Positions 1 through 64,000 of a stretch of DNA of 64,000 nt are shown in pieces (the stretch's first letter is position 1; each line of letters begins with the position of its first letter). The DNA comes from Schizophyllum amplum (taxonomy: Eukaryota; Basidiomycota; Agaricomycetes; Agaricales; Schizophyllaceae), in the NCBI GenBank assembly GCA_007026445.1, contig VDMD01000081.1:1-64000 (forward strand). Direction: 5' to 3'. The notes under the pieces are model-generated. The model worked only from the letters and a program-made list of their open reading frames with translations, did no database searches and was not told the DNA's origin. The position numbers and the translations under genes were made by a program.

Positions 1-504
1 GTTCAGCAGAAGGTAAATTGAGCAGGATAAGGCAGACTTACCGATAGGCAATACCCTGCCATCAAAGACATACGACGCGACGACGCCATCCCGGCAAACG
101 TTGTCGCAGCAGCGGCGGCCGGCGAGCTCGCGCACGTCCCGTCGGGCATCAGCGGCGGGTTCGGCGGTGCGACGTAGTCGTCCCGACCAGCAGTAGCGGT
201 GTGGGCAGCCCCTCCTTCTCCGACTTCGTCGTGACCAATGGGCTCTGGAAGAGAGAAGCCGATTTCGGGTGCTCATGTCACGTGAGCACCCAGAATCCGT
301 ATGCGTTGGCTCGGGCGCGCCAGGCCGCTCAAGAGGCAGATCGTCGTCGCGCTGTTGCTCGTCCTCGCGATGCTCATCGGCATACTCGAAGTGCTCCTCA
401 TCGACCTCGTCCACACGCTCGAGTTCGTGCAGGACGAGGGTAGCGACACTCCGAGCGTCGTTGCCGTCATCTTCAAGCAACACCCACCTGTAGACCCGCG
501 ACAT
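1..504 (-). CDS. Possible 5' part of an unidentified gene, running off the left edge
   Basis: On the minus strand an ATG at 504 opens a frame (MSRVYRWVLLEDDG...) that stays open to the window edge, with an acidic Asp/Glu-rich stretch near residues 30-55. A good 5' splice site (GTAAGT) is read on the minus strand at about 41-36, as expected at the end of a coding exon. The second half (about 250-50) looks more protein-like in another frame (reading ...DDYVAPPNPPLMPDGT...), so an intron or frame change in the middle is likely. I do not recognise the family. The plus-strand 190-residue reading frame over 301-873 looks like a shadow. Confidence 0.3.
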   Translation of the reverse strand, partial: MSRVYRWVLLEDDGNDARSVATLVLHELERVDEVDEEHFEYADEHREDEQQRDDDLPLERPGAPEPTHTDSGCSRDMSTRNRLLSSRAHWSRRSRRRRGCPHRYCWSGRLRRTAEPAADARRDVRELAGRRCCDNVCRDGVVASYVFDGRVLPIGKSALSCSIYLLLN

Positions 505-1889
505 CCCTGCACAAACTCCTTCAAACACTGCCACATGCCAACCTTGCGAAGTGTGCACGTGCTGGCGGCATACGACAATTGGCGAGTGGTTGTAGTCGTA
601 TGGCGAATGGGTAGCGTGAGGCGCGGAGAGGGCCGAAGGTGGATGTCGAGTGCAGAAATGGGTGAGCCGCTAAGGGGATGCAAGGTAGTCGTCGTTTGCG
701 GACCGTGCAGAGACCGCCGGAGCGATTGCGATGCCGATGGGCCGCAGGTGTGCGAGAGATCGAGAATGGGATGCGAGGCGGGCGGGTGGTATGTCGGGGT
801 GGCCAATCTAGACACGGCAACCCTCAAGGGTCCCTGTATGCGAGGGGTGGGCGTGAGGAACGCAACGCGCTAGCGTGCTGGTGCTGATAGCGACGCGCAT
901 AAGCAGGAGCGCAGCTGCCGATCATGCCGTTCACTGCTTAGCGTGAGGGTGAATGAGATGCGCAAGATGGCGGATATTGCGAATGGCCTGGACAGCATGC
1001 TCATTGCTAGGCAAAGCTTGGTCAGAGTCGTGGATCCACTTCAAGTAAGATGATCACGCACCTGAAATGCCCATCGCGCAGGCTCCCCCCTAGCGCGACC
1101 GCGTATTCAGTACAGAGCTCCAGCGTATGGCGGGAGGCAAGAGGCGATGAGAGGGGGGGAGCGTGGCTGATATCAGTCAAGCGCTAGAGGACGCGAACGA
1201 CGGTGAAGGCAAGAGAAGACAATGGCGCCGTTGGCGCGCCGCCGATCTCGGCGATACGCCTAAAAGGGGTATGATGCCCCGCCACGCGCACTCACGTACC
1301 GGACCCGAAGGCCCCGCCCGAGTACACAATGGGTTCCTCAGGTATTCTCGAGGCCTCGTAACCCGTCATTGTTCAGGCGTAACCGACAGCGTAACCGGGG
1401 CATGGGTTACGACTAGGTACACTCTATGTATACGTCTCTGGAGAGACACAGCGTCGACCGCTCGCCCAGCTATCGTCTTGCGGTACAATCCGACTCGGGC
1501 GTCTCGTGGAAGGCGGAGGACGCGCGCGGGCGTCTCGTAGCAGGCGCACGAGACGTGCGGGGGTGAAGGACGCGGGCGGGGCCAAGCGCTCGACGAGCAG
1601 CAAGGCGCCCAGGGCGATCTCACGACGGTCAACGATATTGAGGTGCGTAGTGCACCTACTTCACAATGTATCAGGTCTCTGACTCCGTAGCCAGGCTCCA
1701 TCTACAGTTTTCCGTCGCGGACCAGCGGACACTGGGCTTCTGCGCGCAGGCGCCGCCGAGATATCGAGGTGCGTAGCGCAGCTCTTTACTACAGTCCAAC
1801 ATCCTGAAACCGTATACAAAGTACTCGAATCGGAGTCCTCTTCGATAAGCCTCTGATCGAACGCGTCGTTCCCCGACGCATTGGGAACC
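505..1889. other. Region without a recognisable gene
   Basis: Open frames here are short, overlap on both strands and show no family motif. Two related segments, at about 1632-1662 and 1760-1790, both read as gatatYgaggtgcgtag, an imperfect direct repeat. I see no RNA gene. Confidence 0.4.
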
Positions 1890-4140
1890 CGACGCCCGCA
1901 CTCGAAGTACGAGAGAGCTCGACCCGCGCGTCGAAGACCTCGTCCCCGCCCCGCTTCAAGACCTCGCCCCCAGACCCGCAGTCGAAGACCTCGCCCCCGC
2001 CCCCCGCCCTGCTCAAAGAGGAGCTCGCCTCCGCCACGCGGTCGAAGAGGACTCGCCCCCGCCCACCGCGCGTCGTAGACCTCGTCCCCGCCCCCGCGCT
2101 CGACGAGGACTCGCTCCCGCCCGCCCGCCCGCGCGTCGAAGGACCCGCCCACCGCCCGCCCGGTCGAAGTGGACTCGCCCTCGACCCGCGCTCGAAGGGG
2201 ACTCGCCCCCGCTCCCGCCCGCCACGTCGTAGTACTCGTCCCCCGCCCCGCCCCCGCCCGCCTTGGTCGAAGACCTCGCCTCCGCCCCGCTCGCAGAAGC
2301 CTCGCCCACCGCCCGCTCGAAGACTCCCTCGTCCCGCCCGACTCGCTCCAAGACCTCGCCCCCGCCCCCGCTTCAAGACCTCGACCCCCCTCCCGCTCGA
2401 AGAGGAGCTCGACCCCCGCCCTGCTCGAATGACCTCGGCCTCGCCCTCCCGTGCTCCAAGACTCCCTCGTCCCACCAGCCCGCTCCAAGACCTCGACCCT
2501 CGACCCCAACCCGCTCCAAGACCTCGACCCCCGCCCGCTGCCGCGTCGAAGTACTCGACCCCCGACCCGCGGTCGAAGAGGCCTCGCACCGCGCTCGAAG
2601 AGGACTCGACCCCCACCCGCCACGTCGAAGAGGAGCTCGCCTCCGCCCACCACATCGAAGTGGACTCGCCCCCGACTCGCCGACCCGCCCGCTCGAATGG
2701 AGCTCGCCCCCGACCCACGCTCGAAGGGGCCTCGCCTCCGTCCCCACCCGACCCCCACGACCCCGCCCCGCGGTCGAAGTACACGCCCCCGCCCACCGCG
2801 CTCGAAGACCTCGTCCCCGCCCGCCACGTCGAAGACGATAAGCTCGCGACCCACCACGTCGAAGGGGACCCGCCCCCGACTCGCGGTCGAAGTACTCGCC
2901 TCTCCCCCGACCCGCGCTCGAAGAGGAGCTCGACCCCAGACCCACGGTCGAAGAGCCCCGCCCGCGGTCGAAGGGGACTCGCCCGCGCGTCGAATGGAAC
3001 TCGCCCCCGACTCGCAGAGGCGAAGGGGACTCGCCCCCGCCGCGTCGAAGGACAACGCGGCCCGCCCGTACTCGCGGTCGAAGACCTCGCCCCCGCCCCG
3101 CGGTCGAAGGACGAGCTAGCCCGCCCCGCGGTCGAAGGAGGCCTCGCCCCGCGCGTCGAAGACCTCTCCCCCGCCCGACTCGCTCGAAGACCTCGCCCCC
3201 GCCCGCCCGCTCGAAGACGACCCGCTCCCGCCCGCCCGCGCGTCGAAGAGGACTCGCCCGACTCGAGGTCGAAGGGGACCCGCCCTCGCCCGCTCCAAGA
3301 CCTCGCCTCCACCACGCGTCGAAGTGCTCGCCCCCGCCCGCTCCGCTCGGTCGAGGGGCCTCGCCCCCCGCCCGCGCTCGCGCGTCGAAGAGGAGCCCGC
3401 CACGCGTCGAAAGGGGACTCGACCCCCGCCCGCCACGCATCGAAGAGCCCGCGACCCGCAGTCGACGAGGACTCGTCCCCGCCCCGCTCGAAGACCTCGT
3501 CCCCCGCCCCCACCCACCACGTCGAAGGCCTCGCCTCCGCCCGCCCTGCTCGTAGACCTCGTCCCTCGCCCGTACTCGCGGTCGAAGGACTCGCCCCCCG
3601 CCCGACCCGCGGTCGAAGAGGACTCGCCGACCCACGGTCGAGGGGCCTCGCCCCCGCCCGCGCCCGCTCCGCTCCAAGGACTCGCCCCCGCCCTGCTCCG
3701 CCCCAAGACCTCGCCCCCGCCCGTACTCGAAGAGGACTCGCCCCCCGACCCGCGGTCGAAGACGTGGACCCCACCACGTTGAAGACCTCGCCCCCGCCCA
3801 CCGCGTCGAAGACCTCGCCTCCACCCGCCGCATCGAGCGACCCGCCCGACCAGCTCGCGGTCGAAGGGGACTCGCCCCCCGCCCGCGCGTCGAAGACCTC
3901 GACCCGCCTCCGCCCGCGGTCGCAGTACTCGTCCCCTCCCCAGACCCGCCGCGTCGAAGACCTCGCCCCTGCCCGCCACGTCGAAGTACGCGGCCCCCCG
4001 CCTTGGTCGAAAGGGGCCTCAACCCCCGCCCGCGTCGTCGAAGGAGGAGCTCGATCGACCCGCCCGCTCGAGGGGCCTCGTCCTTACACTGCATTCGGCG
4101 ACCTCGCCCCCGCCCGACCCCCGCCCGTACTCGCGGTCGA
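1890..4140. repeat. Degenerate C-rich minisatellite block
   Basis: Some 2.2 kb is built from variants of a unit of roughly 24 bp, with a core like gtcgaag plus acctcgcccccgcccgc. Units differ in length and spacing, so no frame is kept. The long frames on both strands (670 residues minus, 740 residues plus) are Pro/Arg/Ser-rich translation artefacts of the repeat. The plus strand is strongly C-rich; the composition switches at about 4140 to a purine-rich plus strand. Confidence 0.85.
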
Positions 4141-4425
4141 AGACGGAGAGGACAGGCGAAGACGCAAAAGGAAGGGCGAGGAGGGTTCGAAGACGAAGAG
4201 GGCGACGCGCAGACAAGGGGGTGGTGGACACGCTGTTGAAGGTGAGGGCGAAGGCGGGCTCGAAGATGGGGAGGGCGAAGGTGGGAGAGAAGGCGGATGG
4301 GTGCTGCAGGTAATAACGAAGAGGACGAGGAAGGGATACGAGGGAGGTGGCGCGAAGACGGTCATAGGAGCCCGACCCGCATCGAATGTTCTCGCGGCGG
4401 GCATTCCTTGGCCTTCCATGCGTCC
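4141..4425. other. Purine-rich flank of the C-rich minisatellite
   Basis: The plus strand becomes G/A-rich (gaagacgaagagggcg-type sequence) directly after the C-rich array. No gene recognised. This is the first of three pyrimidine-to-purine switches in the window. Confidence 0.5.
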
Positions 4426-4429
4426 GTCG

Positions 4430-4640
4430 ACTAGGTCAACACCATGTCCGGCGAGTAGGTCGACACCATGTCCGTCGAGTAGGTCGACGCCATATTTGTC
4501 GGCGAACAGGACCATGCCTCGCTCGGCGAACAGGACCATGCCTCACTCGGCGAACAGGACCATGCCTCGCTCGGCGAACAGGACCATGCCTCGCTCGGCG
4601 ATCAGGACCATGCCTCGCTCGACGACCACGCAGGCAATGC
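4430..4640. repeat. Two neighbouring 24-bp minisatellites
   Basis: About three units built on gtaggtcgacaccatgtccg (4430-4495) are followed by about six units of tcggcgaacaggaccatgcc plus ctcgc-type ends (4498-4625). The period of 24 bp keeps a frame, so repeated octapeptides appear on both strands, but nothing supports a real gene. Confidence 0.85.
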
Positions 4641-4810
4641 TTCATCTGTGAGTGTGCCGTGCGTCATAAATGTGCTCGGCTCCGTGCGTCATAAACATGC
4701 TTGGCTCCCCTTCTCTCTATTCGTCTGTCTCGTTCCCCACGTTGTCTCGTTCCCCACGTTGTCTTTTTCCGTCCTCTGCACTGACTTTCCCTGTTCGCTC
4801 CATACTCTCC

Positions 4811-5097
4811 TTCTGTCCTCCCGTCCTTAATTCTGTCCTCCCGTCCCTAATCCTGTCCTCCCGTCCCTAATTCTGTCCTCCCGTCCCTAATTCTGTCCTC
4901 CCGTCCCTAATCCTGTCCTCCCGTCCCTGATTCTGTCCTCCCGTCCCTAATCCTGTCCTCCCGTCCCTAATTCTGTCCTCCCGTCCCTAATTCTGTCCTC
5001 CCGTCCCTAATCCTGTCCTCCCGTCCCTGATTCTGTCCTCCCGTCCCTAATCCTGTCCTCCCGTCCCTGATTCTGTCCTCCCGTCCCTAATCCTGTT
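4811..5097. repeat. 20-bp minisatellite, about 14 units
   Basis: The unit ttctgtcctcccgtccctaa (second base t or c, taa sometimes tga) repeats with an exact 20-bp period and very little divergence. That suggests recent amplification. Confidence 0.95.
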
Positions 5098-5100
5098 GTT

Positions 5101-5300
5101 CCCCACGCTTACCATCTGCTGGACCTCACGCTTACCATCTGCTGGACCTCACGCTGATCATCTGCTGGACCTCACACTGATCATCTGCTGAACCTTACGC
5201 TCACCACATGTTGGACACCACACTCATCGTCGGACACCACACTCATCATCGGACACCACACTCACCACATGTTGGACACCACACTCATCGTCGGCAGCCA
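5101..5300. repeat. 23-bp and related short arrays
   Basis: About four units of cacgcttaccatctgctgga plus cct (23 bp) are followed by repeats built on ggacaccacactcatcgtc, some with an inserted acatgtt. They lie between other arrays without a gene. Confidence 0.85.
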
Positions 5301-5439
5301 GCGGCGACTCGTTGAACTGGGCGGGATTGATGCCCGTTAATCACACAACCGAGCATCCCGCCTGAACTGCGCGACCCCCGCCCGAACTGCGCGACCCCCG
5401 CGTGATTATCCCGTCATGCGAGTTCGACTTTCGGTGGGC

Positions 5440-5600
5440 GTCGACGGGGAAGAGAGGCGTCGGCGGGGAAGGGAGGCGTCGGCGGGGAAGGGAGGCGTCG
5501 GCAGGGAAGGGAGGCGTCGGCGGGGAAGGGAGGCTTCGAGTTGAGCGGCGCGAAGGAGGGAGCGGCGCGAGCGAGGGAGCGGCGCGAAGGAGGGAGCGAG
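5440..5600. repeat. 19-bp G-rich minisatellite followed by a shorter array
   Basis: About five units of gaggcgtcggcggggaagg (19 bp) pass into units of gggagcggcgcgaagga. No gene. Confidence 0.85.
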
Positions 5601-5639
5601 CTTGGGCCGTCGAAGCAGCCGAGGTCAGTTCGTTGCGCG

Positions 5640-6020
5640 GGGTCTCTCGCTTTACGAGGTAGTGAGGTAGTACTCTCGCTTTACGAGGTAGTGATAGACA
5701 GCATCTGCAACAGTTCCTTTACAGCATCTGCAACAGTTCCTTTACAAAGCCTATCCTAGCGTCTCCGCTGCACTCCTGCAGCGCTGCTTCAGCCTTGCTG
5801 CACTCCTGCAGCGCTGCTTCAGCCTTGCTGCGCTCCTGCAGCGCTGCTTCAGCCTTGCTGCTACATCAGGATCTAGTCCTTTCCACAGGATCTAGTCCTT
5901 TCCACAGGATCTAGTCCTTTCCACAGGATCTAGTCCTTTCCACCCTGCCGAGACATCTATGGCCGCCTGTACCGTGTCCGACGCGTCACTCTATGGCCGC
6001 GTGTCCGACGCGTCACGATG
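5640..6020. repeat. Chain of short tandem duplications
   Basis: In order: a duplicated ctctcgctttacgaggtagt segment; two units of agcatctgcaacagttcctt plus tac; three units of a 30-bp repeat containing tcctgcagcgctgcttcagc; four units of aggatctagtcctttccac (19 bp); and a duplicated segment ending gtccgacgcgtcac. Each array is seeded from different sequence. Confidence 0.85.
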
Positions 6021-8347
6021 TCGGCGTAGGTCGGCTAAGTACGTGCGAGTAATTCAGTACCGCCTTCAGATAGTCTATCCTGTTCAACTCCACACGGCTG
6101 TTGTAAGACCTAGTTGCCAGAAGTCTGCGGTGTGTGACGGCCACTTTAGCGGCATCTGCTGCTTGATCGTGACGAGAGAGCTTGGAATAGGCGAGGGACA
6201 GGTTATACTCCGCCGCGGCAAACGCACGTCGAGCAGCGAGGTCGTCACTATCATGTTCGAATAGCAAACGACGAACAAGAAATGCGCCCGCGAAGAACTG
6301 CAATGCCCGAGATCCGTCGGTGTCGATTCGGCGTCGTCCAGCATCATCGAGGGAGCCAGAAATGTTATCGTGGATGCTGGTGTCATTCATGCACAGGAGG
6401 GCCGCACGCAGGAGTAGTTTAGCTTCGGACAGATGCTAGTTCTCGTGTAACAGGTGTCCAGCCGCTTTTGCAAAGGCGCTACAACAGCACTCGACAAAGC
6501 GCGCCCGCAGACGTTCCGGAGCCGTATCCATCACGATCTCGCACTGGCGCAGATTCGCGTGTACTTCCGTCCATCGCCACTCTTCCCTCGATCTGAGCGC
6601 GATCCAGACATCGACCAGGACAGCGACAGATTCGCAGTATGAGGTCGCCATATGTATGGTGTGTGAGCTTTTTGTTGACCAAGTCGACGTAGGATGGAGG
6701 TCGGGCGGCGGATTGTGCTGTACATCTCGCCATCATCGGAGCGGAGAATGAGAAGGGCGCGCGCCTTCGCCCGCAGAGCGAATGCGTGCTCGCTCTCACG
6801 CTGCGTAGACGCGTCCGGAAGGCCTTCGTATAGGAGCAGAACGTGCTCGACCATAATCAGGGCTAGTTTATCGGCGCCCCGATCCGCAGCAGCACCGCGC
6901 GACGACTGAATATATTGTGTTGCCAAATTGATAATCGCGACAGCGAGTCTTGCTTTGTTGTCCCTCTCCTTCGGCGGCAGACCATCATACCCCTCAAGAT
7001 GCGTTTGCCGAGGTGGACGTCATAGCGCTCTGTGGTCTCGTAACAGCGCGCGAGGCCAACCAGAGCGATCGCCGTATGCACTCGATAGTCGGTGCCCAGC
7101 GATTGGTAGATGCTCACCGCTTCTTTCGAGCGCGCGACCGCGTGGCCTTGACGATCGAGTTGACAGAGAAAGACAGACATGTTGTGTAGAGTAGCTACAC
7201 GATGAGGTTTCGCGGGGCGATCGCGAGGCAGGCGTCCGAGGAATCGAAGCCGCACGTCTTCGGCGATTGCGTAGGCTTGCTCGAAAAAAGGCGCAGAGAC
7301 AGCTCCTGAAGCGGTGCGACATCCGCCAGATTTCGTGCTGCCCAGTGTGTTGTCTGCGAAGCTATATCGATAGCTCTTGGAAGAGCAGATCCGCTGTCCA
7401 AAAGCACGGCGCTTCGCCTCGAAGATGCTGAGACGTCGTCGTATATGAGCTGCATTGCGATATCTCCCTCGCCTACTGAACAGACTTTTGACGAGATAGC
7501 CGAGAGAGTTCTCGACAATCGCTGCTTGAGCATAACCTTTGTGTTTTTGTGAGACTTTTAGCCAAAAACAAACACTCCACACCGACCTCCATCTTCCCCG
7601 CTAGAAGCGCCGATGCGTCCGACTGGGCGACTCCGTTATGTGTTAGGATTATGAGGAGGGCTTGTTTCACGTCCTTGATGTCTGATGCCAGGCGTCGCTT
7701 GATCTGCATCAATTCCGTCTTCACAGCGTCCAGCCTGTCGCTATTGTCACTGACAGTCCGCTCGATGCGTATGCCAGTGAAGACCTGAGCGAAACGTGTG
7801 AGTATAATGAATGCCGCGGTAAGGCAGGACTTACAGAAAAAGAGCGATAACATCGAGATATCTGCTTCTTGATGTCGCGCAGTGAGTCCTCAATACCGGA
7901 TTGGCGCGGAGCTCTCCACAACTTGTCGAAGATCCCAGTTGCGCTCGGTGTCGCCAGCTCTTCGCACTTCTTCTTGCAGTCGACCAGCTCCCTGGAGAGA
8001 TAGTGTAGATGCGAGGTGAACGACGTAAAAGAAATGCGAGCGCACCTTTGAAGCTTCTTCAGCGCATCACGCGCATTCAGCGGAAAGTGCCTGTGCGCAT
8101 AGGCGCTCATCTGCTTTCGCAGAAGCATAAGGTCTGCCTGAATGTCCTTGACAAGCTTCTCCCTAGCCGCACGGTTGCCGTCGACCTGCATGCAACATGA
8201 GATGGGTACAACGAAGTAGCCCGGCGAGGCGTGAAAACATAGTACCTTGTCGTATGCGTCCTTTGCCAATTTGATGCCGTCGAAAATCTTGAGAGGGGCG
8301 TCAACGACGCTGATGCAGCCGGATACGACTCCAAGGACTTCAGCCAT
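6013..8347 (-). pseudogene. Helical N-terminus plus tetratricopeptide-repeat protein, apparently broken
   Basis: Start at 8347 (MAEVLGVVSGCISVVD...). The first ~150 residues, spread over several exons with clear GT-AG introns, form an all-helical region resembling the N-terminal domains of fungal NLR/STAND-type proteins. The second half has TPR-like helix pairs (for example ATLHNMSVFLCQLDRQGHAV and AAEYNLSLAYSKLSRHDQAA). No NB-ARC or NACHT P-loop was seen between them. Two lesions appear: the frame changes at a run of six Ts (minus strand, about 7284-7289) just before FEQAYAIAEDV, and an in-frame TAG at 6436-6438 interrupts LLHEN/HLSEAKLLL. The stop could instead be a 3' splice site, and either lesion could be a sequencing error. 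By family this would be a protein-interaction scaffold; its role is unknown. Confidence 0.55.
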
Positions 8348-8765
8348 GGTAGGTGTGTGCGCGAAGCGAAGGGAGAATGGGGAGATGTTGGTAAGTGAGA
8401 AGCGCAGTCCCTTCACGCGGCGGTGCTAGAGCGTCCGAAAGATGTAGGCCGACGGCCATCGGGGCCGCCGCCGTTGACTCGACTGTGTTGCGGCGATTCC
8501 GGATGACCCAGGAGGACAGTACAGTAGACAAGCGCTGCATTCAGTGAAGCATTGAGTGAGCCAAGAATATCACTGCCATAGATCAGACCTTCGCCGGAGC
8601 CTATACAAAGTCCATGTTTGAGTGCGTCCAGGCCAGACGTGTATCACAAGCTAACATGAACCATACAAACAATCAATAAATTTACAGCACTGTTACACCT
8701 TTTGTCAGCGAGGTAACTGTCGAGCGCCGGTCAATTTCACCTAGATCATTTCCGTCGCCCCCGAT
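8348..8765. other. Intergenic region
   Basis: This lies between the start of the TPR gene and the 3' end of the MYND gene, both on the minus strand. It presumably holds the TPR promoter and the MYND 3' UTR. No repeats or further genes seen. Confidence 0.5.
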
Positions 8766-10157
8766 TCAGCGACGCAGGACTACGGGCTTCTTCCTCTCCA
8801 TGGCCTCCCGAGCATGCTCCAGCTCCTCCAGCGACGAAAATACCTCGTGCGAGTGATCCTCGTCGAAGCCGATCCCCTCCATGCCCTCCTTAAAGATCAG
8901 GTATCCCGACTCACTCGACATGAACCGATCCTCCCTCGGGATCTCCTTGAACACCTCGTACGCCTTCTTAACGTCGGCACACACATCCTTATGCGGCGCG
9001 CGCTTCCAGCGCCAGTGCTCCCGCTGGCACCCGCGCGAGCAGTACGCGGCGATGCGGCACGCGCAGACGCGCATGCCCGCCGGCTGGTATTCCGCCGGGC
9101 GGAAGCAAATCGGGCTCATGCACTCGCGGCGCTCCTGCAGGTCGGAGAGCTTGCGATAGAGCAGCATGTGCGGGCGCCCGAGGCCCGCCAGCGCGTCGTC
9201 CAGCGAGGGCCACTCGCGCGGCGGGCGCGCGTCCTCGGGCATCGCCAGCCAGGCGGCCTGCTCGAAGTTCCCGCAGATGCGCCGGTAGTCCGCCTTTTCT
9301 TCGTCGTCGAGGTCAAGGCGGGGGAGGAGTTCGAGGAAGCGGCCGACGTCCTTGTAGAGGGCGGGCGCGATGGGTGCGAGCCAGTCGGACCAGTCGTCGC
9401 ACACTTCATGAATCTCGTTGCAGAACTCGCTGATGTGGCGAATGCTGTGCAGGGGTTTTGGGAACGACAGCGGGGGATCGTAGGATTTCTCGATGGACGT
9501 GATAGAGTCGTGGAAGCGCCGCCCGACGTACTCGCGCAGTTCCGCGGACTCGGCGACCGGGCGGCGAAGAGAAGGGCAGAGCTTCATGATGCTGGCAAGG
9601 AAGAAGAGCGGGAACGTCTGCGTCTTGAAAGTTTTTTCTGTGAATTTGAGCCACTGCAGGCACGCCTGGATGACGGGATACGGGCCGTTGGGCAAAAGCG
9701 ACGCCGTCGAAGGCGGCCACTTCCCACGCGCGCCAGCTTGGTCCAGCGATGCGGGCGTCACCTCCCCGAGAGCCTGGCAGACAGCGCTCGCAAGGCTCAT
9801 GACGACGCGCGGGAAGCTGTGGTCGACGACGCCCGTGGCCCTATGCGCCATCGGCTCCTCGTGGAAGCGCCGGGGGACGTAGTCGCGCATGTCGCACCGA
9901 CACACCCACAGCGACTTTTCCATCTCTTCGATTTGCTCGTCCGTGAATGGAGTGCTGACGAAGGTGAGCGCGAGATTGAGTAGGTCCTTGAACCTGGATC
10001 GTATGTGCCGCTCCCACGTGTCTCCGACCTTGATGAACGCGAGGCCGTCAGAGAGGACTGGTATGCACATTGGTGCAATGGAAGGGTTTTTGAGAGACTG
10101 TACTACGAGTGAGGCAATACGGAGATCTACAGTCTTGAGGTCCTTGGCAGACGCCAT
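8766..10157 (-). CDS. MYND-type zinc finger protein
   Basis: A single uninterrupted frame of 463 residues starts at ATG 10157 (MASAKDLKTVDLRIASLV...). Near the C-terminus, residues about 346-393 form a MYND finger: CMSPIC, then CAC, YCSRGCQ, HWRWK, HKDVC, with the expected Cys/His ladder. The first pair is spaced C-x4-C rather than the usual C-x2-C. The large helical N-terminal part matches the layout of the many Agaricomycete MYND proteins whose N-terminal region has no named domain. MYND fingers bind proline-rich peptides, so a protein-interaction role is likely; no SET domain is present. The gene looks intact. Confidence 0.85.
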   Translation of the reverse strand: MASAKDLKTVDLRIASLVVQSLKNPSIAPMCIPVLSDGLAFIKVGDTWERHIRSRFKDLLNLALTFVSTPFTDEQIEEMEKSLWVCRCDMRDYVPRRFHEEPMAHRATGVVDHSFPRVVMSLASAVCQALGEVTPASLDQAGARGKWPPSTASLLPNGPYPVIQACLQWLKFTEKTFKTQTFPLFFLASIMKLCPSLRRPVAESAELREYVGRRFHDSITSIEKSYDPPLSFPKPLHSIRHISEFCNEIHEVCDDWSDWLAPIAPALYKDVGRFLELLPRLDLDDEEKADYRRICGNFEQAAWLAMPEDARPPREWPSLDDALAGLGRPHMLLYRKLSDLQERRECMSPICFRPAEYQPAGMRVCACRIAAYCSRGCQREHWRWKRAPHKDVCADVKKAYEVFKEIPREDRFMSSESGYLIFKEGMEGIGFDEDHSHEVFSSLEELEHAREAMERKKPVVLRR

Positions 10158-10491
10158 TTTTTCTACTTAAGGCCCGAAGATTAGAAGCTCTTAGTTTGAT
10201 TCTGGCAGGCGCAATAGTGCTTACAGATATCTTAGCTGAGTGAGTCTGTAGTTCAAGTCAACGGACGAGGGTTTCACGGTCGGAGACGCGACAAGAAGGG
10301 TGGAAGGAGATGGTGGGCGACGCGAAGATGCGTGCGTGACGCCTCGCGTACTGTACGGCATCACAGTCATGTGACTAAAGTTCGAGCCAAGCATGGCACA
10401 ATAAAGCGAGTCATTGTGTGCTAAGGACGCGCAGAAGCAATACAAGAAGCGATATTGTTCAAACAGACACGTATGTATATACTCAGAGACG
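10158..10491. other. Intergenic region
   Basis: This is the promoter side of the MYND gene and the 3' flank of the dynamin gene. Nothing else recognised. Confidence 0.5.
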
Positions 10492-13488
10492 TTCAAGCAT
10501 CCGCCTCCCACCGATCCAGACGATCCTGGATCTTGAGGAGCCTGTCCTTGCGCGCGCGGAACCCACGACGCGACTCCGCGACCTCCTCGTCCTCGTCCAG
10601 CATGGCCCGCTTCTCCTCGGGCTTCTCCCTCTCGAGCTCCGAGACGAGCGCGCCTAGCAGCCCTTGCGCAAGTTGCTGAACGAGACGGTGCTCAATGGTG
10701 AGCGGGACCGTATCGATGATGCGCTGCGAGGGAGAAGAACATCAGGCCAACGATACTGAGAGCACCAGAATGGACCTGACGCACCTTAGACGCGACCTCA
10801 CAGTACGCGCGGACGCCTGCCATGAGCTTGATAGCATCGCGATTGTCTGCCGCTGTCTCTGAAGCGACTATAACGGTCGAGCGATTGAGGGCGCGATTGT
10901 AACAGTCGTTGTTGTAGGTGCAGTATTGATTGTTCCACTTCGTCGTCTCCGCCTCTAGGTCCGTCGAGTTCTGCGTGAACAGCGGCTCGCCTGTGTCGAG
11001 CTTGACGACGATCTTGACGGACTCCTCCGCGGCCGCGGACACAGCCTTGAACTTGTCGTGGATGAGGGTGCTGCCTGACTGTCAGCGGCGTATGCGTATA
11101 CGAAACATCGCAAACTCGTGCCGGATATGCTCCTTCAGGTTCGTGAACTGCCCAAAGTACGTGTCGACCAGCTTGTCCACGACGCGCCTCGTATTCACGG
11201 CGACGTGCTCGAAGCACTCGACGGACGGCTCCGTCCAACGCTGCGTCACCCGGTGCACCAGCACCTTCGTAGCCTCGAACGGGATATGCCCCGGCAGCTC
11301 CCACGTCGTCACCCTACAGACATCCATCAGCAAACCCCACCCTACACACACCTCGCCCAACCACCACTCACTCCTTAATCACCTCCTTCACATCCCTCAC
11401 ATCCATCGGCACGCTCTCCTTCCCCGCGCCCAGCTCCGTCCGCGGGTCCCTGTACTGCTCCTTGTCCAGCCACGGCCGAAAGTCCGGCCGCGTCTCCCGG
11501 ATGTCGCGCGCCAGCTTCGCGTAGTGCTCCCGGTTCGCGTGCACGAGGTCCCGGTGCGGGCTCGCCGGGTCCCCGCCGACCGCGCTCTTGAACACGGTGC
11601 AGAACTCGGCGATGCGCATGACGATGTACGTGCTCACGTCCGCGTCGCACTCGAACTGCGGCTGCGGCGGCAGCGCGCGCAGGCCGTCGCCGCACTCGCG
11701 CAGCAGCGCGTTGATGTCGCCGCGCAGCTGGGGGAGTCTGCCGATAGATAACGAGGGGTTGTCAGCGGCCCGTCGATACAAGCCAGCAAGACAGAGACAC
11801 GCACGCTTCCTCAATCAACCTCACCAACAGGCCGCTCACGTACTCGACGAGGTTGTCGACGCCGAACCGCTTGCGGTCCTTCACGCCGCGCCACGGGACC
11901 TCCGTATCGAAGAACGCCCGCGCCCGGCGCTGCGTATCCGCGCGCGACTCCCCCGCCGCGCGCGCCTCGTCGTGCGGGAGGACGACGCAGTAGTAGCCGT
12001 GCCGCAGCCGGTGCTTGCGGTCCTTCCCGCTGACGATGTTGCACCAGCGCTGGCGGAGGCCGCTCGCGCCGGTGGTCATCATGTCGGCCTTGGTGACGGC
12101 GACTGAGGGATGGGTGAGTGCGCGTGAGGGTGAGGGTGAGAGGATGAGGTGGATGAGGATGAGGTGGATGAGGATGAGGTGGATGAGGATGAGCGTGCGG
12201 TGGATGAGTGAAGGGGAGGGTGGGAGGAGGATGGATGACCACACGTACCGATGGTGCGCTCGCCGTTGGGGTCTGCTTCGCGGGCGAGGCGGAGCGCCAT
12301 GACGGTCTCGATGTCGTCTGGGAGGTCATTAGAAGGTGCGGGGACAAGTATCGAGGAGACTGACCGCTCATGGGCACCGCGACCAAGATGATCGTGTTAC
12401 GCCCTTGAATGCGCTCGACGACCAGCTCTTGCACCGTGTCGATGAGCTCCTTGTCCTCGTTCTGGATCAAACCTGCGTAGCACACATTAGCGGCCCACCC
12501 ACGCTAGCGCTGTTCCCCGACCGGCACCCACACACTCACCCGGCAAATCCACAAACGCCATATCCGTATACCCCGGATCCTTCAAGCTCACCAGAATCGC
12601 ATTCTTCGAAAACTTCAACCGCGCCGGATCCTCAAACCTAATCTCCTCCGCCGTCTTGTTCTTGAAGAAATCCCGCGCGCGGTGCGGGCTGAGGATCGTC
12701 GCCTGCGCGGTGCGGGCTGAGGATCGTCGCCTGCGCGCGGCGGATCCACAGCTCCACGTCGGCCTTGTCGGTGAGGATGGGGCTGTAGGCCTCGGTGGCG
12801 GGGTCGACGCGGTGCCCGCGGGCGTCGTGGTCGAAGCGGAGGGAGATCATGCAAGACCAGGACTTGGCCGCGCTGAAGAGGCGGCATTCCATCGGGCAGC
12901 TAAGGGGCGTGGAGGTGAGGAACGGAGGAAGAGCGGGTGGAAAGGGGCAGCGTACCGCGTGCAGGTGCCGCTGTCGCGGGGGACGTCGATCTAGGGAGAG
13001 GGGTACTGTTAGTTGGAAAGTCAAGCATGGTATGGTGATGAACGACGTACGCCGCTGACGGCCTCGACGAGAGAGCTTTTGCCGGCTGGGCGCGTATTTG
13101 AGTACGGGCTGATGCAGGGATGACTTCAAGACGCACCAGACTGTCCGCCAATGACGGTGATGCGCGGGAGGTCGGGGGAGAAGTCGGATGCTCTGCACAA
13201 AACATGACCTGAGCTGATGCCCACCGACGACGAGACAAACAGGCACGCAACATACCCGAGATCGCTGAGGTCCTTATGCAAGGACATCAGCTTTTTCCAC
13301 TTGCGCGCATAAGCGCTGTTCGTGAAGTCCGTGACCTCCTCGTCGGGCAGGACCTAAGTACATCGTCGTCAATGAGCAGACTTCAGGAGGACGATTAGAC
13401 TCACCGTGAAGCCCTCGCCGTCGCTGCCATCATCGACGGGCGTGCGAGGGAAGGAGAAGCCGGAGAGAGGGCTTCCGCCGACGCTCAT
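10492..13488 (-). CDS. Dynamin-family (Mx-like) GTPase gene, frame broken by a 28-bp duplication
   Basis: About 13 exons can be traced. Exon 1 is 13405-13488 (MSVGGSPLSGFSF...). The G1 P-loop GGQSAGKSSLVEAVSG is split over exons at 13137-13192 and 13051-13085. IDVPRDSGTCTR/CPMECRL follows (switch I region), then DLPG (G3) at the intron near 12540, and VTKADM (G4) at about 12095-12075. The middle and stalk region and a C-terminal GED-like helix follow, ending at 10492 (...RLDRWEADA). Splice phases agree across exons except exon 6 (12540-12899). That exon is 28 nt too long because of an exact tandem duplication, so translation shifts frame after the switch region. One intron near 11050-11085 is also very short or unresolved. 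Family members are membrane-remodelling GTPases. The broken frame means either a recent pseudogene or an assembly error. Confidence 0.85.
12120..12205. repeat. 15-bp repeat inside a dynamin intron
   Basis: About three units of gatgaggtggatgag lie inside the intron between exons 8 and 9 (12103-12248), making it about 146 nt against about 50 nt for the other introns. Confidence 0.75.
12677..12732. repeat. Exact 28-bp tandem duplication in a dynamin exon
   Basis: Two identical, directly adjacent copies (12677-12704 and 12705-12732), each beginning gcgcggtgcgggctgagg and ending cgtcgcct. With one copy the minus-strand frame reads ...RRAQATILSPHRA/RDFFKNKTAEEI; with two it shifts. Because 28 is not a multiple of 3, it disrupts the gene. 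Confidence 0.95.
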
Positions 13489-13942
13489 GATGATAGTCGG
13501 AGTGAAAAGTGGGGGAGCGGGTGTCGGAAAGCCTCAGGCAGGGTGGTACTTGAGGAAAACAGTGCGGCTCTTCTTACTTCGGCACCACGGAGAAGGCGTC
13601 ACTAGACGCCCAGGGCGCCTAAACCATGCCGTACGCGAATCGCGGGTGTTTCCTCTTCCTTGGGGGTTCTATGAGGATTGGCGCTCATACGAGGACTCCT
13701 TGAATTCACTCGGCGGCGCCTCGTGGAAACGGTGAGCGGGTGTTATCTCATTGTCATGGGTACGTGTTTGGCGACTAGAAGAAATCCGGGTATCGTATGA
13801 CGAGCGTCGTAAGCACTGCCTGGGGCATGGTGATCGAGCTGGTGATCGAGCTGCGTGAAGCATGTGAAAGCAGGAGATGATGAGGATGAGGGAGCGGATA
13901 GCCTCGAGTTCGGCGAAGGAATGAGGGTCACGATCGGAGCCT
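13489..13942. other. 5' flank of the dynamin gene
   Basis: Upstream region of the dynamin start at 13488. No gene or clear TATA box recognised. Confidence 0.5.
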
Positions 13943-14014
13943 GTTGACGAACGCGAGCCGGTTGTCGAACGCGAGCCGGTTGTCGAACGCGAGCCAGTCG
14001 TCGAACGCGAGCCG
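13943..14014. repeat. 18-bp minisatellite, 4 units
   Basis: Four units of gttgtcgaacgcgagccg with one or two changes each. The repeat is in frame on both strands, but no gene is supported. Confidence 0.95.
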
Positions 14015-14689
14015 CGACGGCCGTGGGCGGTATGAGAGCAAAGAGCGATATGACTTTGAGATGTTGAGCATTCACCTGCGTATAAAGTCAGCCCTCGAAG
14101 CAACTTGTAAACCGCACGTCGGCGCGTCACGCACCTGGGGAGCTGCGTTGCGATCGCGTCCCTAAAAGTCGTGCTGCACGTCGGTAGAGTTCAAAGAGTC
14201 AATCGCCCTGCGGTGCGTCGAGTCCTCCCTGCTATGCGTCAAGTCGAGCGTCCTGCCGTTATGCGTTGTGTCCGTCGCCCTGCCGCTCGTCGAGTCAGGC
14301 GACCTGCCGTGCGTCTCTATGCGACTCGCGCGCGTCCTTCGCCTGCAAGCTGCAGGTCCTCGCGCGTCCTCTGGCTCTCATCGAAGTCGTATTCGACTGC
14401 AGGTCCATAGTGCTCGATATCGCGGTATGACGCTCTCACCTCCTGCGTCAAAATCAGGACTGGGCAGCACTGACGGCGGCGGTCTACTATCCTCGCCTTC
14501 GCCAGCGACGCTGGCCTCGATCGAGCGCTCACACGAGCAGGTGCGCGCAAGACAGCTGTATTGCACTTGAAGACAGTTGTATTGCACCCAGTTGATCGAC
14601 GTCGAACTCGGCGTGATCAAGTTCAGAGACAAGGCGTGCCGTGAGAAGAACTTGATCGGTCACGTCATGTCATGTTCGCGCGTTCCTGC
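14015..14689. other. Gene-free stretch with irregular short repeats
   Basis: At 14190-14340 variants of a motif like cctgccgtgcgtcgagtc recur irregularly. A duplicated acagttgtattgcac segment lies at about 14550-14590. Open frames look spurious. Confidence 0.5.
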
Positions 14690-15400
14690 CTCCTCCCCTC
14701 CCCTCCCGTCGCTCCCCCCTTCTCCTCCCCCTCTATCAACCCCTTCCCCCTGTGCCCCACAGCGTCCCCCTCTATTCACCCCTCCCCCTCTACCAACCCT
14801 TTCCCCCTTCCACCCACACCGCGTCCCCCTCCCTTCCCTCTACGCCCCCTACACTCCCCCTCTACTCCCCGCTTCACCCTCTTCCCTCTACTCCCCCCCT
14901 CTTCCCTCCACTCACCCCTCTCCTCCCTTTTCCTTCCCCTCTTGTAACCTCTCCTCACTCTCCTCACACAGCGTCTTCCTCGCCCACAGCGTCCGCTTCA
15001 CCCCTCCCCGCTTTACCCACAGCGTCACGGACCTCCCCTTCCCTCCCCATTTACCCATAGAGTGTCCCCTTTACCATTTCCCCCTGTTCCCCTTCATCCA
15101 CACCCCTCTATTCACCCCTCCCCCCTCTTCCCTCTACTCCCTCTCCCCCTCTATTCACCCCTCCCCCCTCTTCCCTCTTCCCTCTACTCCCTCTCCCCCT
15201 CTATTCACCCCTCCCCCCTCTTCCCTTTACCCCCCTTCCCTCTCCCCTGCCCTCTACTCCCCTTCCCCTGCCCTTTACCCCCCTCCTACGTCCCCCTTTA
15301 CCCGCCTCCACCCTTTCCCTTCACCCGCCCCCCTTTACCCCCCTTTACCCCCACAGCGTCCCCTTCACCCGCGCAGCGTCCCCGCTTCACCCACAGACGG
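14690..15400. repeat. Pyrimidine-rich low-complexity tract
   Basis: About 0.7 kb of nearly pure C/T on the plus strand, with recurring ctctattcacccctcccc and cttccctctactccc motifs. The Ser/Pro-rich frames are artefacts. It ends where the purine-rich tract begins. Confidence 0.85.
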
Positions 15401-18400
15401 CCATCATGGGGCGAGAGTATCGAGGAGGCGCGAGAGTATCGATGGCGCGAAGGAGAGAAGGGGGAGAGCCTCTGGAAGGGGACGAGAGGTCGAGAGGGCG
15501 AGAGGGTGCGAAGGGGCGAACGAGGGAGGGGCCGAGAGTCCTCGAGCAGGCTCGAGAGCCTCTGGAAGGGGACGAAGAGGGCTCGAGGGTCTTGAGGGCC
15601 TTGAGGGGGCGAGAGGACGAGGGAGCGAGGCGTCGAGGACGAGAGGGCGTCGAGAGGGCGAAGAGGAGGGCGAAGAGGGTCTCGGAGGGGGCGAAGAGGA
15701 GGGCCCCAAGAGGGCTCGAGAGCAGGATAAGAGGACGAGAGCGGCGAAGGGGCGAGAGTCTCTCGGAGGGGCCTAGGACGAGAGTCTCGAGGTGGCGCGA
15801 GAGGGCGTCGAGGACGAAGGGGCGAGAGGGCTCGAGGCGTCGAGACTCTCTCGCAGGACGAGGCCTCTCGAGGACCCAAGTCTCTCAGAGGACCCAAGTC
15901 TCTCGGAGGACCCAAGTCTCTCGCAGGACGAGAGCGGCGAAGGGGCGAAGGGGCGAGGAGGCGAGAGGGCGAGGGCTCGAGGGAGGCGTTGAGCAGGCTC
16001 GGGGGACGAGGGCAGGACGACGCCGGGCTCGAGGACGAGAGGGCGAAGAGGGCTCGAGGTGCGCAGGGGCGAGAGCGGCGCAGGGGACGAAGGGGCGAAG
16101 GGGCGTCCCGACGGGGCTCGGAGGCGTCGAGAGGGCTCGGAGGCGTCGAGGGAGGCTAAGAGGGCTCGAGGGTCTCAGAGGGGCGAGGAGGCGAGGGGGC
16201 GAGGTCGAAGACGAGGACGACGGTCTCGAGGACGAGGAGGACCCAAGTCTCTCGAGGCGTCGAGGGCGTGATGGGGCGAGGGCGAAGGGGCGAGGAGGAC
16301 GAGAGTCTCGAGGGCGAAGACGAGGCGACGAGGGCCTTGAGGGGCCGAGGGGGGGCGAAGAGTCCTTGAGGGAGCAAAGGGGGCGAGGGGGCGAGGGCGA
16401 GGGAGGGGCGACGATGAGAGGCGAGGGGACGAGGGTCCTCGAGGACGACGAGAGTCTCGAGGAGGCGTCGAGGGGGGAGGGGGCGAGGTCGAAGACGAGG
16501 CGCCGAGGTGGCGAGAGTCTCGAGTCCTCGAGGTCGAGAGGAGGACGCCGGGCTCGGAGGGGCCTAGGACGAGGCCTCTCGAGGGCGAGAGCCTCTGGAA
16601 GGGGACGAAGAGGGCTCGAGAATCTCGAGGCGTCGAGGGCTCGAGGGGACGAGAGTCCTCGAGGGCTCGAGGACGAGAGGGGCCGAAGGGGCGAAGACGA
16701 GTTCGAGGGCGAGGGGTCTCAAGGGAGCGACTCGTTTCGAGGACCCAAGTCTCGAGGGAGAGGGGCCGAGAGTCTCTCGGAGGACGAGAGTCCTCGAGAG
16801 TCCTCGAGAGTCTCGAGGAAGGGGCCGAGGACGAGAGGGGGCGAGGGGGGCGAGGGGCGAGGGAGGCGAAGAGGCGAGAGGGCGAGGACGAGGGAGCGAA
16901 GGGAGGGGGCGAGGAGGGGGAGCGGAGGGGACGAAGAGGGCTCGAGGGCGCGATGAGGCTCGAGGAAGCGAAGGGGCATAGGGGCGAAGGGAAGGACGTG
17001 CTCGCGGGCGAGGTCGGGTGAGGGGGCGAAGTGGAGGGTCTCGAGGCGTCAAGGGCGAGGACGATGGAGGAGTGTCGAAGAGGGCGTCGAGAGGGCTCGA
17101 GGGTGCGAGGGCGATGGAGGACGAGAGGGCTCGAGGAGGACGAGGGGTCTCGAGGCGTCGAGGGAGAAGAAGGGGCAAGAGTCTCTCAGAGGACCCAAGT
17201 CTCTCGGAGGACCCAAGTCTCTCGGAGGACCCAAGTCTCTCGAGGGAGTGACTCGTCTCGAGGGCGTCGAGAGTCCTCGAAGGGGAGAGACGGGCGAGAG
17301 CCTCGAAGAGCCGAAGACGAGTTTGAGGACGAGAGAGGGCTCGAGGGGGCGAAGACGAGTTCGAGGACGAGGGGGCGCAGAGGGGTCTCGGAGGACGAAG
17401 AGTCCTCGAGGAGGACGAGAGGACGAAGAGGACGAGGCGTCGAGGGAGGAGTCTCTCGAGGACCCAAGACTCTCGGAAGACGACAGTCTCTCGGATGGGA
17501 GCGTCTCTCGGAGGACCCAAGTCTCTAGGACGAGGCCTCTCGAGGGCGAGAGCCTCTGGAAGGGGCGAGGACGAGAGCGGCGAAGGTGGCGAGGGGGGCA
17601 CGAAGGAGGCAAGGAGGGCGAGAGGCTCGAGGGGGCGAGGGGGCGAGGCGTCGAGGGAGGAGTCTCGAGGTGAGGAGGACGAGCGTCTCTAGGACCAGGG
17701 GTCTTGAGGCGTCGAGGACGGGAGGGCCCGAGTGCGGACGAGAATCTCGAGGGGGCGAAGGGGCGATGAGGAGGACGAGGAGGGCACGAGGGTCTTGAGG
17801 GCCTTGAGGGGGCAAGGGGGACTCGAGGGGGCTCAGAGGGGCTCGAAGGGTCTTGAGGGCCTTGAGGAGGCGAAGAGGGCGAGGGGGCGAGGGGGCGAGG
17901 GTGTGAAGGGGCGAGGGGGCGAAGACGAGGGCGAAGAAGGGGCGAAGGGGCCAAGAGGGCTCGAAGGGTCGAAGAGGGGGCGAGGGCTCGAGTGTCTCTC
18001 GGAGGACGATGAGAAGGACGAGAGGGCTCGAGGGTGCAAAGGGCACGAGGGTCCTCGAGGTGGACGAGGACGAGAGTCTTGAGGGCCTTGAGGGGGCGGT
18101 GAAGGGCGAAGGGAGGCGTCGACGATGGAGGAGTCTCTCGAAGGGGCCGAGGAAGAGGGGGGCCGAGGGAGCGAGGGTGTCGAGGGCTCGAGGACCCAAG
18201 TCTCGAGGGTCTCGAGAGTCTCGAGGGCGAGAGGGCTCGAGAGGGCGAAGAGGAGGGCTCGAGGGGGCGAGGCGTCGAGAGTCTCGAGGCCTCTCGAGGA
18301 CGAGAGCCTCTGGAAGGGGACGAAGAGGGCTCGAGGGTCTTGAGGGTTCTGAGGGGGCGAGCGGGCTCGAGAGCAGGCTAAGAGGCGTCGAGATCGAGAG

Positions 18401-18495
18401 TCTCGAGAGTCTCTCGGAGGCGTCGAGGGGGGAGGGGGCGAGGTCGAAGAGGGCGAGGAGGGCGAAAGGGTGAGGGGGCGAGGGGGCGAGGGCGC
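15401..18495. repeat. Purine-rich degenerate satellite, 3.1 kb
   Basis: The whole tract is made of shuffled G/A-rich words such as gagagtctcgagg, gacgagagggcgaag and ctcgagggcg, with no fixed period. A better ordered 18-bp sub-array (aggacccaagtctctcgg) appears at about 15868-15927, again at about 17188-17242, and as single units near 17455 and 17510. The frames of up to 516 residues, Arg/Glu/Gly-rich on plus and Ser/Pro/Leu-rich on minus, follow from composition and are not genes. Confidence 0.85.
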
Positions 18496-18534
18496 AGGCT
18501 ACTCGCGGAGCTTAATCCCTCGGCGCCGCTCGCG

Positions 18535-18652
18535 GTGCTTGACTCCTCTGCGCTGTTCGCCGTGCTTGACTCCTCTGCGCTGTTCGCCGTGCTTGACTCC
18601 TCGGCGCTGTTCGCCGCGCTTGACTTCTCTGCGCTGTTCGCCGTGCTTGATC
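18535..18652. repeat. 27-bp minisatellite grown from oxidoreductase codons
   Basis: About four units of gtgcttgactcctctgcgct plus gttcgcc, which in the plus frame read VLDSSALFA repeated. This is recognisably the VLATLDPSLLA stretch of the intact AIF-like gene. Confidence 0.9.
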
Positions 18653-18714
18653 ACCCGCTTCTCGCGGAGAATGGCTGCGCGCGCATGTCGCGCGCATTAC
18701 GGCTCAACGGTACA

Positions 18715-18832
18715 CCACGGCACTACGGCTCGACGGCGCACCACGGCTCGACGGCGCACCACGGCTCGACGGCGCACCACGGCTCGACGGCGCACCACGG
18801 CTCGACGGCGCACTACGGCTCGACGCGCCTAC
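18715..18832. repeat. 18-bp minisatellite, about 6 units
   Basis: Units of cacggctcgacggcgcac inside the oxidoreductase fragment, where the intact gene has only ctcgacgcgcct-like sequence. Confidence 0.9.
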
Positions 18833-19299
18833 CCACGGGCACATTTTTGCCGATGGATTCAACGCATTATATGGTACTACCAGGTATCCTGTCATTGTAT
18901 GGTACTACCATTCATCCTGTCGTCTCCTTTCCCTCCCCTTCGTACACACATGTCGGATGCGTGCTGACTATATTCGCAGGCCCAGCTCGCCGCATGCGAA
19001 ATCCTACGGCTGACCGAGCGGGAGGAGGAACCGGACGGTGGGGATGAAGCTCTCCACGCCCGCTCCCGCCGACGACCAAATTGTTCCTCTGTCTGTTACA
19101 CCTCTCCTCTATATCTCACCTCTTCTCTATATCTCACCTCTTACCGACAGCCTTTCGCTAATCTCGATGCAGGGTGTCTTTTGCAGGGCGTCTCTTGCAG
19201 GACGGCAACAATCCCCTCGTCATCTCGAACCACGGCTAGGCTACAAGGACCTGTGGTGCCCGAGCTCTCCGAGTACGCCACCGACACCGCCGGGCGCTG

Positions 19300-19450
19300 A
19301 AGGCGCTGAGATGAGGCGCTCCTCGAGGGCGCTGAAGGCGCTGAGGCGCTTGTCGAAAGCGCTGAAGGCGCTCGTCAAGAGCGCTGAAGGCGCTCGTCGA
19401 AGGCGCTGAAGGCGCTCGTCGAAGGCGCTGAAGGCGCGCGTCGAAGGCGT
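19300..19450. repeat. 22-bp and shorter repeats
   Basis: Variants of gcgctgaaggcgctcgtcga plus ag in tandem. No gene. Confidence 0.8.
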
Positions 19451-19494
19451 TGGGACCCGCCCCACGTCCCGCGTTGACATTTTCTCTCCCCTTT

Positions 19495-19675
19495 CCTTGC
19501 ATATGATCTCTTTCGTCGCATATAACCTCTTTCGTCGCTTGTACGTTTTCTTTCTTCGCATATACGATCTCTATCGTGGCATATACGATCTCTATTGTCG
19601 CACATATGATTTCTCTCGTCGCACATATGATCTCCTTCGTCGCATGTAGGTTTTCTTCTGTCGCATATAGTATTC
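19495..19675. repeat. About 21-bp T-rich minisatellite
   Basis: Units like cgcatatacgatctctatcg and cacatatgatctccttcgtc, about eight copies with moderate divergence. Confidence 0.8.
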
Positions 19676-19799
19676 CCTATGATACTTGCCCCTCATGCTC
19701 ATTGCTTACATTGATTCTGTGTTCATGATTTCTTCATCGACCATCTCTCGCAGCGCCTTCGAGTTGTATGTATCTTATCATCACTGTATTGTATTCAAT

Positions 19800-19935
19800 A
19801 CTATTGGCCCGTTTGCCTATAGTATTCGCCCGCTTGCCTATAAATATTCGCCCACTTGCTCATAGTCTTCGCCCGCTTGTCTATAAGTATTCGCCCGCCT
19901 GCCTACTATACTATTCGCCCGCTTGCCTATAGTAA
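19800..19935. repeat. About 20-bp minisatellite overlapping the F-box gene 3' end
   Basis: Units of attcgcccgcttgcctatag and variants. The outermost unit contains the last codons and stop of the F-box/LRR gene (minus-strand YYRQAGE-stop), so the array seems to have grown outward from the gene's own terminus. Confidence 0.85.
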
Positions 19936-22852
19936 TCCCTCGCTCGCCTTCGATCATTGTCATAAACCCATACAGCCCGGCTCACTTCCTGCCACTGCTC
20001 CCGCGTGTAATCTTGCTGCGCAAGAGGGATTCTGAAGCCCTCCTCGTCTAAATCCCGCACACCGAAGTGCACCGCGACTATGTTGGGGAAGACCGCAATC
20101 AAATACTCTGATATCCCTGAGGAGTCGACAATGGGAGCGTCTCCGACGTCGATGGAGAGATCCGGCTCTAGCCGCATCTCCGGCGAGTCCACATAATGGC
20201 CGATGCCATCCTCCTCTACACCGTCATCCTCCTCGATACGCCGCACAACCCTCGCATCAATCGGAAGCTGGAGACTCGTGAGACGCGGACAATGCCGCGC
20301 GAAGGACGCGAGGGTCGACAGCGGGCAGCGCGACTTTGCGTACGGATTGATCTCGAACACCGCCAGTCGTGGCCACCACCCCGCGACCTCCTCCCAGTCT
20401 CCGTCGTCCAACGCGAGCGTCTGTATGCCAGCGAGGGTGATCTCGACCAGCGATCGGAATGCAGCGAGCGGCGCCAGGGCGGTCCTGGACAGGACGACCG
20501 GTGCTCCGTGCGTGAGCATGTGGAGATAGAACGTCTCGAGTGCCCGATGGTCACAATAATCATGGACGGCGTCCAAGAGCGTCGCCAGCTCTTCGAGCGT
20601 GCGTATCGGAAGCGTCGTTTCGATGCGCGACATTGGCCGTCTTCCGAGTCCCCCTGGGAAGCCAGACGCGAGGATGGCCTGAACGGGCGAGGGCGTCGTA
20701 GAGAGGCACGCGAGCTCGCGGAGTGCGGTGAAGCTGGGACAGGGAAAGGCGGCCACGGGCAGCGCGGATTCATCATCATCGCCGTCAGTGTGCAGAGAAA
20801 GCATCAGCTTTTCGAGCGCGGGGCACGCGGCCAGCGCCAGCAGCAGGTCGTTGTTGTGGGGCATGTAGAGAGACAGACGGACGCGGGTGAGAGAGCTGCT
20901 GCAGTCTGAAAGGGCATCCAGAATGCTGAAGTAGAGATCAAGGGACCACGCGTTCCCCGGGCGGGCGTCGACATCGACGTCGGTGAGGTGCGGGCAATGT
21001 GAGATGAGCAGGCGCCAATTCGTGTCGTTAGAGGACGTGATGCGCAGACGCAATGACGATATGGTGGGCGAGAGCAGACGCACGAATTCGGCGCTGATCT
21101 GACTCGGTGGTTCAGGCAGAGACCGATAGGTGCTGATGGTAAGTGCGCGCAGCTGAGGGAACAGCAGTGCCGTTGTCGGCGGTGGGCACTGAGCAATACG
21201 CGCTTGGTCTTTCGCGGAGAATCCATCGAACTGGACACACAGGTCAGTGACGAGATCCGCACGCCGTTGAAAGGCCGGCCAATCCTCCGGCTGGAGCGCG
21301 CGTCGCAAGTTCTAGAAAAGGAGAACAATGTCAATGACGGGACGGTTTGGGCCCCTATAGATCTTTTCACACTGACAAAGTCGCAGATACGACCATCGTG
21401 CGGCCGGCTGATCTGTTTCCTTGTTGTCAGTCCTTGTCTATGGGCGGTATACTGTGCAAAAACCTCTGGCGAGGATAATCAGCGCTCGCCGGGTTTCGAA
21501 TGGTGAAGCGACGCACGAAGCTAACGGGTTCTCAAAAACGACGCTCGAGAGCACATCAAGTGGCTCGTGAGTCCATTTACAGATCACGTTACTCGTGTCC
21601 ACTGTCAAGGGGAGGAGGTAGAAGCAGAGTTAGGCGAGGCGAGGCGAGGCGATCGGGCGGGAAAGTAGGCAAGGGCGGCGGGCGCTGAAGCGCTGAAGAC
21701 CCAATGAGGGAAGACACGCCGGGCGCCTATCGGCCATGTATGAAGGAAGGGGCATGCCGGCAGACGCGGCGCCACGCATGATGTTGAGGGTATGGGTGGA
21801 ACAGGTGGTTGTGGTATGTTATGGCTGTCGCGGTATGATCGCAATGAAGCTGCCTCGTCAGATATAAATTCGAGCAGCACGAGAGTGATGATAAAGGCTC
21901 AGTCTGCAACATAAGGACGAGACTCAGGAGGGGCTGCTCGTACAAATTGTTGTGATGACCTAGGGGACCAGCAAGGTAGAGAGGCCCAAAGTGCCAGCGG
22001 TGGACTCTCCGAAATACGAGCGGGAGGCAATCACCCACTAGATCATTGGTATGGAAAGCTATCTTGGCCGAGCAAGCTTGGAAGAAAGTATGTATGAGAA
22101 AGCTGAGCATAATGACTGAGTAACTAGAACAGGTAAAACGTACTATGAGGCCTCACTTGGTATGTAATGGTCCGCCGAGTCCAGTGAGTCCCGGTGACCT
22201 TGTCCTGATTTTGCATGTGCCCGTCCAGTGTTGCCCCGCTTGGCTCACGTTTTGTAGAGATCTTCGGAGGATCAGTATATCCGTCTGAATTCCTATGAAC
22301 TCACCGTATGTGGGCAGGCGAGAGGCCGGTCACGGACCGCGGGCAAGGCGCGCCGGGCGCTTATCACCGAATTCAAACTCCGACTGTCAGTTAGAACCGG
22401 GCCGCACTCGGGCCGCACGCGCGAGCTCATCTGCTCTCAGCTATCGCCCTGGCCTAGGGCATCGGACAGGTCCTCGCTGCGTAGTTTTACAGCAAATCTC
22501 GAGAAGAGTGCGTCGAAGTGAGCCCGAAGGACTCCGACCGGAGGAGATGCGTCGACAGATGCGAATGATGGACAGCAAGTGTCGCAATACCTCGCCAGAG
22601 GTTTTTGCACACTATACCGCCCATACTTGTCTGTCCGCACAAAATCTCGATAAGGCTACGCACCGACCAGGCATTGTCTGGCAAGAGGCGCAACAGCGGG
22701 ATCAGGCTATCTAACTTGCTCCACAGCACAATGTTCGCGACGTCGCTCCAAAGGCGACAAACCAAGGCTATGCTTGCTATATCTGCTCTGTGCAAGACTC
22801 CGTCTTCGAAGACAGCAAAAAGGAGCTCGCGGATTGTGAGCACGGTGTGCAT
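19911..22852 (-). CDS. F-box/leucine-rich-repeat-like protein
   Basis: Two exons give about 529 residues. Exon 1 (22664-22852) starts MHTVLTIRELLFAVFED and holds an F-box-like motif (ALVCRLWSDVANIVLWSKL). It ends ...LLPDNAWS at a GTGCGT donor. Exon 2 (19911-21311) begins after a CTTTTCTAG acceptor with NLRRALQPEDWPAF. The joint is phase 0 and matches the usual order in this Agaricomycete family, where the F-box is followed by a degenerate LRR region with motifs such as PQLRALTIS, ISSLRLRI and CPHLTDVDV. F-box proteins recruit substrates to SCF ubiquitin ligases; the target is unknown. The single intron is about 1.35 kb, some 25 times longer than its neighbours. A minisatellite lies directly upstream of the ATG and another at the stop. 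Confidence 0.8.
21312..22663 (-). other. Unusually long intron of the F-box gene
   Basis: 1352 bp bounded by a good donor and acceptor. It contains no recognised gene, clear terminal inverted repeat or transposase. A short aggcg pentamer run lies near 21635-21652. Confidence 0.55.
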
Positions 22853-22857
22853 GGCTT

Positions 22858-23080
22858 GTGGTCACTGGTCGCAGGCAAAGGGGATCGTGGTCGCCTGAGG
22901 CAAAGGGGATCGTGGTCGCAGACAAAGGGGATCGTGGTTGCAAGCAAAGGGGATCGTCGTCGCAGGCAAAGGCGCAGGCAAAGGAGATCGTGGTCGCCTG
23001 AGGCAAAGGAGATCGTCGTCGCGGGCAAAGGAGATCGTGGTCGCCTGAGGCAAAGGGGATCGTGGTCGCAAGCAAAGGGG
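22858..23080. repeat. About 22-bp minisatellite just upstream of the F-box start codon
   Basis: About ten units of aggcaaaggggatcgtggtc plus gc, some with cctg added, begin within about 10 bp of the minus-strand ATG. They therefore occupy the 5' UTR or core promoter position. Confidence 0.85.
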
Positions 23081-23134
23081 GAAGCACAGATTGAGGGGTT
23101 CGACGACGGACGTATAAATAATTTATGCACGTGG

Positions 23135-23216
23135 CATTCCGAACATCCACTCATATCGGACGCAGAATATCCACTCATAAGTATCAGACGCAGAACATCC
23201 ACTCATATTGGACGCA
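23135..23216. repeat. Short array built on catccactcatatcggacgc
   Basis: Three to four units of 25-30 bp (agaacatccactcatatcgg-like). Confidence 0.75.
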
Positions 23217-23745
23217 ATCGTGATAGTAGTACACCTACTCGTCCTTCGTTCCCCTCCCTTCGCCCCGTCGCCTTCCTCGTTCACCTTTGCCCCTTCTCCC
23301 CTTCGCCCTCTTCAGCTTCGTCCCCTCGCCTTCCTTGTTCATCGCCACCCTTCACCCCATTTCCCCCTCCCTCGTCTGCCTGCGCCGAACCCTCGTCCTC
23401 TACATCCTCCCCTTCACCCCTCCCCTATCGCCTATTCACCCCCAGTCGCCCCATCCCCTATCGCCTCCCGCCCCTTCGCCCCTCCCGCCCCCTTCGCCCC
23501 TTCGCCCTCCGCCACCTCCGCCCCCTCGCAACTTCAACCCCGTCGCCCCCTCGTCTAGCCAGCCCTTCGCTCACCTGTCGCCTCGTCGCCCCTCTTCGTC
23601 CCCTTCGCCCCCCTTCACCCCATTTCCCCCTCCATCCTCCCCTCTCGACCTCCCTCCCCCCCTCTCGACCTCCCCTATCGCCTCCCCTCTCGACCTCCCT
23701 GTCCTTCTCCTCCGAGGGTCTGGCCAGCTCGACGATTACGTTGTG
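23217..23745. repeat. Pyrimidine-rich low-complexity tract
   Basis: C/T-rich plus strand with ccccttcgcccctcccgcc and cctctcgacctccct words. No gene supported. Confidence 0.8.
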
Positions 23746-24205
23746 GGGGAGGGGGCGTTGTAGAGGAGCAGGAGGCGTTGTAGAGGAGGGGGCGTTGAGA
23801 GGAGGGGGTTGTAGAGGAGGGGCGTTGTAGAGGAGGGGTCGTAGAGGAGCAGGAGGCGTAGAGGAGCAGGAGGCGTAGAGGAGGGGGCGTTGTAGAGGAG
23901 GGGGCGTTGTGGAGGAGGGGTGTAGAGGGCGTAGGCATAGATGAGAGGGCGACGTGGGGGAGGGGGCGCAGCGGCGCAGGGGCGCAGGAAGCGTAAAATT
24001 CAAGGGGGGAGGCGTAGAGGAGAGGGCGACGTGGAGGAGGCGTAGAGGAGAGGGCGTTGTAGGGGAGGGGCCATAGGGGCGTAGGAAGAGTCAAATTCAA
24101 GGGGGGAGGCATAGAGGGGGGGGAGGCGTAGAGGGGGAGGGGCGTAGAGGGGGAGGGGCGTACTAGAGGGGGAGGGGCGTACTAGAGGGGGAGGGGCGTA
24201 GAGAC
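23746..24205. repeat. Purine-rich array
   Basis: Units like gaggagggggcgttgtagag, then gagggggaggggcgtag, abut the preceding pyrimidine-rich tract at about 23745. Confidence 0.85.
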
Positions 24206-24229
24206 GAGCGCGCACACCCGCTACGGCAC

Positions 24230-24990
24230 GCCAGCTATACGAGACCAGACTCGCCAGCTATACGAGACCAGACTCGCCGGCTATCAGGGCCTTGAGGAAG
24301 TCGTAATCAGCCCCTTGAGGAAGTCGCAATCAGCCCCTTGAGGAAGTCGGGGCCAGCCCCTTGAGGAAGTCGTAGTCCGCCCCGCGGTCGATCGATTCTG
24401 CTCACCTGCACGACGCAGTTCTCCTCGACGAGGCGGTCGTCCTTCACGAGGTAGTCGTCCTTCACGAGGTGGTCATCCTCGACGATATTGCTCTCCTTCA
24501 CGACGCAGTTCTCCTGCACGACGCAGTTCTCCTTCACAACGCAGTTCTCCTCGACGAGGCGGTCGTCCTCGACGAGGCGGTCGTCCTCGACGAGGCGGTC
24601 GTCCTTCACGACGCAGTTCTCCTCAACGAGGTAGTCGTCCTCAACGAGGTAGTCGTCCTCGACGAGGTAGTCGTCCTCGCAGAGGCGGTCGTCCTCAACG
24701 AGGTGGTCGTCCTCAACGAGGTAGTCGTCCTCAACGAGGTAGCCGCCGAACGTGAGCTCGGATCCCTGCTCATGCGTCCACGGCTTCGCCTAGTCGCGCA
24801 TCCACGGCTTCGCCTAGTCGTGCGTCCACGGTATCGCCTAGTCGTGCGTCCACGGCTTCGCCATACCCGGCAGGGCTGTCGGGCTCTATGCATACATGAG
24901 CATGTACGCGAACAACGATGTACATGGGCGAGGAGCAATATGCGCCAGAATTTGCAGATACGCGCCAGAATTTGCAGATACGCGACAGAA
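24230..24990. repeat. Minisatellite cluster at the outer end of the left arm
   Basis: In order: two units of cagctatacgagaccagact; four of cccttgaggaagtcgcaatc; about 17 of an 18-bp ctcgacgaggcggtcgtc unit (24410-24745); about four 24-bp tccacggcttcgcctagtcg-type units (24765-24870); and three of cgccagaatttgcagata. The matching right-arm segment (60550-60840) has each seed only once or a few times. Confidence 0.85.
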
Positions 24991-25085
24991 TTGGCGCTGG
25001 ACGCCGCGACAGGAGCTGCAAGAACTCACTCTGATCGTAAATGAGCACGCGGGATCTTGAAGCGTGGCGCGCCGCTCGCCCTCGC

Positions 25086-26720
25086 ATTGAACGACATCCT
25101 CGCCGTCAAACTCGACCTCCGCGCCCGCATCACGTAGTCCATAGCGCAGTCGGGCACGCGAGGTACTGAGGGGAGGAAGGAAGGAGGGACGGCGGTCTCT
25201 CGCCTTGTGTAGTTGTACTTACTCAGCGAGTTCCGACTGCTTCACGACCAACCCGCGACTCAGAAATGGGATGCCCTGAGTGCTCTCGAAACAGTGAAAG
25301 ATATAAATGTCATTGCATTGAAGTGTACATACATACATACAACGCGGCCATGTATGTGAACCATGCATGTGAACGACGGGACACGTCAGCGACGCATCCG
25401 ACGTGAAGAAACCAAAAAGGAAGTCGAGCAAGTCGCTGTAGCCATCCTGGCTTCTGACACGGATACGTTGAAGGAGGATGAGCGCGAACATCGCGTTCGT
25501 GACGGCGGAAGGCCAGCGCTGGCGCTGCGAAAAAGACAGTCAGAATGAGGGCTACCGACTGCTCACTAGCGTAATGACATCCCCTTGGCGCCGAAGGACG
25601 GCGATTCAGAATTGCTGTTCATGCACTCTGTTGGATGGCAAGAGCCAAGACTGGTGTGAGGTGTCCGAGGCGCTAATCATGTGCGGGCGATTGGTGAGGA
25701 CATGAGGATTCCTCGTCGGGGTCGAGGTCGGTGGGTTGTTGAGCGTGTGCATAGCGGAACGAAGGCGTAGGTCCAATGCGCAAGACCGGCAGGTGACTGT
25801 CGGCGGACCGCGGGAGTACCAGTGCGGATGCGCGTCGGAAGAGGCCTGCGGTCGGATTGCCGGCACCAACGCGCGGCCTGACGACCTCGGCGTCGCTGCC
25901 CTGACCGCTGGTTCGGCGTCTTCTCCGTCGGTGGCCTCGTCGTGTTCTTCTGAAGATTTTTCGCAAGATGGAGACTATGATTCGTACGAGCCGGAGGCGT
26001 TGGTTGACAATATAGGATCAGGAAGTGATCGTCGGGGCCAAGGAGGAACCAGTGCAGGTGGGCGGGAGCCAGCGCCAAAGGGGAACCCTGTTGCTGGGCG
26101 AGACCTACTTGAGAGCAGGCACGGCAAAGATAGACCGAATGCGGAGCAAGAGTTCTCTGCGTGCATGATTAGGCTACGGAAACAACGTCGAGTTGTCGCG
26201 CGGCGCACCTGGCTGGTCCCTTCTCGTTTGCCAGTCCTTCACACAGACGTTCCGTTAGCCGGGCGAGACGACGACTGCACGCAGAGGACGTTTCGGGAGC
26301 GAATGCGCCGGCGTGGCTCCTTCTGCTGATGCAGCGCGACTGTTGGTACCGTCGATGTCCATCGTCGCATCCTTGCGTCGTCGGGAACGCTGCCGACCAA
26401 GCCGACGAGCCTTGTTCGCAGTGACGGGAGAGGCGCCATGGGAGATGCAGCGCCCTGCACCCCAAGAGGTTGAAAACCTGCAACACGCGAAACGAGCTCC
26501 TGTCGCCGACGCGGCCTTCGTGCACTTGGCGTCTTCGGCTTCGTCGGTCGCCTGTGTCGATGTTCGTGCGTGGGCGCACCGTCGCCTTGGCCATACGTCG
26601 TCGGGGAATGCGGCGGGGCGGTCTTCAAGGCGTGGGGGTTGCGTCGAGACGGGGGCCGCGCGGCCTCATCGTGCGCTCTTAAGGGCGGTCGGGCGTTGTC
26701 CAGTCGATAGTCATAGGTAG
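25086..26720 (-). other. Unassigned segment conserved in both arms (left copy)
   Basis: This segment is conserved as the reverse complement of 58640-60230. It contains Arg/Ser/Pro-rich frames (for example 26239-26628 and 25219-25491 on the minus strand). None runs in the same intact frame in both arms, and I recognise no domain. It may be a decayed multi-exon gene read on the minus strand, or a non-coding unit. Confidence 0.4.
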
Positions 26721-27591
26721 CAATGCGAGGAGAGATGCAGCGTAAGGTGGAATGAGGCCGTCGCTGTCGAATGAACAGGTCACGTCGTGAGATGATGATA
26801 GTAGGAAGAGAGAGGCGTCAGGGCCATTTGGGTTGCCTCCCGCCTTGTTTGTCGGCCTCCCGAGCTCGTCGTCGCGCCCTCCGATAGGCAGGAAGCATCA
26901 GGACATATACGCGAAAACATTATGGGCGCGCTCGCCAAGTCCCGCCCGCGCCATAAAACTCTACTAAAATCGACGAATGTCGGATGATTGTCGCTCTACT
27001 TCTGGGCGGGTCGCGCACCTTGTCAGCCGCTCTCTCGATGCCATGCCTGGTTTCTCCTCGTCGTATGGACCTCTCCGGACTCTGGCCATAAAGCGACATG
27101 AAGACGAAGCGCTTGCTGGCCCCTCTGCATGTCCTCCCCGGACGCCCGGACTTCTCCGATGCCACACATGGTCCCAAAATCCCCTTACAGGTGAGATCCA
27201 TTGCTTTCGACGCTCCCTGAATTCTTTCGCCTCCCTCCTTCACTTTCGACACTTTTTGGACATTTTCGACCTTGCGCCCACAACTCTTCATTTGAAATTA
27301 GAAACGCTTTCTTCCACATAAGGGAAACCATCCGCAAATGCTGATGAAACCCCATATTTGGTGGGGAGACTACATATTTGGGACTTTTTCCCAAGCGACG
27401 CCGTGCAACCGTTGCGTAATACGCCATATTCCGATCACGTGATGTTGAAGGGGGATGGGGGTCCTGCCGGACCAAGCGGCGCAAGCGACTTTGTTCGTCT
27501 GCATTCTCCACCACGCGACGGCGTCCTACGTCTACCTTTCCATCTTCACTCTATACTTCTCCTTCCTTACTACGTGACGCTGTCGAGCGCC
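26721..27591. other. Upstream region of the Ser/Thr-rich gene (left)
   Basis: Conserved in the right arm (57829-58600). Short frames on the minus strand (26920-27291) are not preserved as the same protein. It probably includes the promoter of the gene starting at 27592. Confidence 0.4.
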
Positions 27592-28129
27592 ATGAGCGAC
27601 TACGACTTCATTTTTGCGCAAGCCGATTATGTAGGCGACCTCGCACGCAACGTCGCTCCCATAGACGACTTCAGCTATCCTGACGACTTCAGCGGGCCCC
27701 CAGCACACGACAATCTCTACTATCAGCACAATGACGACCTTTTGTTCGACCGCGATGGGTGCGTGTACTTCGCTCATCTTGACCGAGTGTCGTGTTCATG
27801 GTGGCTTTCAGTCGCAGCAGCGAGAACGACGAGGCTCTCGACGCGAACGACAAGGCTCTCGACGCGAACTCGGACCACCAAGACGACGAGAACACGCCTG
27901 TGGGGTCAGCTGGGCTTCTGACGGATGTGCAGGCAATGGGCAACGGTCGCAGCGTGGCCTGAGTCGCAGCGGTGGCCTGAATCGCAGCGGTGGTCTGAGT
28001 CGCAGGTGCGTTCGCTATTCTCGCTCTCGACAATTGTTCGCTAACTCGGATACAGTTCTTCAGCCGTCTTTGGCACGGACTCGACCAACCTCATCGCTAG
28101 CTTCTACGACGTGCTCCCCGATGCATCTG

Positions 28130-28350
28130 CATCCTCCACCGCATCGATGCCCCCCACCGCATCGATACCCTCCACCGCATCGACATCCTCCACCGCATCG
28201 ATACCCTCCACCGCATCCACACCCTCCACCGCATCGACACCCTCCACCGCATCGATACCTCCCACCGCATCGATACCCTCCACCGCATCGACACCTCCCA
28301 CCGCATCAACATCCTCCACCGCATCAACATCCTCCACCGCATCGACCTCA
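28130..28350. repeat. In-frame 18-bp minisatellite (left arm only)
   Basis: About 12 units of tccaccgcatcgataccc, encoding STASIP/STASTP repeats. The right-arm gene has only SSTANSSGAS at this place. Confidence 0.9.
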
Positions 28351-28414
28351 TCCGCCGCGGGCTCCTCCCTCGCGTTCAATGTCGAGGTCCACCAGCCTGC
28401 CTCGCCTACACGCG

Positions 28415-28722
28415 AGTCCACCATCGTCGCTCCTGCAGACGAGTCCACCATCGTCGCTCCTGCACACGAGTACGGCACCGTCGCTCCTGCAGACGAGTCC
28501 ACCACCGTCGCTCCTGCACACGAGTACGGCACCGTCGCTCCTGCACCCGAGTCCACCATCGTCGCTCCTGCACTCGACGCGCCATCGCCGGACTCGTCTC
28601 CCTCTTCGTCATCGGGCTCGTCTCCCTCTTCGTCATCGGGCTCAAGCTCCTCTTCGTCATCGGGCTCGTCCTCCTCCTCGTCATCGGGCTCGTCTCCCTC
28701 TTCGTCATCGGGATCCTCCGAG
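28415..28722. repeat. Two in-frame minisatellites
   Basis: Units of tcgctcctgcagacgagtcc (27-30 bp) at 28415-28580, then 24-bp units of tcatcgggctcgtctccctc at 28600-28722 giving SSSSGSSP repeats. Far fewer copies in the right arm. Confidence 0.85.
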
Positions 28723-29389
28723 CATTCCTTTCCGCCCATGACGCCGCCTGCCCAGGTGGAGGATACCACGGCGACCTCCGAGTCCTCCACTTCCGGCACG
28801 AGCTCCGACGCTTCCGGCCGTGCCGCCCAGTCGAGTGCGGACACCGGAGATGTCGGCTCGATCGCCGCTACACCCGAGGACCAAGCACCGTCCGCCAACC
28901 AGCAGGCGTCCGCCAGCCAGCAGACGTTCGCGCCGTCCTCCGCTCTGCAGGCGTCCGCGCCGTCCTCCGCTCTGGAGGCGTCCGCGCCATCCACTGCCCA
29001 GCAGACATCTGTCTCCGTTCAGCAGACGTCGGCGCCGCCCTACGCTCAGCAGGCGTCTGTGCCGTCAATCACTCAGCAGACGTCTACGCCGTCTAGCACC
29101 CAGCAGACGATCGTCCCGGCGCTCACGTGCGTTCTCTCATACCTTTGTACTCTTTGTTCCATACTCATAGCATACAACAACAGCAGCGCGTCGAGCTCGG
29201 CGGCTCCCTCTCCCGCCATCATCATCAACGCCAGCAACGGTAGCAACACCAGCACCGCGTCGCAGCCTATTCGTGGGCTCCTTCCTCACTCGTTCTCGAG
29301 CGACCCCACTGTCTTCGCAAGACAGATGGCCCTCAGCCGCGCTCTCATCAGGAACGACCTTCCACTCCTTCAACTGCGGGAGCTGTCTG

Positions 29390-29500
29390 CGGCATCGGTG
29401 TCGAGCATCGCTAGCAGGTTCACCCGCGGCATCGGTGTCGAGCTTCGCTAGCAGGTTCACCCGCGGCGTCGGCGTCGAGCTTCGCTAGCAGGTTCACCCG
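29390..29500. repeat. 37-bp tandem triplication that shifts the frame
   Basis: Three near-identical adjacent units (29390-29426, 29427-29463, 29464-29500) starting cggcatcggtgtcgag and ending gcaggttcacccg. The right arm has one. Two extra units add 74 nt, shifting the frame. Confidence 0.95.
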
Positions 29501-29559
29501 CGCCGACCAGACCTTCCCTTCTTCTGCGTCGTCGACGGCGGGTGCTGGTAGTGCGACGT

Positions 29560-30660
29560 ACGCGCCGTCGAACTCGACCTACGCGACGTCGAACTCGACC
29601 CACGCGACGTCGAACTCGACCCACGCGACGTCGAACTCGACCTACGCGCCGTCGAACTCGACCCACGAGACGTCGAACTCGACCCACGCGACGTCGAACT
29701 TGACATACGCGCCGTCGAACTCGACCTACGCGACGTCGAACTCGACCCACGCGACGTCGAATCCGACCCACACCTTCAGGTCATCGAATGAGACGTTCAG
29801 GTCATCGGATGAGACGTTCGGGTCATCGGATGAGACGTTCGGGGCCCACTATAGGAGGTGGATGTTCTCGAGGGGCGCTACGGGTTCGGCGTCTTCCACC
29901 TCGGCTGCGGCGTCTTCCACCCCGGCTGCGGCGTCTTCCACCCCGGCTGCGGCGTCTTCTACCTCGGCTGCGGCGTCTTCCACTCCGGCTGCGGCGTCTT
30001 CCACCCCGGCTGCGGCGTCTTCCACCCCGGCTGCGGCGTCTTCCACCCCGGCTGCGGCGTCTTCCACCCCGGCTTCGGTGTCTTCTACCTCGGCTGCGGC
30101 GTCTTCCACCCCAGCTTCGGCGTCGCACGCGGGTTCGGCGTCTCTTGGTGGGACTTCAACGTCGCACGCGGGTTCGGCGCAGCCGGCCACGATTCCGGCG
30201 CAGCCGGCCACGATTCCGGCGCAGCCTACCGCGACTCCGGCGCCGTCTGCAACGTCGCAGTCGTCATCTGCTAGCGGAGGCGCGACAACGCTTACCGCGA
30301 CTTCGACGGGGTTGACCACGACTTCGACGGGATCGAGCTCGGTTTTGCAGTCATCGAGCGCGGCTTCGCAGTCACCGAGCGCGGCTTCGCTGCCCTCGAC
30401 CGCGTCGACCACGGCTCCGACGACGGTGACCACGCCATCGACATCGGCTACCACGCCGTCGACTTCGACTACCACGCCGTCGACATCGACTACCACGCCG
30501 TCGACATTGGCTACCACGCCATCGACATCGGCAACCACGCCGTCGACATCGGCTACCACGCCATCGACGTCCGCTACCACGCCGTCGACATCGACTACCA
30601 CGCCATCGACGTCGGCTACGACGCCGTCGACATCGGCTACCGCGGCATCGGCCGCTGCTG
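29560..30660. repeat. Three successive in-frame 21-bp minisatellites
   Basis: First tcgaactcgacctacgcgac-type units (29560-29765); then gcggcgtcttccaccccggc units coding SSTPAAA (29885-30125, about 11 copies against 3 in the right arm); then gtcgacatcgactaccacgc units coding TPSTSTT (30425-30655, about 10 copies against 3). Confidence 0.9.
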
Positions 30661-30797
30661 CCGCCTGGGCGTCCGCCCGCTTCAGCAGGACGCCCGGTAC
30701 ATGTGGTACGCCTTCGGATCTTAAGAGGCGCCGCGAGAAGAACGACGATGACGATGACGATGAGGGTCACCAGTCCAGGAGGCCGAGGACGCACTGA

Positions 30798-32413
30798 ACG
30801 TGATCGACGGGATGTGCTGCATCCAGCAGCCTCCATGGAGCTCCATTACGCACGATGCTCGAGCTCACAGTCGTCCACGGTCATCGTCGCGTCCACGCGA
30901 CAGACTCTTTCCCTCTCTTTCATTTGGCTCTTATACCCCACACGCCCACGACTATCCACGATCACACAGTACACATCTCTCACTCATCATCTACTTATCT
31001 CTTATTTATCATCATCATCTAAGCTCTCCTCCTCTCCTCCTCTCCATCGCGCTCACGCCCACTTCGGGCGCACATGCGCGCTTTCTCGGTCTTATGTTGC
31101 ATTACCTGTCTGCCATCTCTATTCTGCTGCATCTTTCTCGGTTTATGCACCTTCTCTACTGTTTCCGTATCTTCTCTACTGTTCCCGTATCCCACTAGCT
31201 TACGCTCATCCACATCATTTCTGTATGTTGCCTCTGTCGCCTCCATGCATCTGCTACCCTACTTGCATACTACTGTACTTTGTTGTACCAGTGTAGGCCT
31301 TCGTCGTCTGGACCAAGGCCTTGCTATCCTGTCTCGCTAGTATACTGCTGTATCTATTCTCGTGTATCCGTTCTCGTGTATCTGGCGTTCTCGTACTGTA
31401 CTGTGCTACCTATATCTTTCTCAAGGAAGGAAACAATGTATCGTGTTTTGTCGTGGAAATTCAGTGTGAGGTCAAGCACTGTTCGTGTTCGTCGGAGCGC
31501 CAACATGTCCTGCATATAAACTATTCTTTTTCTCAAACCATTCAGCTCGTCGACCTACACTGAGCTGGCATGTTATCGAAGCCGAACGGTGTTCTCTCCG
31601 GATCGACGCCGGATGTTCTTGTGTGTTCAGGTCACATTGTATACTCAAGTCGCTCCTTCCCTCCCTCCATACAGAAGCTTCAACATCGGACTTAAGCTTT
31701 TGCCCCGTACGCCCACACGGGCTTCGTGAGTGCAGCCGCACATGACCGCCCCGTTGCGAGGCTCGAAAAGCGCCAGCGCCGCATGTCGCCAGGACGAGAA
31801 CGGCATGCCATGCACCGCACGTTTGCCGGTAGCTTGGAGAGGTAGCATGTCGACGGAGAACCTTCTCCGACTGACAACCGACTGAGGAAGTCTTTGGCGG
31901 GAGCGGGGGAGGGCGGACATATACTGCAAGCATTGCCGTATCTATGCAGAGTCGCTCGCGAGTCGCCTTCGATAAGTCCGAGGATTCTCGGAGTTTGCCG
32001 AATCGTGACGAGTTGTTTGTACGCCCCTTGGTGAATGTCACACGTCTTCTCTTGCGCTCAACGTTCACGTTCACGTATCAATAGGAAATCACTGCTCTGA
32101 CCAAGACTGCGGCGCGTAGGAGAAATACCCGAAGACCTAAGTATGGCTTGCTCATTGACATGGAATCCCGCGAAATCAAGATGGGACGGCTCAGAAGACC
32201 TACCGTCCATCCATGGATGATGGGCAGCCGTACGCGTACGGGGCGATAGTGCACCTTCTGTCGAGTCTCCTTTCAATATGGCGCATCTCTGCCTGCCGCG
32301 TAGACTTGTGATGTGCTCTTGGTGCTTCATAAGAACCGTAGAGGCGGCTTCGATGACCGGCTTGTCGTTCGCTCCTGGCGCCTCTTCCTCCCGCGTCGAT
32401 CGTACTTTCAAGA
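30798..32413. other. Inter-gene region with a left-specific stretch
   Basis: Homologous to 54539-55717 at both ends. About 31510-31925 has no counterpart in the right arm, which has about 160 bp of different sequence instead. The minus-strand frame 31472-32074 (200 residues) lies mostly in this stretch and has no recognisable motif. No TATA box like the right copy's was found before 32414. Confidence 0.5.
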
Positions 32414-34168
32414 ATGGATAGCGACAGCCCTCAGGCGAAGAAACAATACCAGCAGTGAGTCTCTCGTCTGCGCTACCCTGCAGCTCGCTGAGGTGTTGAA
32501 GCTTCGTTCAATATTGCCTCCAGTGGTCGAGCATAAGTGAGTTTCAGTCGTCATCGTGACGTGCGCTCACGTATCGTATAGCATTGCTGTACTACGACTT
32601 CTCGCTCACGTTCGCGGACGAGCGCAAGCTCATCTGGGGACGTAAACTCGGTGTCACGACATTGCTCTTCGTCCTCTGTCGATATGCGCTGGTTGCGAAC
32701 GTCCTGTATCTCCTAGCGATCTCCGATATAATTGTCGAGGTGCGTCACGACTTGTACTGCTGCATTGGGAATTGCTGACGTCTTCTAGTAAGCTTCACTG
32801 CCTGTCCTCCTTACGTCTCCGCTCGTATTTACGAACGGACCTTTCAGTTGCGATTCTGCGTACCAGAGTATCTCTGCCCTCAGTGTCCTTGGCAGAACAG
32901 CTGTTTTAAGTGCGTTTTTACTTTCATCCTGAGGCTCGTCGGTCATTAAATTCATCCAGGCACCTGGGCTACACGAACGTGGGCTGTGTGGGGACGCAAT
33001 ATATATATCATCACGTTCCTCGGGCTTCTCGTCTGCGCTTGCACAGCTCTCGACTGCGTAGGCTCTTCTATCTTTCCTCGCGCTTCCATTTCTCACCCTC
33101 GTACGCAGTACCAAGCCTCTGGCGCTCAATGTACAGGGCCCGCGACACACCAAGAGTAAGCCCCTCTGCGTGGTTCTGTGTACGCCTGAGTACTAACACT
33201 TGTTATCAACAGAGGTATGTACTTAGCGCGACGCCCGCATGACACAGTAGCGCTCGAACTCACAAATGCAGTCTCTGACGTTCTCTCAATAATGGTTGTC
33301 GTCTTCGAGTTCTCATCAACAGCGCTGACGATGTATCGCTGTATCCCCGCGATGCGGGAGCAGAGGAGAATGGAGACACCGATTACCTCTCAGCAGACGT
33401 TGGGCGTCGCGATCTTTCAGCAAGGTACGTGCGCATCCATGCCTTCCTTGATATGATCTGATGTTCGCAAGGCCTGATGTATTACTGGTAGGGCTCTGCG
33501 ACTGATTTTCACCCGCGCAACTGCTGACAAGTCATGAAAGCGCTGTATCGCTCTTCACCGTCACGGCCCTGATTCTAAATTACGTAAGTCACAAGTTGCT
33601 CCTGCGTCGTCTTCGGATACTGACCGTGCCCAGGTGACCGCTGTACGTCGCGCCACTTTGCGCCGCTGAAGATGTTTGACAACGGTAACCACAGGAAGGC
33701 TTCTTCCAACGCTTACTCAACGCATTCACCCTACCGTAAGCGCCCCATGTCTTGACTCTTCAATTCGCTCTACCTCAGCCTTTTTTCCCTAGCATCTCAG
33801 GCATACTCACTGCCCGATTCATCTTGCATCTGCGGTCTATCGCCGGTCAAGATGTCGTCTCGTCGCAACGCGCCACGGGAGACGCAACGCAACTCTCGCG
33901 CCTGTCCTTTACTGGCGACGTCTCGCGCACCGCTGCGGATGAGCAAGATATCGTCTCGCAGACAGATTCCGTCGCGATGGCGGGCCTGCGAGATCAGGCT
34001 GTGATGGATGACGGCTCTCTCCCAGCAGACGATGAAGGCAGGTACCGCTTTCGTTGGGCCACGCTTGATACTGACGGGCTCTCAGATATTTTAGAGGCGC
34101 CTCTTCGCCCGACCTCGGCGCACTGGAAAGGGAAGAAGAGAAAGTCGTTCACACCCGAGGATGTTTGA
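32414..34168 (+). CDS. DUF6533-type multi-span membrane protein (left copy)
   Basis: Start at 32414 (MDSDSPQAKKQYQQ). Three small 5' exons (32414-32454, 32502-32536, 32582-32739) carry the DUF6533 hallmark ALLYYDFSLTFADERKLIWG followed by LLFVLCRYALVANVLYLLAI. Further exons hold WATRTWAVWGRNIYIITFLG, a long segment LTNAVSDVLSIMVVVFEFSS and a hydrophilic tail ending ...GKKRKSFTPEDV at 34168. About six to seven membrane spans are likely, giving a 7TM-like plasma membrane protein. The family is widespread in Agaricomycetes and its function is unknown. From the third exon on the copy is almost identical to the right-arm copy, introns included: 4 of 138 tail residues differ, and 1 of 79 in an internal frame. 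Confidence 0.85.
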
Positions 34169-35113
34169 GTGTGATGCAAGTATCTAGTTAGTAAGCTCAG
34201 CTAGGTCGATGTAAGTGTACGTGTCTGTCTCCGAGGCATTGAAATTGTTTGCTCGTCAATGATCGTTCTCAATCGCCAATGACACCAAGGGCATTGAAGT
34301 TGTTGAGCTTTGTGTACAGCTATTCCGAGCAGCGACCAACAGTCCGAGCAGCGACCAACTCATTTGGTAAGTCCGGGAATGCGCGGACGCTTCCGTCATG
34401 GCACAGTTCGGCCATATTCCGGCTGAGTGTGTGCCAGCGTTGCGCGGTTCGAAGGTTGCAGGCTAGGTCTCCGGATCACACTGGGATTCAGCCTCAAGGA
34501 CCTGTTCATTCATGCCGATCTGAACGCGTCGTGGTCAGTATACGCTAGTATGCAGTCAGAATCGATTTCCACTCAGAATAGGTTCAACAACACGGTGGTC
34601 ACGGCGCCAGTGTACACAGGGAGGTGCAGTACAACACAAAGAGCTGTGGCGCTGGTACAATACAGATCCCGGGGTATCTGGGATGCGGGTACGCGTAGGG
34701 ACACAGCGACGATATACTAGGTAAAGACAGTAAGTGAAGGATGGTGGGTGCTAGTGATACAAAACGTCCGAGAGACGAGTCATACGCTGCAGGAGGACTG
34801 ATCATGTGTGGTGGAGAGGAGGAGAAATTATATGTATGTAGAGAAGATGATGAGATGCCGAGAGACAGATGCGTGTGTGGAGACGAAGAATTAATGCGGG
34901 AGACAGGAATGCGAGATGATATGGATGGTATGCGGGACGATGTGTATGGTATGCGAGCTCGGGAGATGGTATGCTGAGGCGGAAGACGAGAAGAGACGAC
35001 GAAGATGAGAGTGACAGATTTGTAAGTACATAAATTAGATCATAACTTGCGGAAAAAGACGATTGGAACTGAAGGTACGCCATAGCGTCCGCGCGCGACC
35101 CATCGTACGACAT
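34169..35113. other. Convergent intergenic region (left)
   Basis: Lies between two convergent genes and is conserved as the inverse of 51862-52770. No further gene recognised. Confidence 0.5.
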
Positions 35114-37477
35114 TTAGACCCTACGCGTGAGGTGATCGTAGACGTGGTCGACAATAGGGCGCTCCTGCGAGAACGACCTGACATGGCAGGGGCGCCACAT
35201 GCATACATCCTTCTTGCTGGCGTCCACATTGTACTGCTGGAAATGGGCGTGGATGTCCGCTTCGATGGCTGCCTTCGATTGCAGGAGGTTGAACGTGTAG
35301 AGACATCTGATGCTCTGACCATTGTGCCGCCATCCGCAGTTCATCGTCGGCTCGCCCGACCCAGCCTTGCGCTTCAAGCCAGAGAAGAAGCTTAGGTCAG
35401 GGACGGGGGGGAGTACCATCGCGGACGCGCCGGCGAGAAGAGTGGCGGTTGACGCGATAGCCGGAGCAGGAGCACAGTTGACGCTTGGCTGCACATGCGA
35501 TGAAAAGGAGGCGGCGGAAGACGAGGACGCGGCGCAGGAGGACGACGAGGACGTGACGGAGGACGATGAAGGGCCCGCGGAAGACGAAGACGCCGTGGCG
35601 GAAGACGACAAGGACGCGGCGGCAGAAGACGAAGACGACGATCGACTGGCGGCGATCACGATACCCGCGCCCGCCACCGACGACGAGCTCTCGCGAGACG
35701 AGCTAGTCGAGCTAATCGAGCTAGTGGACGCTGCGCTGCTGATGGCGGCAGGCGTTGACGATGCGACAGCGACAGGCTGGAGGGTAGCAGCAGTCGGATG
35801 GACAGCAGCGTGGCTCGATTGGGAAGCGGCGGCAGTCGGACGGACAGCAGCAGCAGTCGGCTGCTCAGTAGCAGCAGCAACTGACTGAGCAACCGCAGCA
35901 GCTGGCAGAGCAGCAGCGGCAGCCGGCTGAAGAGCAGCAGCAGCCGGCTGAGAACCCGCGACAGCCGTCTGAACGGCAGCGCCAGTCGACTGCCCAACCA
36001 CAGCTGGCTGCCCAACCGCAGCAGCAGCAGCCTGCCTGGCCTCGAACATGGCATCTAGCTCCGCAATCCTCTGCATTATAGCTTGTTGGAGGCTGGGATC
36101 GACTCCGTTGGTGGGAACGAGCGCGCTGATGGATACGAGAGCGCTAGTCGTCGTGGGCATGGGCGCGTGGATTGTAGTGGACACGGGTGCGCTGGTGGTT
36201 GTGGGCACGGGCGCGCTGGTGGTTGTGGGCACGGGCGCGCTGATCGTCGAGAGCGTAGACGCGCTGGTCGGAGTAGGCGCGGACACGTTGACGAAGCTTG
36301 TAGTCTCAGGGAGCGGCGCGGTGGGGACCGATGGGGAGGGCAGCGACAGACTAGGAGTCGACGGGGATGCGCCGACCGAGCTGGCAGGACTAGCAGCCCG
36401 GGTTGGTGAGGCTGAAGCAGGGATCGACCACGAGGTGGGAGTCGACGATGAGGCAGCCTGGATCGACGACGAGGTAGGGATCGACAAAGTGAGGCTGGGG
36501 CTGCAGAAGCTCGTAAGTACTATGTAAGAGAGACGGCATCCACGGACATACCTCGTGGTCTGAGCTACGTTTTCGCTCGTACTGGTAGCGCTTGCGCTCG
36601 CACCAGTGGAAGAGAGGTGGACTGGATAAGGAAGAGTCGGGATGGAGTACGCGGATGGAGAGATCGTATCATAGAAGGTCGTGTGGGTGTTGGTTGTCTC
36701 GAAGGCGTTGGTAGAGTTGTCGAAGGTGTTGGTAGAGTCGTCGAAGACGTCGAGGGACCTGCTAGAACATTGTGATCAGCAAAAAATTGAAAAGAAAGAT
36801 ACGTAGCAGGCTCACCTTCGCCCCAAGCCACCATGATGCACGCTGGCACTCAGAGCCTTGAAGGAAAGCTGGTCTTCAGTGAAGGTGAGAGGGCCGGGCA
36901 TTGTATTCTCGGAGTCGTGGAACTTAAACAACATGCTGGATATATCCGTCAATAAAAGCAATCCTTGTGGTTGTGCAATGACCACGTACCTGCTAGCCCG
37001 AGCGCGTTCTTCGGAGGTTGGCGGCGTGCAGTTCACGAACTTCGACATGTCGAACTCGACGGGCGGTGGCGTGGTCGGTCGTGCGGGGGATGCGATGACG
37101 GCGGCGGCGATGACGACAGTGGTGGCGGCCTCGTCGACGTGCTTGGGCGTCTTAGCCTGGACGAGCTGAGGCTTCTCGTCCGCGGGAGGCCGCAGCCATT
37201 CTTCATCGTCCGCGTATTCTTCTTCGTCCGCGTTGCCCTTGTTGAACTTCGCCGCCTGCTCGTCGCTGCCGGCCTCCGCGTTGCTGACGGAATCGACGAG
37301 CCAAAGGTCATCGCCTGGGACGGCCTTCTCCAACGACGACTGCGCCTTCAACGCCTGCTCGAGATGTTCCTCGAACTTGGTGCCGTCGCCGCCGGGAACG
37401 ACGGCGTTCTTGTAGGCTCGAGCCCTCTTGCCAACGGCCGTCTGGTAGAGGGTGGGGTCGATGCCAGGGCCGGGCAT
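35114..37477 (-). CDS. Long low-complexity protein with C-terminal C2H2-like zinc fingers (left copy)
   Basis: Start at 37477 (MPGPGIDPTLYQTAVGKRAR...). Exon 1 is 36990-37477 and the last exon ends at 35114; splice sites correspond to those of the right-arm copy. The middle is Ser/Thr/Pro/Ala-rich, with PTTTSAPV-type and QPAAAA-type repeats. The C-terminus has KRKAG followed by two Cys/His clusters; the second, CMWRPC...DHVYDH, fits C-x4-C-x13-H-x3-H. A DNA-binding regulator is a reasonable inference, not proven. Compared with the right copy it has nine extra residues in exon 1 (around EYADDEE) and one extra Arg between the first two zinc-ligand cysteines. The frame looks intact. Confidence 0.7.
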
Positions 37478-38330
37478 GACGAAGGATGAGGGTGGTAGTG
37501 GATGAGGGTGAGGTAGAGATGAGTGAGGTGCCGGTCGGTGGTAGAGTGTTGGCAGGAGAAGAGAGGCGTGAGTGCCAGAGAGACGTGAGTGTCAGGAAGA
37601 CGGTCAGTGGCAACAGACAATCAACGTCACGAACAAGTCGAGTAACACAAACACGGAGAACAATGGGCGACTTTTTCTACCTGCGCCGAACATTACGGTA
37701 CCCCACGTGCGGGAGCCCTTTGTAAGCATCCCGCGCGCTCTTTGTTCGCCACCACGAGGCAAGAAAGATGCCTAATAAGGCAACTTTATGAACGATAAGC
37801 GAGCGATAAGCCGGATGCGAGCGAATTATCTCCGGAAAGAGATATGGAAGGCCAGTCCGCAGTGGGTAGGCGCCCACAACGACATGCAAAGAGCCCAGAG
37901 AAGGGAGTGACTCGCCTGGGACGGGTTTTGAGGGCTCTATGACGGGCTTTCGGAAGGAGGAAAACAGTCAAGAGCGCGCGAGCTCGGGGTTTCGCTCAGA
38001 TGCGCGGCATTGTTCGCAAAAAACGGTATTTTTCGCCGTCTGAACCGACAGAAGCTCAAGAGGAGGCAGTGGATAACGCAAGAAATAACCAGCTTGAAGG
38101 GACGCTGGCAGAGAGTATGTCGCTTCAGCAGCAGCATTTCGAAAATTTCGAGCGCAGAGCCTTGAGAGTCGGGTCTTTTCGTGTCCTCCATCGTCGGGTG
38201 TATATTGCATCTGCTTGAAGCCGCATAGCTGACTACTTAGAAGGCGGGTCCCCAGAAGAAATCGCGGTCAGTCGAGGAGGGAAGCAAGCCATTCGCTCCT
38301 TGCTTCCTACCATCATCATCACGTTTCGGC
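37478..38330. other. Inner end of the left arm, upstream of the zinc-finger gene
   Basis: Conserved as the inverse of 48740-49601, with many small changes. It probably carries the promoter. No gene recognised. Confidence 0.55.
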
Positions 38331-39430
38331 ACCTCTGGTTTGCTCTCCATCTTCAATTTCTGTTGTCCTCCATGCCTCTTCTACGGAACACAATGCTAAA
38401 GGGCACCGATACATAAGTCCAACGAATGCCCAATTTTCACATTCTTTCACTTGGCGTCAAGGCTTGACTTCGAAGCAGCGCCGTCGCTCAGGCATGCACA
38501 GTTACTCGCAGCTTCAGACCCTCATATGTCCCAAACCCTTACCTGCAATCTGGACCATACGGGCGTGTGTCATGGCGCGTAGATGACTGGCCTTACACGC
38601 ACACACTGCGATCGATATGCGGTTGTCGCTGAGGTGCGTGATGCGCCGGCTCGCAGTCCTTCTGTAATCTGACCTCTTATGCAGAGACTCCCGCGCGCAT
38701 TCAGCATGCACGTCCAGTGTATGACCATGGCACGTTGCGATCGAAGCGCTCGCATTGGCGCAGGACGTGATTCTTCTCTGTACCGCGAGCACGAGCCGAC
38801 CGTCATCCGGGTGACAACACCAACTCCCCACCCCTTCGCGTATCCCATGCTTGTATTCATCTCGTTCGCAGTCGCGTGCACTCGCCTGCGCGCGTTTGCC
38901 ACCTCAACCCATGAAGATTCTCTCGGCTCCTACTATATCGACAACCACTCTGTGGAACGCTTGGTCCGTACGGTACCACCGAGGACCCATGCATCGCCGT
39001 GCGCTCCAGGTTTTTTGGGGGACGCGTCGCCCAGACGGATTCTGCAGTCTTTCATTCATAACGTAACGCTCATATTGCTTCTCATCGTCTGCTACAAGCT
39101 CGAGTTTGCATTGCCGTATGCCTTTCCCAAAGCCGTCGACGGAATATCAGATCGTATACATGGCGAGCCTGTACCCAAACCCTGTGATTTTCGCCTAAAC
39201 GGAGGCAACTATATTCCGAACTCTCTCGCCGCATTATACATTGAGCCTTCGAAGGCGACAGAGGGCGACAGTCGTCACCGCCTAACCCCATCCAGCACAA
39301 AGTCTCTCAGGATTCAGGGCCACACACCAACAATGGCAAGGCACCCTGATTGGGAATCGCAGCGCGCGCACAACTTTAGTGACTTTTTTTACGATTCTGC
39401 AGGACAAAATAATGACATACCTGCTACCCA

Positions 39431-39513
39431 AACCAACCTAACCAACCTAAACCTAACCAACCTAACCCTAACCAACCTAAACCTAACCTGAACCTAACGA
39501 ACCTAACCTAACC
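39431..39513. repeat. Degenerate telomere-like CCTAA/CCTAAA tract
   Basis: About 80 bp of aaccta-type words including one accctaacc. It resembles a decayed CCCTAA (TTAGGG) array, but most units lack the third C. Confidence 0.7.
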
Positions 39514-39760
39514 AGCTCACAACCTGACTTCGGGACGGTGCCCTGGCGGGCACGTGACCGCAAAAGTTGTGCGCGGGTCGGAATTTCCCCTGATTGTCCG
39601 CGACCCCAGACATGGCGCCCGCATGTTTAGTGACTCTCAATGTGATCTGCGCTGCTCTTCCATCCTGTAAGTACTTAATCCTGGCGTCGACGAGGTTTCT
39701 AAGCAGCCACGCCTTACAGGTCGGTGCTGACGGCGCGGACCCCTTAGCCGCGTCGCCCGT

Positions 39761-39770
39761 ATACTTAAAA
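39761..39770 (+). promoter_or_regulatory. TATA-like element of the secreted-protein gene
   Basis: atacttaaaa lies about 105 bp before the ATG at 39876. Inference from position and sequence only. Confidence 0.45.
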
Positions 39771-39875
39771 GCGGCTCATGCAAGGTCTCTCATACTCAGT
39801 CAGTCCCATCCGACGCTCGATTCACCCTTCGCCACCGAGTACTACCTGTTCACATCCCATCCGTCGCCTTGAACG

Positions 39876-40350
39876 ATGATGAAGTTCGCCGCCCTCGCTG
39901 CCGCCGCCCTCTTCGTCGCTGTCAGCGCTGCCCCTGCTGCCGACAACGCGGGCTACATCACGACCACGACGCTCACGGACAGCGCCTGCGTGTTCTACGC
40001 CTCGGGCACGGAGACCGAGACCTCGACCATCCCCGGATCCACCGTCACCGCGCTCGACCCGAGCACGACGACGCTCACGACGACCTGGTACGTCCGGCCC
40101 ACGGCCGCGGCCGCCGCCAAGGTGCGCTTGTCTGCGTTTTTGTGGCAGCTGCTGAAGGTGTCTGACGCTCCCTCGGCAGCGTGCGGAGACGACGGTCGTG
40201 GTGAGCGAGGTTTGCGCGGAGACGCGGACGGTGAACCCGATCACTACTACGGCGGACCCGGCTATTGTGACCACGACAACGGCGTATGCGAGCACGTCGA
40301 CGTACACGACGACGTACACGCTCTGCGTTGACGGTCATGCATGTGGTTGA
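39876..40350 (+). CDS. Small secreted threonine-rich protein
   Basis: Two exons (39876-40121 and 40180-40350, phase 0) give 138 residues. The N-terminus MMKFAALAAAALFVAVSAAPA is a clear signal peptide, with cleavage likely after SAA or SAAPA. The mature part is Thr-rich (TTTTLTDSA, TTTLTTTWY, STYTTTYTL) with a few Cys residues (SACVF, SEVCAE, LCVDGHACG). This suggests an O-glycosylated extracellular or cell-wall-associated protein. The 58-nt intron has a GTGCGC donor, a TCTGAC branch-like site and a GGCAG acceptor. A second in-frame ATG follows the first directly. No catalytic domain. The gene is single copy within the spacer. Confidence 0.75.
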
Positions 40351-40567
40351 GGCGATGGTGGCATGGATCATTGCTGGAGAATGGAGTGGAGGGAAATAAA
40401 GTAGAGGGAAGCGTTCGGGGCTCTCAGGGTTTTGGCTCAGTGGTGTTCTTAATGCTCTAGCTACTATAAAGATACATCCTTCCCAGTGCTCGATGACGAG
40501 CACGCAGCCCAACCTCAAGCCATTTCGCCGACTTCCGCAAACCAAGTTGCAACGCGTCGAGTCAATA

Positions 40568-42217
40568 CTATTCCCGCATATCATCGTCCGACTTAATCGT
40601 GTGTCCATGGAACTCCCACATAAGTTTGCACTGCAAGTCGTCGTGGCCGTGGTCTGAAATAACGAGGGGTTCGTTGCCAGTCTGCATGACGCCGCGGTCC
40701 TGTGGACGGACACCCTATTAGCGGCAGAACTCCCACATTCAGGAAGGACGGCGACAGCTTACCAAACCGAGGGACACCTTGATCGCTGGCGGGAGCGGTT
40801 CGTAGAGCTCGAGAGCCTCGTGCTCGGTGTCAGGATCCTCTTCCCGCTCGATCAATCGAAGAATATTCCGTGCGGCGAGTTGGGCCTGTGAGTATAGTCA
40901 GCACGCATCCAACGCAAGCCGATGGCGGGAGCAAGAAGGAGACGGTGGAGTACCTGGTAGTACGCATTGTGGCCTGCACACAAAGCGTTGAAGGCGTCCG
41001 CGCAGTCGCCGACGGCGAAAATGTGCTCGTGGGCAGGCGCGTCGAGCTGTAGCGTGCGTGTAATGCGCGCGCGACCGTTCTCGGCGAGCAGCGATGGGTC
41101 AAGCGTGGCGAGAACTTCGGTGTTGGGCTTCTGTCCGGTGCACAAGAGCTGAGGAGATGACCGTGAGTACGTCAATGCAGCTGACAGAGAAGAGAAGAGC
41201 AGACGTACGAGAAGGTCGGCGGCGAGCTCGCGGCCAAGGACTGTGCGGACGACGCGCTGGCCAGCCTTGTTGGTCTTCTTCTCCGCCACGGACTGCATAT
41301 CGAGCCGCTCGCTGAGGATGACGTTAATATTATGGTGGGCCATCTGGCGCATGACTAGGAAGTACGACGTCAATAGGGTGCTCAGATAACAAAGAGCCGA
41401 CCACCACAAAACGTACTCTCGTCGTGCATCTCCTGGCTGAAGCGCGGCATCAGCCGTCCACGAGAGTGCAGCAGCGTGACCTTCTTCCCCGGGTGCACGG
41501 CAGCGGTGTCCGTCGCAAGTTGTATCCCTAGCGCACCGCCACCGACGACGAGGATAGTAGGCGCCGCTGCGATCACGCTCTGTGCGGTCTGCAGCCACGA
41601 GCAGCCGCTGGGTTTCGAGCCGACGATGTCTGCTGTAGCCGGGTCCGCGCGCAGCTTCGCGTCGAGCCTGGGGCCCCAGACGTTCACGGGGGAAGGTAGG
41701 GAGCCGCCCAGTGCGTATATGGCGTACTCGAACTTGAGCTGCGGTGTCGGGATGCCGTGCTCGGGGAACGCGCGATCGAGGGTGGCAGTATGTGAGGCGA
41801 GGGATAGGATCTGCGCGTTGAGTTGGAGGAAGGCGCCAGGCTTCTTGCAGTAGTCTAGATAGCGGACGACTGTTGCGCATATGTGATGAGTGGCGAAGGG
41901 AGGGGAGGATCTCGCGACGTACACGCCTTGTATTCGTGCCCGGGGAGGACTGAGAAGCGGGGGAAAGCGTAGACGTGGTTGAAGTGGCTGAGTCGAGGTT
42001 TAGGTAGTGTGCGCCTGTTGATATATGTAGATACGCACGTATTCCGTTCGACGACTACTATTCTCCAGTTACCCTTGAGCTTCGCGATGCTCTCCGCCAG
42101 AATCTTCGAGGCAGCCTGCCCTGTTCATAGATCAGTAAGACGCGACAAAGTCTTGCATGCGAACGAGCCTCCATAGGCCGCTCCCATAACCAAAATGTTC
42201 TTGTATGGTTGCTGCAT
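40568..42217 (-). CDS. AIF/FSP1-like FAD-dependent NAD(P)H oxidoreductase
   Basis: Start at 42217 (MQQPYKNILVMGAAYGG), an FAD-binding GxxxGG-type motif, then AASKILAESIAKL..NWRIVVVERN. The central NAD(P)-binding motif ILVVGGGALGIQLATDTAAVHPGK is at about 41570-41500. The C-terminal FAD motif HIFAVGDCADAFNAL is at about 41020-40980. The last exon encodes NEPLVISDHG...HTIKSDDDMRE, with the stop at 40568. Several short introns interrupt it; the first junction is uncertain because no standard GT donor fits well. The family (AIFM2/FSP1, fungal Aif1/Nde-like) transfers electrons from NAD(P)H to quinone-type acceptors, often on lipid droplets or mitochondria. Fragments of related genes lie at 18496-19240 and 61320-61890. 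Confidence 0.8.
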
Positions 42218-42686
42218 GTTCACGCTACGCGATGATTGACGAGGTGGGGGAGATGAGATAAGGAGCCCCTGGGCGCCAGTTTTATCTGATTACTGATTAT
42301 CAATTGATCGCTGATCATATCGGCTCGGACCGGCGGGCGCTTACGGGGCAGCCCGCTCGCCGCTCGGCCGACTTCGGACTCTCATTCCGTCCGGATGCAC
42401 TGCAAGCTGCTGCTCAGACCTCCTGTGCAATCGTACGACTACAAGACTGCGTGAGATTTGGCAGCAAGCTCCGGATTGACGTGCATATATTATACTCAAT
42501 AGAATATCCACGGCGAGTAGGAATCGTGGTACAGTTAGTGTTAAGGTAGCAAAAGACGCGAACGAAACAGACAAAAGAACGTCGAAAGGTATTCAAGTGA
42601 AGGTGGAAGGTGCTTCTTATGTAGTCATAACTTATGTATATGCAGCGAGCATAAACGAAACCAGGTACGGAAAGGCCGCAGGCCCC

Positions 42687-45600
42687 TCATGCTCTGCCAA
42701 GCGTCTGGCACAGGTAGTTGTCCAAGTACTACACGAATCGTCAGCGCAGCCCAACACGTCAAACAAACAAGCCCAGCCCACCTTATCCACGTCCTCCAAC
42801 TCCTTGAACGATGCCGCATAGATATCCCGCACATCCGGATGCAGCGCCGCCGCGTCCATAGGCCGCCCAAACAGCATCTCATCCACTGGGTCCAGCGGCG
42901 CAAGCGGCACCTTGGCCTGCGTCGCGCGGTACTCGATAACCGCCATCATGTGCCCGACCCCAAAGTCGTCCTTGAGCAGCACCGGGCGCCGGGCCTGCCG
43001 CGGCGTCGCCGTCATGGAGCGCAGGCGCTCGTCCATCGGCGAGTCCATGTTGACGTGCGTGTCGGGCGTCGCGTAGCGCGAGATGTCGGACAGCACGGAT
43101 GCCGCGGACGGGTTGCGCCGATTTCGGGGCGCGGTCGGCGTCGTCGTTCCCGGTCTTGAGGAGGGCTTGGGGTCGTTGGCGGTCGGCGTCGTCATCCGGG
43201 AGGCGCTCGATATTGGCGTCGCAGACTGTGCACGCGAGGGATCTTCAATAGTGCTGGACGTAGGCGCGTCGAATGAGTACTCCGAGGAGCCCGCAGACAT
43301 GCGCGGCTGCTGGCGCCCAACCGGCTCCTTGCCCTTCTGTATCTTCCCGATAACGCGTTCCAGCTTCGCCATGCCTTCTTTGTTGCGCACCAGCACGCCC
43401 TCCAGGGCATCGTCCTTGCTCCCCGTGCCCGCGCCAGCACCGTGGTTCCGCCACTCCTCCGCCACGATGTCGCTGATGTCGTACGACTCGCCGTCCTGGT
43501 CCACGTACGAGTACCGCATCTTGTCGCTCACGTCCTGCCGCGTACTCCGGATGATGGCGTTGCCAGGAAGGAGAACATCGACGCCGCGGACCGAGTTCGT
43601 CTGCGCGGACAGGACGGCGCGCTGGTTGGCGCGCTTCGCCTCGCGCTGCGCGGCGATAATTTCCGCCTTGGAGGGACCGGATGCGCCGGACGGACCAGGC
43701 TTGTGGTCGCTGCCGAAGCTGGACGACGACTCGCGATGCAGCTTCTGCAGGGCAATCTCGTCGAGGGCGCCCGATATGCGATGCTTGGCGGTGGAGTTGC
43801 GATAAGTGACAGACCGGCGAAGGACGAAGACGGGATCATCAGGAGCGACGTCGTCGACAGTGCCAAGAAGCATTGCAGAATCCATCGAGCGGCGCTTGGA
43901 TTGGGAGTCGCGCTTGTCCGCTGTGCGATAGGCGGGAGGACGAGGGAAGGCGTCGATGACTTTGCTAGAGGGCGAGAGTTCCTTATTCTCTACAGATGTA
44001 CAGTTAGCGATATCCGTCAATCCATGAACATGATCAACTTACCACTGCCACCCGTATTGACGGACAGACCATAGCGCACGCGCGCCATACTCCGCCTCTT
44101 CGTCATCTTATCCTCCACCTCGTCACCCCCATCTACAACACCCTCCAAGATCCCAAACCGCTCCAAACCCAGCTCGATAACCTCCGCCACCGTCACATTC
44201 TTCGGGAATATAAACACCTTCCGGCGCATGTTCTGCGGAACGCCCGGCGAGGGCCCCGCCTGCGCGCGGTCGCGGATCGTGTTCTTGAACACGATCGCCT
44301 CCGTCTGCGGATCGAACACCATATCCTCGGGCAGGTCCTCCGGATAGATAACGAGCTGCAGCGGGAAGCGGAAGGACGGCGAGCTAAAGCGCTCCGGCGG
44401 CACGTTCCCGTTGTTCGTGGACACCGTAAGGTACGCGGCCCTGCCCTGCCCATTCGTGCTATCCATGCTGGCGTCCCCGTGCGACATATCCGCAATGAGC
44501 GTGTCGTCCATATCCTCCTCCCCGACCTCGCTGCCCTCCGCGCCCTCCGACCGCCTCCGGTTGAGGTAGAATTTGACCGCGCTGTCATCCGTAAAGTCGT
44601 TCATATTCAGACTCGAGATCGCCGGGTGCATCGACAGATTGCTCGCCACGGACGATATGCTCGCCATGCTGCTCCGCTTCACCTTCGGCATCTCCAGCGC
44701 TGCCTCCACCAGGCTCTCAAACACGCCCAGCGGCCGCTCGTCCGCGCGCAGCGCCGCGCTCGCGCCGCCCTCCACCTGCTTCACCGTCAGGAAGTAGTCG
44801 CTCGCGTCGTCGCCCGCGGGCAGCCGGAAGCGCTGGATCGCCTGTCGCACGAGGTCGCCCGCCGTCGTTGACGCGTTCAGCAGCACCGTCTTGAACGTCG
44901 CCTCCGTCTCGAGGTGGTCGCCGGCGAAGACGCGGATGACGCTCAGCTCGGGCACGCCCACGCCCTGGCCGTCCATCGAGCCCGGGGTCAGTATGAGCGA
45001 GCCGGGGCGCGGGCGCGAGGTCGGCGGCGCGAGGCCGCTCGCGGAGCTGGTCGAGCCGGAGTGCGCGTGGGCGCCTGGGGAGGTATCCCGAGGGTCCTTG
45101 TTGGGCATGACGGCGGGCGCGGACCAGAGCCCGTACGAGGGTTGCAGGTCCGGCGGCGACGAAGGCGAGCGGTTGAGGTACTGCTGGTACAGCGCCTGCT
45201 GCTGCTGGTCCCGCTGGCGCAGCGAAGAGGCATGCTGAGATACCTCGGGCGGCGTCGTCGCGCCCGCGGTCGCCATCGCGGTCTGCTTCTGAGGCGTCGA
45301 CGGATCCACGCTCGCGCGCTGCTGCTGCTGCATGGCCAGCGACGTCGTCGGCGACTGCTGCATCTCCGCGCCGCGCTGCTGCATCTCCCCGCCGCGCTGC
45401 TGCATCTCCACGCTGCGCTGGCTCAAGCCCATCGACTCCTCCGACGCGCGCACGCCCGAGTCGCTCTCCGTGGACGTGATCGACGGGCTCTTCTTGTCCT
45501 TCTTCCGCCCAAACAGCCCGCTGAACATGCTCCCGCCCTTCTTCTTCTTCGTCGAGTCGTCGTCCGTGTCCGAGCCCTTGGTCTCCCTCGCGTCCGAGCC

Positions 45601-47027
45601 CTTGGCCTCCCTTGCGTCCGAGCCCCGCGACTCCTTCGCATCCGAGCCCCGCGACTCCTTCGCATCCGCACCTCGCGACTCCTTCCGCAGCTTGCCGCCA
45701 CCGCTCGTGCTGCTGCTCGCCACAGGACGTGCTGCAGCCGCGGCCGCGATGCTCGCCGAGCTGACCGGCGCGCCCATGCTGCCGACCGACGTCGTGCGCT
45801 CCCGGCCCTTCGGCGCACGCCTGCGGGCCTCCTCCTCCTCCTCGCGCGCGCGCCTGATGCTCTCGCTCTCGTCGATGTCCATGTCGCGCGCGATCGTCGG
45901 CGTCACGGACAGCTTGCGCGTCTCCGTTGCTTCTGCGGGGTCGATGCGCCGCTGGCTGTCGGGCGTGCCGGTGAGGTGCTCCCGCGAGGACGAGCCGCGC
46001 AGAGCCTGCTGCTGCGCCTGCGCCTGCGCTTGGGCCTGCTGAGAGGCCATCTCGCGCTGGCGCTGCTGCTGGATCATGTCCTGCTGCTGCTTCTGGAGCA
46101 TCTGCTGCTGCTGCTGGAGTTGTTGTTGCTGCTGCTGGAGGATCTGCTGCTGCTGCGAGCCCGCTACAAGCGCCTGCGGGATCGCCCCCCGCGCCTGTGC
46201 ATTCTGCTGCTGGCGCGCGGCGACCGCCGAGTCGTCCCACGCCATACCGTCGTCGGGCTCCATCTCCTCCATGCCGGACATGCCGCTGTCGACGTCGTCG
46301 AGCAGGTACGGGTCCTCGTCCTCGTACCCCTCGTCGTCCCACTCGACGTCCTCCTCCTCCTCTTCGTCGTTCCAAACCGCGGGCGGGTAGCGGTGGACGG
46401 AGAAGCCGGCGTTGAACTTGAGTCTTCGGCGGGAGGGGGGACGCTGGTTGGGGGAAGGGGTAACGCCTTGACGCGACGGTTGCTTGCGCGGTAACAACCT
46501 GCCTTCCTGCACTTCCCGTTCCGTCGCCTGAGCTAGCTGGGGGCGAGTGAGTACAAGTACAATCGAGAGAGCGTATGTTCACGCACGTCAACGTTCCTGT
46601 GCTTGTTCAAGCGCGCCAGGCGCTCGAACGGCGTCTCAATGTTCTCCGCGGGTATGTAGCCGACCTCCTGGGTCTTGAGCACGCGCACAAGCCACCAATA
46701 ACTGTTGCTGTCGTCCATGAGGAAGAGACTGTCGCCCTTGACGACGTTCGCCTGGCCCTCGACCGTCGCGGCAAAGCTATGCAACGAATATACGAGGTCG
46801 AAATTAATCGACTCGTCGGGTATCGAGAGGTCGGACGAGCCGTCGTCCTCGTCCATATACTCATCCTGGTCCCCCTCGTCGTCGATAGAGTCGTCCTCAA
46901 GCACCGAGTGCTCCTCGTCGGACACGATCCCGGCGTAGTTCGCGGCGTCTGCATGCGCGTGCAGCTGCATTTGATTCTCGTCGGCGTACATTTGGTTGCG
47001 CAGGTCGTAGGTATCCTGGCGCGCCAT
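42687..47027 (-). CDS. SH3 and Ras-association domain protein, Tea4/Bud14-like N-terminus
   Basis: Four exons (46587-47027, 44043-46536, 42782-43989, 42687-42728) join in frame to 1394 residues. After an acidic N-terminus, residues about 75-140 form an SH3 domain (LVYSLHSFAAT...SYWWLVRVLKTQEVGYIPAEN), followed by IETPFERLARLNKHRNV as in Tea4/Bud14-type polarity proteins. A long Gln-rich coiled-coil stretch and a Ser-rich repeat (DAKESRGS, 24-bp units) follow. Then comes a Ras-association-like domain (SVIRVFAGDHLETEATFKTV...) and a second ubiquitin-like region (RKVFIFPKNVTVAEVIELGL). The tail ends YLDNYLCQTLGRA. Such proteins usually link Rho/Ras GTPase signalling to polarised growth. The exact orthology is inferred from domain order. 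Confidence 0.8.
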
Positions 47028-48739
47028 AGGCCAGGAGCTGCGGTGTCTGAGGGGGGGAGAAGCTGAGGAGAAGATGAAAGTTGAGAACAAGGCGCGATAT
47101 TCACATTGTGCATTGTTGTTTGATCAAGAACAAACACAACACAACAAGGCTCCCATTGTACTTTTCAAGTCCAACCTACAGAACACAACAGCGCGAGTCC
47201 TCACAGTAGCGTCACAAAACACGTTCGTTCGTCTCAAAGGGTTGTCCGTCTCGCTTGAATCAGTGCTACAGTATCCGCATTCGAGATAAGGGTTGGGGCA
47301 GTACTTGGAGTCCGTTGGTACCGTTAAGATACTTGATGTTTAACGACGCGGGAGAGACCACGGCTCTCGGGAGTATAAAAGGTGAGCAACCTTGCAATGA
47401 ACGCAACGTCTGCAGGTGAGCGTCCACATCTGCCAACTCGCGAACAACTATCGCGTCGAGGGATGGTCTGAATGAGGAACGTGATGAGTACCGTACTGGT
47501 TCATTGAATGGTTCCGAACTCACAAATAGGCTGGTGAATGGAAGACATCGAATGCGATACGTGGTAGATCAAATACCCTGAATGTGAGGCTGCAGGCAGG
47601 CCACATACTTACTGCCAGAACCACAGCTCCTTCGGCGGCGCAGCGCCGTCCATAACGTCGAGTGCAAGTTGGTGATCTGGATTATTACTGTACTTACCTG
47701 GCGAATGTCGTGCAGATACCACGGATGCATCACAGTGCTGTCGCTCAAGAAGTCTTCGCGGTTGACGCAGAGTGGTGAATGTTCGTCAACGTCGTGCTGT
47801 ATGCGCGAGAACGTGAGCAGAGCGACTCCAAGGCGTGGACATGCGTCGGCCGTGCCACTGCGGTCGTCATGAACGGTACTCATCCTGCGCATTGCATCGT
47901 TCTCGGGTGAAGACTGGCGCCTAGCCCCAACGCGCCGAACTCCATAAGCCCGTGCGCTGATTGAGCGTCCAGATCACAGCCAACCATCTCTCAGTGGGCA
48001 TGCGCCCAAGGAGCAAGCATATCACGCCTAGCAGCCCTGATGTAGGAAGTCATGGATGCCGCGCATGAGTTCGAAATAGCATAGCATTCATTCAATCCAG
48101 GTTAAGCGATGGATAGCCTCAGGTAACATGGTACAGGACAAGCGTCGCTCGAGGTGGACGTCGATATAGCAAGACCTCGTATGCAAGTCTTCACCATGGT
48201 GATGGGGTAGTAGATGTCCCGTCGGCGTCGTCCGCCGTGGTCTTGAGGAATCGACAATGCACTCCCGTGCGGGGGAGCCTTGACATGACGAGTGCGGGGT
48301 GGTTCCTCATCCTGCTAAAAGTCGGACGATGCAAGCCGTCGGATTAGCACGCGCTCAGTTCGCAGCGAGCCAATCGAATGGCCGGGCGATCGATAGCTTT
48401 TGCGTACGAAGTCAGTTTTCAGAAGGAGAACGGAGTGCCGGCAAACGCACCTCCGATGATCATTTTCTGCTCCCTGGTTGCGCAAGCTCGAGTGCCGTTC
48501 CAGACCCGTAGTCATCATTCAAGAGCCGGAACAGGAGAGCAGTTGTCGACCCTGGAGCGTGAAAGCCGGAGCAGCGTCGTGGGGCTGAGAGACGACGGCG
48601 CCGAGGTCATGCAAGAGCCCTGCGAGCGCTGCATCGTCACGGCACGCTTGCCTTGGTCCGTTGCGTATTATATTGGTGAGAGAGGGCACGAAGGGCGGCA
48701 GAGGCTTCAAGGAAAAAGCAGCAGAAGTCGAGAATCAAA
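47028..48739. other. Right part of the single-copy spacer
   Basis: Apart from the doubtful exon at 47698-47892, no gene is recognised. The plus-strand frame 48378-48857 (159 residues) has no family motif. Confidence 0.45.
47698..47892 (-). CDS. Possible small exon of an unidentified gene
   Basis: An ATG at 47892 opens 65 codons (MRRMSTVHDDRSGTADA... to ...VMHPWYLHDIRQ) that end exactly at a GTAAGT donor. Downstream a peptide ELWFWQ precedes a stop, so the full product may be only about 70 residues; other downstream frames are possible. No family recognised. Confidence 0.25.
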
Positions 48740-49601
48740 CGGGTGGGAATTGATGATGATGGTAGGAAGCAAGGAGAGATGGCTTGTTTCTCGCCCAAAG
48801 TGCTCGCGATTTCTACTGGAGACTCGCTGTCTGTCTAGTTATGTGGCCTTCAGGTAACAGATACTGACGAGGGAGGACACAAAAAGACCTGACTCTCCAA
48901 CCTCTGCGCTCGGAAACTTCGAAGTGCTGCTGCTAAAGAAGACGGTTCGACATACTCCTCTGCCAGCGTTACTTCAAAATTACTGCTAAGGGTCTCTCTC
49001 GCGTTTCCCACTGCCTCCTGTCGAGCTTCCATTAGTTCCGACGGCGAAAGAGATGGTTCTCAACAAACAATGCGTCACGAAATCCCGAGCTCGCGCGCTC
49101 TTGAATGTTTTCCTCCTTCTGAAAGCCAAGCGACCGTCAGGAAGCCCTCGAGGTCCGTCTCAGATGAGTCCTTCACTTCTCTGGGCTCTTTGCATGTTGT
49201 CATGGGCGCCTACCCACTGCGGACTGGCCTTCCATTTCTCTTTCCGGAGATAATTCGCTCGCATCCGGCTTATCGCTCGCTTATCGTTCATAAAGTTGCC
49301 TTATTAGGCATCTTTCTTGCCTCGTGGTGGCGAACAAAGAGCGCGCGGGATGCTTACAAAGGGCTCCCGCACGTGGGGTACCGTAATGTTCGGCGCAGGT
49401 AGAAAAAGTCGCCCATTGTTGTCCGTGTTTGTGTTATTTGACTTATTCGTGACGTTGATTGTCTGCTGCCACTGACCGTCTTCCTGACACTCACGTCTCT
49501 CTGGCACTCACGCCTCTCTTCTCCTGCCAACACTCTACCACCGACCGGCACCTCACTCATCTCTACCTCACCCTCATCCACTACCACCCTCATCCTTCGC
49601 C

Positions 49602-51861
49602 ATGCCCGGCCCTGGCATCGACCCCACCCTCTACCAGACGGCCGTTGGCAAGAGGGCTCGAGCCTACAAGAACGCCGTCGTTCCCGGCGGCGACGGCACC
49701 AAGTTCGAGGAACATCTCGAGCAGGCGTTGAAGGCGCAGTCGTCGTTGGAGAAGGCCGTCCCAGGCGATGACCTTTGGCTCGTCGATTCCGTCAGCCACG
49801 CGGAGGCCGGCAGCGACGAGCAGGCGGCGAAGTTCAACAAGGGCAACGCGGACGAAGAAGACTGGCTGCGGCCTCCTATGGACGAGAAGCCGGAGCTCGT
49901 CAAGGCCAAGCACGTCGACGAGGCCGCCACCACTGCCGTCATCGCCGCCGCCGTCATCGCATCCGCCGCACGACCGACCACGCCACCGCCCGTCGAGTTC
50001 GACATGTCAAAGTTCGTGAACTGCACGCCGCCAACCTCCGAAGAACGCGCTCGGGCTAGCAGGTACGTGGTCATACCACAGCCCCAACAATTTCTGTAAC
50101 TGACCCATATATCCAGCATGTTGTTTAAGTTCCACGACTCTGAGAATACCATGCCCGGCCCTCTCACCTTCACCCAAGATCAACTTCCCTTCAAGCCTCT
50201 GAGTGCCAACGCGCATTCGGGCACCAACGCGTATCACGGTAGCGTAACTCCAAGGTGTGTCTGCTATATCTCGTTCCGGAATGTTTTCATTGACCGCGAT
50301 GAAATTATGTAGGCACATGGACGTCTTCGACGACTCTACCAACACCTTCGACACAACCAACACCTTCGACACAACCAACACCCACACGACCTTCCATGAT
50401 GCGATCTCTCCATTGCCGTATCCTATCCCGACAGTTCAGCATCCAGTCCACCTCTCTTCCACTGGTGCGAGCGCAAGCGCTACCAGTACGAGCGAAAACG
50501 TAGCTCAGACCGCGAGGTATGTCTGTGGATGCCGTCTCTCTTGCATCGTACTTACGAACTTCTGTAGCGATTCCGAAAGGCTCACTTCATCGACCCTTAC
50601 CTCGGAGTCATCGATCCAGGCTGCCTCATCGTCGACTCCCACCTCGTGGTCGATCCCTGCTTCAGCCTCACCAACCCCGACTGCTAGTCCTGCCAGCTCG
50701 GTCGGCGCATCCCCGTCGATTCCTAGTCTGTCGCTGCCCTCCCCATCGGTCCCCACCGCGCCGCTCCCTGAGACTACAAGCTTCGTCAACGTGTCCGCGC
50801 CTACTCCGACCAGCGCGCCCGTGCCTGATACGGTCAGCGCGCCCGTGCCCATCGACGCGCCCGTGCCCATCAGTGCGCTCATGACCACCACACTCAACGC
50901 ACTCGTGCCCACCAACATAGTCGATCCCAGTCTCCAACAAGCCTTGAATCGGAGGATTGCGGAGCTAGATGCCATGTTTGAGGCCAGGCAGGCTGCTGCT
51001 GCTGCGGTTGGGCAGCCAGCTGTGGTTGGGCAGTCGACTGGCGCTGCTGTTCAGACGGCTGTCGCGGGTTCTCAGCCGGCTGCCGCTGCTGCTCTGCCAG
51101 CTGCTGCGGTTGCTCAGTCAGTTGCTGCTGCTGTCCGTCCGACTGCCGCCGCTTTTCAATCGAGCGACGCTGCTGTCCATCCGACTGCTGCTACCCTCCA
51201 GCCTGTCGCTGTCGCATCGTCAACGCCTGCCGCCATCAGCAGCGCAGCGTCCACTAGCTCGACTAGCTCGACTAGCTCGTCTCGCGAGAGCTCGTCGTCG
51301 GTGGCGGGCGCGGGTATCGTGATCGTCGCCAGTCGATCATCGTCTTCGTCTTCTGCCGCCGCGTCCTTGTCGTCTTCCGCCACGGCGTCTTCGTCTTCCG
51401 CGGGCCCTTCATCGTCCTCCGTCACGTCCTCGTCGTCCTCCTGCGCCGCGTCCTCGTCTTCCGCCGCCTCCTTTTCATCGCATGCGCAGCCAAGCGTCAA
51501 CTATGCTCATGCCCCGGCTATCGCGTCGACCGCCACTCTTCTCGCCGGCGCGTCCGCGATGGTACTCCCCCCCGTCCCTGACCTAAGCTTCTTCTCTGGC
51601 TTGAAGCGCAAGGCTGGGTCGGGCGAGCCGACGATGAACTGCGGATGGCGGCACGATGGTCAGAGCATATGTCTCTACACGTTCAACCTCCTGCAATCGA
51701 AGGCAGCCATCGAAGCGGACATCCACGCCCATTTCCAGCAGTACAATGTGGACGCCAGCAAGAAGGATGTATGCATGTGGCGCCCCTGCCATGTCAGGTC
51801 GTTCTCGCAGGAGCGCCCTATTGTCGACCACGTCTACGATCACCTCACGCGTAGGGTCTAA
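49602..51861 (+). CDS. Long low-complexity protein with C-terminal C2H2-like zinc fingers (right copy)
   Basis: Four exons (49602-50062, 50117-50254, 50313-50516, 50568-51861) join in consistent phase to 698 residues. The N-terminus (MPGPGIDPTLYQTAVGKRAR) is charged; the next exon holds MLFKFHDSENTMPGPLTF. The middle 300-400 residues are Ser/Thr/Pro/Ala/Gln-rich. The C-terminal ~75 residues hold cysteines at about 626 and 636 with histidines at 654 and 656, then a second finger with C670, C675, H689, H693 (C-x4-C-x13-H-x3-H). This fits a nuclear, possibly DNA-binding regulator. The gene faces outward from the spacer and converges on the DUF6533 gene of the same arm. Confidence 0.75.
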
Positions 51862-52770
51862 ATGTCGTACGACGGGTCGCGCGCGGACGCTACGGCGTAC
51901 CTTCAGTTCCTACCGTCTTTTCCCGCAAGTTATGATCTAATTTATGTACTTACATATCTGTCACTCTCATCTTCGTCGTCTCTTCTCGTCTCCCGCCTCA
52001 GCATACCATCTCCCGAGCTCGCATACCATACACATCGTCCCGCATACCATCCATATCATCTCGCATTCCTGTCTCCCGCATTAATTCTCCATCTCCACAC
52101 GCGCATCTCTCTCTCGGCATCTCATCATCTTCTCTACAGCTGCTGTTCCTCCTCTCGACCACATATGGGTTTCCCTCATGCAGCATATGACTCGTCTGTC
52201 GGACGTCTTGTATCACTAGCACCCACCGTCCTTCAATCACGGTCTTTACCTAGTAGATCCCAGCCGCGTCCCTGCGCGTACCCTTATCCCGATACCCCGA
52301 GATTTGTACTGTAGCGCGGCCAGTGCCACAGCGCCTTGTATCGTACTATAACTCCCCATGTACGCTGGCCCCGCGACCACCGTCGTGCTGAACCTGTTCT
52401 GAATGGAAATCAATTCTGACTATATACCAGTGTATGCCACGACGCGTTCAGCTCGGCACGAATGAACAGTTGTTGAGACTGAGCACCAGCATGAGTATCC
52501 GAACACCTACTAACACAGAATCAGCCGGAATATGGCCGAGCTGCGTCATGACGGAAGCGTCCGCGCACGCGCTGTGATCTTACTGACTTACCAAATGAAT
52601 GAGTTGGTCGGTGCTCGGAATGGCTGTAGACAAAGTTCAACAACCTGGCCTTGGTGTCATCTGCGATTGAGAACGATCATCAGAGAGCAAACTCTTTCAA
52701 TCCGTCGGAGACAAACACGTATACTTAGATCGACCTAGCTGAGCTTACTAATTAGATACTTGCATCACAC
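51862..52770. other. Convergent intergenic region (right)
   Basis: Inverse counterpart of 34169-35113, containing the 3' ends of two convergent genes. No gene recognised. Confidence 0.5.
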
Positions 52771-54538
52771 TCAAACCTCCTCGGGTGTGAACGACTGTCT
52801 CTTCTTCCCTTTCCAGTGCGCCGAGGTCGGGCGAAGAGGCGCCTCTGAAATATCTGAGAGCCCGTCAGTATCAAGCGTGGCCCAACGAAAGCGGTACCTG
52901 CCTTCATCGTCTGCTGGGAGAGAGCCGTCATCCATCACAGCCTGATCTCGCAGGCCCGCCATCGCGACGGAATCTGTCTGCGAGACGATATCTTGCTCAT
53001 CCGCAGCGGTGCGCGAGACGTCGCCAGTAAAGGACAGGCGCGAGAGTTGCGTTGCGTCTCCCGTGGCGCGTTGCGACGAGACGACATCTTGACCGGCGAT
53101 AGACCGCAGATGCAAGATGAATCGGGCAGTGAGTATGCCTGAGATGCTAAGGAAAAAAGGCTGAGGTAGAGCGAATTGAAGAGTCAAGACATGGGGCGCT
53201 TACGGTAGGGTGAATGCGTTGAGTAAGCGTTGGAAGAAGCCTTCCTGTGGTTACCGTCGTCAAACATCTTCAGCGGCGCAAAGTGGCGCGACGTACAGCG
53301 GTCACCTGGGCACGGTCAATATCCGAAGACGACGCAGGAGCAACTTGTGACTTACGTAATTTAGAATCAGGGCCGTGACGGTGAAGAGCGATACAGCGCT
53401 TTCACGACTTGTCAGCAGTTGCGCGGGTGGGAATCAATCGCAGAGCCCTACCAGTAATACATCAGGCCTTGCGAACATCAGATCATATCAAGGAAGGCAT
53501 GAATGCACACGTACCTTGCTGAAAGATCGCGACGCCCAACGTCTGCTGAGAGGTAATTGGTGTCTCCATTCTCCTCTGCTCCCGCATTGCGGGGATACAG
53601 CGATACATCGTCAGCGCTGTTGATGAGAATTCGAAGACAACAACCATGATTGATAGAACGTCAGAGACTGCATTTGTGAGTTCAAGCGCTACTGTGTCAT
53701 GCGGGCGTCGCGCTAAGTACATACCTCTGTTGATAACAAGTGTTAGTACTCAGGCGTACACAGAACCACGCAGAGGGGCTTACTCTTGGTGTGTCGCGGG
53801 CCCTGTACATTGAGCGCCAGAGGCTTGGTACTGCGTACGAGGGTGAGAAATGGAAGCGCAAGGAAAGATAGAAGAGCCTACGCAGTCGAGAGCTGTGCAA
53901 GCGCAGACGAGAAGCCCGAGGAACGTGATGATATATATATTGCGTCCCCACACAGCCCACGTTCGTGTAGCCCAGGTGCCTGGACGAATTTAATGACCGA
54001 CGAGCCTCAGGATGAAAGTAAAAACGCACTTAAAACAGCTGTTCTGCCAAGGACACTGAGGGCAGAGATACTCTGGTACGCAGAATCGCAACTGAAAGGT
54101 CCGTTCGTAAATACGAGCGGGGACGTAAGGAGGACAGGCAGTGAAGCTTACTGGAAGATGTCAGCAATTCCCAATGCAGCAGTACAAGTCGTGACGCACC
54201 TCGACAATCTTATGAGAAATTGCTAGAAGATACACGACGTTCGCAACTAGCGCATATGGACAGAGAACGAAAAGCAACGTAGTGACGCCGAATTTACGTT
54301 CCCAGATAAGCTTCCGCTCGCTTGCGAATGTGAGCGAAAAGTCGTAGTATAGTAGCGCTATACGACGCGTGAGCCCACAATGACGACGATTGCCCCCAAA
54401 ACTCACTTATGCTCGACCACTGTAGGCAATACTGGACGAAACTTCGACAGGTCAGTGCGCTAGTACGTGATGCGTTATCGGATGTGAGAGTGCTCACTGT
54501 TGGTACTGCTTCTCCGCCTGTGGGCTGTCGCTTGCCAT
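52771..54538 (-). CDS. DUF6533-type multi-span membrane protein (right copy)
   Basis: Start at 54538 (MASDSPQAEKQYQQ); the tail ends ...GKKRQSFTPEEV at 52771. Exon layout matches the left copy, including a 56-nt first intron with a CTGAC branch-like site. From about 54200 to 52780 it is almost the same as the left copy, introns included. The exon before it (YALVANVVYLLAISHKIVEV) instead matches the third copy at 63900-64000, so the gene looks mosaic. Several hydrophobic spans predict a membrane protein. Its function is unknown for the family; a receptor-like role is speculation. Confidence 0.85.
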
Positions 54539-54596
54539 CCCTGCCCGTACAATCGATGTGGGAGGGAAGATGTGCAGTTACGGCGAGCCAATGTTG

Positions 54597-54603
54597 ATTT
54601 ATA
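54597..54603 (-). promoter_or_regulatory. TATA box of the right DUF6533 copy
   Basis: TATAAAT on the minus strand, about 60 bp upstream of the ATG at 54538. The aligned left-arm sequence (gatgaccggcttgtcg) lacks it. Confidence 0.5.
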
Positions 54604-55717
54604 GGGCCTCAAAGCGGCCTCTACGGAGTCTACGCGGAGGATGAAGACCACGGGATAGAGAGGTAAATCGATAGAAGGTACCCGCCCCATCACCATGTAC
54701 GACTGCTCACCATACAGGACTCTCATGTATGAATGATGGCGTACCTTTGGAACTGTCCCGTCTTGATTTCGCGGGATTCCATGTTGAGCAAGTCATACTT
54801 AGTACTGTAGGTGGTCATCTCTCGCGCTGGCGTCTTGATTGGAGCAGTGCTTTCCCATTGGTACGTGAACGTTAAGCGCAAGAGAAGACGTGTGACAGTT
54901 ATCAAGGAGCGTACGAAGCCCCGGTCACGCTTCGGCAAGTTCCGAGAGCCTCTCTGGGGCTCTCGCGCATAGTCGTTGAGGCCTGAGGCTTTGATGACGT
55001 TATTGATGAGGGTATCTGTAAGCTGACCAAGGCCCTCCGACTGGTAGGTCAACTGGACAGTCTATTGGAGATACTCTTCCTTTGTACACGAGCAGACGGT
55101 AGTGCTCGTCCTCACATTGAATATTCACGACAAAACACGATACATTGTTTCCTTCCTTGAGAAGAATGTAGGTAGCACAGTACAGTACGAGAGAAAATAC
55201 GCGAGAAGAGATACATCAGTATACTAGCGAGACAGGATAGCATGACCTTGGCCCGGACGACTAAGGCCTACACTGGTACAGCAAAGTACAGTGCGAGTAT
55301 GGTAGCAGATGGATGGAAGGGACGCAGGCGACGTACAGTAACTATGTGGTGCATAAGCTAGTGGGATACGGAAACAGTGCATAAACCGAGAACGATGCAG
55401 CAGGATAGAGATGGCAGACAAGTGATGCAACATAGACCGAGAAAGCGCGCATGTGCACCCGAAGTGGGCGTGAGCGCGATGGAGAGGAGGAGAGCATAGA
55501 TGTGATGATAAATAGAAGATAAGCAGATGATGGGTGAGAGATGTACTGTGCGATCGTGGATAGTCGTGGGCGTGTGGGGTATAAGAGCCAAATGAAAGAG
55601 AGGGAAAGAGTCTGTCGCGTGGGTGAGACGAGGACCACGGACGACGGTGAGCTCCAGCATCGTGCGTAATGGAGCTCCATGGAGGCTGCTGGATGCAGCA
55701 CATCCCGTCGATCACGC
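54604..55717. other. Inter-gene region (right)
   Basis: Homologous at both ends to 30798-32413. It contains a minus-strand frame, 54723-55052 (109 residues, ...KYDLLNMESREIKTGQF...). The left arm keeps only its second half (ESREIK.G) and does so with frame changes, so coding status is unclear. Confidence 0.4.
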
Positions 55718-57828
55718 TTAGTGCGTTCTCGACCTCTGGGTCTGGTGCCCCTCATCGTCATCGTCGTTCTCCTCGCGACGCCGCTTGAGATACGAAGGCG
55801 TACCGCATGTACCGGGCGTCCTGCTGAAGCGGGCGGACGCCCAGGCGGCAGCAGCGGCCGATGCAGCGGTAGCCGACGTCGATGGCGTGGTAGCCGATGT
55901 CGACGGCGTGGTAGTCGAAGTCGATGACAAGGTCACCGTCGTCGGAGCCGTGATCGACGCGGTCGAGGGCAGCGAAGGCGCGCTCGATGACTGCAAAACC
56001 GAGCTCGATGACTGCAAAACCGAGCTCGACCCCGTTGAAGTCGCGGTAAGCGTTGTCGCGCCTCCGGACTGCGACGTTGCAGGCGCCGGAGTCGCGGTAG
56101 GCTGCGCCGAACCCGCGTGCGACGCTGAACCCCCACCAAGAGACGCCGAAGCCGGGGTGGAAGACGCCGCAGCCGGGGTGGAAGACGCCGCAGCCGGGGT
56201 GGAAGACGCCGAACCCGTAGCGCTCGTCGAGAACATCCACCTCCTGTAGTGGGCCGCGAACGTTTCATCCGATGACCTGAAGGTGTGGGTCGGATTCGAC
56301 GTCGTGTGGGTCGAGTTCCACGGCGCGTATGTCGTACTACCAGCACCGGCACCGCTCGCGGTCGACGACGCAGAAGAAGGGAAGGTCTGGTCGGCGCGGG
56401 TGAACCTGCTCGCGAAGCTCGACGCGCTCGACACCGACGCCGCGGACAGCTCCCGCAGTTGAAGGAGTGAATGGTCGTTCCTGATGAGAGCGCGGCCGAG
56501 GGATAGTTGCGTCGCGAAGACAGTGGGGTCGCTCGAGAACGAGTGAGGAAGGAGCCCACGAACACGCTGCGACGCGATGCTGGTGTTGTTGACAATGACA
56601 GGAGAGGGAGCCGCCGAGCTCGACGCGCTGCTGCTGCTGTAAGGTATGAGTATGGAACAACTTGGAAGACAAAGGAACCTAAGAACACACCTGAGCGCCG
56701 GGACAATCGTCTGCTGGGTGCTAGACGGCGCAGACGTCTGCTGAGTGATTGACGGCACAGACGCCTGCTGAGCGTAGGGCGGCGCCGAGGTCTGCTGAGC
56801 GGACGCCGGCACGGCCGTTTGCTGGGCAATGGATGGCGCGGACGCCTGCAGAGCGGAGGACGGCGCAAACGCCTGCTGGACGGAAGACGGCGCCGACGCC
56901 TGCTGGGCAATGGATGGCGCGGACGCCTGCAGAGCGGAGGACGGCGCGAGCGTCTGCTGGCTGGCGGATGCCTGCTGGCTGGCGGCCGAAGCTCGGTTGT
57001 CGGGTATAGCGGCGATCGAGCCGACATGTCCGGTATCCGCAGTCGACTGGGCGGCACGGCCGGAAGCGTCGGAGCTCGTGCCGGAAGTGGAGGACTCGGA
57101 GGTCGCCGTGGTATCCTCCACCTGGGCAGGCGGCGTCATCGGCGGCTGGGTGTGCTCGGAGGTTCCCGATGAGGAGGAGGAGGTCGAGCCCGATGACGAA
57201 GAGGGAGACGAGCCCGGCGACAGCGCGGTGAGCGAAGGAGCGACAATGGCGGAGTCGTGCGCAGGCGGGGCAGGCTGGTGGACCTCGACAATGGACGCGC
57301 CGGAGGAGTTAGCGGTGGAGGATGTCGATCCGTCGGGGAGAGCGCCGTGGAAGGTAGCGATGAGGTTGGTCGTGTTGGTGCCAAAGACGCCCGAAGCACT
57401 GTATATAAGTTAGCGAACAATTGTCGAGAGCGAGAATAGCGAACGCACCTGCGACTCAAGCCACCGCTGCGACGACTGAGGCTACCGCTGCGCACATTGC
57501 CCCCCGCCTGCTCATTCGCCGAGGGCACAGATGACCATGCGGGAGTATTCTCATCGTGTTGATAGTCTTCGCTCGCCCAGAGCTCATCGTCGTCCTTGGT
57601 ATCGCGACTGAAAAGCCACAATGAACACGCCACTCAGTCAAGATGAGCGAAGTATACGCACCCATCGCGGTCGAACAAAAGGTCGTCATCGTGCTGATAG
57701 TAGAGATTGTCGTGTGCTGGGGGCCCGCTGAAGTCGTCCGGGTAGCTGAAGTCGTCTATGGGAGCGACGTTGCGTGCGACGTCGCCTGCATAATCGGCTT
57801 GCGCGAAAATGAAGTCGTAGTCGCTCAT
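55718..57828 (-). CDS. Ser/Thr/Ala-rich, probably nuclear protein (right, intact copy)
   Basis: Four exons (57662-57828, 57449-57607, 56691-57398, 55718-56636) join in consistent phase to 650 residues. The N-terminus is acidic and aromatic (MSDYDFIFAQADYAGDVA, DDFSYPDDFSGPP), like an acidic activation region. The middle is Ser/Thr/Ala/Gln-rich with repeats (QASAPSS, SSTPAAA, TPSTSAT). A more ordered stretch HSFSSDPTVFATQLSLGRAL...HSLLQLREL lies near residues 360-400. The C-terminus KRRREENDDDDEGHQTQRSR is a likely bipartite nuclear localisation signal. No DNA-binding domain was recognised. The 54-nt third intron is a multiple of 3 without stops, so retaining it would keep the frame. Confidence 0.7.
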
Positions 57829-58640
57829 GGCGCTCGACAGCGTCACGTAGTAAGGGGGGAGAAGTATAGATTGAGAGGGAAAGGTAGACGTAGGACGCTG
57901 TCGCGTGGTGGATAATGCAGACGAACAAAGTCGCTGCGTCGCTTTGCCCGGCAGGACCCCCATGCCCCTTCAACATCACGTGATCGGAATATGCGTATTA
58001 CGTAACGGTTGCACGCGTTTGGGAAAAGTCCCAAATATGGGGTTTCATCAGCATTTGCGGATGATTTCCCTTATGTGGAAGAAAGCGTTTTCCAATTTCA
58101 AATGAAGAGTTGTGGGCGCAGGGTCAAAAAAGTCCAAAAAGCGTCGAAAGTGAAGGAGGGAGGCGAGAAAAATTAACGGAGCGTCGAAAACAATGGGACT
58201 CACCTGTAAGGGGATTTTGGGACCATGTGTGGCATCGGAGAAGTCCGGGCGTCCGGGGAGGACATGCAGAGGGGCCAGCAAGCGCTTCATCTTCATGTGG
58301 CTTTATGGCCAGAGTCCGGAGAGGTCCATACGACGAGGAGAATCCAGGCATGGCATTGAGAGAGCGACAGAGCGCGCGACCTGCGGAAAAGTGGAGCGAC
58401 AAACATCCGAAATTCGTCGATTTTAGTAGAGTTCCAGGGCGCGGGCGGGACTTGGCGAGCGCGCCCACAATGTTCTCGTACATGTCCTGATGCTTCTTGC
58501 CTATCGGAGGGCGCGACGACGAGCTCGGGAGGCCGACAAACAAGGCGAGAGCCAACCCAAATGGCCCTGACGCCTCTCTCTTCCTACCACCATCATCTCA
58601 CGACGTGACTTGTTCATTCGACAGCGACGGTCTCATTCCT
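57829..58640. other. Upstream region of the right Ser/Thr-rich gene
   Basis: Inverse counterpart of 26780-27591. The plus-strand frame 58110-58490 is not preserved as the same protein in the left arm. It probably includes the promoter. Confidence 0.4.
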
Positions 58641-60230
58641 CCTTTACGCTGCATCTCTCCTCACATTGCTACATACATCTATCGACTGGACGACGCACCC
58701 AATGGCCCTCAAGAGAGCACGACGATGGACGCGCGGCCCCCATCTCGACGCAACTCCCACACTTTGAAGTCACCCATCCCCGTCTCTCAACAACGCAGGC
58801 GACGGTGCGCCCGCGCTCGGATATGGACTCAAGCGACCAGCGAAGCCGAAGACGCCAGAGTGCACGAAGGCCGCGTCGGCGACGGGAGCTCGCTTCGCGT
58901 GTTGCAGGTTTTCGACCTCTTGGGGTGTAGGGCGCTGCATCTTCCATGGCGCCTCTCCCTTCACCGCAAACTCCTCCACCACGAACAAGGCTCGTCGGCT
59001 TGGTCGGCAGCCTTCCCGACGACGAAAAGATGCGACGATGGACGTCGACGGTGCGCTGCATCAGCAGAAGGAGCCACGCCGGCGCATTCGCACCCGAGCC
59101 GTCCTTGGCGTGCAGTCGTCGTCTCGCGCGCCGAATGGAACGTCTGTGTGAAGGAAGGGCAACCAGGAAGGGACCAGCCAGGTGCGCCGCGCGATATCTA
59201 GACGTTGTCTCCGTAGTCTAATCATGCACACAGAGAACTCTCGCTTCGCATCCGGCCCCCCGTCGTCATGCCTGCTCTCGGTCTGGTCTCGCGCTGCGAC
59301 AGGGTTGTCCATTTGCGCCGGCTTCCCGCCCACCTGCACCGATTCCTCCTTGGCCCCGACGATCACTTCTCAATCCCATGCGGTCGACGAACGGCCTCCG
59401 TTTCGTACACGGCCGTCTTGCGAGCCATCTTCGGACGGACATGACGAGGCCGGCGACGGAGAATACGCCGAACCTGCGGCCAGGGCAGCGACGCCGAGGT
59501 CGTCAGCCGCGCGTTGGTGCCGGCAATGCGACTGCAGGCCTCTTCCGACGCGCATCCGCACTGGTACTCCCGCGGTCCGCCGACAGTCACCTGCCGGTCT
59601 TACGCACTGGACCTACGTCTTCGTTCCCCTATGCACACGCTCAACAACCCACCGACCTCGACCCCGACGATCGAATCCTCATGTCCTCACCAATCGCCCG
59701 CACATGATTAGCGCCTCGGACACCTCAAACCAGTCTTGGCTCTTACCATCCAACAGAATTCATGAACGGCATTCTTGAATCGCGGTCCTTCGGCGCCAAG
59801 GGATGGATGGACGTTACGCCAGTGAGCAGTCGGTGGCCCACATTCTGACTGGTTCTCAGCAGCGCCGGCATCGGTTTTCCGCCGTCACGGACGCGATGTT
59901 CGCGCACATCCTCCTTCAACGTATCCGTGTCAAAAGCCAGGGTGGCTACAGCGACTTGGTCGGCTCCCTTTCTGGTTTCTTCCCCTCGGATGCGTCGCTG
60001 ACGTGTCCCCGTCGTTCACATACATGGCCGCGTTGTATGTATGTACGCTTCAATGCAATGAGATTTATATATGTCACTGTTGCGAGAGCACCCAGGGCAT
60101 CCCCTTCCTGTGTCGCGAGTAAGTACAACTTCAAGTCGCCGAACAGTACTACTGGGCGAGAGACCGCCGTCCCTCCTATCTTCCTCCCCCCATTACTAAT
60201 CCTCGCGTGCCCGACTGCGCTATGACCTAC
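58641..60230 (+). other. Unassigned segment conserved in both arms (right copy)
   Basis: Counterpart of 25086-26720. Frames resemble those of the left arm (for example RVAGF.PLGV followed by GAAS.MAPLPS), but here a stop separates the two parts. I cannot decide between a decayed gene and a non-coding unit. Confidence 0.4.
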
Positions 60231-60549
60231 ATGGCACGGACGCAGAGGTCGTCGAGTCCAACGACGAGGGCATCGTCCATGGATTCATCCACGATCAGAG
60301 TGCGTGCTCGCAGCTTCTGTAGTGTCCGGCGCCAGTTCTCACGCATATCTTCAATCTCTGTCTCTCTCTCCTCATGTAGCGCTCTCTCCGAATTAGCATG
60401 CGATTATGGCCAGACGCGACGCGCGATTGGCTCGAACATCGCATAGGCGCGTGGCTCGCCTGGCATGTGCGGTGAAGAGGACTGATCGTTCACATAGGCA
60501 TGATGAACCTGCCTCGTCCATCGACCTCAATGCCTATCGCGATCGCATT

Positions 60550-60840
60550 ATAAAACGTGAAGAACCGTACATGGCAAGACGGATTACTTGTGTGCGTGCG
60601 CCATGCTCGCGTATATGCATAGAGCCCAAAAGCCCTGCCGGACTGGCGTCGTGGACACATCCGGGCTTGGCGAAGCCCTTGAAAGTCCGGCTCACGTTCA
60701 ACCATCTCGTCAAGGTGAACAATATTGTGAAGAACAACAACAACGTGAAGGAGATCAACATCGATCGACCGCGGGCGGACTGCGACTTCAAGAAGGCGCA
60801 GGCGAGTCTGGTCTAGTATGCGCCGTAGCAGGCGTGCATG
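60550..60840 (+). other. Outer end of the right arm
   Basis: Matches 24206-24980 inverted but without the minisatellites. The plus strand reads HLVKVNNIVKNNNNVKEI and DRPRADCDFKKAQASLV, the seeds of the repeats expanded at 24230-24750. The last shared sequence is around ctggtctagtatgcgccgta at about 60812-60830. Confidence 0.7.
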
Positions 60841-61319
60841 CTCAATCGTCTACGCTCGTCAACGCGCTGACCTTGTGACAGACGCGTACCTCTTCGACAT
60901 GATCTCTCTTCGATTGACGACTGCGTCTCTGTACCTCGAGTCGAGCTTCGATCTCATCGCGAACGAACGACGCGCAACAGTTTGGACGTCGACAAGTACG
61001 TGCATACACGTTATATTTCAGTGTCTGCATCCCGTCTTCCAAGTCCCCGCCATGCGTTTGAGACCCAACCACGACGCGTCTTTCATGTGTGCTCTAAATC
61101 TTTGTGATACACGGTCCGAAAACCTTGCGACGCATTTCTCATGTGCTGCTCGCCATATAAGTATACCATTGACCTATGCCTATCCCTCGTCCTCTCGATG
61201 TCCGGCTATCCGCCCCGCAGGTTCGACTACCTCTTGCGCGACTCGAAGATGCTGGGCGTGATGTTCCGCGGCCAAGGTAAGTGATGCATCCTGCAGACTG
61301 TCCTTTATCGATCTCAACG
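60841..61319. other. Unassigned sequence beyond the right arm
   Basis: Plus-strand frames (for example 60818-61261, 147 residues) have no recognised motif. A segment reading MSGYPPRRFDYLLRDSKMLG at about 61198 is protein-like but short. Confidence 0.35.
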
Positions 61320-61890
61320 CGTATACTGGACAGAAGCCGACGACGCCAAGGTTCTCGCCACGCTTGACCCCTCGCTGCTCCCGGAGCAATTGATATATGC
61401 TACCTCGGCGCTGCTCGCGATGCTTGATCCCCCGCTGCTCGCGGGGAATGGCTGCGCGCGCATGACGCGCACATTACAGGTCGACAATACACTACGGCTC
61501 CACAGCATACGCGCCTACACACGGGCATATTCTCGCCGATGGATTCAACGCATTGTGTGGTACTACCAGCTATGCTGTCGTCTCCTTTCCTTCCCCTTCG
61601 TACACACATATCGGATGTGTGCTGACTATACTCGCAGGCACAGCTCGTCGCACGCAACGTCCTACAATTGATCGAGCGAGAGGAGGAACCGGACGCCGAG
61701 CAGGAAGCTCTAGAGCTCTACGAACCGCTCCCGCCGGCGCTCAAGTTAGCGCTCGGTATGGTACGCCTGTTCTCCGTATGTCGTCTCTTACCGAACGCCT
61801 CTCGCTAATCTGAAAATGGGACCGGGCCGTCTCGCAGAATGGCATCAACCCCATTGTCATCTCAGACCACAGCGGTCAGATTGCGTAATC
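61320..61890 (+). pseudogene. Second decayed 3' fragment of an AIF-like oxidoreductase gene
   Basis: Matches the C-terminal region of the gene at 40568-42217: VLATLDPSLL at about 61350-61380; a partly duplicated MLDPPLLAGNGCARMTRTLQ at 61410-61480; a degraded HIFA segment and intron at 61500-61637; AQLVARNVLQLIEREEEPDA with EALELYEPLPPALKLALG at 61638-61757; and NPIVISDHSG at 61848-61877. No N-terminal half is present. It lies in the same orientation as the 18.5-kb fragment. Confidence 0.8.
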
Positions 61891-62506
61891 GTTGTTGGGC
61901 AGGACGTTCTACCATGATGACTAGGATGCATTCGTGAGCATGGAAAACACGGCTAAATCGCTATAATGAGTTTTCCTTCAGGTGAGCCTCTCCGCGATGC
62001 TGAACTCGCCTCGAGGCTGGCTGGCGAGAGACGACAAGAACTTCAACAATCGGCAATCGCATTGGCGCGAGGAACATTTCCTGTTTTTGATCCGGTCATT
62101 GCAGGCTCCTTGACGGTCTGACTCTCTGTCACCGTCTTCTCTATTCAGCCGCTTGTGGATCCCAAGGCCTGAGGCTGGAGGATCAAACGCATTGTACGAT
62201 GAAGGGAAGCTTTTGAATAAAACAGAGGCACGATGCGCAGACCAGCGATCGGCGGTGACTGAGAATGGGCTCATCCTTTCTTCGGCACAAGGTAATATTA
62301 TACGCGCGGTAAGCCCCGTCATTCCGCGCCGGCGCGGGATGCGCGTATGTAGCACGGCGGATACGGACTCGACCAATGATTATTCGCGTTCGAAGATACC
62401 GATAGTAGGATAGCTCATAAATTCAATATGTCAGATGAAGTAATATGTGAGAATACGTTGGCAAGGGAAAAGCCTCTCATAACACACTGCCTAACTAAAA
62501 ATATAC
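61891..62506. other. Intergenic, nothing recognised
   Basis: Short frames on both strands without motifs; this is the 3' flank of the third DUF6533 gene. Confidence 0.45.
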
Positions 62507-64000
62507 TCAAACCTCCTCAGGTGTGAACGACTGTCTCTTCTTCCCTTTCCAGTGCGCCGAGGTCGGGCGAAGAGGCGCCCCACAAATATCTGAGAGCCCG
62601 TCAGTATCACGCGTGACCGCAATGAAAAACGGTACCTTCATCTTCTTCTCGGAAAGAATCGACATCGTCCACAGCGTGATTTCGCAGATCCGCAGTCGCG
62701 ACGGAACCTGTCTGCGAGACGATATCTTGCTCATCCGCGGCGGTGCGCGAGGCGTCGCCAGTAAAGGACAGGCGCGAGAGCTGCGTTGCGTCGCCTGTGT
62801 CAACCTGGGACGACATGACATCTTGACCGGCGATCGACCGCAGATGCAGAATGAAGCGAGCAGTGAGTATTCCTGAGATGCTAAAGGCAGCGTGAGGATC
62901 GTCGCGGCCCGAAGTACGCATATCTTGTGCTACTCACGGTAAAGTGAAAGCGTTAAGCAGTCGTTGTAGAAAACCTGCCTATCATCCGGTAAACGTTCGT
63001 TGTATTCCACACTTTGATATGACGTACGGCGACGACCTGGGCACGGTGAGTCAGTATCCAATAGCGATGCAGAAGCAATGTGTGACGCACGTAATTCAAA
63101 ATGAGAGTCGTGACCGTAAACAGCGACACGGCACTTCGGAAGCTACTCAGGAGTTGCGCGGGTGATTGGCAAGCGTAAATTCCTACCAGTAATACATGAG
63201 GCCTGAAAGCTCGTCAGCCCGCGACAAGGAAAGGTGGGCGACGCACGGACCTTGCTGAAGCATTGCGGCACCCAGAGTCCTTTTGAAGGCGTCTGGTGTC
63301 TGCCGCTCACGCATTGCAGGAATACAGCGGTACGTCGTCAACGCCGTCGATGAAAACTCGAAGACAACAATCATGATAGATAGGGCCTTGGTGGCTGCGC
63401 AGCTGCAAATCAACTGCTGGGTCGTGGAGACGCCGAGCAGAAATCGTACCTCTGTCGGGATGATCAAAGTCAGCACTTGATTAGATACGGCATAAGGGAG
63501 AAAAACGCACTCCTGATGCGTTGCGGCGCCTGTGCAGCGAACACCAGACACATGATACTGCATTTGGCACTCAGCAATCGGATTGTGGGAGATGTTGCGG
63601 ACCTACACAGTCGAGAGCCGTGCAAGCACCGACGAGGATCCCAAGGAACGTGATGATGTAGGTATTACGCCCCCATACAGCCCAAGTTCGTGTAGCCCAA
63701 GTGCCTGAAGAAGATCAGTAAGTGACGAAGCTGAAGCCAGCGGAGGCGACGGACTCAGGACAGCTGTCCTTCCAAGGACGCTGAGGGCAGATACGCCCAC
63801 ATAGGCGGAATCGCAACTGAAAAGTTTGGTCGTAAGTGTCAGCGGAGTCGGGGAAAGATGAGCAGGCGCACTGCGAGATGTGAGAGTCGGTTCGCAAGTG
63901 CAGTGGAAGTCGTGACGCACCTCGACAATCTTATGAGAAATTGCTAGAAGATACACAACGTTCGCAACTAGCGCATATCGACAGAGAACGAAAAGCAACG
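62507..64000 (-). CDS. DUF6533-type membrane protein, third copy (5' end outside the window)
   Basis: The tail ...GKKRQSFTPEEV ends at 62507. Upstream exons show ISGILTARFILHLRSIAGQD, SIMIVVFEFSSTALTTYRCI and DSAYVGVSALSVLGRTAVL. The window edge cuts the gene in LLFVLCRYALVANVVYLLAI, so the DUF6533 start is missing. It is clearly more diverged than the two arm copies, except for the last 84 bp of the window. Its penultimate tail segment needs a 45-nt intron (GTACCG...CTCTCAG) to stay in frame. The arm copies read through the matching sequence as codons. Confidence 0.75.

What the first reader, a model, noticed from the sequence alone, without database searches (positions are those of the whole stretch)
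24206..60840. A large imperfect inverted duplication with 14-kb and 12-kb arms around a 10-kb single-copy spacer
Three gene pairs and their flanks appear in mirror order in 24.2-38.3 kb and 48.7-60.8 kb, while the spacer genes (secreted protein, AIF-like, SH3-RA) occur once. Each arm pairs a membrane protein with two probable nuclear proteins. That set could be a co-inherited sensing and regulation module or simply a segmental duplication. Long inverted repeats can drive inversion of the spacer, gene conversion and hairpin-mediated instability. A head-to-head join of two haplotypes in the assembly is the main alternative.
Basis: partly seen in the sequence, partly recalled or inferred. Interest (0 to 1): 0.85.

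Follow-up and report, generated by a model that had tools for sequence, protein, structure and literature searches.

The report
Recombining inverted gene-cluster duplication in mushroom
A mushroom chromosome carries a small cluster of genes several times over, two copies facing each other, and one copy is a patchwork of its neighbours, which suggests that the copies have been overwriting each other; it is a clean example of a known process rather than a new kind of system.

Summary
The inverted duplication is real: arm A ~24.3-38.2 kb (forward) and arm B ~48.75-60.8 kb (reverse), main blocks 74-86% identical. The window belongs to Schizophyllum amplum. The contig holds two more units, C (62.5-69.0 kb, no gene X) and D (~76.8-84.8 kb, more diverged, no membrane gene), so this is part of a four-unit array. 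The membrane gene is DUF6533. The two 'nuclear' genes are repeat-rich; strong matches in this genome lie only on this contig. Identity is a sharp mosaic: arm B's membrane gene and upstream DNA match C on one side (99.4%; A 69.6%) and A on the other (98.3%; C 70.8%) of 23 shared bases at 32,731-32,753 (chi-square 625, 0 of 2000 shuffles). This points to ectopic gene conversion or crossing-over among direct and inverted copies. A haplotype misjoin fits poorly: extra copies, unrelated outer flanks, spacer pieces without a second allele, B distinct from A and C. No reads were available. A co-inherited sensing module and spacer inversion are not shown. A well-resolved member of a known kind.

The parts
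24273..38200 (+). Unit A (left arm)
   Evidence: Inverted match to unit B; outermost match 24273-24311 is a short one to unit D; A-B identity per 100 bases falls to 64% from 38.2 kb and 47% at 38.4 kb
25100..27500 (.). W: conserved stretch upstream of Y, apparently non-coding, present in A, B, C (in part) and D (most diverged)
   Evidence: A/B indels 6 of 29 multiples of three; no Pfam match for three of its open frames
27560..30800 (+). Gene Y of unit A: repeat-rich protein with a basic C-terminus (exon structure not settled)
   Evidence: Open frames; 17 of 20 A/B indels multiples of three; no Pfam family over its cut-off; matches on C290, plus one 169-base 70% match on C240
32414..34170 (+). 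DUF6533 membrane-protein gene of unit A (annotated protein BD626DRAFT_520945, P0002, assigned to A by its sequence; ends approximate)
   Evidence: PF20151 43 bits, cut-off 24.1
32731..32753 (.). Switch point in A coordinates: 23 bases identical in A, B and C; B resembles C to the left and A to the right
35117..37477 (-). Gene X of unit A: repeat-rich protein with a Cys/His C-terminus
   Evidence: 11 of 11 exon indels A/B multiples of three
38321..48751 (.). Spacer between the arms (short secreted-like protein, AIF-like, gene at 42.6-43.9 kb, SH3-RA)
   Evidence: Pfam Pyr_redox_2, SH3_1, RA; no allelic copy of 40,350-42,440 or 45,050-48,050; 93% copy of 42,441-45,040 on C281
39351..39590 (.). 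About 237-base dispersed repeat with terminal inverted repeats (MITE-like) inside the spacer
   Evidence: 92-100% copies on five other contigs, shorter pieces on more; 26-base inverted arms, 77% complementary
48751..60803 (-). Unit B (right arm), a mosaic of A-like and C-like sequence
49602..51861 (+). Gene X of unit B
52784..54530 (-). DUF6533 gene of unit B, chimeric (P0003, assigned by sequence; ends approximate)
   Evidence: PF20151
55718..57860 (-). Gene Y of unit B (ends approximate)
61325..61789 (.). AIF-gene fragment between units B and C
18627..19124 (.). Second AIF-gene fragment, left of unit A
62505..64000 (-). Start of unit C (DUF6533 gene, P0004 by sequence); the unit runs on to 69,023 of the contig outside the window

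Best explanation
The inverted duplication is the window's part of a local array of four related units (A forward; B, C, D reverse) in Schizophyllum amplum. The unit is W - gene Y - DUF6533 gene - gene X, possibly once reaching into the AIF-like gene. Units arose by successive tandem and inverted duplication with losses (C has no X; D has no DUF6533 gene). Afterwards copies exchanged sequence by ectopic homologous recombination. B/C exchange, or recent shared ancestry of B and C, explains their near-identity in and upstream of the 5' part of the DUF6533 gene. A/B exchange explains the near-identity in the 3' part of that gene and in patches of X. The result is a chimeric DUF6533 gene in unit B, switched at the end of the conserved exon. 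Shown: the copies, their order on the contig, the mosaic, the switch point, the reading-frame constraint. Inferred: that the exchange was gene conversion or crossing-over in the living fungus, its direction, and the order of duplications. No dedicated machinery is needed; it is duplication, loss and exchange between copies.
For: Comparison of the whole 110,606-base contig with itself, and searches of the genome, find units C and D. Left of the switch (A 31,801-32,730) B and C agree at 866 of 871 columns and A and B at 594 of 854; right of it (32,754-34,170) A and B agree at 1393 of 1417 and B and C at 984 of 1389. Informative sites from A 31,000 to 34,180: 5 A=B and 283 B=C to the left, 396 A=B and 13 B=C to the right, max chi-square 625, reached in 0 of 2000 shuffles (15 A=C sites left out of that test). 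The switch sits in 23 bases identical in all three, at the end of the conserved exon, in line with crossing-over in S. commune favouring locally similar exons (PMC4209137, abstract). Inside one exon of X, dS between A and B falls from 0.24 and 0.15 to 0.01-0.05. X and Y behave as coding in A/B: indel lengths multiple of three in 11 of 11 and 17 of 20 (DUF6533 gene 2 of 3), against 6 of 29 in W, 9 of 22 and 3 of 10 in intergenic stretches and 2 of 7 upstream of X. In a tree of 21 DUF6533 proteins that I picked from the 120 listed of 169 hits, the four S. amplum proteins form a clade (95/92) beside S. fasciatum plus S. commune (95/94).
Against: No reads were available, so the arm-spacer junctions rest on the assembly. 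A-B identity across X is uneven (0.75-1.00 per 100 bases between 34.2 and 37.9 kb), so more than one event is needed and the tract ends there are fuzzy. Multiples of three among indels in Y partly follow from repeat units of 18, 21 and 27 bases. The shuffle test does not model uneven mutation rates, though a reversal of which pair is identical is hard to get from rates alone. Other parts of the unit give weaker and mixed signals: at A 26.0-26.6 kb A=B sites outnumber B=C, at 26.8-31 kb B=C mostly leads. The S. amplum clade may itself be drawn together by exchange, and the tree program warned of long branches among its rows.
Confidence: 0.85

Rival explanations
1. Head-to-head misjoin of two haplotypes in the assembly: A and B are alleles of one locus.
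For: Divergence of this size between haplotypes exists in the genus: 14% between two S. commune parents (PMC4209137 abstract), pi 0.20 or 0.13 (PMC9187340 section 6). The assembly holds at least one redundant contig: C107 repeats C35 at 99.35% over 3542 columns, 6 mismatches and 14 gap openings. Rpb1_5 finds five places where three would be expected from memory; one is that redundant copy, one stays unexplained.
Against: Units C and D exist on the same contig in B's orientation. The outer flanks 19.2-24.25 kb and 60.85-62.5 kb have no BLAST match to each other. Spacer pieces 40,350-42,440 and 45,050-48,050 find themselves and no allelic copy; a 10.3-kb search showed only a 2.6-kb piece on C281 that does not extend (one search did not list the query's own place, so it is weak alone). 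The known redundant contig differs mostly by gaps, i.e. looks like the same haplotype. B differs from A outside the patches and from C outside its own, so it looks like a locus of its own.
Confidence: 0.05
2. No exchange: the patches of high identity are simply regions under strong purifying selection.
For: Some high-identity stretches are exons (X exon 1 and the Cys/His end of X).
Against: A=B identity spans the 3' part of the DUF6533 gene including its introns, where C is about 70% alike. Silent sites are near-identical in one part of an X exon and at dS 0.24 in another. The identical pair changes from B=C to A=B across 23 bases.
Confidence: 0.03
3. One-step origin: unit B was made by break-induced copying from A into a C-like unit at the DUF6533 exon, with all later differences by mutation.
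For: On B's inner side of the switch all aligned sequence is A-related up to the inner end of homology (C has no counterpart beyond the DUF6533 gene), and just outside it B is C-like.
Against: A-B identity on that side ranges from 75-87% (34.2-34.9 kb, 36.6-37.0 kb) to 99-100%, and dS varies more than tenfold within one exon of X; one event does not give that without later exchanges.
Confidence: 0.1
4. A selected sensing-and-regulation module: a seven-helix receptor-like protein kept together with two nuclear partners.
For: DUF6533 proteins include SNB1, a predicted seven-helix membrane protein whose gene family is reported as required for fruiting-body patterning (PMC10949477: title and abstract start in the listing, section 8 read). 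X and Y mostly keep their frames. X, and Y of unit D, have basic stretches and Cys/His C-termini.
Against: C lacks X, D lacks the DUF6533 gene, and the C190 relative stands without X in the stretch compared. X changes almost neutrally (dN 0.075, dS 0.095 over the exon compared). No expression or interaction data.
Confidence: 0.08

Closest known systems
Inverted-repeat palindromes with arm-to-arm gene conversion (human Y palindrome P6; PMC3723533, abstract start in the search listing only)
   Same: Inverted arms around a spacer, arm-to-arm similarity kept by exchange.
   Different: [quoted passage not shown] here arms are mostly 74-87% alike with patches at 97-100%, in a fungus, and a third direct copy also took part.
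Drosophila Hsp68/Hsp70 duplicates under concerted evolution (passages of PMC3355041 on Hsp68; the Hsp70 pair and its inverted order are recalled)
   Same: Local gene copies kept alike by recurrent conversion or ectopic recombination.
   Different: Here orphan genes plus a DUF6533 gene, with a chimeric gene as product.
DUF6533 / Snowball (SNB1) family
   Same: PF20151 over the curated cut-off in A, B, C and the C190 relative.
   Different: These are S. amplum paralogues; whether they do what SNB1 does is unknown.
Exon-biased crossing-over in S. commune (PMC4209137, abstract and section 14 read)
   Same: Switch point at the end of a locally similar exon.
   Different: There between homologous chromosomes in a cross, and only one complex conversion tract was seen; here between paralogous copies.

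Membership tests
Segmental duplication array with ectopic gene conversion | Three or more related units at one locus | tested here: met
   Units A, B, C, D on contig C290
Segmental duplication array with ectopic gene conversion | Sharp switch of which copies are most alike | tested here: met
   Max chi-square 625, 0 of 2000 shuffles; identities on either side
Segmental duplication array with ectopic gene conversion | Near-identity includes silent and intron sites | tested here: met
Segmental duplication array with ectopic gene conversion | Exchange seen between individuals or in a pedigree | not testable with these tools
   One assembly, no reads, no population data
Haplotype misjoin | Homology continues into the outer flanks | tested here: not met
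   No match between 19.2-24.25 kb and 60.85-62.5 kb
Haplotype misjoin | Second allele of neighbouring single-copy DNA present in the assembly | tested here: not met
   Two spacer pieces find themselves and no allele; 2.6-kb non-extending piece on C281. A strain whose second haplotype was removed from the assembly would also pass, so this is partial
Haplotype misjoin | Half read depth on arms, no reads across junctions | not testable with these tools
   No reads held
DUF6533 family | PF20151 over curated cut-off | tested here: met
   A 44.7, B 32.0, C 39.4, C190 37.8 bits against 24.1
DUF6533 family | Seven transmembrane helices as predicted for SNB1 | tested here: inconclusive
   Model shows seven helices but mean pLDDT is 38.5
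C2H2 zinc-finger proteins (X and Y) | Match to a zinc-finger profile | tested here: not met
   No finger family at E up to 1 for X and Y frames of unit A; none at 0.01 for X of unit D
C2H2 zinc-finger proteins (X and Y) | Conserved Cys/His set with beta-beta-alpha fold | tested here: inconclusive
   Three invariant Cys and two invariant His in 4 rows (X of A, B, D; Y of D); hairpin plus helices, mean pLDDT 59
Mating-type B locus (STE3 pheromone receptors) | STE3 domain in the membrane protein | tested here: not met
   Only PF20151 found (exon piece at E up to 1; whole proteins at 0.01)

The most novel reading that the evidence does not exclude
The array works as a small diversity generator: exchange between direct and inverted units, steered to the conserved exon, keeps making new chimeric seven-helix DUF6533 proteins linked to rapidly changing partners X and Y, perhaps for self/non-self or developmental recognition in a highly variable genus.
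Probability: 0.06. Interest if true: 0.65.

Novelty: new member of a known kind. Interest (0 to 1): 0.32.

Why it matters
It gives a clean case of apparent exchange between paralogous copies, both direct and inverted, in a genus known for extreme variation, with a switch point placed within 23 bases at the end of a conserved exon. It makes a testable prediction: other S. amplum isolates should carry different mosaics and possibly the spacer in the other orientation. It also warns that in such genomes 14% divergence alone tells neither alleles nor paralogues apart; extra copies, flanks and mosaic structure do.

Tried and rejected
Mating-type receptor locus: rejected, the membrane protein is DUF6533 and no STE3 match appeared. 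Second haplotype on C281: the match is 2.6 kb only and does not extend in the 80,000 of 128,480 bases compared. Telomere: no run of three or more TTAGGG units on the contig. RNA genes: no Rfam family at gathering score in the window, no tRNA or tmRNA. Plasmid collection search with the 42.6-43.9 kb gene: no match. Homologues of X: the end of unit D's X found only its own annotated protein, 1 of 28 candidates; unit A's hand-joined X model found none of 15 candidates, not even its own, so that search says nothing. The DUF6533 structure model was too poor to compare with solved folds, so no fold search was run. The two 10-kb DNA searches of the genome did not list the query's own place, so they are weak on absence; I therefore repeated the spacer test with shorter queries, which did find themselves. 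Searches for print: 'Auriculariopsis ampla' (recalled synonym) gave 6 papers holding the name once each; DUF6533 gave 2; Schizophyllum with segmental duplication 19, of which 10 listed; Schizophyllum with gene conversion and inverted 8. None of the listed titles or abstract starts is about this array; a genome paper of this species was not among those listed.
Full report
What is there. The main blocks are 31,986-38,321 against 54,947-48,751 (86.3%), 25,113-28,142 against 60,251-57,312 (84.2%), and shorter ones between. A unit reads W (a conserved stretch without a gene I could name), gene Y, a DUF6533 gene, and gene X on the opposite strand.

Where it is. The window is bases 1-64,000 of contig C290 (110,606 bases) of a 49.65-Mb genome in 309 contigs. 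The X protein of unit D is annotated as BD626DRAFT_576153 of Schizophyllum amplum, on a contig of the same length; the species is in the Schizophyllaceae.

It is not a lone pair. Searching the genome with pieces of arm A, and comparing the whole contig with itself, brings up unit C at 62.5-69.0 kb and unit D at about 76.8-84.8 kb, both in B's orientation. C stops at the end of the DUF6533 gene, and no X was found with it. D has W, Y and X but no DUF6533 match. X was found in this genome only on C290, at A, B and D (18 candidates scored). For Y, the DNA matches are on C290 except one 169-base match at 70% on C240, and the end of D's Y finds only itself among 3 candidates. The DUF6533 domain has 13 matches over the family cut-off among 26 candidates genome-wide, three of them in this array and one a close relative on C190. 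The tool warns that such counts are lower bounds.

The spacer. It holds a short secreted-like protein, an AIF-like oxidoreductase (Pyr_redox_2), a gene without a Pfam family over its cut-off and an SH3-RA gene. AIF-gene fragments near 18.6-19.1 and 61.3-61.8 kb suggest the duplicated unit once reached into the AIF gene; that is inference. A 2.6-kb piece of the spacer has a 93% copy on contig C281 that does not extend in the 80 kb compared.

Mosaic. An alignment of the units shows the nearly identical pair changing along the unit. From A 31,801 to 32,730, upstream of and in the 5' part of the DUF6533 gene, B and C agree at 866 of 871 columns while A and B agree at 594 of 854. From 32,754 to 34,170 A and B agree at 1393 of 1417 while B and C agree at 984 of 1389. 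Between A 31,000 and 34,180 there are 697 sites where B sides with A or with C; the best single switch falls between 32,730 and 32,754, with 5 A=B and 283 B=C sites before it and 396 and 13 after it, chi-square 625, reached in 0 of 2000 shuffles. Fifteen A=C sites were left out of that test. The switch lies in 23 bases identical in A, B and C (32,731-32,753) at the end of the conserved exon. Elsewhere in the unit the signal is weaker and mixed: A=B leads at 26.0-26.6 kb, B=C mostly leads from 26.8 to 31 kb. Patches of A-B near-identity recur in X at 34.9-36.0 and 37.0-37.9 kb (mostly 95-100% per 100 bases, one window at 92%), with 75-97% between them and 77-87% at 34.2-34.9 kb. Within one X exon dS falls from 0.24 and 0.15 to 0.01-0.05. 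Selection on the protein does not explain that; exchange does. Seplyarskiy and colleagues report that crossovers in S. commune prefer locally similar exons (PMC4209137, abstract), which fits the place of the switch. They saw only one complex conversion tract between homologues (section 14), so I do not claim a general rule.

Are the genes real? In A against B, indel lengths are multiples of three in 11 of 11 cases in the X exons, 17 of 20 in Y and 2 of 3 in the DUF6533 gene, but in 6 of 29 in W, 9 of 22 and 3 of 10 in the intergenic stretches and 2 of 7 upstream of X. Repeat units of 18, 21 and 27 bases help to produce this in Y. X evolves fast, dN 0.075 and dS 0.095 over the compared exon. 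X of A, B and D and Y of D share three Cys and two His positions near the C-terminus. A model of that end shows a hairpin and helices at low confidence (mean pLDDT 59); no zinc-finger profile matched. So 'probable nuclear' remains a guess from basic stretches.

The membrane protein. DUF6533 is confirmed for A, B, C and the C190 relative. A Coprinopsis member, SNB1, is predicted to have seven membrane helices (PMC10949477 section 8), and the paper's title reports the family as required for fruiting-body patterning. My model shows seven helices but at a confidence too low to lean on (mean pLDDT 38.5). In a tree of 21 proteins picked by me from the 120 listed of 169 hits, the four S. amplum proteins group together (95/92) beside S. 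fasciatum plus S. commune (95/94), so this expansion looks species-specific, with two cautions: exchange can draw copies together, and the program warned of long branches.

Misjoin. In this genus 14% divergence does not by itself rule out alleles. What speaks against a misjoin: the further units, outer flanks without any match to each other, spacer pieces that find themselves and no second allele, and B being different from A and from C outside the exchanged patches. One redundant contig was found: C107 against C35, 99.35% with 6 mismatches and 14 gap openings, which looks like the same haplotype assembled twice. The polymerase-domain check gave five places; with three expected from memory and one explained by C107, one remains unexplained. 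A control stretch of C190 had its best listed match (90% over 8.5 kb) on C190 itself, 23.5 kb away, and listed matches over 500 bases on other contigs were at 67-79% (26 of 203 candidates scored, some rows not listed, and the query's own place not listed either, so this control is weak). An assembly from which a second haplotype had been removed would look the same in these tests. Read data would settle it.

Verdict. A four-unit array, apparently specific to this species, in which inverted and direct copies seem to have exchanged sequence, leaving a chimeric DUF6533 gene. The process is known; the case is clean. The idea of a selected sensing module or of spacer inversion is open and untested.

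Noticed in passing
L010 (G000:C190:255001-265000): A 2-2.7 kb stretch (about L010:2461-5206) recurs at 70-79% on many contigs, on C283, C66, C177, C308 and C21 at spacings of mostly about 10-12 kb; no clear coding identity seen in its open frames, only a sub-threshold miRNA-family match.
   Followed up: partly
G000:C190:231520-241413 and 255001-265000: A duplication of about 10 kb at 87-90% identity, 23.5 kb apart on one contig, close to the C190 DUF6533 relative.
   Followed up: no
Contig C290:97640-103341 (L008): Helitron-type element with Helitron_like_N, DUF6570 and PIF1 helicase domains near the contig end.
   Followed up: partly
window 39351-39590: MITE-like repeat with telomere-like CCTAACC runs inside and 26-base inverted ends, 92-100% alike on five other contigs.
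   Followed up: partly
window 15400-18500: Very low-complexity, strongly skewed DNA (GC skew 0.45 at 16-18 kb) with long open frames in several frames.
   Followed up: no
Contig C290:71253-75369 (L005, L006): A weak AMP-binding match (below its cut-off) and a NAD_binding_4 match, together like an NRPS-like reductase, between units C and D.
   Followed up: partly
G000:C112:1968819-1970925 and 3196047-3197843: Two Rpb1_5 polymerase-domain places on one contig; genome-wide that leaves one more than the three expected (from memory) after setting aside the redundant C107.
   Followed up: no
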